Below are positions 1 through 64,000 of a stretch of DNA of 64,000 bases, piece by piece. Source of the DNA: Nicotiana tabacum (taxonomy: Eukaryota; Streptophyta; Magnoliopsida; Solanales; Solanaceae); contig NC_134085.1 of NCBI RefSeq assembly GCF_000715075.1, forward strand, positions 155,648,178-155,712,177. The letters are read 5' to 3'. The translations under genes were made by a program, and so were the position numbers. The notes beneath the pieces were generated by a model. That model saw only the letters and a list, made by a program, of their open reading frames with translations. It did not search any database and was not told the DNA's origin. Each line of letters opens with the position of its first letter. The first letter of the stretch is position 1.

Positions 1-1
1 A

Positions 2-2053
2 CCTTGAAAGAACATGTTGCGCCCTAACTTGGGTGGCACAGAAGTTGAAACATTATTTGTCATCTTACACTACCTATCTCATATCTCGCTTGGATCCATT
101 GAAGTATATCTTTAAGAAGCCTATGCCCACAGGGATGCTTGCAAAGTGGTAGATCCTGCTCACAGAGTTTGACATTGTCTACGTGACTCGAACTACAATG
201 AAAGCGCAGGCTTTGGCGGACCATTTGGCCGAGAATTCGGTTGATGAAGATTATGAACCTTTGAAAACTTATTTCCCTGATGAAGAGGTGATGCACATTG
301 ATGAGTTGGAACAAGCCGAGAAGCCTGGATGGAAACTTTTCTTTGATGGGGCTGTAAACATGAAGGGCGTTGGGATAGGAGCAGTACTTATTTCTGAAAC
401 AGGGCAACACTGCCTTGTTACGGCTCAGCTTCGTTTTTACTGTACCAACAACATAGCTGAGTATAAGGCATGCATTCTGGTTTGAGGTTAGCTGTGGATA
501 TGGGTGTCCAGGAAGTCTTGGTCTTGGGTGACTCAGACCTTCTGGTGCACCATATTCGAGGAGCATGGGAAACATGGGATTTGAAACTCATACCGTACAA
601 ACAATGTTTGCATGATCTTTGTCAGCGGTTTCAGTCGATAGAATTCAAGCATATCCCAAGGATCCATAATGAAGTCGCCGATGCTTTGGCTACTTTGGCG
701 TCAATATTACATCATCCAGATAAGGCTTATGTGGACCCTTTGCAGATTCAGGTCCGTGATCAACATGCTTACTGTAATATGGTGGAAGAAGAATAGGATG
801 GGGAGCCATGGTTCCATGATATTAAAGAATACATCAGGATGGGGGTATATCCGGTACAGGCCACAGGTGATCAGAAAAGAACAACTCGACGATTGGCGAG
901 TGGATTTTTCTTCAGTGGAGGGGTATTGTACAAAAGAACTCCCGACCTGGGATTGCTAAGATGCATACATTCTAGACAGGCCACAACTATCATGATCGAG
1001 GTACACTCCGGGGTCTGTGGACCGTATATGAGTGGGTACGTTCTAGTAAATAAGATTCTCCAAGCAGGTTATTATTGGCTCACTATGGAGCAGGATTGCA
1101 TCAGTTTTGTGCGCAAGTGTCATCAGTGTCAGGTGCACGCGGATTTGATTCATTCCCCACCATCTGAATTGCTTACAGTGTCGGCACCATGGCCCTTTGT
1201 CGCTTGGGGCATGGATGTCATTGGGCCAATCGAGCCAGCAGCATCAAACGGACACAGATTTATTCTGGTAGCCATTGGTTATTTCACCAAGTGGTTTGAA
1301 GCGAAAACTTTCAAATCTGTGACCAAGAAAGCAATGGTCGATTTTGTGCATTCAAAAATCATCTGTCGGTTTGGGATTCCAAAGGTAATCATCACGGACA
1401 ATGGCGCTAATCTCAATAGTCATCTGATGACGGAGACATGTCAACAGTTTAAGATTATACATCGCAATTCCATCCCATATCACTCTAAGGCGAATGGAGT
1501 AGCCGAGGCAGCCAACAAGAATATAAAGAAAATACTTCGAGAAATGGTGGAAGGTTCTATGCAGTGGCATGAAAAGCTACCGTTTGCATTGCTGGGTTAT
1601 CGCACTACTGTCCGTATTTCAGTAGGAGCCACTCCTTATTTGTTGGTGTATGGCACGGAGGCAGTAATACCCACAGAAATTGAAATCTCATCCCTTCGAA
1701 TTGTTGATGAGGCAGAAATTGATGACATTGAATGGGTCAAAACTCGCTTGGATCAATTAAGTCTGATTGATGAAAAGAGATTAGCAGCAGTGTGTCACGA
1801 CCAATTGTACCAACAGAGAATGGTGAGAGCATATAACAAGAAGGTACGTCCACAGAAGTTCGAAGTGGGTCAGTTAGTGTTGAGATATATCTTGCCTCAT
1901 CAGGTTGAAGCAAAAGGGAAGTTCGCCCCAAACTGGTAGTGGCCATTTGTTGTAACTAGAGTGTTGTCCAATGGCGCATTATATTTAACAGATGTAGAAG
2001 GGAAATGTGTAGAAATGCCTTTCAATTCCGATGCAGTCAAAAGATACTATGTA
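2..2053 (+). pseudogene. pol: Tat-type pol fragment: RNase H, second RNase H, integrase
   Basis: The first about 180 bases encode the end of the Gypsy RT/RNase H module, with an in-frame TAG after LAKW near 150. A second RNase H follows (LFFDGA, NNIAEYKACIL, LGDSDLL, HIPRIHNEVADALA). It is broken near 482, where one base is missing and the frame moves, and it ends at a TAG near 795. Integrase spans about 800-2050: the zinc-finger part ends in CHQCQ, and the catalytic core shows WGMDVIG, ITDNGAN and a Glu in the NGVAEAANKN block, consistent with the DD35E triad. A TAG after APNW at 1937 cuts off the C-terminal part. Function in life would be reverse transcription and integration of element cDNA; this copy cannot make a full product. 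Confidence 0.9.
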
Positions 2054-2330
2054 CGATTTCTTCTTTTGATTGTACTTGTTTGTCTTTGGCATATTTTGAA
2101 GATTGAAATTGCGAAGGCGTTTTGTTCTGCTATCTAAACACTTTATCCTTTGTTACTCCCTTTTGAGCCTTATTTATTTTCTTTCATACCCCTCTTTCGG
2201 GATCAACGGCACTGCTTAAACCGTGAAAACGGGGTTGTGGGAGAGCAATACAAGCGTCGTGCAGCTAGGCGAAGTAGCCTGAATGCTGCACCCTAGATGG
2301 GTCAGAATCGCAAGTGCGGAGGATAAGTAA
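2054..2330 (+). other. Start of element 3' untranslated region
   Basis: Non-coding sequence after integrase. A block around 2130-2195 (stop-rich, TTTGAGCCTTATTTATTTT) reappears at about 55440-55500 in the second Tat-type element, which shows that the two share the same 3' untranslated architecture. Confidence 0.6.
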
Positions 2331-2520
2331 GTGAAAAGAAAAAGAAAGAATGAACAAGAAAGGAAAATGGAAAAGAAAAATGAAAAGAGAGAAGAAAGAG
2401 AAAGAAAAGAAAAGAGAAAAGCAAAAAGAAAAAAAAGGAAAAAAAAAAGAAGAAAAAAAGAGAGAGAAGAACAACAGAAGAAAAAGAGAGAAAGAAAAGA
2501 AAGAGAGAAAATAAATCACA
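2331..2520 (+). repeat. Polypurine low-complexity tract (GAAA-rich)
   Basis: About 190 bases almost free of pyrimidines, made of GAAA/GAGA runs. A similar tract sits at the same relative position (about 55540-55650) in the second Tat-type element, after the same TTTGAGCC block and just before a hairpin copy. Lys/Arg/Glu-rich and Phe/Ser-rich open frames here are composition artefacts. Confidence 0.75.
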
Positions 2521-2547
2521 ACAACAAAGTGATTTCTAAGACATGAA

Positions 2548-2582
2548 CTACGTTCGACCTGATTCCTTTTAAGGATACGTAG
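2548..2582 (+). other. Two-stem hairpin motif, copy A
   Basis: The outer stem CTACGT (2548-2553) pairs with ACGTAG (2577-2582). The inner stem TCCT (2564-2567) pairs with AGGA (2572-2575). The single-stranded part GACCTGAT and the trailing GGCAGCCT are conserved in the other copies. This is one of seven copies; see the finding on the hairpin family. Confidence 0.65.
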
Positions 2583-2868
2583 GCAGCCTCACGGTTCGGT
2601 CTCATCGAAACAAAAATCCAAAAGTCCCCAAGCAAGAAACTGGGGTAAAAATCGTGGTTGTTGTGGGAAACCTGATTCTGAAAGTTGTACTTCTAACCCA
2701 TTTGAATTATTTTGAGCCTTTTAACCCTTTCTTCCTAGCCCTGTCCAAAAGACCACATTACGGTCCAAAGAAAGACCTTCTGATCAGTCTTTGAGAAATG
2801 CCAAGTTAAGCAAGTAAAAGGTAATTCATGTCGGGGGCAACACTCTGGTTCAAGCAAGGAGGGAAATA

Positions 2869-3120
2869 AAGTGAGAGAGTCTTATTGGTGAAAACCCTCA
2901 CGGGCACCGTAAGGCGATGGGAGTTGAGAGAAATTAAAATGAGAGAGTCTTATTGGTGAAAACCTTCACGGGCACCGTAAGGCGATGGGAGTTGAGAGAA
3001 ATTAAAATGAGAGAGTCTTATTGGTGAAAACCCTCATGGGCACCGTAAGGCGAAAGTGAGTTGAGAGATGAAAGAATGAAAGAGGTCTGCTGGTGAAAAC
3101 CTTTCAAGGCGCCGCAGGAT
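2869..3120 (+). repeat. Tandem repeat, about 68-bp unit, three full copies plus a degenerate fourth
   Basis: GAGAGAGTCTTATTGGTG recurs at about 2872, 2941 and 3009, with a diverged unit from 3076. Each unit carries the block CACGGGCACCGTAAGGCGA. Related single units occur near 56100-56160 in the second Tat-type element, so the repeat belongs to the family's 3' untranslated region. Confidence 0.8.
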
Positions 3121-4310
3121 GAACAAGGTCAAGGTTTAGGTAAAGTAATCAGGTCATGGAAATTCTGGGGCAACGAAGTACGGTAACTGAAAGTTGATTG
3201 GCTGGACAGATAGGGCATATTAATCCGAAATACATGTCATGATCATTGGTACTAGCTGTTCCACTCAGATAAGTTTCTTTTTCTTTTTCCTTTTGTAGGA
3301 GTCACCTGGTTTTAGATTCTTCTTATCCTTAACTCACAAAGTCATTGCATTTCATTTTCTTTTGGGTATTTATCTAAAGATGTTTCAATGCCAGTCTTGT
3401 TCAAATCAAGTGAAAAGGATTTCAAAGCTCACTACCAACTTCCAAAATTGCAAAGCACGGAGTGGTCAAAGCATACTAAGGATAACATGATGTAAGAGAG
3501 GGGTACAAGGAATCACCGAAAGTTTTATCGGTGGAATGAATTGGTAATGTCATGGGAGATGCAAATGTTCAGATAAAAAGGTCAGAGGTAAAACAACATC
3601 ATGGGTATAGAACACTCGGTTCGTCAAAGGTCATGGGGTGTGAAAGTCAGTCAGAAAGTCAAAGCGGTTCAGGGCCAGTTCGGGAAGCCAGTCAGAACAA
3701 AACAATGCAGCGGAAAGATCTTCAGCAAGAATGCCATCAACTAACCACCATTTTTAAACTGAATTTTTTTCCTTTCAAAACAGGTTTGATTTTTGATTTT
3801 CAGGATCTTCCTGGAAAATGGGACCTAGTTTAAAGTTTAGAAATAGCATGATCTAGAATAAATGTATCCTAAAAGAATATAAGTTGGTGTAGAAGTTTGC
3901 ATGCTCGAGATAGGATTCAATTATGAGTTGCCAAGACCCTCTTGAATAACAGGACTTAGTTTAAGATTTCAATTAGATAACAACATTTAGCGTAAGTTCT
4001 GCTGTAGGGTAGTATAATTCAGCCATGAAAGTTGTCACCCTTAAGATAAAATTTGACCTTTGATTTTCAGGACCCTCCTGGATAATGGGGAGTAGTTTAA
4101 AGATCCTCTTAGATAGCAAGATTTAGCAGAAGTCATACCTGTAGAAGATATAACTTAGATCTAAAATTGTCGTTTAGTTAAGAGTTGTCAGGACCCCCTT
4201 GAATAGTGGGACCTAGCTTTCAAATTCTTAGTGATACTTGGTAATATGATTTAGTTTTACACTCACATCTGTGCCCAGCCACCAAACCGGGGCAGAAAAT
4301 TTTCTTTGTT
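3121..4310 (+). other. Non-coding 3' region of the element
   Basis: I see no gene here. The short open frame at 3552-3833 has no recognisable similarity. Several loosely repeated phrases (AGGATCTTCCTGG, AGGACCCTCCTGG, AGGACCCCCTTG near 3803, 4068 and 4189) look like degenerate precursors of the 4.3-4.9 kb repeat array. Confidence 0.5.
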
Positions 4311-4319
4311 TTGTCTATC

Positions 4320-4935
4320 TTCAAGTCAGGATCCCGCCTGGAGAGCAGGGAATACATTTCAAGTCAGCAGTCAGGAGCCCGCCTGGAGAACAAGGGAGTA
4401 CCATTTAAGTTTAGCTTTCAAATTCTTTGTTTCATCTAAGTTGAAATCAGGAGCCTGCCTGGAGAGCAGGGAATACTTCCAAATGTAGCAGTCAGGAGCC
4501 CGCCTGGAGAGCAGAGAATACTTTCAAATGCAGCAGTCAGGAGCCCGCCCAGAGAACAAGGGAGTACCATTTAAGTTTTGGATTTCAAATTCTTTGCTTT
4601 GTTTATTTTGAAGTCAGGAGCCCGCCTGAAGAGCAGGGAATACGTTTCAAGTCAGCAGTCAGGAGCCCGCCTGGAGAGCAGGGAATACTTTCAAATGCAG
4701 CAGTCAGGAGCCCGCCTGGAGAACAAGGGAGTACCATTTAAGTTTTAGCTTTCAAATTCTTTGCTTTGTTTATTTTGAAGTCAGAAGCTCGCCTGAAGAG
4801 CAGGGAATACGTTTCAAGTCAGCAGTCAGGAGCCCGCCTGGATAGCATGGGAATACATTCACGTTTTGCAGTCAGGAGCCTGCCTGGATAGCATAGGAAT
4901 ACATATCAAGTTCAGCAGTCAGTCACCCACCTGAA
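4320..4935 (+). repeat. Minisatellite array with GTCAGGAGCCCGCCTGG core
   Basis: About a dozen copies of a 40-45 bp unit with core GTCAGGAGCCCGCCTGGAG followed by AGCAGGGAATAC. They are organised in higher-order blocks separated by a spacer containing TTCAAATTCTTTG near 4400, 4590 and 4755. The array sits in the 3' untranslated region of the Tat-type element. The equivalent place in the second element holds a different array (50-bp unit, 57888-58540). Confidence 0.85.
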
Positions 4936-5197
4936 AAAGGGGAAAACATCTCAGTTTACAATCCAAGGTGGCAACAAATGGATGCTTCCGAGAGAACGGA
5001 GGACAACAAGGCAACAAGAAACACAAGAGCAAGTTTGAAGATATAGATAGGACTTTTGTAATCCATAGATCATAGTCTAGTCTAGCTTTTTGTTTTATTT
5101 TGACATGGTGTAATAAGGGGGTTCAACAAGCAGCGGCAGCAGCAGCAACAGTGAAATCACAGCTCCATGGTAGTCCCAGCTACCAGACATTCCTAAA

Positions 5198-5236
5198 CTA
5201 CATTGACCTGATTCCTTTTTAGCCAAGGATATGTAG
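5198..5236 (+). other. Two-stem hairpin motif, copy B
   Basis: The outer stem CTACAT (5198-5203) pairs with ATGTAG (5231-5236). The inner stem TCCTT (5213-5217) pairs with AAGGA (5225-5229). Relative to copy A, both sides of one outer pair have changed (G:C to A:T), which keeps the stem. Confidence 0.65.
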
Positions 5237-5360
5237 GCAACCTCGGAAGAAGGGTACGATTAAATCTTTCAAAGATGCTTCCCACGGAGTATTCAGACGG
5301 GCAAAAATCACTCGTATCCGCTCACTTTATCTTTGCACGAAAACTCTCCATGTTTTCGCG

Positions 5361-5374
5361 CAAAGAGGGGCAGC
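5361..5374 (+). promoter_or_regulatory. Polypurine tract of Tat-type element
   Basis: CAAAGAGGGGCAGC lies directly against the start of the 3' LTR. Plus-strand DNA synthesis of Gypsy elements is primed from such a tract. The same AAAGAGGGGCAGC precedes the 3' LTR at 59223 in the second element. Confidence 0.85.
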
Positions 5375-8300
5375 TGTGAGCACGTGATTTTTGCCCTATA
5401 TGAATTACTCCCATAAATTCAAAACAAAATAATTTTTCCATTTGTTTGCAATTTCGTAGATTTTTGTTTGTTATTGTTTGCATTTGTCTGTGCATGTTTA
5501 GTTTACTAAATGAAAAATACAAAAATATGTTACATTTGCATTTGGAATTTAATTTTACGTTTTAGGATTAATTGACAAATTAGTTATTTTATAAAAATGG
5601 GAAAAAATCACAAAAAAATAGCTTATTTGCACTTTTAATTTTAATTTTGAATTTTAGTAGTTTTTCCCTTTAATTTGGTTTTTAATTATTTGTAGTAACA
5701 ATTATTAGGGTTAATTAATTTAATGTGGTAGGATAATTGGGTTTAGGATTTAATTTAGGTTTTAATTTTAAATTTTGGGAAAAGAAAAAGAATTTTTAAA
5801 GAAAAATGAATTGAAAAAAGGGAAGAAATAGAAGGAAATAATGAAAAAGGAAAATTTAGGCCAAATCGGGCCATGTCCCCAGGCCCAGACTAATTTCCCC
5901 TTAGACCCGTCCAAATTACCCCTTTACCTGGCCCAAAACCCATCCCTAATACCTGGTCCAGCTTTCATAATCAAAACGACGCCATTTCATCCTCTTTGAT
6001 CTGGACCGTTGATCTCAGTTGATCAAACGGTCCGTAACTGACCCTGTCTCAAATATAAGTGTCCGAATCTCGCACCCCCCTCATTTCCTAGACTTCATCG
6101 TCCCCAAGCCAAACCCTGGAGAGCTGCCCTAATTCCCACCACCTCAGGCCGACAGCGCCACCTACGATGACCACCATATTCACACCTTAAACTCCTCATC
6201 CCTTCCACAATCCCAATCCATAACCAACTTCGTTCGAACACACTCAGAATCCCTTGAATCTGATGTTGAAGTCACAAACCCTAGCGCCGCCCTTATTTCC
6301 TACGGTGGCAGCGCCGCCTCTGTTCACCACCAAATTGACGCCATAGAACCGCCATGACACCCTTATACCAAATCCACGCTCTATTCCCCTCGAATATGTC
6401 TGGAATGTGTCGAATATTGAATCTAAGGTTGAGCCCTAGAAGCCCAAACTTGACCAGTGCATGCAAGGTTATTGAGGGCCGATGTTATCCCTAAATAACA
6501 TCATTTGCTTGTTCTTAACCAAGCAAAAGTGATTGGCATTATTTGGATATCTAATCGGAGGTTCAGTCAAGTTCAAGGCTTGAATCAGTGAGTCTCCTTA
6601 GCTTTTCCATCCAATTTTTCTTATCTCGTCCCCGTCCCTCATCGTTTGTGTTGTAAATCTGTGATTGTCCCCCCTTCTCTTTTTTATTTCTCATTTTCCT
6701 TTACCCTATAAGATTTCCTGTCACTGCTGTTCTAATTACATTTATTTTGTTTTCTTTGTTTGATTGTTGATTTACAGTAGGAGTTCAATGCTGAGTTGGG
6801 TAATTAAAATAATTCAAGCCTAAAATCAGAAAGTAATTGTGTCTTCCCTGAATTTTTGATTTATTAGTTTCTTTGGTTCATTTGGTCACTTCTGAGTATT
6901 TCGAGCCCTAACGAGTAACTATGGTCATCTTTGGCCTGGTTAAAGGGTCTGGTTAATTAGACCATGGGTTAATTTGAATCAATGGGTAGGCTAAGGTAAA
7001 TAACAGGGGTATGGGGTTAGTTTGGGTAGTCTTAGTGGGGGAATCTATTTGTAACTGTTTGGGAAGCTTCTAGGAAGCTGGGGGGACTATTTTGCAAAAA
7101 CTAAATTTGAACTAGGGGTGTTTAAGCTAAAATAAAAATTGCAAAAGGGTATAGGTGCAAATCTGATCCTCATCTAGCTACCCTAATAACTTGCCTATAA
7201 AGGTAGCTTCTCTTTCCTTTCAAGGCAGACCCAAGACCTAAGGAGAAAGAACTAAAAATAGAGAAATAGGGACGGCTACATTGGGACTGCTCCATTGGTT
7301 CCAATTTTGGAATTTCAACTTGTTAAGGCAATCTGTGGTTCATTCAAGTGTGATAAATGGCCTGAGTCTGTCTCTTGTCGAAAAGTCTGGGGCAGATTTT
7401 GTGTTTTAACCATTGTTTCACTGAATTTGAGTCAATTGCATTGAAAGTTGGTTGAATCTGGGTTGTTGTTCAACTAAAACTGATTTCTGGGCTGCTGTAT
7501 ATCATTTCCTAAGTTTGAAATTGGGTTGTTGATCACCTCTCGTTGCTGAATTCTGCTTTACTACTTCTGCTGATCCCTCACTATTCCTTTTCCTGTTTCA
7601 ATTTCCAGGTACATATTCTTGATTTCTAAAGCATGTAAGCCATGGTTCAAAGAGTGTGTTTTTTGAAGAAAAGTGAAGAGGGTGTTATCAGATGTTATGG
7701 CTTTTGTTTTCTTTTTCTATTTCAATGTGTCTTGGGTTTATGTTAATACTATAGTAGGACTCTTATGTAGTGTGTGTTGATTTTTCTTTTGTTTAACTCC
7801 TGGATTCTGCTGCTATTAGAACTGGCCATCAACTTTAAGATCCGTGAACATTGTTTTTTTTTAGAATTGCATATATGTTAGAATGTTATGCTAATGTTAT
7901 CGTAGTTAAGATTGAGCATGTGTTAAAAGTTGAAGTCATCGGTGTTCTCCGGATTTAAATGTGCTCTATTTTGCTTTGTTTGTCTATGGATACTCGTTAG
8001 TAAGTTAGAACTTGGAAACTAAATGGGTGTATTTCTCCTTTCATATATTGTCGCAAGTCTGCAATAACTGCTGAATCTTAATTTAATTATGGGATTTTAG
8101 TTGGTAAGATTTTAAATTGGATTAAGGCATAGTTCCTTCTTTGCTTTCGAAATTAACAGGGTGTGCGAGTTTGAATCGTTTTGAATTGGTAAGGTTCTTA
8201 TTTTAAATTGTTTAACGTGTGTAAATATATTTGGTTCAAAGCCAGAGTTGTAGGGGAAGTGTAAGATGACCTCAAGTGCAGTAACACTGAGTCGGCTATC

Positions 8301-9210
8301 AACCTGGATCCTTTTTGCGCCCAGTTCCCTTTCGTATAAAGCTTTTGATTTGGGCTTCATGTCTAGCCCAATAAGGTTTCCATGTTCGCCGTGGTTATTA
8401 GCTATTGGACCTCGGGTCAGGCTCATGCTCTGAAATGAAAATAGATTAGGCCTCATCCAGTACTAGCCCTGAAATCAACAATTCGAATTTAACCGTAGTC
8501 TAGGAGTAGCTGCAATTCGTTCCAGCCTTACTCAATTAGTGGATCATTGTAGTTAATTCGTAGCGTGTCTTGCTAGCCGGATGTATAATTTAGGGCCTTC
8601 ACTTAATTAATTTCAATCCTTTAGAAATCGAGGTATGCCATTTAGCGAACTTTCCATGGCCCTCGCGAAGCTAAAAACACGTAGTTGCTCTAGGCGCGTT
8701 GTTTTAATAAAAGTACTTTTCCTGAATTCGGGTGCGCATTTATGTGACCCAAATCCAAATCTCGACAATGTTAAAATATGTCGAACGCCACGGGTGCATT
8801 TATGTGACGTGGTTCAAGACATGTTTTAACAGCGTTGCAATGTTTCTAAAAATGAATAAAAAGCGGCTAAGATTGAAAATGGACATATGTTTGAACGTGT
8901 ACTAAAACCAGATAATTAAGCTAAATATAGCAGTTGAGCGAACGTGCTAGAACCACGGAACCCGGGAATGCCTAACACCTTCTCCCGGGTTAACAGAATT
9001 CCTTACTCGAATTTCTGGTTCACGGACTGTTAAATAGAGTCAAACTTTTCCTCGATTCGGGATTAAACCAGTGACTTGGGACACTATAAATCTCCTAAGT
9101 GGCGACTCTGAATCTTTAAATAAATAAATCCCGTTTCAATTGTTACTTAAAGTGGGAAAACTCCTTTATACCCTCTTTCCGGGGGTGTAGTAGGAAAAGG
9201 AGGTGTGACA
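5375..9210 (+). repeat. 3' LTR of Tat-type element (3836 bp)
   Basis: Starts TGTGAGCACGTGATTTTTG and ends AAGGAGGTGTGACA, matching the termini of the 46713-50846 LTR. The first about 200 bp and the last about 600 bp resemble that LTR, but the middle (about 5900-7900) is different, so LTR cores in this family are modular. It contains the AAAACGACGCCATTT motif near 5973 and a TATAAAGG box at 7196 that may mark the U3/R border. The open frame at 8112-8456 on the minus strand has no recognisable domain and I do not call it a gene. Confidence 0.9.
7196..7203 (+). promoter_or_regulatory. Candidate LTR TATA box
   Basis: TATAAAGG lies about midway in the 3.8-kb LTR and is followed by an A/G-rich leader. 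The other Tat LTRs carry TATAAATA at a comparable place (49414 and 61911). The assignment is by position and motif only. Confidence 0.5.
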
Positions 9211-9770
9211 TTATCGATATAACATTATTGGACTACTAGTAAGTGTCGAAGTCGACCTCTCGTCTCTACTTCTTCGAGATTAGACGGGATACTCATTGGA
9301 TACACGTTGTTTTCGTACTCATACTACACTTGCTGTGCATTTTTGTTGCACAGGTTCATATGTGGCTAGTGGCTTAGTGGCATAGCGGCTTTGGTTGATA
9401 CAGAGACTTAGGAGAGATGCATTCCTCGAGGCGCCCCACAGCAAGTACAGTCTCTTTCAGTGTATTGTAATTACTTTCTGTCCAATTTGCATTCCGGACA
9501 GTTGTTGTGCTTTATTCGATACCTTAGTAATTGCTCATGCACTTGTGACACCGGGTTCTGGGATGATCACGGGATTTTATTTCAGAAGTTAAATTTTGTA
9601 AAGACATCCTCATTTATTCAGTGGAGATTATCAATTATTATTTTTTTGTTTAAAGGAAATTATTTCAAAATAATTAGATAAAATGAGAATTTATTAATAC
9701 TTCCGCGATGGCTTGTCTGACAGTGGTGTCCGGCGCCATCACGACCCTTAGTGAATTTTGGGTCGTGACA
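9211..9770 (+). repeat. Truncated Gypsy (Tekay-like) LTR, 3' part
   Basis: Ends in GGCGCCATCACGACCC followed by GGGTCGTGACA, the terminal pattern seen (reverse-complemented) at the start of the LTRs at 12007, 19305 and 43269. The body has the look of LTR U3/R sequence (CTCATACTACACTTGCTGTG; CTCTTTCAGTGTATTG). The left part is missing, cut where the Tat LTR ends at 9210. The open frames at 9395-9681 are not genes. Confidence 0.7.
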
Positions 9771-9850
9771 GATATTTCTATGAAATAACATTTAGGTAGT
9801 GTGATTATCAATTTAGAATAGATCATCTGCCAATCCATTTATACATAACT
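9771..9850. repeat. Outlying copy of an 80-bp array segment
   Basis: GATATTTCTATGAAATAAC and the following about 70 bases are repeated, nearly unchanged, at about 11083-11160. This shows that the AT-rich array once extended to this point or was duplicated across the 10-kb segment. Confidence 0.7.
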
Positions 9851-10345
9851 TACCACAGCACTCGCTGCTCCTATAAACAACAACTCTACCTACTACACTT
9901 GTCGTAACACCCGCTATACAAGAGCTTACTTAACAATGACAGAAAAAAGCAGAGTGAAATAACAGCTTCAAAACACCCAAAAATGACCTCAAACCACCCC
10001 CAAAACTAGCTCTCTTCCACCTTAAAACAATCCCAAACCATCAAAAAAAAGTAGGCTGAAACGACCCCAAAAACAACCCCAGAAACTCGGCTAACAATCC
10101 AATGTCAACCATGAAAAACACATCTCTAAAATCAGTTAGAGAGGTGGAAAAAAATAAAACTTACGGGAGATGGAAAGGAGCCTGAGTGCTGACGATGGCC
10201 GCTTGGATTGCCGACAATGACGACGCCACTTGGATTGAGTGCCAATGGCACTGGTGAAGCCTGGGATTCACCACAGAAGTAGCGAAGCGGAGAAAGAGAA
10301 GAGGAAAATGGCTAAGTTAGGGCTTTTGCCTGACATAACATTATT
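9851..10345 (-). other. Higher-GC segment resembling a gene 5' exon fragment, uncertain
   Basis: Read on the minus strand, this starts like a leader (AAAGCCCTAACTTAGCC, then CTCTTCTCTTTCTCCGC). It continues into GC-richer sequence and reaches CTCCCGTAAGTTTTA, which looks like a splice donor, near 10163. No open frame of useful length or known domain is visible. It lies inside sequence that I assign to a CACTA-type element, so it could be a captured host fragment or part of the element's own transcript. Confidence 0.3.
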
Positions 10346-10549
10346 CAAGGAAACTTAATTTTTAAAATAATTGTGAAAACTTAATGATTAAATTCTAAAA
10401 TAATTCTCTCACTTATAAATATTATATATTGTATAATAGAAATTATAATTCACAATTAATAAAATTCTAAATAACAAATGAATCAATATCAAACTTATAA
10501 TTATTTAGAATCTAACATGTAATTATATAAACCAAAACTAATGACCTAT

Positions 10550-12006
10550 AATATTGATGTAATTATTAATTTATAAGTTAATTAATTATCACTGGTACAC
10601 TTATACGTAATATAACTATCAATTTACAGTCTAATCGAACTTAACATTACTTAAGAATACTACTAATGCACTTATACTTAGTGTAATGTCAATCTATAAG
10701 CTAATTACAACTAATACATTTACTAACTACGAATAATACACTTCTACTTAGTGTAGTATCAATGTATAGGCTAATCAATTATTAATATTAGTTAAACATA
10801 TCACTACTACACTTCTACTTACTGTTATCAACTTATAAGATAAACAATCACTAATATTTCTAGTCGATACCATTAATACACTTATATTAACGTGTAATTA
10901 TTGAAGAATAGGCTAATCAATAACCAACATTATTTAAGAATACCACAAATCTACTTCTACTTAGAGTAATTATCAATTCACAAGGTAATTACCAGTTTAT
11001 ATTATTATTTAGTATAATTATTACAAATACAGTTCACTTAGTGTAATTATCAATAGTTATTATAATCTGCAAAATAATCTTAAGGATATTTCTATGAAAT
11101 AGCATTTAGGTAGTGTGATTATCAATTTAGAATAGATCATCTGACAATTCATTTATACTTAGTGCAATTATCAATTTATAAGCTAATTGTCACTAATACA
11201 CTTCTACTTTATATAATTATCAATTTATAAGCTAATCAATCGCTAACATTTCTTACTAATATTATTAATACACTTCTATTTAGTGTAATTCTCAATGCAT
11301 AAGCTAATCAATTAGTGATAGTTCTTAAGACTATACTAATACACTTCTACTTAATTAGTATAATTATCAATGTATAGGCTAATAAATCACTAGAATTACT
11401 TCAGGATACCACTAATATTACTTAACGATACCACTAATAAACCTCTACTTACTTTAATTATCAAACTAAAGATAAACAATCACAAACATTTCTCACAAAT
11501 AGCATTAATGCACTTTCATTTAGTGTATAATTATCAACGTATATTCAGCACCTAACTTCATAAACTTCAACTAGGGAATATCGACTACCGTACATACCAA
11601 GCGGGATAAACTTCGGTTAAGTTTTGAGCAACATATTACTTACATATATATTATTAATATACTTATACTTCGTGTAATTATCAATCTACAAGCTAAATAC
11701 AACTAATACACTTTTGCTTAGTATATTATCAATGTGTATGATAATCAATTATTAACGTTACTTAAGGACACCATTAATACACTTCTACTTACAGTAATTA
11801 TTAATTTATAAGATAAACCATCACTAATATTTCTTACGGAAACGACTAATACACTTCTTCTTAGTGTGTAATTATTAATGTATAGGTTAATCAATGTAGT
11901 TAAGGATACTACAAATTCACTTTTACTTTGTGTAATTATAAATTACTAAGCTAATTACAACTAATATATTTTAAGTAGTGTATTGCCTCCACTTAGTGTA
12001 AATTTT
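10550..12006. repeat. AT-rich degenerate minisatellite, about 70-bp period
   Basis: Phrases such as CACTTCTACTTAGTGTAAT and TATCAATTTATAAGCTAAT recur about every 70 bases (for example near 10671, 10740, 10811, 10949, 11200, 11272, 11342 and 11660). The array is cut at 12007 by the Tekay-like element and resumes briefly at 22209 before a CACTA-type end. I therefore read it as internal sequence of that transposon. Confidence 0.7.
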
Positions 12007-14886
12007 TGTCACGACCCTAACCCCGAACCCGGTCGTGATGGCGCCTCTCGTGAAGACAAGGCCAGCCAGTTCAACCCAAATCAACTTTTAAAGCAGTTAA
12101 TCAACATAAAAATAGTCTAAACATGATTTAAACAATACTAAATAGTGGAAATATCGATAACAATGTGGAAAGTCCAACCCGACACAGCCCTAACCGGGGT
12201 GTCACAAGTCACGAGCATCTCTAAACCATAATACTAGTCTGCTAAAGTCATAAACTACTACAAGTGTTTGAAAGGAAACAGAAATGATAGAGAAGTAGAG
12301 ACACGGGGCTGCGGAAGTCAACAACTACCTCGTAGTCTCCGAAAAACCGCCTGGAACTGAAGGAATTAGCACTCAGGAGCGGTACCAGCTACGCCTGAAT
12401 CTGCACACAGGGTGCAGAGAGTAAAGTGAGTACTCCAACTCAGTGAGTAATAAAGATAAATGATGAATGGAAGTAAGAAAATATGCATACACAGGGTATT
12501 CTATAATGAAGCAATTAAATAGGTAATTTGCAAGTAGTAAACCAATGAAAAGAAAAATAAAGTACTGCTACAACAAATAAACAGGTAATTGACAGACAGT
12601 TATGATAAAGTAAACACATAGAAGTTCGCCCCTCGGGCACAACATCAACAATTTCCGCCCCTCGGGCTCAATCTCACATCACAATGGGTACCCGCGCTCA
12701 CTGGGGTGTGCAGACTCCGGGAGGAGCCCCTTACGGCCTATGCGCAATATCAAGCCATTTTGTGGCATCAAATCTAGGCTCTCGGCCGCATATCAATCAA
12801 GCCACCTCGTGGAATATTTATGTATCACAGGACCTCAGCCTTATATCAGTATCAATGTATCCTCACAACTAGGCCCTCGGTCTTACTCAGCCCAAAAATC
12901 ATCACAAGTCCCTCGGGCAATAGTAAAACAGTATTTTCCAGCCCAAAATATCATTTCAAAATATCATTTAAGTCTCAAAACCGAGTAAAGATGGCTGAGT
13001 AGTAAAACAGTGAAAAATAACATGACTGAGTTCAAGTAACAAGTCAAAACAGTGAGGAAATAGTAATAAAAATCTCCGAAGGGTTCAAATAGTTGGCACA
13101 AAGCCCAAATATGGCAATCAACCCAAATCATGATGATAACAAATAAATTTCAGTCAAATACGCGTTAAAATCATCAACCGGGACGTACCAAGTCACGATA
13201 CCTAATAGTGCACGACCCCACGCTCGTCATCAAGCGTGTGACTCACCTCAATATAGCACTACGATGTGCGATCTGAGGTTTCAAACCCTTAGAGCATCAT
13301 TTACAATCATTACTCACCTCGAACCGGCTAAATCTCTAACTCGCGATGCCTTTGCCCCTCGAATCGGCCTCCACGTGTGTCGAATCTATCCAAAATCAGA
13401 ATGAATATGTCACAATATGCTAAGGGAACAAATCCCAAGAGAAAACAATCGAATTACCACAAAATTCCAGAAATTGGTCAAACCCGACCCCCGAGCCCAC
13501 ATCTCGTAATTTGACAAAATTCACAAAACTAGAATCCTTATACTCTCCCGAGTCTAACCATATGAAAATTATCCAATTCTGATACCATTTGGTCCTTCAA
13601 ATCATCATTTTACATTTTTGAAAGATTTCACAATTTTCTTCCCAAATTCCATCCCAAATCACGAATTAAATGAGGAATTCAACGATTGATTCATGTACTC
13701 TAGCCAAATCTGAGTTAGAATTACTTACCCCGATGAATTTATTGAAAAACCTTCGAAAAATCGCTAAAATACGAGTTTTCTAGGTCAAAAATATCAAATA
13801 AAACCAAAAACCTCATATTTATAGAGTACCCCACAGATTTTCACCTCCGCAGACCGTACAACATCGACCGCGGTCCGCACAATAACGACCGCGGCCGCAC
13901 ATGCTTTCCTTTGCAGTGACAGATTTTAGTATTTTGGACATAACTTTCGGTACAGATGTTCAAATTGCTATATCTTTACCTTTCTGTAAACTAGACACGA
14001 AGGGCTAAAACTTTTGTTTTTAAATCATCTCAAACTTCCTTGTCGATCAAAAGATATGAGCTTCCGAAGTAGGACCAGTGAAATGTTCCCCACTGCGACC
14101 GCACAACAGCTACCGCAGCCGCACTTCATTTTGTGTGGTCCGCACAGCACATACCGCGGCCGCACTTCTTTTTATGCGGACCGCGTGGGTGGGTTACGAG
14201 GCCTGCAACCCTTCTGGATCTGCTACAACTATGATTTTTGGCCAAAAACATCCCGGAACCTTCCCGGAACTCCCGGAACTTCAAACCAATTGTACCAACA
14301 CATCCCATGACATCGTTCAAACTTGTTCAAAACTTTGGAATGCTCACAACAATATCAATCACCAATTTAACATAGGATTCAAGCCTAAGAACTCCAAGAA
14401 CTCTTAAATTATGCATTCAATCAAAAAGTCTATCAAATCTCGTCCGAATGGCCTAAAATTTTGCACACACATCCCAAATGACACAACGAAGCTACTGTCA
14501 CTCTCGGAATTCCATTCCGACCCCTATATCAAAATCTCTCCTATCAACCGGAACCGCCAAAATATCAACTTCGCCAATTTAAGCCTAAATCTTCTCTACA
14601 ACTCCAAAACCCATTCTGATCGCGCTCCTAAGTCACAAATACCTCCCGAAGTTAACCGAACCATCAGAACTCACTTCTGAGCCTTCTAACACATAAGTCA
14701 ACATCCGGTTAACTTTTCCAACTTAAGCTTTCTTAAAAGAGACTAAGTGTCTCAAACTTCACCAAACTCATTCCGGACTCGATCCACCCAACCCGATACC
14801 ACAAAAATACGGATAACGAAGCATAAAGAAGCTAAAATGGGGGAAATGGAGCAGTAACTCATGAGACGACTGGCCGGGTCGTCACA
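12007..14886 (-). repeat. 3' LTR of Tekay-like element
   Basis: On the + strand it begins TGTCACGACCC and ends GGGTCGTCACA, giving TG...CA termini. By eye it is closely similar to the copy at 19305-22208 along its whole length. It includes a cluster of CCGCGG/GCGGCCGC sites at about 13845-13900 and 14098-14185. All open frames in it are incidental. Confidence 0.92.
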
Positions 14887-14902
14887 TTCTTCCCAACTTA
14901 AA
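14887..14902 (-). promoter_or_regulatory. Polypurine tract of Tekay-like element
   Basis: On the minus strand the purine-rich AAGTTGGGAAGAAT abuts the inner edge of the 3' LTR, the position where plus-strand synthesis is primed. Confidence 0.6.
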
Positions 14903-15767
14903 AAAACGTTCGTCCTCGAACGAGTCAAGAAGCATACCTGAAGCCTCGAATAGGTGAGGATACCTGTTCCGAATCTCCTGCTCAGTCTCCCATGTAGCCT
15001 CCTCCACGAGCCGACCTCTCTACTACACTTTTACTGAAGCTATATCCTTTGACCTCAACTTCCGAACCTGACGACCCAAAATAGCTAACGACTCCAAATC
15101 ATAGGTCAAATCATCATCTAACTGAATCGTGCTGAAGTCCAAAACATGAGACAGATCCCCGATATACTTCTGGAGCATAGTATGAAATACCGGATGCACA
15201 CTCGATAAGCTGGGTGGCAAAGTAAGCTCATAAGCCACCTCCCCAATCCTCTAAAGCATCTCAAAAGGCCTAATAAACTGAGGACTCAATTTCCCTTTCT
15301 TCACAAATCTCATAACACCCTTCATGGGTGAAACCTTCAACAGAACCTTCTCGCCAACCATGTAGGACACATCTCGAACCTTCCTATCAGCATAACTCTT
15401 TTGCCTCGATTGCGCTGTACGATGCCTCTCCTGAATTACCTTCACCTTCTCCAAAGCATCCTGCACCAAATTAGTCCCCAATAGCTTGACCTCACCGGGC
15501 TCGAACCAACCAACTGGAGATCTGCACTGCCTCCCATAACAAAGCCTCATATGGAGCCATCTGAATACTCGACTGGTAACTGTTGTTATAAGAAAACTCT
15601 ACGAGCGGTAGAAACTGATCCCATGACCCTCCAAAATCAATAACACAAGCACGCAACATCTCCTCCAATATCTGAATAGTATGCTCGGACTGCCTGTTCG
15701 TCTGAGGATGAAAAGTTGTGCTCAACTCAACTTGAGTACTCAACTCTCTCTGCACGGCTCTCCAAAA
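14900..15767 (-). pseudogene. pol: Integrase C-terminal remnant with chromodomain-like end
   Basis: Reading from 15767 on the minus strand, the frame starts inside the integrase catalytic core (FWRAVQREL, STTFHPQTN) with the Glu-containing SEHTIQILEEML helix. It continues through the C-terminal domain (FEPGEVKLLG, GEKVLLKVSPMKGVMRF) to a chromodomain-like tail (HPVFHTMLQKYIGD; VEEATWETEQ near 14960). The zinc finger and the first two catalytic Asp residues are absent because of a deletion at about 15768. In-frame stops occur at the TAG following FTS, near 15250 and near 15022. Confidence 0.85.
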
Positions 15768-16300
15768 CTACGATGTAAACTGATGGTACAATATAGTGAT
15801 ATCATAATCCTTAAGTAACTCCAACCATCTCCGTTGCCTCAAATTAAGATCCTTTTGCTTGAACAAATGCTGAAGACTGTGATGATCAGTGAACACCTCA
15901 AAAGATATGCCATATAGGTAATGCCTCCAAATCTTCATTGCGTGAACTATGGAAGCCAACTCCAAATCATGAACAGAGTAGTTCTTCTCATGGGGCTTCA
16001 ACTGACGAGAAGCATAAGCTATAACTCTTCCCTCAAGCATCAACACACAACCAATCCCAACTCTCGAAGAATCACAATACACGATATATGAACCTGAAGC
16101 TGATGGTAAAACCAACATTGGAGTTGTGATCAAAGCTATCTTGAGCTTCCAAAAGCTCTCCTCACACTTGTCCGACCATGCAAATGTAGCACCCTTCTGA
16201 GTCAACTTGGTCAAGGACGATGCGATAGATGAGAATCCCTGAACAAACCGACGATAATAGCCTGCCAAACCAAGAAAACTGTGAATCTCTGTGGCTGAGG
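15768..16300 (-). pseudogene. pol: RNase H domain, truncated at its C-terminal end
   Basis: The connection domain ([28 protein letters not shown]) is followed by Gypsy RNase H ([53 protein letters not shown]). The domain stops at ITILYHQ, where it is joined in frame to late integrase sequence. The usual ending of RNase H, the integrase zinc finger and the first half of the catalytic core are missing. The junction is an internal deletion followed by a TAG four codons later. Confidence 0.85.
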
Positions 16301-17209
16301 ATGGTCTGGGACAACTCTAAACCGCCTCTATCTTTTTCGGATCAACCTGAATACCCTCGCTGGACACCACGTGCCCCAAAAAAGCCACTAAACTGAGCCA
16401 AAACTCACACTTGGAGAATTTTGCATAAAGCTTCTCCTAACTCAATCTATACAATACAACTCTCAAATGCTCTGTGTGCTCCTCCTGACTACACGAATAC
16501 ACCAGAATATCATCAATGAAGACTATGACCAATGAATCAAGATACGGCCGGAACACGTTTTTTATCAAATGCATGAACACTGTTGGGGCATTGGTCAGCC
16601 CAAAAGACATCACCAAGAACTCATAATATGACCATATCGAGTCCTGAAAGTCGTCTTAAGAATATCCGAGTCCCTGATCTTCAACTGATGATAACCTGAA
16701 TGGAGATCAATCTTAGAGAACACCCTTGCTCCCTGAAGCTGGTCAAATAAATCATCAATGTGAGGCAAAGGATATTTGTTCTTAATTGTTGCCTTGTTCA
16801 ATTGCCTATAATCAATGCACATTCTCATTGTGCCATCCTTCTTCTTCACAAATAGAACCGGCACACCCCAAGGTGACACGCTAGGCCGAATGAACCCCTT
16901 ATCTAGGAGCTCCTGAAGTTGCTCCTTCAATTCATTCAACTCCGCTAGTGTCATACGATACGGAGGAATAGAAATGGGCAGAGTTCCCGGCACCAAGTCA
17001 ATACCAAAATCAATGTCCTTGTTTGGTGGCATGCCCAGTAGGTCTACAGGAAACACATCGGGAAAATCCCTCACAACTGGAAAAGAATCAATATTGGGAG
17101 TCTCAGCTCCAACATCCCTCACAAATGCTAGGTATGAAAGACAACCCTTCCCAACCATACGCTGGGCTCTCAAGAAAGAGATCACTCTACTAGGAACGTA
17201 ATCAGTCAC
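16301..17209 (-). pseudogene. pol: Reverse transcriptase domain
   Basis: Conserved RT blocks are visible on the minus strand: [50 protein letters not shown], and the catalytic FIDD (in VFIDDILV) near 16505-16530. The frame is lost near 16610, after TTFRTRYGH, where the expected sequence continues in another frame. The domain would copy element RNA into cDNA. Confidence 0.88.
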
Positions 17210-17215
17210 AGCTCG

Positions 17216-17770
17216 CTACTCAATCCGTGACACACCCGGCATAGCCAATGTGACTGTCTTAGCATGACAGTCCAGAATAGCACGGCATGGAGATAACCAA
17301 TCCATGCCTAAAATGACATCAAAATCCACTATGCTCAATAGTAATAGATCCACTTGGGTCTCCAGATCCCCAATAGTCACCACACATGACCGGTACACAC
17401 GGTCTACAAAAACAGTATCGCCCACCGGGGTAGATACATGAACAGGTAAAGCAAGAAACTCACGAGGTGTACCTAAATAATGAGCAAAATATGATGACAC
17501 ATAAGAAAAGATGCAACCGGGATCAAATAATATAGAGGCATCTTTGTGGTAGACTGAAACAATACCTGTGATAACAACATCTGAAGCAATAGCATCGGGT
17601 CTGCTTGGGAGTGCATAGAAATGGGCCTGACCGCCCCCTGATCGACCTTCCCCCTCTGGGGCGACCCTTAACTGATTAACCTCCACCCCTAGCTGGTTGA
17701 GTGGGTGGTGGTGAAGAAACTGGCGCTGAAACCTAAGACTAACCCCTCTGCTGGGACGAACTAGCAACAT
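17216..17770 (-). pseudogene. pol: Retropepsin-like protease domain
   Basis: The region contains ILFDPGCIFSYVSSYFA, with the Asp of an aspartic protease in DPG (most family members continue Ser-Thr rather than Cys-Ile), and the second conserved hydrophobic block FDVILGMDWLS. It sits between the gag zinc knuckle and RT, as in chromoviruses. It is separated from RT by a stop near 17215. Confidence 0.8.
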
Positions 17771-17771
17771 G

Positions 17772-19061
17772 ACGAGGACACTGCCTCCACATGTGGCCTA
17801 TATCACCACACTCATAACAACTCCCAGGTGCTGGAGAAGGGGACTGAAGGGAACCCCTCGCACCGGAGTGACTAGCAGATGCGCTCGGCATTGAAGAACC
17901 CTGAGTCGATGGGGCTCGAGATGAACTCTGAGTTGGGAGGGTGCTGAGTGATGACTGGCCCTACTGAGATCTATGATGACCATAACCTGAAGATGCCCCA
18001 CGATAACCTGGGTGGGCGGACTGAACAGGCCTGAATGAACGGCCTCTACCATGCTGAAACTGGCCCCTTGAAGAAGCACCACTATAACTGCCCGATCCTC
18101 GAGGCCTCTTGGCCTCCCTCTCCTCTCGCTCTTGACGGAGAACAACCTCAATCTTCCGGGCGATATCAACAACCTCCTCAAAGGTAGTACCCATCACTCT
18201 CTCTCTGGTCATAAGAATACGGAGCTGATAAGTAAGACCATCAACAAACCTCCTGATCCTCTCTCGATCTATCGGAACCATCCAGATGGCATGACGAGCC
18301 AACTCATAAAACCTCGACTCATATTGTGACACAGTCATATCCCCCAATCGCAGCCACTCAAACTGTCTATGCAGCTTCTCTCTGCGAGATTACGGTACAT
18401 ACTTCTCCAGGAAGAGAATAGAGAACTGCTGCCAAGTAAGGGGTGCTGCACCAACAGGCCTATGCCTCTCATACGCCTCCCACCAAGTGAAGGCAGCCCC
18501 CGAGAACTGAAAGGTGGTAAATGCTACACCACTAGACTCAAGAATCCCTGTTGTACAAAGCATCCACTAGCACTTATCCAAGAAACCCTAGGCATCCCCG
18601 CCCTCTGCTCCGCTAAAAGTCGGAGGCTGGAGTCTACAAAACCTCTTAAGTCGACGATGCTCATCATCCGGCATAACTGGTACTACAAACTCCTGAACTG
18701 GTGCAACTGGCTGGGCTGGAGGTGCCCTCAGTGTCTGAAGTCCATGCACTACCTGCTCAGGTGTGCGAGCAGTGGGGGTCTAATTGCCTCCCCCGACCTG
18801 TGAAGTAGCTACTGCTGTAGTGGCTGAAACTGCCTGAGCCAGGCCAGTGCAAACTAATAAGATCTGTGCCAAGGCCTCCTGAAGACCCGAAATCACGATC
18901 GACACAGCTGGTTCCTGAACTGGTACTGTTGGAGCATCCATAGCTGGAGCTTGATCCTGAGCTAGGGCGGCTGGTGGATCTACAGGTGCTGCCCTTGCTG
19001 CTCTGCCTCTACCACGACCACGACCGTGTCCACGGCCTCTGGTGGCCTCTTCTAGTGGCAC
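17772..19061 (-). pseudogene. gag: Gag polyprotein, disrupted
   Basis: The N-terminal Arg/Gly-rich start is at 19061 (RGRGHGRGRGRGRAA), followed by an Ala/Pro/Val-rich stretch. A gag capsid region lies about 18100-18700, including the block MTVSQYESRFYELARHA. An Arg/Gly/Ser-rich linker follows, then a CCHC zinc knuckle at about 17775-17820 (CYECGDIGHMWRQC, spacing C-X2-C-X4-H-X4-C). Stops near 18780, around 18590, 18570 and 18390 and near 17960 break the frame. Confidence 0.85.
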
Positions 19062-19290
19062 TGGTGGTCTTCCACCTCATCCGGTATATCGTGTCCTCAC
19101 CATCTCTAAAAGAATAGAATAATGGAAGTTCTATATTCGGATCAACAAGTTCGCACGATAGGAATTTCAAGAATATGAAGTTTTTCCTAAAGGTTTTGCA
19201 GCCTCTCAAGGATAAATACAGATGTCTCCGTACCTATCTGCGAGACTCTACTAAACCGGCTCATGACTCGCGAGATCTTTGTAACCTAGG

Positions 19291-19304
19291 CTCTGATACC
19301 AACT
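19291..19304 (-). other. Primer-binding site, initiator tRNA-Met
   Basis: On the minus strand TTGGTATCAGAGCC directly follows the 5' LTR. TGGTATCAGAGC is complementary to the 3' end of plant initiator tRNA-Met, the usual primer for Tekay-type and many Copia elements. Confidence 0.92.
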
Positions 19305-22208
19305 TGTCATGACCCTAACCCCGAACCTGATCGTGATGGCGCCTCTCGTGAAGACAAGGCCAGCCAGTTCAACCCAACTCAACTTTTAAAGCAGTTAATC
19401 ACCATAAAAATAGTCTAAACATGATTTAAACAATACTAAATAGCGTAAATATCGATTACAATGCGGAAAGTCCAACCCGATCCAACCCGACACAGCCTTA
19501 ACCGGGGTGTCATAAGTCACACGCATCCTCTAAACCATAATACTAGTCTGCTAAAGTCATAAACTACTACACGTGTTTGAAAGGAAACAGAAATAATAGA
19601 GAAGTAGAGACACGGGGCTGCGGACGTCAACAACTACCTCGTAGTCTCCGAAAAACCGCCTGGAACTGGAGGAGTCAACACTCAGGAGCGGTACCAGCTA
19701 CGCCTGAATCTGCACACAGGGTGCAGGGAGTAAAGTGAGTACTCCAACTCAGTGAGTAATAAAGATAAATAATGACTGAAAGTAAGAAAACACGTATACA
19801 CAGGGTATTCTACAATGAAGCAATTAAATAGGTAATTTGTAAGCAGTAAACCAATGAAAAGCAAAATAAAGTACTTCTACAACAAATAAACAGGTAATTG
19901 ACAGACAATTATGATAAAGTAAACACGTAGAAGTTTGCCCCTCGGGCACAACATCAACAATTTCCGCCCCTCGGGCTCAATCTCACATCACAATAGGTAC
20001 CCGCGCTCACTGGGGGTGTGCAGACTCCGGGAGGCCCCCCTTACGGCGCAAGCACAATATTGAGCCATCTTGTGGCATCAAATCTAGGCCCTCGGCCTCA
20101 TATCAATCAAGAAACCTCGTGGCATATTTTTGTATCTCAGGCCCTCGGCCTCATAACAGTATCAATGTATCCTCACAACTAGGCCCTCGGCCTTACTCAG
20201 CCCAAAAATCATCACAAGCCTCTCGGGCAATAGTAAAACAATATTTCCCAGCCAAAAACATTATTTAAAAATATCATTTAAGTCTCAAAACTGAGTAAAG
20301 ATGGCTGAGTAGTAAAATAGTGGAAAATAACATGACTGAGTTCATGTAATAAGTCAAAACAGTGAGAAAATAGTAATAAAAATCTCCAAAGGGTTCAAAT
20401 AGTTGACACAAAGCCCAAATTTGGCAATCAACCCAAATCATGATGATAGCAAATAAGTTTCGATCAAATACGCGGTAAAATCATCAATCGGGACGGACCA
20501 AGTCACGATCCCTAATAGTGCACGACCCCACGCTTGTCATCAAGCGTGTGCCTCACCTCAATATAGCACTACGATGTGCGATACGGGGTTTCAAACCCTC
20601 AGAGCATCATTTACAATCATTACTCACCTCGAACAGGCTAAATCTCTAACTCATGACACCTTTGCCCCTCGAATCAGCCTCCACGCGCATCGAATCTATC
20701 CAAAATCAGAACGAATATGTCACAATATGCTAAGGATACAAAGCCCAAGCGAAAACAATCGAATTACCACAAAATTCCAGAAATTGGTCAAACCAGACCC
20801 CCGGGCCCACATCTCGAAATTTGACAAAATTCAAAAAACTAGAATCCTTATACTCTCACGAGTCTAACCATATGAAAATTATCCAATTCCGATACCATTT
20901 GGTCCTTCAAATCATCATTTTATATTTTTGAAAGATTTCACAATTTTTTTCCCCAAATTCCATCCCAAATTACGAATTAAATGATGAATTCAATGATAGA
21001 TTCATGTACTCTAGCCAAATCTGAGTTAGAATCACTTACCCCGATGAATTTCTTGAAAAACCTTCGAAAAATCGCCAAAATCCGAGCTCTCTAGGTCAAA
21101 ATATCAAATAAAACTCAAAACCTCGTATTTATAGAGTAACCCACAGATTTCCACCTCCGCGGACCGCACGAAGTCGACCGCGGTCCACACAAAGCCAGTG
21201 CGCTCCGCACAAAAATGACCGCGGCCGTACAGGCTTTATTATTTTGGCCATAACATTCGCTACAGATGTACAAATTTCAATATCCTTACTTTTCTGGAAA
21301 CTAGACACGAAGGGCTACACCTTTTGTTTTTAGATCATCTCAAAATTTTTTGTAGATCAAAAGATATGAGCTTCTGAAATAGGACTAGTGAAATATTCCC
21401 CACCGAGACCGCACAGCATTTTGTGCGGTCCGCACAGCACCTACCGCGGCCGCACTTCATTTTGTGTGGTCCGCACAGCACAAACCGTGGCCGCACTTCT
21501 TTTTGTGCGGACAGCGCGGGTGGGTTTCGAGGCCTGCAACCCTTCTGGACCTACTACAGCTATGATTTTCTGCCTAAAACATCCCGGAACTCCCGGAACT
21601 TCAAACCAATTGTACCAACACATCCCATGACATCGTCCAAACTTGTTCAAAACTTCGGAATGCTCACAACAACATCAATCACCAATTTAACATAGGATTC
21701 AAGCCTAAGAACTTCAAGAACTCTTAAATTATGCTTTCGATCAAAAAGTCTATCAATTCTCGTCTGAATGACCTAAAATTTTGCACACACATCTCAAATG
21801 ACACAATGAAGTTACTGTCACTCTTGGAATTCCATTCGGACCCTTATATCAAAATCTCGCCTATCAACCGGAACCGCCAAAAATATCAATTTCGCCAATT
21901 TAAGCCTAAATCTTCTCTACAACTCCAAAACCCATTCTGATCGCGCTCCTAAGTCACAAATCACCTCTCAAAGCTAACCGAACCATCAAAACTCACTTCC
22001 GAGCCTTCTAACACATAAGTCAACATTCAGTTGACTTTTCCAACGTAATCCTTCTTAAAAGAGGCTAAGTGTCTCAAACTTCACCAAACTCATTCTGGAC
22101 TCGATCCGCCCAATCCGATACCACAAAAACACGGATAACGAAGCATAAAGAAACTGAAATGGGGGAAACAGAGCGGTAACTCATGAGACGACTGGCCGGG
22201 TCGTCACA
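19305..22208 (-). repeat. 5' LTR of Tekay-like element
   Basis: Begins TGTCATGACCC and ends GGGTCGTCACA on the + strand. It is collinear with 12007-14886. It has the same CG-rich cluster (CCGCGGTCC, GACCGCGGCCG) at about 21155-21225 and 21410-21510, here with one more duplicated unit than in the other copy. Confidence 0.92.
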
Positions 22209-22738
22209 ACTTCATTAATAGGCTAATTAACCACTAAAATAATTAAGTAAATATTTACCGAGGGACTTACCGACGGCCTCCCTCGGTATTGTGTAATAAA
22301 AAATGAAAAATAATTTATGTATAACATTATATATTTAAATTACCGACGGAAGTCCATCGGTAATGTAAGAACAAAATTCAAAATATTATGTAAATGCAAT
22401 AGCGATGAGTACATCGATAACTTTATTTTCTTTTTTTTTTAAATTTTTTTTAAAAGCATCGAGAGACACCGTCGATACCTAAAAATATAAATACAAAATA
22501 TTCCGAGGGAGTCCGTTGGTAAATTACCGATGCAGTACATCGGTATTACCAATTAAATTTTGACCGGTCAAAATATCATTATTTACCGAGAGTTATCCGT
22601 CGGTTATTTTTTTTTTTTAAAAAATAGAAATTAAAAACTTCAAAAGTACCGAGGGACTCCGTCGGAAAGTCCTTCGGAATAGCGACGGAAAAAGTCTGTC
22701 GGTACTGCTGCGTCGGTAAATAGCTGTTTTTAGTAGTG
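22209..22738. mobile_element. CACTA-type DNA transposon terminus
   Basis: The right end reads CTGTTTTTAGTAGTG, the reverse complement of a CACTACTAAAAACAG terminus. It is preceded by many sub-terminal repeats of TACCGACGG / CCGTCGGTA type in both orientations (22258-22290, 22338-22360, 22505-22550, 22580-22600, 22650-22715). Short CACTA inverted repeats with clustered sub-terminal motifs define this superfamily. The following TCA could be one side of a 3-bp target duplication. No matching left end was found in the window. Confidence 0.75.
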
Positions 22739-24081
22739 TCATACAACTTACTTCCGTAATCTTTTTCTAATGGTGGAGTTCCACAGACATAGTTAAGTAA
22801 TTAAAAGTTATGCTCTTTCAAAAAAGTTTAAATTTTTTAATGAGATGATCACACATATTAAACATTGTATGTTGTGAAAATGGGCCACAATAGACCTACC
22901 TTGTTAAGTAAAGTGAAAATAACCTCACAAAACCTATGGCTGAAGGTTAATTAGTCCGATCTTACTACCATGTTATGATAGAGCAGAAAAAAGATTTATA
23001 TATACCATGTTAGTGCACAAAAAGAGTTGCTCTTAGTGAGAATTGAACTCTTATTTCGTGCATTACTCGTTACTTTCATTGTAATATTTTAACTTCATGA
23101 TCAAAGTTTTTGTGGTAGAGAGTTGTATTTCCATTGCCTCAATAAAGGTGATGGAGGGAGAGGTCACTGGAACAGTTTGCAGCTTTTGAAAAATTATGTA
23201 ATAAAAAAGGAAATTGAAACATTTAAAGGGGGCTTATGTCTCATAGATGGAAACTGGCTTATGCAATAAGAAGTTAATTAAGGACAAAATGTTGTTTGAC
23301 TTCAAAAACTATAAGAATTGTTTGTCTTGAACGATAGAGTCCTTAACCTCATAGTTATCGCAAGCTGGCATTTCATTTTATGAAAACAAAGGATTCACGA
23401 AGAAATATTCATTAAACACAAGAAAAAAAAAATACATGGAGTACAAGACACAAGATTGTTTTAATTAAAGGGATGTGCATTTTAAGATATGTTATCCTTG
23501 TTTTTTTGAAATATTTACGGCACCTTAAAAAAAAATCTAGGTGGAGTGAGCTCATGAATATAAATTAAAGGACGAGAAAGCAGAAGAGGAAAACGTTTTT
23601 GCTACATTAGTTGGAACCTTGCACTGAATTAATATAACATGGCAACAATATAATTAGTTAGCAACTAAAATCTTGTATGTATACTGTTATACAGTTGTTA
23701 GTTTCATAGATACGCCTAAAAATAAGCTAATTCTAATTATTATCTATTTTAATTGCCCTTATGCGGGTGACTAGTAATGGTCTTATCATTGTGTTAAACT
23801 TGATACTGGTCATTTATGTGTATCACTACACTAAACACAAAAAATAAAATAAAAGAAAACATAAGTATATATCGATGGTAACGACATGAAAACTTAGCTT
23901 GTCATAAGTGAACTAGAATATATACTAGATAAGTTTCATGTAAAAGAAGGAGAATAAATATATTGCAATATTTGTCAATGTCTAGACATCTTTCGTGAAT
24001 TCCTATAGTTATTTGCTCTTTAAACCTTTGAAATCTACGTTGTGTATGTCTCTAGTGTTGGCTTAGAGGAGTTTGAACTCC
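22739..24081 (+). other. Region upstream of the VPE gene
   Basis: AT-rich sequence between the CACTA terminus and the TATA box. I see no gene, tRNA or recognisable transposon. It presumably contains the VPE promoter, only about 1.3 kb of which separates the gene from transposon sequence. Confidence 0.5.
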
Positions 24082-24087
24082 TATAAA
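24082..24087 (+). promoter_or_regulatory. Candidate TATA box of the VPE gene
   Basis: TATAAA lies 104 bases upstream of the start codon in an AT-rich context. This would give a 5' untranslated leader of roughly 70 bases if transcription starts about 30 bases downstream. Confidence 0.6.
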
Positions 24088-24185
24088 TTTAATTTCTCAT
24101 ACACCAATTCATACAACTCAATAATCGATCCCTTCCTATTTGAGTGTTTTAATTTCTTGGTTAACCTCAAAATAATACTTATACA

Positions 24186-24338
24186 ATGATTAGATATGTC
24201 GTATTCCTCGTTCTTCTCTCAATTTGGGCTAGTGTTGAAGGTCGAAGTATCAATCGATTCTTAACAGAAGAATCGACAGGGACCAAATGGGCTGTACTAG
24301 TTGCTGGCTCCAATGGATGGTGGAACTACAGGCACCAG
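24186..24338 (+). CDS. VPE: VPE exon 1: signal peptide and start of catalytic domain
   Basis: Residues 1-51. The ATG is followed by a hydrophobic signal ([15 protein letters not shown]). A short N-terminal propeptide of about a dozen residues follows, then [19 protein letters not shown]. Plant enzymes usually have NGYxNYRHQ; Trp replaces Tyr here. The donor is CAG|GTTATT at 24339. The ORF reads on for 17 codons into the intron before a stop. Confidence 0.93.
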
Positions 24339-27300
24339 GTTATTATCATCGATACCAACTATATTTCCTCTAAATTATCTAATTTTTGTTAATACAATTA
24401 ATTTTCCAAAGCTTTGTAATGTTATAATTGTCATTATGGTGGTTAAATAACATTATCAGTTACTTTACAAATTGTTAAACATTCCTTCACAAGTTTGAAC
24501 TAAAACATGCTTATTTTTAGACTTGAGTTAGAGTTGAGACCTTATACCGATAGAGTCCCTATCTTCCTCATTTATTTTTCTATAGCAAACGGCGAAATGA
24601 CCATGTATAAAACCACGTAGAGTAGAAAGGATAAGAAACTTCTCACAAACAAAAAAAATTATGTTGGATGGACTTTTTTAAACCATTATTTATATTTTGA
24701 TCCCATTAAATTTTTATTTTAGAAAATAGCCTTGCGTCAGAATTTTAAAATACGCTCGTTAGAATTGTGAAGTACTCGCCAAAATCTTAAAGCACAAAAA
24801 ATTCTGATGATCACCAGAATTTTGAACCACAATAAATTATAACGATCACCTCATCACCTGAATTTTCAACCATAATACTGAAAAATTCTGGTTATTCGTC
24901 AGAATTTGTGGTAAAATCCTGACGATCACCATAACTGCTCCATGCTTTAAAATTCTTGCTACGAAAAAAATCCTGATGAGTGAACTTTAAAATTCAGGTA
25001 GGGTTTTTCTTTTCTCAACTTCAATTACGGGTTAAAAAATTAATAGTGACACCAAAGTGTCCCAACCAAAAAACTCCAAAGGTAGTCACTCTATGAGTAA
25101 TTTATTTTTTTTGGAAAATCTTAATAGTTCAGTTGGTTAATTAACTCAACTTTTGCCTCACTTTGTAATCCTCTTTCCCAATTGCCTTCCCCTGCCCCTG
25201 CCCCATATGTATGAAAAACGTTTTAAAAAAAAATCTCATCTTTGATCTTTTATTTCGGACTAGTCATTCCAAAATAATTTCAAATAATCAGATATTCCTA
25301 AACCTTTTGCTTGTATCAACTTTAGGAGCTAAAATTTAGTATAGACTTTATAATTAATGTCACGTTAAAAGATAGTAAAACTGAACAAAAATAAGTTGAT
25401 AACGCCCAACTATGCCTTTCAAAAGACAAAGCGGTCGCTGCAAATATAATCCGGTTTTTAAGTCCGGAATCGAATCCTCAGGGAACTAACCTATCTATTA
25501 CCCTCTTCGGCAATGTTATTATCAATTCAATCAATCTCTAGAAGCAAGATTTTTTGATCAATAACGATTGAGTTTTTGTTTAACTACTTCGACTACTATT
25601 AAAAATAGCGGTAAGATAAAACAAAGATAATTCAATGGTAAAAAAGGTTTAGGGCAGTGATTTTCCCAATTGCTAGTTTAGGTCCTGACTCTTCCGCTAT
25701 AATCTCGCCATAATACTCTATGAGGATTAAGAGCTATAGGTTATCGTAATTATCTCTCGATCAACTACAATAATTTACTAGAACATTCTCTCGAACTACT
25801 CTAGCTGACAATAGTTATGCAACTCTAAAGTATCCCACCAAAGTTTTGTTATCTCTAAACCCACTTTTAAGTTCAAGTAATGAATCTCTTCAATTACCCA
25901 AAGTGGTGTTGTTCAACCGCTGTCTAACCTAATACTCTTTCTCAAGCAATATAAGGTAATTATACACGATTAATCAAGGACCCATTCAATTAATCACCAT
26001 ACAAAACGTAGTTGAACAATCATATCATAAATCCGACTCGATTATAACAACTTGAGTCAAAACATCAACCAACAATTGGTTCCATCAACCCTAGATAAGT
26101 AGTTAGCTACTCATAACAAAACAAGAGAAAACTACTAAATTGTTCATAATGTAAAATTGCAAGATTTAAAAGGAAATAGAAAAACTCTAATGTTTTGTTG
26201 ATCTTCTCACACTTGTTCTTCCTCCAAAATTAGTCTAAAATTAGCTTTCCCCTTCAGTTGGGCGAGTTTCTAAAACATATAAGGGTTTTACAAAAGGTTC
26301 CCCGAAATTACACTTTGGTCCTCAAACTTCCAGCTGTGTGAACAATGCACCACGGTCGCGGCCAACCGCGGTCGACCGCGGTGAAAACTGACCTTTCTGC
26401 CTCACTTTAGTAACCAACCGCGGTTCACCGCGGTCGCGGTGGCCTTCTTACCCAGGCCATTTATGCTTCTTTGTGTTCGGGTACTTCTCGATAGGGTGTT
26501 TTTCTTCACATTATCGCCTCCAAAACACTCCATGTTGCTTCCTCTCATATAATATTCCCTGCTAAACAAAAGAACACTATTTAGAGCTATTTGTTGGCAA
26601 TTTATCTATAAAACAATAATAAAGTATGGTCATATTAAGGTGTAAATATCAACTATATCGCCTACTATCAACACCCCACACTTAAATCATTGCTAGTCCT
26701 CGAGCAATCCACCACACTCCATCAAAATTTCTTCCCTAAGCTTTTCCTTTAACGACTAACACCATGAACATTTTACAACAATTTGCACCTAGTAGTGAAC
26801 AACCTTTACCTCAAGAGTCAAACTTTTTGTACCATGCAACATTTGTACTTACTCAAACTACTCTATACAAGAGTCAAGACTTACCTTTCCTTTGTGGATC
26901 ACATGCCCTCACATCACACAAGAGAGTAGTTCCACATATAACAACGATAATTAGAACAAGTAGGAACTAAGATAGACAAAATTCGCTCACTCTCAGAAAG
27001 AACGTTCACATGCCACAAAGATGCGCCATAGGCTTGCCCGTAGTGTAAAACTTTACTGATTGAGCCCATTCAGTCTAAGATCAACAGGACTTTACTTGGT
27101 TGTAATGTAATCTAAGAGACGGGTAGGATATATTTAGATATAGTGACTAACCTCCCTAAGCACTTTTAATACAATTACATTAAACTTAAAGATCATAGTT
27201 GTGCCAACCAAACACTCCACCTCATTTGTTTAAAACATCCCCATCCATTAGGTGCAATTTGTACAAGCCACCACTTATCAACCATTATAATTGTTTATGA

Positions 27301-30300
27301 CCCATATTTTTTTTTCGTGGTGCTTTTTCTTTTATGCTTCAAATTCCACACCTTTTCTCTATCTCAATGGTTCCACTCAAAGACCAAACAACCACCCCAC
27401 ACTTTTACTTTTGCATATTTTCATTACCTTTCAAGTGCTTATTGGGAGGTAAAAGGGTTCACACGACAAGCTATTCAAACAATTGGGTAAGGTTCGCAAT
27501 GTGGTTGCCAAAAAATAGGCTTATAGGCTCAACGGGGTTAACTACGATGTATTTCATTCAGGTGAGTTTACTTTATATATCTGGCTCAATAAAGAAATGC
27601 CTATATCACTTCTAAAACTGAAAGAAACTACTATTTCGCTTTGCAAACACACAGGGCAAGTTCTAGGCATCAAATATGAAACATGGAACATAGTAAAACT
27701 CACACACACATGGCACGTGACTCACTCCGGATTGGTTTATCAAGACATTCTCTTTTAAGTGTTCAAGTTAGATACAAACGTACAATTTTAAGGCACTCTA
27801 ACAGGATTTAACCAATGAAGCTAGGCGTTAGACTCTAGTGTCTATTGTGTTCAAGTGTAAAAAATCGATTTTCGCTCGTAGCCCATTAATCCTAACCTAA
27901 AACTAAAAAGAACAAACACAAAAATTACCTATATCCGGTTCAAGCTAAACCTTTGGAAAAGAACCGTGGCCCAAAGAAAAACCAAGGGGGAGTTAATACA
28001 CTACCTAAAAATAAAATAAAAAATCTTTTTAGTCTTTTCTCTAGACTACTTCCCTCAAGAAAATTGTTTAAAGGATCCTCATCAGGAAGAGTCTCCATAT
28101 TTTAATTTTTTTTTCGACTTAGTCTCTCAAGAACCCCGCCGAAAGAGATCCATCGTCGTGACAAGTCACTTACTACTTTAGCTTTCCAATAAACTATTAC
28201 TCTACATCAAAACAATCAAGGCAAGACAAAACAAGAAAAATTAAACAGTCAATTATTACAATTACAAACATACAATGAAATATCCCCACCCCACACTTAA
28301 AATGAAGACATGTCCCCATGGCTTAAAATTTAAAGAACAGTGAGGTGAAGGAACTTCCCTGAAGGCTCACTCCTGATCGGAGACAATGTCTGGGTTCACG
28401 TTGCACGCACATCCCAGCGCTCTCAACCAGCCCAAGAATTTCTTCTCCGATTTCACTTGTCTCTCAGCCACCGCATCAACACGGACACCCAAATCAGTGA
28501 CTAAGGTACGCAACCCAGCCATATCCTGCTCCAAAGTAGTCATACGGGTGCTCTGGCGGTGCTGTGATGGTCTTGCCACATCAGCTCTCGGAGGAAGGGG
28601 AACCTCAGCTACCTCAGCATCATCATCATCATCATCAGATGAATCATCATCAGAGTCATCAACATTCACCACCAGCTCTCGTCCAATTCCAGTTTTTCTC
28701 GCCCGAAACGGGACTTTTAGTGGCAATCTCCCATAAACCCGAGGGTCTTCAGGGACTCGAGCAATACGGCACAGCCGGGTGATCAGCAAAGGGAAGTAGT
28801 GGCCCTTGGTTAGCTCAGGGGATCTAATTAACATCTCTTCATGGATGAGCCAGGACACATCAAAATCACTGTGGGACATGAAACAGTGGATTGTGGACGC
28901 CCGTGGTAGATTAACATCTGTCGTGTTGCTGGATGGCAACAATCGACTGTTGACAATGGTGAGCCAATACTTAGCCCCCCAATTCATAAAGTGGGAGTTG
29001 AGAGTAATCCTGTGCTTGATCCATAGGTGTTATCCATCCGGCACACAGATAGTATCAAGAAGAATGCCCCACAAGCCCCGTGTTCCACTAAAAGTACGAT
29101 AAGGATCAAATTTACCCTGAAACACAGGCAGCCTGTATACCCTGCGGATGGTGTCAAAGGATGCATTTACCGGGGTATTGCGCACCATCACAACCCCACT
29201 CTCATGTTCCGGCAAGTTCGCATAGAACTCCCTTACTAGTTGAACATTAGCCTCCTCCGGTACCTCGAAGAAGATGTCCATCTGACACCGCCTCAGCTCA
29301 TTAAACATGTTGGGGCATTCCACCTCCAAAGCCGTTCGATCAATGTGCACCTCAGGTTGTAACTTCTTAGCTGCTTTCTGGTTGTACCTATCCTCCGCTG
29401 CTCTGGATACAAACCGAGTGCTATCGAACTGAGGTGCACTGGCTTGGCTCCTAGCTTGTGAGGAGCCCCCCGGTCCACTAGTGGAGGGTCCGGTGTTTCG
29501 TCGCTTCCTAGAGAACTCATTGTACTTGTCATACAACGAAACGCCTATTAGTGAGTGCGCAAAATATGTGACTATGGATGGTTACTTAGACTTCACCATA
29601 AACATGTCACAATAGCTCTTTATATCTCCAATGGGGCAATTTCCCAAACTCCTTGTGAGTAGGGCACTATCCAGACACATATAGCCCTCATGGGTACATC
29701 AAAGCTCCTCCCCAATAAACTATATTACCACACCAACACACCCCACACTTACTTCACTCAATCACCCACCAATAACACCATTCAAATATGCAATGCACAG
29801 CCCCTTCACCAATCAAACTCAGAAACGAAATTTAAAAGCAAAAACAAGAAGAAAAAGAGTATGACAACAATTAGATCCCAACACAATATAAATTACATAA
29901 ACTACAACACAATACAACACAATACTAAAGAAAAGAGAAAGAAGAGTGAGGAACATACCGTAGTTGAAGAATGAGGAGAGGAATGGAGTTGGGGGATGTT
30001 AGTATGAGGGAAGAAGAAGAAGAAGAGAGTATTTGACGGGTTAGGATTTAGAGAGAGAGAGAGAGAAATTGGAAATATGGGGGAGGGGATCGGGTATGTT
30101 GGGTTTAAGAGGGGGGAGTTTGGGTTGTAGAATTAAAAGAGGAGGAAAAGATATAAGAAAAACGGAAAAAATAAAAAAAATTAAAATTACCTGGGACCCA
30201 CCGCGGTCCACCGCGACTGAGGTGGGTTTAAAAATTAGAGGCAGAAAGTTCACGCTTCACCGCGGTTTACCGCGATCCACCGCGGTCGCGGTGAGGTGAA

Positions 30301-33300
30301 AAATCTGAGGCAGAATGTTTGCCTTCCACCGCGGTTCACCACGGTTGCGGTGCTAGCGCTGTTTATATATATATATGAAGTTACATGAACACACTAACAA
30401 CACACTCATGGGTTGCCTCCCACGCAACGCCTAATTTAACGTCGCGGCACGACGTAAGCATTTGATCATCATTCCTCATCCGCGTACTGGGGATCTTCCA
30501 AAGTGATTACCACTCTATCCCTTTTTTCTTCAGCCATTCCAACGTAATGTTTCAACCTTTGCCCATTTACTGTGAACTTATTTGTCCCATCTTCTGATTC
30601 AATCTCTACAACTCCACTTAAGAACAATTGCACCACTCTGAAGGGTCCTGACCATCGGGACTTTAACTTACCTGGGAATAATCTCAATCTCGAGTTGTAT
30701 AACAACACTAGATCTCCGGGTTTGAAGTTTCGATCCAAGATGTGCTTATCATGCATTAATTTCAGCCTTTCTTTGTATAATCTAGCACTCTCAAAGGCCT
30801 GGAGCCTGAATTCCTCTAGCTCATGTAATCCAGTGATCCTGTTAGTACCTACTGTCTCCATGTCTAAGTTTAACTGCCACAATGCCCAAAGTGCTTTATG
30901 CTCTAGCTCAACTAGGAGGTGGCATGCCTTGCCAAACACCAACTTGTACGGTGACATACCAATTGGGGTTTTGAAGGCTGTGTGGTACACCCACAATGCA
31001 TCATCTAATTTCTTTGCCCAGTCAGACCTTATTGCATTCACTGTTTTTGTGAGGACACTTTTAATCTCCCTGTTGGACACTTCAAATTGCCCGCTCGATT
31101 GTGGGTGGTACGGGGTGGTCACTTTATGACGAACTCCATATTTTTCCAACAGTCGTGCGAATGCTCTATTGAAGAAATGGGTTCCGCCGTCACTGAGTAT
31201 AGCTCTTGAGGTACCAAAACGCGTGAAAATGTTCTTCTTCAGAAAATCTAGTACCCCTTTAGCATCATTGGTCGGGAGAGCCACCGCTTTGACCCACTTG
31301 GAGACATAGTCAACCGCTACCAATATGTACGTGTTACCATATGAGCTGATGAATGGCCCCATGAAGTCAATCCCACACATGTCTAAAATCTCCACCTCTT
31401 GAATTGTGGTCAATGGCATCTCGTGTCTACGAGATATGTTGCCAGTCATTTGGCAATCATCGCAGCTTTTGACCCAAGCATGGGCATCATTGAACAGAGT
31501 AGGCCAGTACAAGCCTGACTCCAACACCTTAGCTGTTGTCCGAATTCCTCCAAAGTGTCAACCATATGGTGAAGCATGGCAAGCCTGCAAAACAGAATGT
31601 TGATCTTTCTCGGGGATACACCGCCAGATCATGTTATCTACACATATTTTAAACAATAGGGGTTCATCCCAATAATAATATCGACAATCACAAAAGAACT
31701 TTTTCTTTTGAATTGAGGAGAGTTCATAAGGTACAATACCACTTGCTAAATAATTAGCAATATCAGCAAACCAAGGTGCCTTCTCCATTGTCATTGCCAG
31801 TAATTGTTCATCCGGGAATGTCTCTGTTATATCCTCAACCTCTACCTTCTTTTCAGCTCCTTACAACCTTGAGAGGTGGTCAGCTACTTGGTTCTCTATC
31901 CCTTTTCGGTCACTTATTTCCAGATCGAATTCTTGTAACAGAAGAACTCAGCGAATCAAGCGTGTATTTGACTCCTTCTTTTCTATCAGGTGCCTAATTG
32001 CTGCATGGTCAGTATAAACAATAACTTTCGAACCAATCAAGTATGACCTGAATTTGTCGAATGCAAAAATAACAGCCAACGTCTCCTTTTCCGTCACTGT
32101 GTAATTGAGTTGTGCACCGCTCAGTGTTCTGCTTGCATAATAAATCGGGTGCATCAGTTTACCCTGTCGCTACCCCAAGACTACTCCTATGGTGTAGTCA
32201 CTTGCGTCGCACATGAGCTCAAATGGTTGCTCCCAGTTGGGTGCAACAATGATAGGTGCAGTCACCAATCTCTTCTTCAGCTCCTCAAATGCCAACCTGC
32301 AATCATTAGAAAACACAAAGGGGTGATCCTTTTCAAGGAGTTTGCATAATAGGTTAGCAATTTTGGAGAAATCTTTTATGAATCGCCTGTAGAACCCGGT
32401 GTTCCCAAGGAAACTTCTCACGGCCTTGACCAAAGTGGGCGGTGGTAGTTTTTCAATCACGTCAACCTTAGCATGGTCGACCTCAATTCCTTTACTGGAC
32501 ACTCGATGTACCAGGACTATCCCTTCCTGTACCATAAAATGGCACTTCTCCCAATTCAACACTAAATTTGTCTCCACACATCTTTTGAGCACTCTTCTTA
32601 AGTTGTGAAGACAGACCTCGAATGAATCTCCCACCACAGAGAAATCATCCATAAAGACCTCCATAATATCCTCCACCATGTCTATGAAAATAGCTAACAT
32701 GCACCGTTGAAATGTCGCCAGTGCATTACAAAGCCCAAAAGGCATTCTCCGAAAGGTGAAGATGCCATACGGACAAGTGAATGATGTTTTCTCTCTATCT
32801 TCGGGGGATATTGATATCTGATTGTACCCCGAATAACCATCCAAGAAATAAATGTGCGAGCGCCCGGCCAGCCTGTCCAACATTTCGTCAATGAAGGGCA
32901 AGAGGAAGTGGTCCTTCTGGGTGGATGTATTCAATTTTCGGTAATCTATGCAAATCCTCCATCCCGTGATTGTGCGAGTTGAGATCAACTCATTATTCTC
33001 ATTTTGCACAACAGTCATTGCCCACTTTTTCGGCACACATTGGACAGGCCTGACCCAATTGCTATCAGAGATGGGGAAGATGATTCCCGCATCTAACCAT
33101 TTGATCACTTCCTTCTTTACTACCTCTTTCATGTTCGGGTTCAGCCTTCGTTGATGTTCTCTAGAAGGTTTTTGCCCTTCTTCCAAGAGAATCTTGTGCA
33201 TATAGAAGGCTGGCCTAATACCCTTTATGTCTGTCATGGTCCAGCCAATGGCAGTCTTACTTTCCTGCAGTACCTGTAAGAGCTGTTCTACCTGCACATC

Positions 33301-36300
33301 TAGCAAACCGCATGATATAAATAACAGGCAAAGTAGAATTAGGGCCTAAGAAAACGTACCTGAGGTGAGCTGGGAGCTGTGGTTCCTCTACTGATGGCTT
33401 TACTGGAGGTGTAGCCCTTTTTTCTAACTCCAGGGACTCGAACTGAGGGTCCCTTTTCCAGAATCCTTGGCCTTCAAGTGCCATGACCCACTCAGCTAAC
33501 CCTTCACCATCCATCTCTTCTAAATTTGTCAGACATGCCTCCAATGGATCTTTAGCAGTCAGGGTCACATCATCTTCTTGCTGAATCATATCCACTGCCT
33601 CCACTAGAGAGCAATTAGCATATTCACTGGGTCTCCTCGATTGCTAAACATTGAATATGACTTCTTCATCGTTCAGTCTCATTTTTAATTCCCCAGTCTC
33701 ATAATCGATCATTGCTCTCCCAGTGGCCAAAAATGGCCTACTAAAATGATAGATATCTCCTCATCTACCTGACAGTCCAGAATAACAAAGTCTGCAGGGA
33801 ACACGAACTTCCCCACTTGCACCAACACATCATCAAGAATCCTAGTAGGCCTTTTTACCAGGTGGTCAGCCAGCTGCAGCAGCATCAAAGTCAGTCTAGC
33901 TCTGCCAATGCCCAGTTTGGTGTATACAGCCAGAGGCATCAAATTTATGCTGGCTCCCAAATCACATAATGCCTTTGCAAAGGCATAACTCCTAATTGTG
34001 CATGGAATAGTGAAGCTACCTGGGTCTGACATCTTTTGAGCCATCGGTTTGGTCACTACTGCGCTGCAGGTCTGCATCAGAGTCACTGTGGATAGGTCCT
34101 GAAAATTAAACTTCCATGACATTAGGTCTTTCATCATCTTCGCATAACCTGGCATCTCCCTCAAGGCATCTATCAAAGGAATATTCAACTGAATTTGACA
34201 CAGCATCTCCATGAATTTCTTGTATTGATCTTCCTTCTTTTGTTTTACCAGTGTCTAAGGGAATAGTGCTAGTATCACCCTTTGTGCACTGTTTGTTGGC
34301 TTCTCTCTGTTGGGGGTTCTATGGCACAAAAGGCACCACCTGCTCTGTAGCTTGTTCATTTACCTTAGCCTTACCCTTTTCATCTTGACCTTGTTCAACC
34401 ACCACTTCAGTCAGATTAGATGGTTTATCTACCTCTAGTAGAATTGGAGTGGCTGGCGTAGTCTCTTTGCTGGCTTGTGCAACCTCTTGATCTTTGTCTA
34501 AATCTCTCCCATTCCGAAGACTTACTTTCATCAACTGATTCGGGTTTGGCTCCTTGGGGTTAATATTTGTGTCCGCTGGCAATGTTCCCTTGGTGCGGTT
34601 GTTTAAAGCCATAGACAACTGCCCCAACTGAGTTTCAATGTTCTTTATAGCTGAATCATGTACTGCCAACTTTTCTTGCATCTTACCATTTATCCCAATG
34701 AGTTGCTAGAGCATCCCTCTGATCTCTACCATGTTGTTATCTTGCTGCTGAGGAGGTGGCTGATATGTCAACTGTTGCTGGTTCTGCTGTGGGTAGCCCT
34801 GTTGTCTCTGGTGGTATGGCAACATTTGGCCTTAAACTTGCATGCCCCCAGGCTGAGGCATGTTAGGTCTGTATTGCTGATTTGATGTCGGTCTCCGCTG
34901 ATGTCCTCCTTGTCTCTAACCCCCGAAGTTGTTAACATAATTCATATCTTCCCTTGCCCTTTGATTTTCACCTTCTCTGCTCCATGAACACACATAAGAC
35001 TGATTAACACAAGGTGTACACAGTCCTTCATTTGTCGTGTCAACAATATGCACCTGTTTGGTACCCATCCCATCTATCTTCTTTGTCAAAATACTCATCT
35101 GAGTCATGAGTGTGGCCATGTTTTTTGCATGCGAATTATTTGGGTCAAGAGGAACTGAATGCACTATGGGTGCCAGTGTTGTCCCTCTAGTCATCCACCC
35201 CGAATTCTAAGACATCTTGTCAAGAAGGACTTTGCACTTGGTGAATGTCTTACTCAAAAATGCACCTCCAGCTGAAGCATCCACATTGGCCTTTAGATTG
35301 TCAGCTAACCCCATGTAGAATCTCTGGCCAAGCATCTGGTCAGGAATGCCATGGTGAGGACACTTCACCAGCATCCCTTTAAATCTTTCTCATGTTTCTT
35401 GCAAGGTCTCAGTCGGCTGCTGCTTATACTGCATTATTTCATCAATCTGCCTTGCAGTCTTGTTGGGCGGGTAGAACTTATTTAGGAACTGCTTTACTAA
35501 TTCCTCCCAGGTGACAATGGAATTGATTGGTAGCGAATTCAACCAAGTCTGAGCTTCCCCAGTCACAAAGAACGGGAACAGTAATAGTTTGATAGCTTCT
35601 GGGTCACATTTGGCTGCCTTTGAGTCACACATATTGACAGAAAATTTTTCAAATGTTGCTGAGGGTCTTCAATGTGTGACCCGGAGAACAATCCCTTATT
35701 CTGCAGCAGATGCAGCATGTTGTTGGTGATCTGGAATGTCTCCGCTTGAATTGCGGGCACAACTATGGCAGTTGCCAGGTTGTCAGCTGTGGATTGAGCC
35801 CAATCATAAAGTGCAGCTTCTAGCACAAGAGGTGTCACCACTCTGACGTTTGGGTCAGCTGGCTTATCCCTGATTCCGTTGACGTTCTCTACGTCACCCA
35901 TGTCAAATTCAAGCTGGTGTGGTTGTTGTATTTGTTGGATCCTCCTGTTGGCATGGTTCAATGCCCTAAATGTTTTCTCGGGGTCTGAAAGTCCTTCAAG
36001 AAGTTCTCCAGTCCTCGAAGAATTTCTATGTATACACCTGAATTCCACAAGAGTTCAAACGTTAGAATTTCAATGAAAATTTGTTTAACACCTTTGAAAT
36101 TTGATTTGAACTAATAATTTTAACACTACTTTTAAGTTGTAATAAATAACACCGTTAGTTCCCCGGCAACAGCGCCAAAATTTGATAACACCCAACTATG
36201 CATTTTAAAGGACAAAGCGGTCGCTGCAAATATAATCCGGTTTTTAAGTCCGGAATCGAATCCTCAAGGAACTAACCTATCTATTACCCTCTTCGGTAAT

Positions 36301-39300
36301 GTTATTATAAACTCAATCAATCTTTAGATGCAAGATTTTTTGATCAATAATGATTGAGTTTTTGTTTAACTACTTCGACTACTATTAAAAACAACGGTAA
36401 GCTAAAACAAAGATAATTCAATGGTAAAAAGGTCTAGGTCAGTGATTTCTCCAATTGCTAGTTTAGGTCCTGACTCTTCCGCTATAATCTCGCCATAATA
36501 CTCTATGAGGATTAAGAGCTATGGGTTATCACAATTATCTCTCGATCAACTACAACAATTTACTTGAGCATTCTCTCGAACTACTCTAGCTGACAATAGT
36601 TATGCAACTCTAAAGTATCCCACCAAAGTTTTGTTATCTCTAAACCCACTTTTAAGTTCAAGTAATGAATCTCTTCAATTACCCAAAAGTGGTATTGTTC
36701 AACTGTTGTCTAAGCTAATACTCTTTCTCAAGCAATATAAGGTAGTTAGACACGATTAATCAAGGACCCATTCAATTAATCACCATACAAAACATAGTTG
36801 AACAATCATATCATAAATCCGGCTCGATTATAACAACTTGAGTCAAAACTTCAACCAATAATTGGTTCCATCAACCCTAGATAAGTATTTAGCTACTCAT
36901 AACAAAACAAGATAAAACTACTAAATTGTTCATAAAGTAAAATTGCAAGACTTAAAAGGAGATAGAAAAACTCTAATGTTTTGTTGATCTTCTCACACTT
37001 GTTCTTCCTCTAAAAGTAGTCTAAAATTAGCTTCCCCCTTCAGTTGGGCGAGTTTCTAAAGCTTAAAAGGGTTTTACAAAAGTTTCCCCGAAATTACACT
37101 TTGGTCCTCAAACTTCCAGCTGCGTGAACAGTGCACCGCGGTCGCGGCCAACCGCGGTCGACCGCAGTGAAAGCTGACCTTTCTGCCTCACTTCAGTAAC
37201 CTGTCGCGGTTCACCGCGGTGCCAACGCGGTCGCGGTGGCCTTCTTGCCCAGGCCATTTATGCTTCTTTGTGTTCGGGTACTTCTCGAGTGGGTGTTTCT
37301 TCACATTATCGCCTCCAAAACACTCTATGTTGCTTCCTCTCCTATAATATTCCCGGCTAAACAAAAGAACACTATTTAGAGCATTTTGTTGGCAATTTAT
37401 CTATAAAACAACAATAAAGTATGGTCATATTAAGGTGTAAATATCAACTATATCGCCTACTATCACAAGTATACGTAAATCATAGGAAAGATTAAAAACA
37501 AAAACTATAATTTTACGCTAGAGAAATATGAATTTTATTTTTTATTTTTCAGGCTGATGTATGTCACGCATACCAATTACTGAAGAAAGGAGGTCTGAAA
37601 GATGAAAACATCATCGTATTCATGTACGATGATATTGCTAACAATAGCGAGAACCCCAGACCTGGAGTCCTCATCAATAACCCACACGGTCAAGATGTTT
37701 ATCAAGGTGTTCCTAAGGTTTGTTTTTTTCTCTTTCGAGCTAAAATTCCTTAAATTTTATCCCCAAGATTATAACGTGTAATTGCTTATGAGTTTTTTTT
37801 TTGTTGAGGCAGGATTATGTGGGTGAAGATGTTAATGCTGACAATTTTTTCAATGTTATACTTGCCAACAAAAGTGGTATCACTAGGGGTAGTGGGAAAA
37901 TTTTGGACAGTGGCCCAAATGACAATATTTTCATCTATTATACTGATCATGGTGGCCCTGGAATTGTCTGTAAGTAGCTTCCTCGCATAATTTCTCTTTG
38001 TATTCCGCATAACTTTTGCCTAGTTTAATATGTTTGTTGTCACAATGGATTCACATACTAAATTGAAGTTTTACTTGTGGGAATTCCAAATTTTTTATTA
38101 TCATTCACTAATTTTGTTATCTTCAATATCACCTGGTGTTTATCATACTGGAAACTAATCAAAGTATTTGTTTCATGCTTTTGTTACAACTACCAGCAAT
38201 GCCAACTGGAATTGTCTATGCGAACGATCTGATTAACGTGTTGGAAAAGAAGCATGCTTCTGGGACATATAGTAAAATGGTAACTATCTTATGCCGGTCT
38301 TTACTATTTAAGTCCATCGTTTCGTTGGCACGAATTTTTTTATTCCAGTGAAACGTGTAGTCTAATTTTATGTTGGATGATGTTTCTAAATTTTTAGGTA
38401 TTTTACTTGGAAGCTTGTGAGTCGGGAAGCATGTTTGATGGTCTTCTTCCCGAAGGTCTAAATATCTATGTCACGACTGCATCAAAACCAGATGAAAACA
38501 GTTGGGGAACGTATTGTGGTTTGGGTCGTGGTGCTTGTTTAGTTGAGTGTCCTCCTCCCGAGTTTGACGGTGTTTGCTTGGGAGACTTGTACAGTGTTGC
38601 TTGGATGGAAGACAGGTATGCACAACTTTATTCTTGTCCCCTCGAGAGTCTGATTCAAGATTTAAACTTACAAGATGACATTTAAAATCATCTTTCGTTA
38701 ATTATGCCCAAACTGATTGCTGTTTGCAACTCTGAACAGTGATGTCCAAGATCGACAAACTTCAACGTTGGATAACCAGTATGACAGGGTAAGAGAGCTA
38801 GTAATACTTTCAACTAATGTATATTTGTAAGCAACTTGTTCAAAAACTTGAAGATCATAATATTGTCACAGGTTCAAATACTTTATGCTATATTGATTCA
38901 TGCTTTCTTGTATTGCCTGTTCTAAAGGAAAACTAATGATTTCATCATATGGACATGCTCAGATTGCATGCAGAACTGCAGCCAACCTAACATATGGTTC
39001 CCATGTCATGCAATATGGTGATATGGAGTTAAGTGTTGATGCTCTTTTCCAGTATATGGGTTCTGTTTCCACAAGCCATAGTCAAGCTCCCAGTCCCATG
39101 GCAGCTGCTCCCAGTCCCATGGATGCCGCGTCATTCTTGACATCCTCAGAAAATGTGAACCAACGTGACACTGAACTTTTCTACTTGACATCCAAAGTAT
39201 GTTGTTTTTTCTTCCTTGCCCACATGATTGATTCCGATTCATTTTAACTGGTCACTTGGTATGTGTGTTGCACGTATTATAAGATAGGAAAAAAACTGAT

Positions 39301-39762
39301 TCGATTTTTCTTAATGTTGACAGTACCAAGGTGCTCCTGAAGGCACTAACGAGGAATTTGCAGCTGATCGGAAGCTTAATGAGGTTGTAGCACAAAGAAG
39401 TCAAGTGGATAACAACGTAAAACGTCTTGGAGAGCTTCTGTTTGGAGTCGAAAAAGGTAATGAGGTGCTGCAGAGTGTTCGACCTGCTGGACAACCACTT
39501 GTTGACGATTGGGATTGCCTTAAATCCTATGTAAGTAGTCAACCTAATTATTAATATTTTGTGGTACTTTCTCTGTTACTTAGTTCGTTTGTTGAGAATG
39601 TGACTAGTCTTTACTCATGAATAGGTCAAGACATTCGAGGCACACTGTGGAAAATTAACCGCGTACGGGAAGAAACATGTACGTGGTATCGCCAACATAT
39701 GCAATGCTGGAATTGAGAATGAGGAGATGGTTGATGCAACTGCACAAGCATGTTCAGGTTAA
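24186..39762 (+). CDS. VPE: Legumain / vacuolar processing enzyme-like cysteine protease, nine exons
   Basis: Exons are 24186-24338, 37553-37717, 37813-37969, 38197-38279, 38398-38615, 38740-38788, 38963-39196, 39324-39530 and 39625-39762. All introns are GT-AG, phases are consistent, and the joined frame is 467 codons plus TAA; nine exons is the usual plant VPE number. Family C13 legumains cleave after Asn or Asp in the vacuole, mature storage and defence proteins and take part in cell death. Visible residues: signal peptide about 1-19; NYRHQ with Asn47 and Arg49; catalytic His152 in YTDHGGPG; catalytic Cys193 in [21 protein letters not shown]-terminal prodomain from about 345. Odd points are two extra Cys in the proline-rich loop (226-246), a duplicated linker (317-330) and a 13.2-kb intron 1 holding an Athila-type element. 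It is probably functional if intron 1 is spliced. Confidence 0.93.
24339..25391 (+). other. VPE intron 1, part upstream of the Athila insertion
   Basis: AT-rich intron sequence without a gene. About 24725-25005 contains imperfect repeats of phrases such as AAATTCTGATGATCACC and AGAATTTTG in both orientations, perhaps an old non-autonomous transposon; I could not define its ends. Without the 12-kb insertion, intron 1 would be about 1.14 kb. Confidence 0.6.
25392..25396 (+). other. Target site duplication, left copy
   Basis: TAAGT immediately precedes the TG of the left LTR. The right counterpart at 37466-37470 is CAAGT, one mismatch, consistent with a 5-bp duplication that has since mutated. 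Confidence 0.7.
25397..26670 (-). repeat. 3' LTR of Athila-type element
   Basis: Starts TGATAACGCCC and ends ACTATCA on the + strand. By eye it aligns end to end with 36183-37465, with scattered substitutions. It contains a CG-rich cluster of ACCGCGGT sites at about 26350-26445 in otherwise AT-rich sequence. Confidence 0.93.
26671..26686 (-). promoter_or_regulatory. Polypurine tract of Athila-type element
   Basis: On the minus strand TTTAAGTGTGGGGTGT lies directly before the 3' LTR. The purine-rich core GTGTGGGGTGT is in the expected place for plus-strand priming. Confidence 0.7.
26687..28366 (-). other. Non-coding 3' internal region of the Athila-type element
   Basis: No open frame with recognisable similarity on either strand; the frames at 26764-26970 and 27334-27615 have none. 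CCCCACAC phrases recur (near 26675, 27393 and 28290), which are GTGTGGGG polypurine-like copies on the element's coding strand. Confidence 0.5.
28367..29536 (-). pseudogene. 3' ORF of the Athila-type element, plant-transposon-protein-like, one in-frame stop
   Basis: A 390-codon minus-strand frame beginning at 29536 is interrupted by a single TAA at 29030-29032; both halves are in the same frame. The first half has a Ser/Gly-rich start and a conserved-looking segment ([40 protein letters not shown]). The second half has [19 protein letters not shown], a highly acidic run around 28620-28680 and a probable coiled coil near the end ([15 protein letters not shown]). From memory it resembles the uncharacterised plant domain labelled putative plant transposon protein (PF20167). 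I see no convincing envelope features such as a signal peptide or transmembrane pair. The function is unknown. Confidence 0.65.
29537..30468 (-). other. Spacer between integrase and the 3' ORF of the Athila-type element
   Basis: Non-coding. Contains purine-rich low complexity (29930-30070) and a CG-rich cluster at 30195-30350 with repeated CCGCGGT and CACCGCGG. It resembles, in inverted orientation, the cluster inside the LTRs, including the neighbouring CTGAGGCAGAA phrase. Confidence 0.6.
30469..31527 (-). pseudogene. pol: Athila-type integrase, long open segment
   Basis: 352 codons open. The zinc-finger end is [11 protein letters not shown]. The DDE core shows the Asp in MCGIDFMGP, the Asp in [10 protein letters not shown] and the Glu in [13 protein letters not shown]. 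The C-terminal domain continues with [20 protein letters not shown] and SRWSGPFRV. Integrase joins cDNA ends to chromosomal DNA. This is the best-preserved module of the element. The upstream zinc-binding His pair is in the neighbouring broken frame (31558-31794). Confidence 0.9.
31558..32154 (-). pseudogene. pol: Athila-type RNase H and linker to integrase
   Basis: RNase H blocks are [38 protein letters not shown] and [16 protein letters not shown]. The linker follows ([34 protein letters not shown]), then [11 protein letters not shown] with the integrase His/Cys region. Stops near 31947 and 31557 and a break near 31800-31880 disrupt the frame. Confidence 0.85.
32170..33306 (-). pseudogene. 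pol: Athila-type reverse transcriptase
   Basis: 378 open codons. RT motifs seen in order are [68 protein letters not shown], catalytic FMDD ([12 protein letters not shown]), then the connection ([13 protein letters not shown]) and the start of RNase H ([17 protein letters not shown]). The frame ends at a stop near 32168, where RNase H continues. It polymerises element cDNA. Confidence 0.9.
33257..33604 (-). pseudogene. pol: Athila-type protease-RT linker
   Basis: A frame upstream of and overlapping RT contains an acidic stretch and [21 protein letters not shown] followed by [11 protein letters not shown]. This matches the usual Athila segment just before RT, in which the chain continues into RT. 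Here the frame shifts just after [10 protein letters not shown]. Confidence 0.7.
33709..34212 (-). pseudogene. pol: Athila-type aspartic protease region
   Basis: Contains [21 protein letters not shown], the DLGA(S) active-site form typical of Athila-lineage proteases, followed by a conserved hydrophobic segment ([20 protein letters not shown]). The N-terminal part ([24 protein letters not shown]) is the usual gag-protease connector. Confidence 0.85.
34213..36048 (-). pseudogene. gag: Athila-type gag, several broken segments
   Basis: The N-terminal segment (36048-35563) carries [17 protein letters not shown] and a capsid-like stretch ([30 protein letters not shown]). The next segment (35632-35390) shows the Retrotrans_gag signature ([36 protein letters not shown]). 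Further segments at 35194-34916 and 34681-34319 are Gln/Thr-rich linker sequence. Frame changes near 35600 and 35390, and several stops after that, disable it. Gag forms the virus-like particle. Confidence 0.85.
36160..36177 (-). other. Primer-binding site, tRNA-Asp type
   Basis: On the minus strand TGGCGCTGTTGCCGGGGA lies five bases inside the 5' LTR. It matches the 3' end of plant tRNA-Asp except for one base, the primer known for Athila elements. Confidence 0.85.
36183..37465 (-). repeat. 5' LTR of Athila-type element
   Basis: Starts TGATAACACCC and ends ACTATCA, collinear with 25397-26670. The CG-rich cluster lies at 37135-37235 and includes one short addition relative to the other LTR (GTGCCAACGCGG). 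Confidence 0.93.
37553..37717 (+). CDS. VPE: VPE exon 2
   Basis: Residues 52-106, beginning [20 protein letters not shown] and continuing with [18 protein letters not shown] and the [11 protein letters not shown] end. This is one of the most conserved stretches of plant legumains. It is preceded by a pyrimidine tract and CAG acceptor only 82 bases after the right LTR of the Athila-type element. Confidence 0.93.
37813..37969 (+). CDS. VPE: VPE exon 3: catalytic histidine
   Basis: Residues 107-158 plus the first base of 159. [19 protein letters not shown] is followed by the active-site block [12 protein letters not shown]. The exon ends in phase 1 at TCT|GTAAGT. The GGPG stretch is the form usual in hydrolase-type enzymes rather than peptide ligases. 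Confidence 0.92.
38197..38279 (+). CDS. VPE: VPE exon 4
   Basis: Completes Ser159 and encodes residues 160-186 ([20 protein letters not shown], then SGTYSKM). Plant enzymes usually have Gly where Ser159 stands, before MPT. Confidence 0.9.
38398..38615 (+). CDS. VPE: VPE exon 5: catalytic cysteine and expanded loop
   Basis: Residues 187-258. [15 protein letters not shown] contains catalytic Cys193. After WGTYC (Cys226) comes a loop with Cys233 and Cys237 and a Pro-Pro-Pro before [13 protein letters not shown] (Cys246). The loop between Cys226 and Cys246 is 19 residues; I recall about 13 in typical plant VPEs, which lack the two internal Cys. Confidence 0.92.
38740..38788 (+). CDS. VPE: VPE exon 6 (mini-exon)
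   Basis: 49 bp completing Ser259 and encoding [16 protein letters not shown]. The short exon at this place is normal for plant VPE genes. The donor GG|GTAAGA is chosen because it keeps the frame and aligns QYDR with the usual QYEL of the family. Confidence 0.88.
38963..39196 (+). CDS. VPE: VPE exon 7: end of catalytic domain and linker
   Basis: Residues 276-353. Contains [20 protein letters not shown], then a Ser/Pro/Ala/Met linker with a 21-bp tandem duplication (39086-39106 and 39107-39127). Asn339 and Asn341 in SENVNQRD are candidate self-processing sites, and there is a potential glycosylation site at NLT (283-285). The acceptor at 38961 was chosen to keep phase 0. Confidence 0.9.
39324..39530 (+). 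CDS. VPE: VPE exon 8: prodomain
   Basis: Residues 354-422, [20 protein letters not shown] followed by a helical segment, ending DDWDCLKSY. This is the start of the death-domain-like C-terminal prodomain that covers the active site until acid activation. Confidence 0.92.
39625..39762 (+). CDS. VPE: VPE exon 9: prodomain end and stop
   Basis: Residues 423-467, [20 protein letters not shown] then [10 protein letters not shown] and a short C-terminus ending ACSG before TAA (39760-39762). The conserved Cys residues of the prodomain are present. Confidence 0.92.
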
Positions 39763-39861
39763 TTAGTAGAGGGTACTCCCGGTGAAAAGATCAATAAGTA
39801 TATGTTTGGCCAGTTTCTGTCATGGCTGCAACATTTCACTTTGAATAGATAGCAACAATGA

Positions 39862-39867
39862 AATAAA
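39862..39867 (+). terminator. VPE: Candidate polyadenylation signal of VPE
   Basis: AATAAA lies 100 bases after the stop codon, a normal distance for a plant 3' untranslated region. Confidence 0.55.
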
Positions 39868-41035
39868 AGCACATCTTGAGAATAAGTCAAATAGGAACTT
39901 CTGAAGTGTTCGGATATGTGATTCTTGTCCTTTTTATCTGAACGAATTTGAATCGAAATCATGAATGAAGAAATAAGCCAAACACACAAAAAGTTTTGAA
40001 TTTTGAGAAAGTATGAATGTTTTGTCTTTTTCACATTTGACAAACCGTCATAATTATCCCAAATTGTAAGAGAAAAGGTAGGAACATAAGCAGAAACAAT
40101 TGGCGTAATTTAAAAATTTGTGTAGAAATAGCTTTGACACGTAACTTTGGTGCCCAAGTCTTGCCAAAATTAACAAAACTTGTCTTATTCACAAGTAATA
40201 CCGAACAAAGCATAATTTTGAGACAAATTATCCGCAAAGTTCCGCCGGATGGATAACTTGTACAAATTGTTGACCTCAAGTTATGTCGGATTGGCAAAAT
40301 TATATATATTATTCAATTGTTTACAAGTTTTTCTGGACATACAAGACTTTTTACTATCATTATTCTATCAATCTTTTTAACTTTTTACGAGCTTTGATGG
40401 ATAATATATTGACAAAACTTGCATCTGTTATTCAACTATAACAACGGCCAACGAACTCTGGGAATTGCAACTGCCATAACTTCATCTTAATTATGCCCAA
40501 CTTGGCATTGCAAATGCCATATTTTCATACGAAAATGCCTTCGATCCCACCAAAACTTTAGACTTCGCTGAAGCCGCAAAAGAAGAATTCAGTATAAGCA
40601 GAAATGCGTATACCAACCACAATTATGAAGTTTCTTAGCCTTCAATACGTCTACTTAATCCAAACTTATTGATTGGATATGCATTAATTGTAAAGGAACC
40701 AATCATATAATGCATGCCTTTATCAAGATAAAAGTCGCAAAGTAAATTTCTAAATGATATACAACAACGTGTCCTTCAAGTAACTATCTATTAGTTGTGT
40801 CTCGTCGCCCTATATTTGAGCTAAATTGGAGGAGGAGGAGGAGATATATGCCGCTGGGTCTATATTTGCTCAACTTTTAAAAATAAAACAAAAATTAAAC
40901 ACCAGTTCTTGAAAATGACAGCAGATGGAATTTTCCATTCAAACAAACTTTGCACAAGTACTTGAATCCAATATTCCAGTGCACCAACACAATTTTATAA
41001 CAAATTAATTTCACTTTGTTTTGCATCTTACCAAT
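39868..41035. other. Intergenic sequence after VPE
   Basis: AT-rich with only short open frames lacking recognisable similarity on either strand. I see no gene or RNA. Confidence 0.5.
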
Positions 41036-41297
41036 TGTTGGTGGTGTATCCTCTAAAAATGCAACGAAAAACTAAGTACAGTTGGACTTACATTGGGATG
41101 TACATTTGGACTTTGTAATTAATAGTTTAGTCAGATATACATTTGAGCTTGTATATATACATTTGAGAATCCGGATTTGAGACCTATGGGTCATTATGTA
41201 AAAATATCAGAAAGTCTTTTTCTCTCTGGAACCTTCTTCCTCTCGTTTAGATTTCCAATTTGTTCACCATTTTTGCTTGATCTCATACAATCTAACA
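41036..41297 (+). repeat. 5' LTR of the Copia remnant
   Basis: TGTTGGTGG start and TCTAACA end, about 262 bp, immediately followed by the primer site. The short length is typical of several plant Copia lineages. The left border is inferred from the TG and was not verified against a second LTR. Confidence 0.65.
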
Positions 41298-41309
41298 TGG
41301 TATCAGAGC
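41298..41309 (+). other. Primer-binding site, initiator tRNA-Met
   Basis: TGGTATCAGAGC directly follows the LTR, the classical primer site of plant Copia elements. Confidence 0.9.
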
Positions 41310-41699
41310 ATTATCATCAAAGATCCAATGTATTTTTCGATTTATAGTACCTTAATTCCCCTGTTTCTTCCTATTTCCAGAAAATTCGAAAACCTAGTTT
41401 CTTCCTTTCCAATTTTTTCGAAGATTCTAGCCAAATTTTATGATGAATCCAGTGTTTTTCGAAGCTTATTGTGACTGAAATTCGTGATTTAGCGGCTGTT
41501 TTCTTCAAATTTTGGATTGAAATTGTGGTTGCTCGGTGGTACTCAACAGCGACGAGTTCGGTTTTGCCGATTTATTGGTTCTGTTGTTCGAAGAATTCTT
41601 TCGTTGTTTTGGTAATTTTTCTTACTTCAACTCATTCATTTCACAGGTTTCTTTGAGATTTTATCGTCTATGCCCTAGTTTTTCTCTTTACTCGTGGAA

Positions 41700-42470
41700 A
41701 AAAATGAAAATGTTGCAGCCGCCTCTGAAATCGGCCCTAACTCTCCTACTTTTACTCAAACTGATTTTATTTTACCTCCTTCTCACCCACTCTATCTTCA
41801 TCCTTCTGACAATCCTGGTACTGTTCTCGGGACAAAATAATTCAATGGGGACTGTTATGGAGCCTAGAGAAGAGGCATTATCATAGCTTTGGGGGCAAAG
41901 AAGAAATTAGGATTCATTAATGGGAGCTATGTCCAACCCTCCCTCGATTCTCCTTTGTTTGAACACTGGGAATAGTGTAATAAATAACATGATAATCAGT
42001 TGGATTCTTAATTCCTTAGACCCCGATATTTCACAAAGTGTTATATACTCTAAGTCTGCTAAGAGACTATGGGATAAATTGAACCAAAGGTATGGGCAAG
42101 CAAATGGTGCTAAGATGTATGAAGTTCAAAAAGACCTAAGCACTATATTTCAAGGTTCTTCTGATGTAGGAAGTTATTTCACTAGGGTTAAAAGACTCCA
42201 GGATGAAATGGAGTCACTTGATGCTGATTCCTTTTGTGTTTGCGAATGCAAATGTGGAGGTAAACACAAAATGATCAAAAGGATGGAAAATCAGAAATTG
42301 ATGCAGTTTTTGATGGGTTTGAATGAGGTATTCAACAATGCTAGAGGAAATATTCTGATGATGCAGCCACTTCCTGAAGTTGGCAAGGCTTATTCTCTGG
42401 TTGTTCAAGACTAGAAGCAGCGAGGGATTCACAATGTATTTGGTTTTTAATCTGACTCTGAAGCTTTTTC
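41700..42470 (+). pseudogene. gag: Copia gag, disrupted
   Basis: The first part, read in the frame beginning at about 41706, gives NPGTVL before a stop and a GFINGSY block near 41910, both usual in plant Copia gag. The second part is open from 41920 to 42414: WILNSLDPDISQSVIYSKSA, LWDKLNQRYGQANGAKMYEV, FTRVKRLQDEMES and the NNARGNILMMQPLPEVGKAY block. It ends at TAG in VVQD*. Several early stops separate the two parts. Confidence 0.85.
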
Positions 42471-42596
42471 TGCTAGGTCTAACGGTCCTACATATACTCC
42501 AAAACCACCACAAACCACAAATTTCACACAGATATATATATTTTTAACAATCTAAATCCAAGTTTCAACAATCAGGAGAGAGGATATGATCCAAAA

Positions 42597-43268
42597 ATGC
42601 CATATTGTAGATATTGTAAAAAGCCAGGACATGTAATTGAGAAGTGCTATAAGTTACATGGATTTCCACGACCTTCAAAATCAGGGAACAAGAATATCCG
42701 AGTTGCTGCACATGTCCATTCATCTTCTGATGCTAAGCCTAACAGGTCTTATGACAATAACATCAATATTGCCAACACCATCATACCTGATCAATACAAG
42801 CAGCACATGACTATCCTTCAACATATTCAAGTTGGTTCTAATGATTCTCAAAGCCAATTTGCCACAGCTAATTTTGCAGGTATTTTTGCTTCATCTGCCC
42901 ATCTGATGAGTTGTGGTAATTGTACTTGTTTAAGTAGTGTTCTAACTTCTGAAACCTGGATACTAGATTCTGGAACATCAGTTCACATGACATTTAACAA
43001 ATATTCGCTTACAAATATAACAACTTTATATGTTCCCTACCTCATCACATTACCCAATGGGTATAAAGTCAAAGTGACCACAATTGGTTCTGTCAAATTA
43101 AACTCTTCAGTCATTTTGTCCAAGGTGCTATATGTGCCTACTTTTAAATACAATCTCATTTTAGTCCATAAGTTATTAGTTGATACTTTATCATTGCTAT
43201 GTTTTTCTCAACATGCATGTTTTCTACTACATGGCCCTTCTCTGAGGATGCCATTGATACTTGGTAAG
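42597..43268 (+). pseudogene. pol: Copia gag zinc knuckle and protease
   Basis: CRYCKKPGHVIEKC at about 42606-42647 is a C-X2-C-X4-H-X4-C zinc knuckle followed by YKLHGFPRP. The aspartic protease active site is WILDSGTSVHMT near 42957-42992, and a later block is SKVLYVPTFKYNLI. The chain is interrupted at LILGK by the LTR insertion at 43269. Confidence 0.88.
43264..43268 (+). other. Target site duplication of the solo LTR, left copy
   Basis: GTAAG lies before the LTR; ATAAG lies after it (46222-46226). One base differs. The Copia reading continues across the duplication (LGK on the left, KMIEG on the right). Confidence 0.75.
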
Positions 43269-44104
43269 TGTCACAACCCAAAATCTCACCCATCGTGATG
43301 ACGCCTATCGTGGTACAAGGAAAGCCTCAACTCAACATCTCAACACAGAACTTTTAAATAAAGGTGGAAGTAGTTAATATTAAATAAAATCTTTTAGAGC
43401 AGAATATAACTCCAAAAATACTAGACAATCCATCCCCAAAACTCAGTGTCACTGAGTGCATGAGCATTTAAATGATAACAACATCCGATTGATAAAACAC
43501 TGTCTGAAAATATAGAACAGTAGAATATGAAAGGAAAGGATAGTCAAGGTCAGCGAACGCCATGCAGGTACCTTAATAGTCTCATGAGTCTGACTCCTCA
43601 ATTAGCAACCGCCATGACTAGAAGTGTCTCCATCTATACACGAGGTACAGGGGATAACGTGAGTACACCAACTCAGTAAGTAACAGAAATAAATAAGGAA
43701 GTGATAAGTAGTGACGAGCTATGCAAATACAATTATCTAAATAACTTTCAAATAAGAGTAGTCATACTTTTAATTTAACAGTTTAAGTCACATCCGTACG
43801 TACTCAATAAACCAGATATCAAATTTGACTGAGCAGTAAATAATATCTTCCAATAATTTTCAAAACAGTGATATGACATCTGCGATGCAACAGTAATGAA
43901 GTAAATGTATTTTCTCAGAATAACAGTCACTTTGTCCTCCCATTCACTCCAACCTCGCAATCACTCATTTCTCATATTCAATCATTCCTTCCAGTCTCGC
44001 AGTACTCGGCACTCGCACTCAGCAATCGCACTCAGCAGGTACCCGCGCTCACTAGGGGTGTGTACAGACTCCGGAGGGGCTCTTTCACCCCAAGCGCTAT
44101 AAAC

Positions 44105-44275
44105 TGCACGGACAACTCACGTGCTGCACGGACAACTCACGTGCTACAATAATATAGTATCTGGATCCGCACGGATAACTCACGTGTTGCATAGACAACT
44201 CACATGCTACAATATAATATCTGGATCCGCAGGGACAACTCACATGCTACACAGACAACTCACGTGCTATAATAT
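44105..44275. repeat. Repeats containing CACGTG boxes inside the solo LTR
   Basis: Units of GACAACTCACGTGCT alternate with a spacer containing ATCTGGATCCGCA. Perfect CACGTG occurs at 44118, 44138, 44181 and 44261, with CACATG variants between them. Confidence 0.8.
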
Positions 44276-45239
44276 CAATAACCTCACAACTAGGCCCTCG
44301 ACCTCACTCAGTTATCAATCTCTCCAGTCTCTCGGGCTCTCAAAAATCATATAAACAACCCAAACAGAGGGAATGTCATGTATCAACAATGAACAGTAAG
44401 AGACGGAGGTGTAATAAGCAAAAAAAGCTATGACTGAGTACAAAACAATAATTAGCAGCTAATTCAGCAAGTACACGACCTCACAGGTCTCAGCAGTGAT
44501 CACATAAGGCCTAAACATGTTTTCTAACATGAAGTACAATCAATTTCTATAAAAATAGAGGAAACATGTATTAAACAGTAGGCCAATTAATTTCACAGTC
44601 TCGCGGGACGGACCAAGTCACAATCTCTACGGTACACGCTCACACGCCCGTCACCTAGCATGTGTGTCACCTCCAAAATAGTCATACAACACAATGTCCG
44701 GGGTTTCATACCCTCAGGACCAGATTTATAACCGTTAGTTACCTCAATCCAAGAAAAAATCCTACTATGTAATGCCTTTGCCTCTCAAATCAACCTCCGA
44801 GTTCCTCGAATCTAGCCACAATAATTCGATTAAGTCAATAAAAAATATAGGAATTAATTCCACATGGAATTCTACATTTTCCATTAAAAATTCGAAATTG
44901 CACTAAAAATTCGCCCGTGGGGCCCACGTATCGGAATTCGACGAAAGTTGTGAAATATGAAACCTCATCCAACCCCGAGTCTAACCATACCAAAATTATT
45001 AAATTTCGATGATATTTCGACCCTCAAATCCTCGAATCTATCCAAGAGGGTTTTCAAACTCTTCCAACTAAATTCACAGATTTAATATCAAACTAGTAAT
45101 AGATTCGGGTAATCTAACCAAAATTAAGTTAAGAACACTTACCCCGTTGTTTTCTCTGAAAATCTTCCGAAAATCGCCTCTCCCCGAGCTCCAATTTGGT
45201 AAAAATGGAAAATGGGACAATTTTCGGAACTTAACATTC

Positions 45240-45345
45240 TGTCCAGAAAATTTTGGGTACTGTTCACGGAGTACTGTTCAAGGATACTGTTCACGGGGTA
45301 CTATTCACGGGTACTGTTTATGGGTACTGTTCACATGCTGTAAAA
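45240..45345. repeat. 15-18 bp minisatellite with GTACTGTTCACGG unit
   Basis: Six to seven imperfect copies of TACTGTTCACGG occur in a row inside the solo LTR, all in the same orientation. Confidence 0.8.
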
Positions 45346-46221
45346 AAATCAGCAGCTATCCAAAGAGAAAATTCAGCAGCCTTCCGTTAACCTTCCGAAA
45401 TCCACCCGAGGCCCTCGGGACTTCAACAAAAATACACCAACAAGTCCTAAAACATGATACGGACTTAGTCAAAACCTCAAATCACATCAAATAATGCTAA
45501 AATCGTGAATCACACTCCAATTCAAGCCTAATGAAACTAAGAACGTCCAACTTCTATATTCGATGCAAAAACCTATCAAATCAAGTCCGATTGACTTCAA
45601 ATTTTGCACACAAGTCATAAATGAAATAACGAAGCTATGAAAAAATTCAGAACTGGATTTCGACCCCGATATCAAAAATTCAACTCTCGGTCAAACTTTT
45701 CCAAAAATCTTCTATTTTCCAACTTTCGCCAAAATCCGCTGAATTGTCCTACGGACTTCCAAATCCATATCCGAACATGCTCCTAAGTCCAAAATCACCA
45801 TACAAAACTATTGGAATCATCAAAATTCCATTCCGAGGTCTTTTTCTCAAAAGTCAAATCTCCGGTCAAACTTAAGAAATCTTTAGCCTTAGATTTCTAG
45901 ATTCCGTTAAATGGCGATAATTTGATCTAGGGACCTCCAAATTCGATTTCGGGCATATGACCAAGTCCTAAATCACGATACGGAACTACCGGAATGGCAA
46001 AACTTTTATCTGGATTCGTTTGCTCAAAATGTTGACCGAAGTCAACTTAGTTGAGTTTTTAAAGTTCTAGTTCACAATTTAATCTAGTTTTCACATAAAA
46101 ACCTTCCGAAAAATTATATGTACTGTACACGCAAGTCGAAAAATTATTGATAGTACTTTTCAATATCTTAAAATACCAAGATGATTATTTAATTTAAAGA
46201 TGATATTTTTGTGTCATCACA

Positions 46222-46712
46222 ATAAGATGATTGAAGGGCTCTATCTCTATAATTCCATAACACAATCTTCAGTGACACCTTCTCGATCCTCATCAACCTC
46301 TCATTGTCCTGCTTTAATTTTCTTTTCTGTTCATGCAAACACATTAAGTGTAAATAAGTCCCAACTTCTGTGGCATAATAGGTACCTCCCATTTTCGAAA
46401 TTACAGAAAATAAACTCTTTGAGTATACCGTTTTCTAATAAACAACCTTTCATTTGTGATATATGTCCACTTTCTAGACAACAAAGAAATTCTTTTCCTG
46501 ATAGTAATTCTCATTCTTCACATATATTTGATCTTATTCTTGTGGATGTTTGGGGTCCTTATCACACTGCCACACATAGATCTTATAGATATTTTCTCAC
46601 ATTGTGGATGATTGTAGTAGGAACACCTGGACACATCTCTTAAGTCACAAGGGCAAGGCTCTGTCCATTCTAAAGTCTTTCTTCTCCATTGTTTGAAACT
46701 CAATTCAACACC
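46222..46712 (+). pseudogene. pol: Copia pre-integrase zinc finger and integrase start
   Basis: Resumes the Copia frame after the solo LTR (KMIEGLYLYN). It continues through the integrase zinc-binding segment (LLWHNR...PFICDICPLSRQQRN) and the catalytic-core start FDLILVDVWGPYHT with the first Asp. A one-base change near 46605 shifts the frame. It ends where the Tat-type LTR begins at 46713. Confidence 0.88.
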
Positions 46713-47210
46713 TGTAAACACGTGATTTTTGCCCTATGTGAGAATTACTCCCAAAAATTCAAAATAAAACAATTTTTCTTTGTGTGTAATTTTGAGAATT
46801 TTTGTGACATTTTTGGATAATTATTTGTATTTGTCTGTGCATGTTTATTTGTTAAATTGATAAAAAAATATATAAAATATGTCGCATTTGCATTTAATAT
46901 TTAATTCTACAGTTAGGAGTAGTTAAGTTTGTTTTACAAAATAAAAAAATCATAAAAATATGTATTTTTTTGCATTTTTAGCATTTAATGTCCAATTGTA
47001 CAATTTTATGCTTAAATTATGTATGATAGTTGTCTCTAGGAATTAATTAGTATTTTTGATAAGTTAATTTAGTTTATAACTTAATTTAGAATTTTAGTTT
47101 TATTAATTAGAAAATAGAAGAAAAATAGAGCAAAAAATATAAAGAAAATCGGAATTGGGCCTCTTCTTCAATTTCAAACCACAGGCCCAAAAAAATACCC
47201 AACCTTCCCC

Positions 47211-47804
47211 ATGACCCGGTCCATTTCAACACGGGTCGACCCGGTCCGCCCCATAACCCCAAATGACCTAACCCCTCCTAATCTTCATTTTTCATTTCCT
47301 AAACCTAAAACCAAACCCATCCGCCCCCCTCTCTCTTTCTCTCTTCACCCTCACCATGAACAACTCCTCCAAGCTCCCAACCATGACTGCCTCTTCTCCT
47401 TCACCATCACCAAAAATCCAAAACACACATCCATGGCTGCCTTCAAACCCACGACGTCGACCACTGCTGCTGCTTCATCTTCGTCGCCGAGCTCGAGCTC
47501 GAGCTCCCAAGGCTGCCTCCCTAGACGACCATGCACCCTAGCACCTCGCTTCTGCTTCTTCTGCTACGTCCAAACAGAACCCATGGCTGCTACTTCTTCA
47601 TCGTCTCCTTCAGTCAAACAACCCGTCGTCAACGACCAGCCACGAACGACCCTGCTGCCACTGCTTCATCTTCTTCGTCGTCAAGCTCAAGCTCGAGCTC
47701 CCATGGCTGCCTCCAGTGGCGATGACCAGCACCCCAGCTTCACCTACTGCTTCTTTTGCTTCGTCTTCAACAGACTAGCTGACCCCATTCTCGTCGAAAA
47801 CTAA
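47211..47804 (+). other. Low-complexity open frame in the 5' LTR, doubtful
   Basis: 197 codons rich in Ser, Pro, Ala and Thr with poly-Ser runs. The corresponding frame in the other LTR (59718-60596) is open for 292 codons because of a few changes. An internal approximate duplication (the GAGCTCGAGCTCCCA region appears near 47495 and 47690) explains the repetitive protein. No domain was recognised, and the 3' half of the longer copy overlaps the antisense BSK fragment. I do not regard it as an established protein. Confidence 0.3.
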
Positions 47805-47933
47805 CGAGCAACAACATCTCCAAGACTGCTGCTCCAGCTCCACCTTCGTCGACGTCCAGCTCCGCCAACAAATCTTCTGTTGCGTTGCTGCTGCCTTAGC
47901 CCCATCCAGCATCTGCTTTAGCTGTGTTGCTAC

Positions 47934-48338
47934 TGCCTCGTTTTCCCTCCCCAATGTGAAAAGAGAAGCAGCTTGCAAATAGGATGCGATATGCCAAACA
48001 AGAGATATTACATGTGCTTGTACTGCATCGTTGAGGGCTTCTTGTGGCATATCACTCATGAGATAAGAAAGACTCCGATGAGCGTACACAGTTGGTGAAA
48101 CCATGGTTCCAACATCAATAAACTTCGTATAGCATTCAATGGCAGCTCTAAAATCTTTGTTCTTGAAAGCAGCATCACCCTTTTTCTTTGAGTTCAATGT
48201 TTCCAGCACCTGATCTATCCACATCTGAAATGAAAGCTCAGTAGCTGCTCCCTCATCATCTTTTTACCCAAGAGTGTCTAAAATCTCATGGATGGCAGTC
48301 AAGTCAGTTTTCAAACAAGCTTCACCAAGTGGAGATAG
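47934..48338 (-). pseudogene. BSK: Captured brassinosteroid-signalling kinase TPR fragment, 5' LTR copy
   Basis: On the minus strand, [20 protein letters not shown] is followed after a stop by [20 protein letters not shown], then [37 protein letters not shown] and [20 protein letters not shown]. This is the C-terminal tetratricopeptide region of plant BSK receptor-like cytoplasmic kinases. The stretch is read without introns. A TAA replaces the Tyr codon of GYKDDEG in this copy. The kinase domain is absent. It lies antisense to the retroelement. Confidence 0.85.
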
Positions 48339-49130
48339 AGACATAGTTTCGCCATCACGTGACCTCACCATCTCGTTTGTTCGAGCTTTGGTCGGGGTTT
48401 GTCGAAACAGTTCATACACAGTCAAGGTCATCGAGTTGCAGTGCGTCGAGGTTGTCATTCGAACCCAATCCCTTTAATATGGTAGGATTCCGATCTATTT
48501 TGTGTTGTTGTTAGTTTTCGTTCATCTTCTGCTCAATTCTCGTTCTGGGTAAAATTAAATGTTTGGTTTATTTTGATGTTCTTCTTCTTTGTATCATTGC
48601 ATATTTCAAGTTAGGAAGTTCAATCAGTCTTGTATAAAACTGTGGCTATTCCCATAAGTGTTTATTATTGTATTGGTTCAAATGGTTTCGTTTTGTGAAT
48701 TGTTTGGTTTCCTGCTCTTTGTTGTTCATCATATGATTTCAGTTTGCATTTTGTTTCCGTTAATTGTGATTCATGTTGTTTCGGTTTACTTTTGTTGTCT
48801 CCTTGCTCGTTCATTTATGTCTAAGTTAACCAGGATTGGTTCCCAATATGGTTAACTTATTCCCATTAATTTGATGTTGTATGATTCAATCCGTGTTCAT
48901 GGGATTTGTTGTTTGAATTTGTTTAGAAATTGGTTATATCTGTTGTATTTTGTTGGAATTGATTAGGTGAATTGGTTATAGTTGATGGGGGTAGATTGGT
49001 AAATTGCAGTATGTTCAGGGGTAAAATGGTAATTTCAGTAAGGTCGGAGGGGTATTTTTGGAATTGAATATTTGAACAATTATTTAATCTGAGTGCTCTG
49101 TCCACTAGGCGTTAACAATATTAAAATAAT

Positions 49131-49375
49131 ACATTGTGGGAGACAAGACATAAGTTAGTGGGGAGGTGATATAATTGTTTAATATAGTGGGGGACAAGAC
49201 ATAACGTAGTGGGGAAATAATGTAATTATTTAAGTTAAGCATGAGAGACAAGATATAATGAAGTGGGGTTGATATATTTATTTAATGTAGTGGGGGACAA
49301 AACATGTAGGCATGGGGGACAAGGGAATTAAATAAGAAAAACATTAAGTAGTGGGAACAAAGCATGCAATTAAAA
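49131..49375 (+). repeat. Degenerate tandem repeat with GTGGGGGACAAG unit
   Basis: About five units carrying GTGGGGGACAAGACATA or close variants, spaced 45-65 bases, lie just upstream of the LTR TATA box. The same array is at about 61630-61860 in the 3' LTR. Confidence 0.75.
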
Positions 49376-49413
49376 GAATATTTCGGGTTAGTGGTTCAAG
49401 ACAAGGGTCTTGC

Positions 49414-49421
49414 TATAAATA
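49414..49421 (+). promoter_or_regulatory. Candidate LTR TATA box, 5' LTR
   Basis: TATAAATA precedes a purine-rich leader (GAGAGAAAAAAAGGAAGAGA). The matching box in the 3' LTR is at 61911. It probably marks the U3/R border. Confidence 0.6.
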
Positions 49422-50850
49422 AGAGTCATTTTGACATAGGGGGGGGGGATTTCTTTAGGAGAACATCTTAGGAAGACATTTTTACAAAGATAGTTTTTTG
49501 GAGAGGATTATTTTTGGAGAGAAAAAAAGGAAGAGACTTTAGAAGAAGAAATAAAAAAGAAAGTTAAGATTGTTGACTGAATTTTGAGAAATAAGAATTT
49601 GAGAGCAAAAGAGAAAAACAAGTTGAACTTTTACTTGAATAATTTCCGTTTGCCTTTCCTTGAGTGTTATTTAAAATTAGTAAACTACTGCATCTTGTAT
49701 TCGTCTCTCTTCTGCTTTGACTGCGATTGCATTCCGGTACTGCTGGTTTTTCAATCTGTTACTGGGTTATTCTACTGGTCGTTACTGGTTTTGCTGTGTT
49801 GTTGAACCTGTTGTTGCTGTGTATTTACACTACTGCTGCTTCTACTGATCTTCATCTTCTTTCCTTGCTTTCCAAATACTAGGTACACAAACTGATACAC
49901 TGGTTCATCTTGTAAGCTACTCGAAGCATGAATGACAAAATGAGAAAGATTTGAAGTTGTAGTTTAATATAGTCTTTTCTTTCTTTTACTGTCTGTATGT
50001 AGAACATTCTATGCGCTGCCCATGTAAACTCTTTAAACGACTCACTTTCGAAACTTAACTATAATAACTCGAAAGTATGTAAATAAAGTATGACCTTTTC
50101 TTCATTTATTTTAGAGAAAAATAAAAAAATAAAAAAATAAAAAAATGTAGTCATTCTAAGATTATCCTTTTAAAAAAAAATAATGAGACGAGTCTCGCCA
50201 AATAAAAATGCAAATTGCGGGGCCCTCAATAATTGGTCATAATAAATACTTAGAATTTGGGATGGACTGTTTAGTGAATTTCACTGCCTTCCCCAAAGAT
50301 AATAACGCGTTAGACTCTTTAGGCGCGATTTAATTAAATTACATTCTTAAATTCGGGTGCGCATTTATGTGACCCAAATCCAAATCTCAACGACGTCAGA
50401 ATGTATTAACAACCACGGGTGCATCGATTGTGACATGGTTCAAAATGCATTTTCATGACGTTGCAATTCCATAAAAAATAAATAATAATAATAACGGTTT
50501 AAACTTAATAAAAGCACACAAGTTATAACATGTATTAAAATCAGATATTTAGCCATTATAACAATTTAAGTGACCGTGCTAGAACCACGGGATTCGGGAG
50601 TGCCTAACACCTTCCCTCGGGTCAACAGAATTCCTTACTTAGAATTTCTGGTTCGCAGACTTCATTTGGAAAGTCGAAAATTTCCTCGATTTGGGATTCA
50701 AGATAAAACCGGTGACTTGGGATACCAAAAGTCAAACCTTTCCCAAGTGGCGACTCTGAAATAAACAAACAAATCCCGTTTCGATTGTCCTTTAATTGGA
50801 AAAACTCCTTTACCCCTCGCGTGGGTCGAAAAAAGGAGGTGTGACAGCTC

Positions 50851-50870
50851 TGGCGACTCTATTGGGGACT
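50851..50870 (+). other. Primer-binding site, tRNA-Arg type
   Basis: TGGCGACTCTATTGGGGACT starts four bases after the 5' LTR. Ogre and other Tat elements are known to use tRNA-Arg, whose 3' end this resembles. Confidence 0.75.
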
Positions 50871-51731
50871 TGGAAACCCAGAACCACTGGTTCAGGGTTA
50901 GAAATTCGAGCTTAGATAAATTGTTATATTTGGTTTTATCTGATTTTATTACATGTTTGGGCTCAATGTGCTAAATGATGCTTTTATCGCTTTGATATTA
51001 TCTGAACTGTATATAAACTGTGCCGAAAGCCTTCTCTTCTTACCTCCGGGGAAGAGCTCGCTGGTCGAGACTCCCTATTCTATTAGTGTCAATACCTGAA
51101 ATAAGAAAGAGATCGGACAAGTTACAAAGTCGGACGATCCCGCGGGTCCCCGGTACGTAGCTCCCTCCTCGACTCTAGTTGTCCGCTCGGGTGCACAGTC
51201 TAGAACAAATACCCAGGTTATGAACCTAGAATAACTCAGCTTCATGCCAGATCCCTAGTAGGAACGTTTGTTTGCATCACGTGCATTTGACTTTGGAGGC
51301 TCAACACAAGGGTTGGGTCTGTCTAGGACAGGTGTACCAAAAAATGAAAATGACCATCCTGATGCATCTTACTTGCTGCTACTTGTGCATTTGTTTGATT
51401 CGGACTTGTGTGTTGACCGACTTTTGAATATCAGGAATATTGTGAAATTGAGGAAAAGAAAAAAAAATAGCGGTTAGGGAGTTGAATGTTTATTTTTGGA
51501 AAAACCCAATGCCCAAATACTGTCAAAACTCGGCCGAAATTTTGAGAAAATGAAAAAAAAAATTATTAGTTTGTTTTACTAAAAGCAAAGGAAAAATAGA
51601 AAAAAAAGTTGTTGTTCTGTCTTGTTTTCAAAAATAGAAAAGGAAAATAGTTTGTCTTCCCATGAAAAATGAAAATGAAAAAGAGTCTTGTTTTTTTTTT
51701 TAAAAAAAATATACTTTGTTTTATTCCCGAA

Positions 51732-51770
51732 CTACGCGGGTCTGATTCTCACCGGATGTGAGATACGTAG
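51732..51770 (+). other. Two-stem hairpin motif, copy C
   Basis: The outer stem CTACG (51732-51736) pairs with CGTAG (51766-51770). The inner stem TCTCAC (51747-51752) pairs with GTGAGA (51758-51763) around loop CGGAT. The same flanks GAACTAC and GTAGGCA are present. Confidence 0.7.
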
Positions 51771-52209
51771 GCAAACCTCTTCGGTTCCGGCCCACCATAT
51801 TCCAAAAAATCCAAAAAATATTTTCCATTTCTCAGTCTTTTAGACCTCGATTAAAAAAATAATACAAAAATATTTCCTTTTAATCTCTCTCAAAATCCAA
51901 AATATTTGTTTAAAAATTCAAAAGAAAATTCAAAATTCAAAAATATTTTTTCTTTTTTGTTGTAGTATTTCTTTCAGAAATTCAGAGTAATAGTTCAAAA
52001 ATATTTTCTTTTTCTTTAGAAGATTTTTCGAACTTTCCAAAAAAAAAAAAGAAGTTAAAATCCAAAAAAAAAATATTTCTTTAGTCGTCGTTTCTTTTCA
52101 AAAAAAAAAACAAAAATCGAAATTCAAAAATATTTTCTCTCTTATTTGTAAGTATTTTTATTCGAAAAAAAAAGGAGTTAGATTATTTGCTTTATTTCTG
52201 AGTCTCGAA

Positions 52210-52248
52210 CTACGCGGGTTTGATTCTCACCGGATGTGAGATACGTAG
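52210..52248 (+). other. Two-stem hairpin motif, copy D
   Basis: The outer stem CTACG (52210-52214) pairs with CGTAG (52244-52248). The inner stem TCTCAC (52225-52230) pairs with GTGAGA (52236-52241). It is nearly identical to copy C, 478 bases upstream. Confidence 0.7.
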
Positions 52249-52431
52249 GCAACCCTCATCGGGTCCAACCTCCCCTTTTGCTAAAATAGCCAAAAACAAA
52301 TAAATAAATAAAAAACATGTCAAAATTTTAATTTTGTCGTAAATAAGTCGGGTGGGTCCAACCTCCCCTTTTGCAAAAAATAGCAAATATATATATATAT
52401 ATATGTCAAGTTTTAATTTCATGATAAAGAA

Positions 52432-53060
52432 GTCGGGTGACGCTATTTTGTCAGACATAGCCGAATGTTCCCGAAAGGGACGACGGAAGGCTGACTTTGC
52501 ATAAACAGCCACCTTTGGGTCATTTTTTAGATTTGTTCCAGTTGACCCACACAGCCTTAAAAATCTTCGTCCCCGAGGCGCTGAAAGGCCGTGTTTGCAA
52601 TATTGAGTTTTCTATTTTGAAAAACAAGAAAAGGTCATAAATATGTCGGTTGACGTTGTTTTGTCAAACAATAGCCGAATGTTCCCGAAAGGGACGCCGG
52701 AAGGCTGACTTTGCATAAACAGCCACTTTTGGGGTCATTTTTTAGATTTCGACCGATTGACCCTCACATCCTTAAACATTTACGTCCCCGAGGCGTTGAA
52801 AGGCCGTGTTTGCAATATCGGGTCTTCTATTTTTGAAAAACAATAAAAAGAGTCATAAATAATTCGGGTGATGCTGTTTTTGTCAAAAATAGCCGAATGT
52901 TCCCGAAAGGGACGCCGGAAGGCTGACTTTGTATAAACAGCCACCTTGGGTCATTTTTTAGGATTTTGGCCGGTTAGCTAACGCGGCCTTAAAATCTTTG
53001 TCCCGAGACGCTGAAAGGTTGTGTTTGCAACACTAGGTCTTTTATTTTATTTTTTATTTT
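52432..53060 (+). repeat. Tandem repeat, 214-218 bp unit, three copies
   Basis: ATAGCCGAATGTTCCCGAAA starts recur near 52458, 52672 and 52890. Each unit carries a short TCCC-GAAA-GGGA hairpin, a GACGCCGGAAGGCTGAC block and a second block GGCGCTGAAAGGCCGTG (or close variant). A more diverged fourth unit follows to about 53290. Confidence 0.85.
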
Positions 53061-53504
53061 TAAAAAAACAAAGAGTCAGCGGCCAAGTGAATACTGTTTG
53101 GATTTTTAGTCAAAATAAGTCGAGCCAGCTTCGGCAGTGTCTTAAACCGTTCTTGCCGAAATAGCCTTAGAGTATCTTTCAGTTGTCGAAAGGCTATTTT
53201 CGTAAAAGAACGGACAAGTTTGTAAAGTGTCATAAAATAATCCTCCCCGGCCTCAAAATTCATGTGAAATTTGGAAGGGGCCACATTTGCAAAAATAACT
53301 GTTTGGTTGCATTTGTCAAACGGAGAAAGGAAGCTGGCCATTTGTTTTTGGAGTTTCTAAACCTTTTAATTAGAATATATGGGTTGTTTGATCTTCGAGT
53401 TTGTAGGTCATCTTTAAACCTTTGAAACCCAGTTTGTTTTATTATGAAAATTGATAATTCCAAAAAAAAGGGTTTCATTGTTGTTAACTTTCATTTTGGC
53501 CGAA

Positions 53505-53543
53505 CTACGCAAGGTCTGATTCATGCGGGGTCATGATACGTAG
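53505..53543 (+). other. Two-stem hairpin motif, copy E
   Basis: The outer stem CTACG (53505-53509) pairs with CGTAG (53539-53543). The inner stem TCATG (53521-53525) pairs with CATGA (53532-53536). The inner stem sequence is unrelated to copies C and D, yet it pairs at the same place. Confidence 0.7.
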
Positions 53544-53790
53544 GCAATCTCCATAAGATTCGACCACCACTAAAAAAAGGAATAATAATAGAAAAAAAAA
53601 GAAAATAAAGGAAAGCGCGGGTGCATTGTATCTCTGACAGAACGGTTTAACTGCTTAGGTGCATTGCATCACTGATATATGATTATCTGTCAAATGCCCT
53701 AACACTAACGTGATGGCTTCACTTTGCTGTATTCATATATAGAAAAGTGGTTGGTTGTGGTAACTCCTCCCTGCAAAGCAAAAAAGGACA

Positions 53791-54726
53791 ATGACACAGA
53801 ACCTCAGAACCGAGTGGGTCGGTACCGATGACCGACAATAACTGGTCGAACGGAACAACGGGTTGGTAGAAGAAGTGAAAATGCTGAGACAACATGTGGC
53901 AGACATGTATCGGGCGTGGATGGCTCGGAAAGCACCACCCCCGCCACCACCTAGCTTAATGGAATATGTCCTTACCCAAGCACCAAATACCATAACGGAT
54001 GATCCCCCGTACTCTCCATCCCAACCTACCTATGATAGCTTTCCCAGCCACCCGAGTAGCTCCATCACTCGTCAACGCTACTTCTCTCCACGAGACTCCC
54101 AAAGACATGCTTCGCTTTCCCAATACCCAGCTCCACAAAATGCCTATCCACCCTCTCAAGCCTACCGAAAGCCATCTGGATCAGGTTTCCGGCCCAATCA
54201 AGCATGCAAGAATGAGAGGTTGCTGAAAAAAAGAAAGGCTTTCACCCCTATTGGAGGATCATATGCCGGTTTGTTCCAAAAGTTGAAGCAATTGGACATG
54301 TTGAAGCCGATTCATATAAACATGCCAAACCCTCTGTCAAAGAAGCTTGATTTTTCTAGAAGGTGCGCATATTGCTCAGATGCACCGGGGCATGACACAG
54401 AGAAGTGTTGGAGGCTGAAGGAAGCAATTCAGAAGCTTATTGATGCAGGTGACATTGTCGTGCAAAATCTGGATGCAACAGACACTAGCCAAAGTCCATC
54501 GCCTATTCGAAGTGAGATGCATAGGTCGAACATGATTTGTTTTGAAAAGGAGTATGAGAATTCTTCTGAGATCCTTGGAGGTCCGCGCATGGCAAAGTTT
54601 TCAGTGCTATCAGAGGTTGTTCTTAAGAACGAGCCCGCAAAGGGAACCCAAAAGCAATTTGTTAAGAACAGTGAGACGAAAGTTGGTGGAGATCCCAGTA
54701 AGGTTGATGCCGAATTCAGTGGCTAA
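53791..54726 (+). pseudogene. gag: Minimal Tat gag with CCHC-like zinc knuckle, one in-frame stop
   Basis: The ATG at 53791 opens a frame with a TAA at 53839-53841; after it the same frame runs open to 54726. A short coiled-coil-like start (VEEVKMLRQHVADMYRAW) is followed by a Pro-rich and Ser/Tyr/Gln-rich region, then FTPIGGSYAGLFQKLKQLDM and a zinc knuckle CAYCSDAPGHDTEKC (spacing C-X2-C-X5-H-X4-C). KEAIQKLIDAGDIVV follows, all characteristic of the C-terminal part of Tat gag. The usual Retrotrans_gag capsid domain between the coiled coil and the knuckle is missing. An internal start (53863) would avoid the stop. Confidence 0.8.
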
Positions 54727-55660
54727 GATGCCGAGCTTGGCAATTGGAAAGACGCTCCATTCCTTGGTCCGCCGGAGTAGAGCTTTTGGTGGTTCATTTT
54801 GTTATCATTTCTGTTGTCCGGGTTATTTGTAGGGTTGTAGTCCAGACATTGTCTTGTGTCAAATCCTCTTATCTTTCCATTTTTGTCATAGCGGTTTGTG
54901 TAGTTTTGTCCAGGTTTGTTTTAGGATTTTATTCTGGTTTGTTTTTGTTTGTTTTGTTATTCAAACCATTTCACTGTTAGTCTAATGCAAAATCCGGTCT
55001 TTTTATTATTTTCAGTCATCTTTTTGTTTAGTTCTTTTCTCATTTTGTTCAGCGCCAATTCTAGTGACATGTCATGCGCACACAGTTTGGGCCTAATCTT
55101 AAAAGTTAATCATAAAACCATTGAGAGGTGATCAGAACATTTAAAAGAAATAAGGACGGTTTGAGATTATTCGGAGCTCGAGTCATGCGGAACTGGGGCA
55201 AGTAAAACATAAAGAAAACCGTTAAAGGCAAGATTCACCAAATTGACATGAGGGTCGCTCATGATAATGAGAGTGAGAGTGTTGTCCAACAGTGCTTTAG
55301 AGATGACAAATGAAAAAGTAAATGTGTGAATATAATTGTCAAGTCCAGCACCATCAGAAGAGGCTACAAATCTTTGTTTCATTGTGTTGTTTGCACTTGG
55401 CATGTTTTGAACACTGGAATGACGAAGGCATTTTGTTCTGCTACCTAAACACTTTATCCTTCGTTACCCCTTTTGAGCCTTATTTATTTTTCTTTTCATA
55501 CCCCTCATTCGGAATCGGTAACAACAAGATAGAAAACACAAGCATGGAAGGTAAAGAAAAAGAAAAGAAAGAAAAGAAAACAACAAAACGACAAAAGAAA
55601 AGGGGAAATAAGAAAAAGAAAGAAAAGAAAAAGAAAATAATAGGTAAATGAAAAAAGAGG
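54727..55660 (+). other. Gag to 3' untranslated junction: pol is absent
   Basis: Sequence after gag (TTGGCAATTGGAAAGACG and a T-rich stretch) passes at about 55430 into the same 3' untranslated block seen after integrase in the first Tat element (GGCATTTTGTTCTGCTA, then CTAAACACTTTATCC). The purine-rich tract follows (55540-55650). No protease, RT or integrase motif occurs in any frame. Confidence 0.7.
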
Positions 55661-55669
55661 AATTGGGAA

Positions 55670-55705
55670 CTACGTTTGACCTGATTCCTCAAAGAGGATA
55701 CGTAG
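55670..55705 (+). other. Two-stem hairpin motif, copy F
   Basis: The outer stem CTACGT (55670-55675) pairs with ACGTAG (55700-55705). The inner stem TCCTC (55686-55690) pairs with GAGGA (55694-55698). It lies at the same relative place as copy A of the first element, after the purine tract. Confidence 0.7.
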
Positions 55706-55709
55706 GCGC

Positions 55710-57887
55710 CTCACGGCTCTGTCATATTGTGCATAGCGTGCACAGTGTGCATAGTGTAACATAGTGTAACAAAAAAAAAAGAAACTGGGGCAAGGGTTGC
55801 GCTTGTTGTAAACAAATATGGTTCCGAAGGTTGTAATTTTGAACCCCAAATTGATTTGTTTTTTAGCCTTTAATATCCTTTCTTTCTAGCCCTATCCAAA
55901 ACCCACGTTACGGTCCAAAGAAAGACCTTTTGACCAGTTTTCGAAAGATGCCAAGTCATACAAATGGAAGTCGGGGATAGCACCCCGATTCCCAACAGAG
56001 AAAGGATCATGGATTGAAAATGAATTGATAGCCGGAAAGAATCCCCAGTAGAGAGAGTCATATCGGCAACACTCCGAATCCCCAACTGGAAAGTGACAAA
56101 TGAGAGAGTCTTATCGGTGAAAATCTTCACGGGCACCATAAGGCATTGAAAACTGAGAGAAAAACCAAAATAAGAGAAGCCTGATAGTGAAAACACTTCG
56201 GGCACTACAAGTCGAATAAGATTAAGAATCAGATGGGGAATCGCCCAAATGAAGATCTTGAAAGACGATTGACGGCAGAGGATAGGCCACATGTGCATGT
56301 CATGACCATTAGAGTCGGTATCTGCGTTTGATAGGTTTTATTTATAGTTTCTCTTGTTAAAGAGTCGTCTTTTTCCTTTGTCTTTTATTCGTTTCCCTTT
56401 TTTGTTTATCTTTCTCCTTTCATAGAAAAATTCCCCAATAGAGTCTGTTCGGTCAGAACAAGTGAGAAATGACTTCAAAATCTACCATCAGCTTTCTAAT
56501 TATGCAAGACCATGTCTGATTAGAACATCCAAATGGTCTAAGTCAGGAAGGAACAAGCACGAGGCTAGTGTCAAAGATATCCCCTAGCAAGAGGGAATTG
56601 ACAAAAGGATGGACGAGTGTCAAGAGGGATATCCTCGCCGAAATCAAAGGTTGTAGACCTCAAGGCCAAGGACCATGGATAAACAAAGAAAGAACAACGC
56701 GGAGAGCAATGGGCATGATTTGGGAAAACTCATATGAGACTAAAAGGTCGTGGAAATGCCAATTTTCGAGCTATGCCACAAAAGAAAAGGGATAAATGGA
56801 AAAACCATCCCCAGCAGAAAAAGTTGTTTCAGTGACACGAATAGGCAGAGAAAATGGTTAATCAACGAACATGCACAATCTTCAAGTTACATCAGTTGTC
56901 ATGAAAATGCGTGAGGTCAGACAAGGAGACCGGGAAAATGGTTAAGAGGTTTGGGAATAAGGAATCGTCAAGAAGGTCGGAAGGTATCAGCCCAAGCTTC
57001 AAGATGAACAGACAACGCATAAATGGAGAATGGTTTATGGCATCCCCAGCAGGTGTATCGCAACCAACCACCATATTTTAAACTGACCAAATTATCTTTG
57101 ATTTGAAGCAGGGACAGGGAATGCTACCGATGACGGAAAGATGCGCCACAAGAAAGATTGTCAAACTGGGGCAGAAAATTTTTGTTCATTTTGAAAATTT
57201 TCGAGAAGTCTAACATGAGTTTGGTGAAAATCGGTATCCCCAACGGTTTTCGGGAAAAGGCAAAACGAGTTTTAAGGGAGGTAGTCTTCGAAGGAGGAAG
57301 ATAACAAAACAAAGAAAAATACTAATAAAAAAAAAGAAAAAAGAGAAAGACCAGTTTTGCAAAAGGAAACAGTTTGCAGAGGAATGAAACATCCTACTTA
57401 AAGGAAGTAGTCTTGGAAGGAGTAAGATAACATATTTTGCTCAGCAGAATTATCCTCAGCAGTGTTCTCCCCAGCAGTGTTACTCAGCGGTTTGCAGTGT
57501 TATCCCCAGCAGATCATCGAGATGTAGAAGCATCCTCGACAGATTTTTGACCAAGTTCCAATAGGGTCAGACAACACAAAGTGGGGAAGGAAGAGAAGGA
57601 AATTCATCCCCAGCAGAAATATCATCCCCAGCAAGTAACGTTACCCCCAACCGGTTTTGGGAACGCAGAGCAAGGGAAAGGAAAAGGAAAAATCATCCCC
57701 CAGTAGGAGTGACACGATCACTCACCATGTTAAAACTCACAAAATTTTATTTGATTTCTACAGGAAAATAAAGGTTGATGATGGCAGAAAGACACGCCAC
57801 AAGGAAGGTCACCAAAACTAGGGCAGAAAAGTTTTGCCGTTGTCGGAAATTTTCTCGGAGGAACGAGGAAACAAATTCAAATAATTT
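55710..57887 (+). other. 3' untranslated region of the pol-less Tat element
   Basis: No gene. Related in places to 2590-4300 (GCCCTATCCAAAACC near 55890; GAGAGAGTCTTATCGGTGAA near 56104). Recurrent CCCCAGCAG phrases lie near 56810, 57040, 57470-57660 and 57695. Open frames on both strands are incidental. Confidence 0.6.
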
Positions 57888-58540
57888 TCATGTCTTAGAT
57901 AAATAGGCGCCCACCTGTATAACGAGAGGAATAATTTTCATGTCTTAGATAAATAGGCGCCCACCTGTATAACGAGAGGAATACTTTTCATGTCTTAGAT
58001 AAATAGGCGCCCACCTGTATAACGAGAGGAATACTTTTCATGTCTTAGATAAATAGGCTCTCACCTGTATAACGAGAGGAATACTTTTCATGTCTTAGAT
58101 AAATAGGAGCCCACCTGTATAATGAGAGGAATATTTTCATGTCTTAGATAAATAGGCGCCCACCTGTATAATGAGAGGAATATTTTCATGTCTTAGATAA
58201 ATAGGCGCCCACCTGTATAACGAGAGGAATACTTTTCATGTCTTAGATAAATAGGCGCCCACCTGTACAATGAGAGAAATATTTTCATGTCTTAAATAAA
58301 TAGGCGCCCACCTGTATAATGAGAGGAATATTTTTATGTCTTAGATAAATAGGCGCCCACCTGTATAATGAGAGGAATATTTTCATGTCTTAGATCAATA
58401 GGCGCCCACCTGCATAACGAGAGGAATATTTTCATGTCTTAGATAAATAGGCGCCCACCTGTATAACGAGAAGAATATTTTCATGTTTTTAGATAAATAG
58501 GCGCCCACCTGTATAACAAGCGGAATATTTTTCAGTCTTT
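57888..58540 (+). repeat. 50-bp minisatellite, 13 copies
   Basis: The unit contains TTCATGTCTTAGATAAATAG followed by GCGCCCACCTGTATAACGAG. Thirteen copies of the CCACCTGTAT core occur from about 57913 to 58510, with unit lengths of 49-51 bases and few changes. It lies in the 3' untranslated region before hairpin copy G. Copies abut directly with no unique spacers. Confidence 0.93.
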
Positions 58541-59051
58541 ACATTTTCAGGTCTTGAAACCAGCAACTCACCGGAAAGCAGAAGGTTGCAACAAGAGATC
58601 CCAGCTCAAATTCAAGCGCATGAGTCAAAAGAAAGAAAAGACGCATCTTGAAAGAAGCGACCTGTGAACATTGAATTATGCCCAGCATAACAAATCTGAT
58701 GAAGAAAGTCGTATCCCCAGAGGAACCACCGAAAAGCTTAATAAAGGAAGCCATATCCCCAGCGGACCGAACTATACAGTGAGAATTGGTATTCAGAGTT
58801 GCAAAGGGTCGGTGTCATCCCCATCAGTTCTCGGAAGAAAGAAGCACTGGGATAGACACAAGCCGACAAGAAAGCAAGGCATCAAGAACAAATGGAAGAT
58901 AGATGGGATCTTGTAATCCGTAGTCTAGCCTAGCTTCTTGATTTTTCTTTCAAGCACGGTGTAACAAGGAGATCGGTAAGTAGTAATAACAGCATGCAAC
59001 AACAGTAACATTGCAATCCCCTGGTAGTCCCACCTACCAAAACTTCCTGAA

Positions 59052-59090
59052 CTACATTAACCTGATTCCCTTCTAGCCAGGGATATGTAG
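59052..59090 (+). other. Two-stem hairpin motif, copy G
   Basis: The outer stem CTACAT (59052-59057) pairs with ATGTAG (59085-59090). The inner stem TCCCT (59067-59071) pairs with AGGGA (59079-59083). It is the positional counterpart of copy B, about 130-140 bases before the polypurine tract. Confidence 0.7.
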
Positions 59091-59208
59091 GAAACCTTTG
59101 AAGCAAAGGTTCGGTTAAATCTTTTTCAAAAAATGCTTCACACGGAATACTCGGATGGGCAAAAATCTCTCACTTTATCTTTGCACGAAAACTCTTCGTG
59201 TTTTCGGA

Positions 59209-59222
59209 CAAAGAGGGGCAGC
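59209..59222 (+). promoter_or_regulatory. Polypurine tract of the pol-less Tat element
   Basis: CAAAGAGGGGCAGC directly before the 3' LTR, identical to the tract at 5361-5374. Confidence 0.88.
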
Positions 59223-59717
59223 TGTAAGCACATGATTTTCTCCCTATGCGAGAATTACTCCCAAAAATTCAAAATAAAACAATTTTCTTTTGTGTGCAAT
59301 TTTGAGAATTTTTGTGACATTTTTGGATAATTATTTATATTTGTCTGTGCATATTTATTTGTTAAATTGATAAAAAATATATAAAATATGTCGCATTTGA
59401 ATTTAATATTTAATTCTACAGTTAGGAGTAGTTAAGTTTGTTTTACAAAATGAAAAAAATCATAAAAATATGTATTTTTTGCATTTTTAGCATTTAATGT
59501 CCAATTGTACAATTTTATGCTTAAATTATGTATGATAGATGTCGCTAGAAATTAATTAGTATTTTTGATAAGTTAATTTAGTTTATAACTTAATTTAGAA
59601 TTTTAGTTTTATTAATTAGAAAGTAGAAGAAAATAGAGAAAAAATATAAAGAAAATCGGAATTGGGCCTCTTCTTCAATTTCAAACCACAGGCACAAAAA
59701 AATACCCAACCTTCCCC

Positions 59718-60596
59718 ATGACCTGGTCCATTTCAACACGGGTCGACCCGGTCCGCCCTATAACCCCAAATGACCTAACCCCTCCTAATCTTCATTTTTC
59801 ATTTCCTAAACCTAAAACCAAACCCATCCGCCCCCCTCTCTCTTTCTCTCTTCACCCTCACCATGAACAACTCCTCCAAGCTCCCAACCATGGCTGCCTC
59901 TTCTCCTTCACCATCACCAAAAATCCAAAACACACATCCATGGCTGCCTTCAAACCCACGACGTCGACCACTGCTGCTGCTTCATCTTCGTCGCCGAGGT
60001 CGAGCTCGAGCTCCCAAGGCTGCCTCCCTAGACGACCATGCACCCTAGCACCTCGCTTCTGCTGCTTCTGCTACGTCCAAACAGAACCCATGGCTGCTAC
60101 TTCTTCATCGTCTCCTTCAGTCAAACAACCCGTCGTCAACGACCAGCCACGAACGACCCTGCTGCCACTGCTTCATCTTCTTCGTCGTCAAGCTCGAGCT
60201 CGAGCTCCCATGGCTGCCTCCAGTGGCGATGACCAGTACCCCAGCTTCACATACTGCTTCGTCTTCAACAGACCAGCTAACCCCATTCTCGTCGAAAGCA
60301 AACGAGCAGCAACATCTCCAAGACTAGTGCTCCAGCTCCACCTTCGTCGACGTCCAGCTCCGAGAACAAACCTTCTGATGCGTTGTTGCTGCCTTAGCCC
60401 CATCCAGCATCTGCTTCAGCTGCGTTACTGCTGCCTCATTTTCCCTCCCCAATGTGAAAAGAGAAGCAGCTTGCAAATACGATGCAATATGCCAAACAAG
60501 AGATATTACCTGTGCTTGTACTGCATCGTTGAGGGCTTCTTGTGGCATATCACTCATGAGATAAGAAAGACTCCGATGAGCGTACACAGTTGGTGA
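59718..60596 (+). other. Low-complexity open frame in the 3' LTR, doubtful
   Basis: 292 codons, the counterpart of 47211-47804 extended because a stop is lost. Poly-Ser and Pro-rich; the last part reads the captured BSK fragment in the wrong strand. No recognisable domain. Confidence 0.25.
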
Positions 60597-60836
60597 AACC
60601 ATGGTTCCAACATTAATAAACTTCGTATAGCATTCAATGGCAGCTCTAAAATCTTTGTTCTTGAAAGCAGCATCACCCTTTTTCTTTGAGTTCAATGTTT
60701 CCAGCACCTAATCTATCCATATCTGAAATGAAAGCTCAGTAGCTGCTCCCTCATCATCTTTGTACCCAAGCGTGTCTAAAATCTCATGGATGTCAGTCAA
60801 GTCAGTTTTCAAACAAGCTTTACAAAGTGGAGATAG
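60432..60836 (-). pseudogene. BSK: Captured BSK TPR fragment, 3' LTR copy
   Basis: Same segment as 47934-48338. Here [19 protein letters not shown] is intact (the 5' copy has a stop in it), but a TAG follows it at 60705-60707 where the 5' copy has Gln. The stops differ between copies, so each arose after the element inserted. The source sequence was probably open at capture. Confidence 0.85.
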
Positions 60837-61629
60837 AGACATAGTTTCGCCATCACGTGACCTCACCATCTCGTTTGTTCGAGCTTTGGTCGGGGTTTGT
60901 CGAAACAGTTCATACACGGTCGAGGTCGTCGAGTTGTAGTGCGTAGAGGTTGTCATTCGAACCCAATCCCTTTAATATGGTAGGATTCCGATCTATTTTG
61001 TGTTGTTGTTAGTTTTCGTTCATCTTCTGCTCAATTCTCGTTTTGGGTAAAATTAAATGTTTGGTTTATTTTGATGTTCTTCTTCTTTGTATGATTAAAT
61101 ATTTTAAGTTAGGAAGTTCAATCAGTCTTGTATAAAACTGTGGCTATTCCCATAAGTGTTTATTATTGTATTGGTTCAAATGGTTTCGTTTTGTGAATTG
61201 TTTGGTTTCCTGCTCTTTGTTGTTCATCATATGATTTCAGTTTGCATTTTGTTTCCGTTAATTGTGATTTATGTTGTTTCGGTTTACTTTTGTTGTCTCC
61301 TTGCTCGTTCATTTATGTCTAAGTTAACCAGGATTGGTTCCCAATATGGTTAACTTATTCCCATTAATTTGATGTTGTATGATTCAATTCGTGTTCATGG
61401 GATTTGTTGTTTGAATTTGTTTAGAAATTGGTTATATCTGCTGTATTTTGTTGGAATTGATTAGGTAAATTGGTTATAGTTGATGGGGGTAGATTGGTAA
61501 ATTGCAGTACGTTCAGGGGTAAAATAGTAATTTCAGTAAGGTCGGAGGGGTATTTTTGGAATTGAACATTTGAACAATTATTTAATCTGAGTGCTCTGTC
61601 CACTAGGCGTTAACAATATTAAAATAATA

Positions 61630-61860
61630 CCTTATGGGGGACAAGACATAAGTTAGTGGGGAGGTGATATAATTGTTTAATATAGTGGGGGACAAGACAT
61701 AATGTAGTGGGGAAATAATGTAATTATTTAAGTTAAGCATGGGGGACAAGATATAATGGAGTGAGGTTGATATATTTGTTTAATGTAGTGGGGGACAAAA
61801 CATGTAGGCATAGGGGACAAGGGAATTAAATAAGAAAAACATTAAGTAGTGGGAACAAAG
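61630..61860 (+). repeat. GTGGGGGACAAG repeat, 3' LTR copy
   Basis: Counterpart of 49131-49375 with the same order of units. Confidence 0.75.
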
Positions 61861-61910
61861 CATGCAATTAAAAGAATATTTCGGGTAGTGGTTCAAGACA
61901 AGGGTCTTGC

Positions 61911-61918
61911 TATAAATA
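61911..61918 (+). promoter_or_regulatory. Candidate LTR TATA box, 3' LTR
   Basis: TATAAATA, counterpart of 49414-49421. Confidence 0.6.
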
Positions 61919-62825
61919 AGAGTCATTTTGACATAGAAGGGGGAGATTTTTTTTAGGAGAACATCTTAGGAAGACATTTTTACAAAGATAGTTTTTTGGA
62001 GAGGATTATTTTTGGAGAGAAAAAAAGGAAGAGACTTTAGAAGAAGAAATAAAAAAGAAAGTTGAGAGTGTTGACTGAATTTTGAGAAATAAGAATTTGA
62101 GAGCAAAAGAAAAAAACAAGTTGAACTTTTACTTGAATAATTTTCGTTTGCCTTTCCTTAAGTGTTATTTAAAATCAGTAAACTAATGCATCTTGTATTC
62201 GTCTCTCTTCTGCTTTGACTGCGATTGCATTACGGTACTGCTGGTTTTTCAATCTGTTACTGGGTTATTCTACTGGTCGTTACTGGTTTTGCTGTGTTGC
62301 TGAACCTGTTGTTGCTGTGTATTTACACTACTGCTGCTTCTACTGATCTTCATCTTCTTTCCTTGCTTTCCAAATACAAGATACACAAACTGATACACTG
62401 GTTCATCTTGTAAGCTACTCGAAGCATGAATGCAAAAATGAGAAAGATTTGAAGTTGTAGCTGTCACACCTCCTTTTTCCGCACCCGTGAGGGTACAAGG
62501 GAGTTTTTCCAATTAAAGGACAATCGAAACGGGATTTGTTTATTTATTTCAGAGTCGCCACTTGGGAGATTTAGGGTGTCCCAAGTCACCAATTTTAATC
62601 CCGAATCGAGGAAAATAATGACTCCATATTACAGTCTGCGTACCAGAAATCTGGATAAGGAATTCTGTTAACCCGGGAGAAGGTGTTAGGCATTCCCGAG
62701 TTCCGTGGTTCTAGCACGGTCGCTCAACTGTTATATTTGGCTTGATTATCTGATTTTATACAAATATGAACTTATGTGCCAATTTTATCTTTTAACCGCT
62801 TTCATAATTATTATTATTTTTTACA

Positions 62826-63440
62826 AGGAATTGCAACGTCGTGAAAACATACCTTGAATCACGTTACATCAATGTACACGTGATTGTTGACATATCTCGA
62901 CTCAGTTGAGATTTGGATTTGGGTCACATAAATGTGCACCCGAGTTAAGGAAAATAAATTATTAAAGGCGCGCTTAAAGCAACTAGCGTATTGTTATTTT
63001 GGGGAAAAGCCATGAAATTCGCTAAACGGCATGTCCCGAATTCTAAGTATTTTTATATATATACATTTAGAGGGCCCCGCACTTTGTACATCTTTGTTTG
63101 TCGAGGCTCGTCTCATTCCTTATGAAAAGAATTTGCAACGTCATGGAAATGCATCTCAGACCACGCCACAATCAATGTACCCGTGGTTAGAGACACATTT
63201 CGATTCCGTTGAGATTTGGATTTGGGTCACATAAATGTGCACCTGAGTTTATGGAGATAACATTATTAAGTACGCGCTTAAGGAGACTATCGCGTTATTA
63301 TTCTGGGAGGGCCGTGAGATTTGCTAAACGACCCATCCTGGAAACTGAATGCTTCGATAATATACATTTAACGAGGGCCCCGCAGCTTGTGCGTTTTTAT
63401 TTATTTTTGTCGAGGCTCGTCTCGTTCTCATTTTAAAAGG
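62826..63440. repeat. Tandem duplication of about 300 bp in the inverted LTR
   Basis: TTGCAACGTC starts at about 62830 and 63132. Each copy then carries GAGATTTGGATTTGGGTCAC with ATAAATGTGCACC, and later GAGGGCCCCGC and GTCGAGGCTCGTCTC. The other two Tat LTRs have only one such segment. Confidence 0.85.
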
Positions 63441-64000
63441 ATATCCTATAGCAACTACGTTTCTTGTCGCGTTTGTCTCTACTAATTGAAAACAGTAGAT
63501 AGTCCTAATTAATTACATGCTTGCAAGTTATCTATAACAGAATTCAGAATGCTTAAAAAATCAGAAACGAGGCTGCGTGCACAGTCAGCCGAACAAGTAA
63601 TCACGGGTCCAAATCCAGCCCATGCGTGATGGGCCAGACCTGGGCCATGGTTTGTTCGACGCGGGCCTGCTTGGTCCATTTCGACCTAGGCTCGACCTTC
63701 GCGAGGTTGAGATTGCAAGCTATGTGTTTCTTTGGCTTAAAACATGGTTTACCAGTTATATGAAACAGTTTATCGGAAAGGAAAGAACTTAACTGGTAGA
63801 GTACGATTTTCATGCTTGGCCTACATTAAAGGACACACTACAAAGTTAAACTAAGTCTGAGATACAACTTATTACATTGGGAATATTTTTACATATCAAC
63901 ATACGTATATAAACTATCGTTCAGCTTAATCTACATTGATATACACTGGGCATACAGGCTACTTCTATTGTCAACACAGGAAGGAAAATTATTACACAGT
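63441..64000 (-). other. Remaining part of the inverted LTR
   Basis: Contains a Gly/Pro/Leu-coding-like stretch (63600-63720) of the kind found in Tat LTR cores, but no gene that I recognise. Confidence 0.45.

What the first reader, a model, noticed from the sequence alone, without database searches (positions are those of the whole stretch)
2548..59090. Seven-copy, covarying two-stem RNA hairpin family in the untranslated regions of Tat-type elements
A motif GAACTAC[G/A]-GA[C/T]CTGATTC-stem-GATA[C/T]GTAGGCA occurs at 2548, 5198, 51732, 52210, 53505, 55670 and 59052. The outer stem is CTACGT/ACGTAG, CTACAT/ATGTAG or CTACG/CGTAG, with both strands changing together. The inner stem always sits at the same place but with different paired sequences: TCCT/AGGA, TCCTT/AAGGA, TCTCAC/GTGAGA (twice), TCATG/CATGA, TCCTC/GAGGA, TCCCT/AGGGA. 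The single-stranded CTGAT and trailing GGCA are constant. Compensatory change in two stems is the mark of a selected RNA structure. In the complete pol-less element there are three copies in the leader and two in the 3' region; the first element shows the same two 3' positions. It could serve packaging, dimerisation, translation or capture of RT in trans, which would matter for an element without pol.
Basis: seen in the sequence. Interest (0 to 1): 0.88.

Follow-up and report, generated by a model that had tools for sequence, protein, structure and literature searches.

The report
Repeated knotted RNA module in Ogre
A small RNA shape, probably a knot of four short stems, is repeated at fixed places along Ogre-type jumping elements of a plant genome and is kept by matching mutations, which suggests that the elements need it, including copies that have lost their own enzymes.

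Summary
P2 crosses P1: a pseudoknot with the strand order of HDV-like ribozymes. The search model left P2 out; in 80 further genome copies P2 is 94% paired, with two-sided changes at all four pairs. In 116 copies the five best-covarying of 4005 column pairs lie in P2, P3 or P4. P1 is nearly invariant and inferred. A core pattern has 61,737 matches in the 4.0-Gb genome, the reversed control none. Copies sit at fixed stations (leader, before gag, after integrase, about 160 nt before the PPT) in pol-bearing and pol-less Ogre-type elements. Modules are 79-96% identical within stations; flanks of four stations 28-65%, of the others less clearly different. Rfam has no match. Best reading: a reiterated cis-acting docking site, most likely for Gag-driven packaging; no binding partner is shown and the function is inference.

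The parts
2545..2601 (+). module, station d (after integrase) of element A
   Evidence: P2 GACC/GGTC
5195..5261 (+). module, station e (before the PPT) of element A
   Evidence: one P2 pair broken (GACC/GATT)
51729..51792 (+). module, leader station a of element B
   Evidence: P2 GGTC/GGCC
52207..52270 (+). module, leader station b of element B
   Evidence: P2 GGTT/AACC; 88% identical to copy a over 77 nt
53502..53565 (+). module, station c (before gag) of element B
   Evidence: P2 GGTC/GACC
55667..55723 (+). module, station d of element B
   Evidence: one P2 pair broken (GACC/TGTC)
59049..59116 (+). module, station e of element B
   Evidence: P2 AACC/GGTT
59052..59057 (+). P1 5' strand CTACAT, pairs with 59085-59090 (ATGTAG)
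   Evidence: sequence; P1 inferred, nearly invariant
59059..59062 (+). P2 5' strand AACC, pairs with 59113-59116 (GGTT)
   Evidence: sequence; covariation
59067..59083 (+). P3 hairpin (TCCCT / AGGGA)
   Evidence: sequence; covariation
59093..59111 (+). P4 hairpin (AACCTTTG-AAG-CAAAGGTT)
   Evidence: sequence; covariation
46713..50846 (+). 5' LTR of element B (boundaries read from the repeat and the TG...CA ends)
50851..50869 (+). primer binding site of element B (TGGCGACTC...)
   Evidence: pattern
53842..54726 (+). gag-like open frame of element B; no RT, aRH or integrase homology in the element's interior
   Evidence: no Pfam match
59210..59222 (+). polypurine tract of element B, directly before the 3' LTR
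467..793 (+). piece of the additional RNase H (aRH) of element A
   Evidence: RVT_3, E 2e-12; place between RH and integrase
797..1939 (+). integrase frame of element A
   Evidence: rve and Integrase_H2C2

Best explanation
Each copy is a roughly 55-70 nt cis-acting RNA module of Ogre-type (Tat lineage) retrotransposon RNA. It folds as helices P1, P2, P3 and P4, with P2 crossing P1, around an almost invariant core (GAA, UGAU, U, GGCA, C). It is repeated at fixed stations: leader, before gag, after integrase, and about 160 nt before the PPT. SHOWN: P2, P3 and P4 are kept by paired changes, in the sense strand; modules are islands of conservation at most stations; pol-bearing and pol-less elements share the stations. 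INFERRED: P1, hence the pseudoknot, and the function. The likeliest mechanism is a docking site for the elements' own particle protein (Gag/nucleocapsid): several sites per RNA, at both ends, mark a full-length RNA for packaging and let pol-less RNAs be packaged and copied with enzymes supplied in trans.
For: P2 was left out of the model, yet 86 of 88 P2 cells pair in the 22 copies not used to build it, and P2 is 94.2% paired in 80 pattern-chosen copies whose pattern fixes neither P2 nor P4. Tree-based null: P2 5.5 compensatory branch events against 0.3-0.5 expected, reached in 0 of 1500 simulations; with 112 distinct copies 8.7 against 0.7, maximum 5 of 500, and the five best of 4005 column pairs are all in the structure, two of them with E 0.004 and 0.014 over all pairs. 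G-U cells outnumber A-C cells 33 to 10 without the two weak pairs, which points to the sense strand. Station spacing: e lies 158-166 nt before the PPT in 10 of 10 e copies with a PPT found, of 12. Modules 79-96% identical within a station, flanks of stations a, b, c and d 28-65%. Four of four gag-only elements examined carry modules, as do five of five loci with RT, aRH and integrase homology: retention without pol fits a cis signal read by a protein supplied in trans.
Against: No binding partner, particle or transcript data. P1 shows no compensatory event on the 116-copy tree, and none of the 100 listed of 335 copies with its third base changed has the matching change. P4 has only 3.0 compensatory events on that tree, within the null range (mean 0.7, maximum 5), though one P4 pair ranks first of 4005. 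Free energies do not stand out: z-scores -1.5 to 0.5 in seven copies. The contrast between module and flanks is weak at stations e and d2. Station-specific helix sequences are themselves conserved, which a single common docking site does not explain. Ty1, the best studied comparison, has a 5' pseudoknot for which a role in packaging could not be demonstrated (PMC4974528, passages).
Confidence: 0.42

Rival explanations
1. Nuclear export or RNA stability element: the fold recruits a host export or stabilising protein so that long Ogre RNA leaves the nucleus; several copies act together, as with the transport elements of mouse IAP and MusD.
For: Several copies per RNA; structured transport elements, one with a pseudoknot, are known in mouse LTR elements (PMC12786077, section 2.2).
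Against: Does not explain why one copy is held about 160 nt before the PPT. No partner known; the same review says that LTR-element RNA export in plants has not been studied directly.
Confidence: 0.24
2. Reverse-transcription signal: 5' and 3' copies bring the RNA ends together or position the RT complex near the PBS and the PPT, as end-to-end contacts do in Ty1 and Ty3.
For: Tight spacing of station e to the PPT in 10 elements and of the first leader copy to the PBS in four of five. End interactions are required in Ty1 and Ty3 (PMC4974528, passages).
Against: Stations c and d lie far from both ends; I found by eye no loop-loop complementarity between stations (not tested by a script).
Confidence: 0.14
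3. Translation control: leader copies act as an entry or re-initiation site for the extra frame and gag.
For: A leader copy lies before the plant-mobile-domain frame and copy c before gag in element A.
Against: Stations d and e have no known frame behind them; copies lie hundreds of bases 5' of the frames.
Confidence: 0.08
4. Self-cleaving ribozyme of HDV-like topology that cuts 5' of P1 and splits the RNA into units.
For: Same strand order P1-P2-P3-P1'-P4-P2' as HDV-like ribozymes (order from PMC4908430, passages); almost invariant C in J4/2 (34 of 36).
Against: Constant UGAU between P2 and P3; P3 loop varies and can be a GAAA tetraloop; J4/2 is 1-2 nt; no Rfam match; GAA 5' of the would-be cut is conserved; cutting at four stations would destroy the genomic RNA.
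Confidence: 0.06
5. No selection on the RNA: the likeness of copies reflects recent duplication, gene conversion or a DNA-level motif.
For: Copies a and b are 88% identical over 77 nt, and within-station identity is high.
Against: Flanks beside stations a, b, c and d are far more diverged than the modules; differences between stations fall in paired positions well beyond a tree-based null.
Confidence: 0.03

Closest known systems
HDV-like self-cleaving ribozymes
   Same: Strand order P1-P2-P3-P1'-P4-P2'; found in retroelements (PMC4908430, passages)
   Different: UGAU between P2 and P3, variable P3 loop without a catalytic core, J4/2 of 1-2 nt, conserved GAA 5' of P1, no Rfam match
Ty1 5' RNA pseudoknot and Ty1/Ty3 end-to-end contacts
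   Same: Pseudoknot or long-range pairing in the RNA of an LTR retrotransposon (PMC4974528, passages)
   Different: One structure per RNA near the 5' end in Ty1; here a discrete module repeated at several stations in a plant element
MusD transport element (MTE) and IAP RNA transport element (RTE)
   Same: Structured cis-acting RNA of LTR elements, MTE with a pseudoknot (PMC12786077, section 2.2)
   Different: Mouse elements; I know of no shared sequence or fold (recalled, not compared)
Retrozymes with hammerhead ribozymes
   Same: Structured RNA in plant LTR-type non-autonomous elements (PMC4918200, listing and start of abstract)
   Different: No hammerhead match in Rfam and no GAAA strand between second and third stem (core recalled)

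Membership tests
HDV-like ribozyme | Nested pseudoknot order P1-P2-P3-P1'-P4-P2' | tested here: inconclusive
   P2, P3, P4 supported by covariation; P1 inferred from invariant complementarity
HDV-like ribozyme | P2 stacked directly on P3 | tested here: not met
   UGAU between P2 and P3 in 80 of 80 copies (the pattern used to choose them fixes these bases) and with two single exceptions in 36 model-found copies
HDV-like ribozyme | Catalytic core of L3 and J4/2, with P1.1 | tested here: not met
   L3 varies and is GAAA or AAAA in one class; J4/2 has 1-2 nt
HDV-like ribozyme | Match to a known family model | tested here: not met
   No Rfam 15 match at gathering scores; only chance-level matches to other families at E up to 10, none
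HDV-like ribozyme | Self-cleavage at the first nucleotide of P1 | not testable with these tools
   needs a transcript assay
Tat lineage, Ogre clade (the host elements) | Additional RNase H between RH and integrase | tested here: met
   RVT_3 piece in element A between RT-RH and integrase; homologous pieces in the same order in L136, L134+135, L137, L148; criterion from PMC6317226 section 13, shared by Ogre and Retand
Tat lineage, Ogre clade (the host elements) | Extra frame with plant mobile domain (57% of Ogre elements) | tested here: met
   PF10536, E 5.7e-13, L147:2633-3499; homologous in L134+135; absent at E 1e-4 from the four gag-only interiors
Retroviral-type packaging signal | Specific binding by Gag and need for encapsidation | not testable with these tools
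   needs binding and particle assays

The most novel reading that the evidence does not exclude
A new RNA family: a position-coded address system in an LTR retroelement, a four-helix knotted module repeated at four or more fixed stations, each with its own conserved helix sequences, read by the element's own protein and by itself sufficient to let RNAs without pol be packaged and copied in trans.
Probability: 0.3. Interest if true: 0.87.

Novelty: new variant of a known kind. Interest (0 to 1): 0.72.

Why it matters
What marks plant retrotransposon RNA for packaging or export, and how elements without enzymes are mobilised, are open questions (a 2025 review says that LTR-element RNA export in plants has not been studied directly, PMC12786077 section 2.2; a 2016 review says that the packaging sequences of even Ty1 and Ty3 have not been precisely defined, PMC4974528 passages). 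Here is a compact, repeated, covarying RNA with a defined core and many natural variants, in an element group given as 3.4% of the tobacco genome (PMC10817978 passages). It offers a short transcript and a ready set of compensatory variants for probing, binding and cleavage tests, and a marker for finding non-autonomous elements that keep the signal.

Tried and rejected
Rejected: (1) a plain two-stem hairpin: P2 and P4 are supported as well as P3. (2) HDV-like or hammerhead ribozyme membership: core features not met. (3) DNA-level motif or antisense RNA: compensatory changes, and G-U against A-C counts outside the weak pairs, favour the sense RNA; P1 taken alone goes the other way (1 G-U, 14 A-C cells), because of its weak sixth pair. 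(4) Recent duplication alone.

Led nowhere: free-energy z-scores of the seven copies (-1.49 to 0.47; P1 in the predicted minimum of 3 of 7). A rough, optimistic energy sum for the knotted fold (no pseudoknot penalty) lies below the knot-free minimum in only 10 of 36 copies. Literature by motif letters (20 of 172 papers listed, the listed titles unrelated) and by concept (20 of 31, 20 of 40, 20 of 121, 20 of 61, 15 of 100 and 12 of 44 papers listed; no listed title describes this RNA). The unrestricted pair test on 36 copies found no pair below E 0.05. The P1 double-mutant count showed no compensated copy among the 100 of 335 listed, without a measured expectation; the matching search for the other single change met a busy machine and was not repeated. 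Control against my reading: in the 80 copies, P2 strands swapped between copies with different 5' strands still pair fully in 41% (2125 of 5246 swaps), against 66 of 80 with their own partner, and 17 of 80 5' strands also have a perfect partner 16 nt upstream of the proposed one, in P4.

Rows dropped: L001 (a degenerate copy, 42.9 bits) and L002 (no copy) were left out of the first alignment. One 9.2-bit match was dropped. The 80 of 100 listed genome places that I fetched, all from the first 5.2 Mb of one chromosome, were chosen to avoid most identical sequences. L140-L146 held no model match and were left out.
Full report
What was checked. Aligned with their flanks they share more than two stems. 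Right after GGCA there is a third hairpin (for example AACCTTTG-AAG-CAAAGGTT at 59093-59111), and the bases just before TGATTC (GACC, AACC, GGTC, GGTT) are complementary to bases just after that hairpin.

First test. Fourteen copies (seven from the window, seven from loci) were aligned by MAFFT. With the full structure 92% of cells are paired, against 21-42% when partners are slid, and all four P2 pairs show changes on both sides. A covariance model, R1, was built without P2. It finds exactly the seven copies in the window and 29 in 200 kb of stretches around earlier pattern hits and beside the window; 22 of the 29 were not used to build it, and in these 86 of 88 P2 cells are paired. On all 36, P2 is 96.5% paired.

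Genome scale. The pattern GAACTAC-N3..10-TGATTC-N8..30-TAGGCA fixes part of P1 and the first bases of P3 but neither P2 nor P4. It has 61,737 exact matches in the 3,996,098,646-base genome, against 0 for the reversed pattern. Eighty of the 100 places listed were fetched; all 80 match R1, at 40-76 bits. In their 77 distinct rows P2 is 94.2% and P4 93.5% paired, with changes on both sides at all four pairs of each. Sixty-six of 80 form the whole of P2, G-U included, 49 with Watson-Crick pairs only; strands swapped between unlike copies still pair in 41%.

Relatedness was handled with a tree-based null in the manner of R-scape (my own script, not R-scape). With 36 copies P2 shows 5.5 compensatory branch events against 0.3-0.5 expected, P3 6.6 against 0.3 and P4 3.5 against 0.2-0.3, none reached in 1500 simulations, though no single pair passes an unrestricted test. 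With 112 distinct copies of 116 the whole structure shows 21.2 events against 2.3 (maximum 7 in 500 simulations): P3 9.5, P2 8.7, P4 3.0 (null maximum 5) and P1 0. The five best of 4005 column pairs are in P4, P2, P3, P3 and P2, with E 0.004, 0.014, 0.15, 0.57 and 1.2 over all pairs; these five are below 0.05 if only the 20 proposed pairs are tested.

What is not shown. P1 is nearly invariant and has no compensatory event on the 116-copy tree; its share of paired cells (87.2%) is just above the null maximum (86.9%). The pattern that chose 80 of the copies fixes most of P1. Among 335 genome copies with its third base changed to G, none of the 100 listed carries the matching change. The sixth P1 pair is non-standard in 68 of 112 rows. 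So P1, and with it the pseudoknot, rests on invariant complementarity and one variable pair. If P1 does not form, P2 closes a three-way junction. Free energies do not stand out.

Where it sits. Element B (5' LTR 46713-50846, PBS from 50851, PPT 59210-59222) holds copies a, b, c, a gag-like frame, d and e. Element A runs from L147, directly 5' of the window, into the window: PBS, a leader copy, a plant-mobile-domain frame, copy c, gag pieces, RT-RH, an aRH piece, integrase, d, e and PPT. Plant mobile domain and aRH between RH and INT are features of Ogre (the second also of Retand) in PMC6317226, section 13. Station e lies 158-166 nt 5' of the PPT in the 10 of 12 e copies for which a PPT was found; the first leader copy lies 777-881 nt 3' of the PBS in four of the five elements with a PBS found and 1540 in the fifth. 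Six d copies lie 288-612 nt after integrase homology. Five loci (A, L136, L134+135, L137, L148) have RT, aRH and integrase homology; four interiors (B, L130+131, L132+133 and a 2.9-kb one in L129) have gag homology only; all nine carry modules. Two other LTR elements with RT or integrase frames and a copia-type frame in the window (the type is recalled) have none.

Selection. Within a station modules are 79-96% identical. Flanks beside stations a, b, c and d are 28-65%. At d2 the upstream flank is 24-48% but the downstream flank 80-82%; at e and e2 flanks are 57-88%, so the contrast is weak there. Outside two weak pairs, G-U cells outnumber A-C cells 33 to 10, which points to the RNA in element sense. 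The conserved nucleotides sit where helices meet (GAA, TGAT, T, GG, C), while hairpin lengths and loops vary, including a GAAA class. That is the pattern of a binding or tertiary core.

Mechanism. Fixed stations at both ends and on either side of the coding units, and retention in pol-less elements, point to a cis-acting signal read by a protein that can be supplied in trans. I put Gag-driven packaging first (0.42), then export or stability (0.24), a role at the RNA ends in reverse transcription (0.14), translation (0.08) and self-cleavage (0.06). The step from structure to function is inference.

Known or not. Rfam 15 has no match. Seven literature searches of an open-access library listed no description of it; only parts of the hits were listed. 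The strand order equals that of HDV-like ribozymes (PMC4908430, passages), but their core is not met. I call it a new variant of a known kind: a structured cis-acting RNA of an LTR retroelement, unusual in being repeated and position-specific.

Noticed in passing
59019-59048, 5165-5194 and the same place in L131, L134, L136, L137, L138, L139, L148: A second small hairpin (GGTAG-6 nt-CTACC) lies directly 5' of station e in 9 of 12 e copies; its CTACC could compete with P1.
   Followed up: partly
57880-58588 and 4302-4922: Tandem arrays (about 49-50 nt units in element B, 167 nt units in element A) lie between stations d and e of both elements.
   Followed up: no
52424-53048: About 210-nt direct repeats, 84% alike, in the leader of element B between stations b and c.
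   Followed up: no
L147:7667-8209: A frame with a weak G-patch match (E 1.1e-4, 22.5 bits against a cut-off of 22) between gag pieces and RT of element A.
   Followed up: no
L129, minus strand: Very short interior (PBS to PPT about 2.9 kb) that keeps three modules and a piece of gag, in an apparent LTR-interior-LTR-interior chain.
   Followed up: partly
L158, L178, L200, L222: A further class with a longer P3 hairpin (TCTCGTCTTTCGGGGCGAGA type), not seen in the window.
   Followed up: no
53842-54726: The gag-like frame contains CAYCSDAPGHDTEKC, by eye a zinc-knuckle-like motif; no Pfam match.
   Followed up: no
L148, minus strand: End of integrase and module d are duplicated about 1.2 kb apart.
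   Followed up: no
12006-22208 and 25393-37465: Two other LTR elements (LTR pairs 91% and 94% identical) with RT or integrase frames on the minus strand, without modules.
   Followed up: partly
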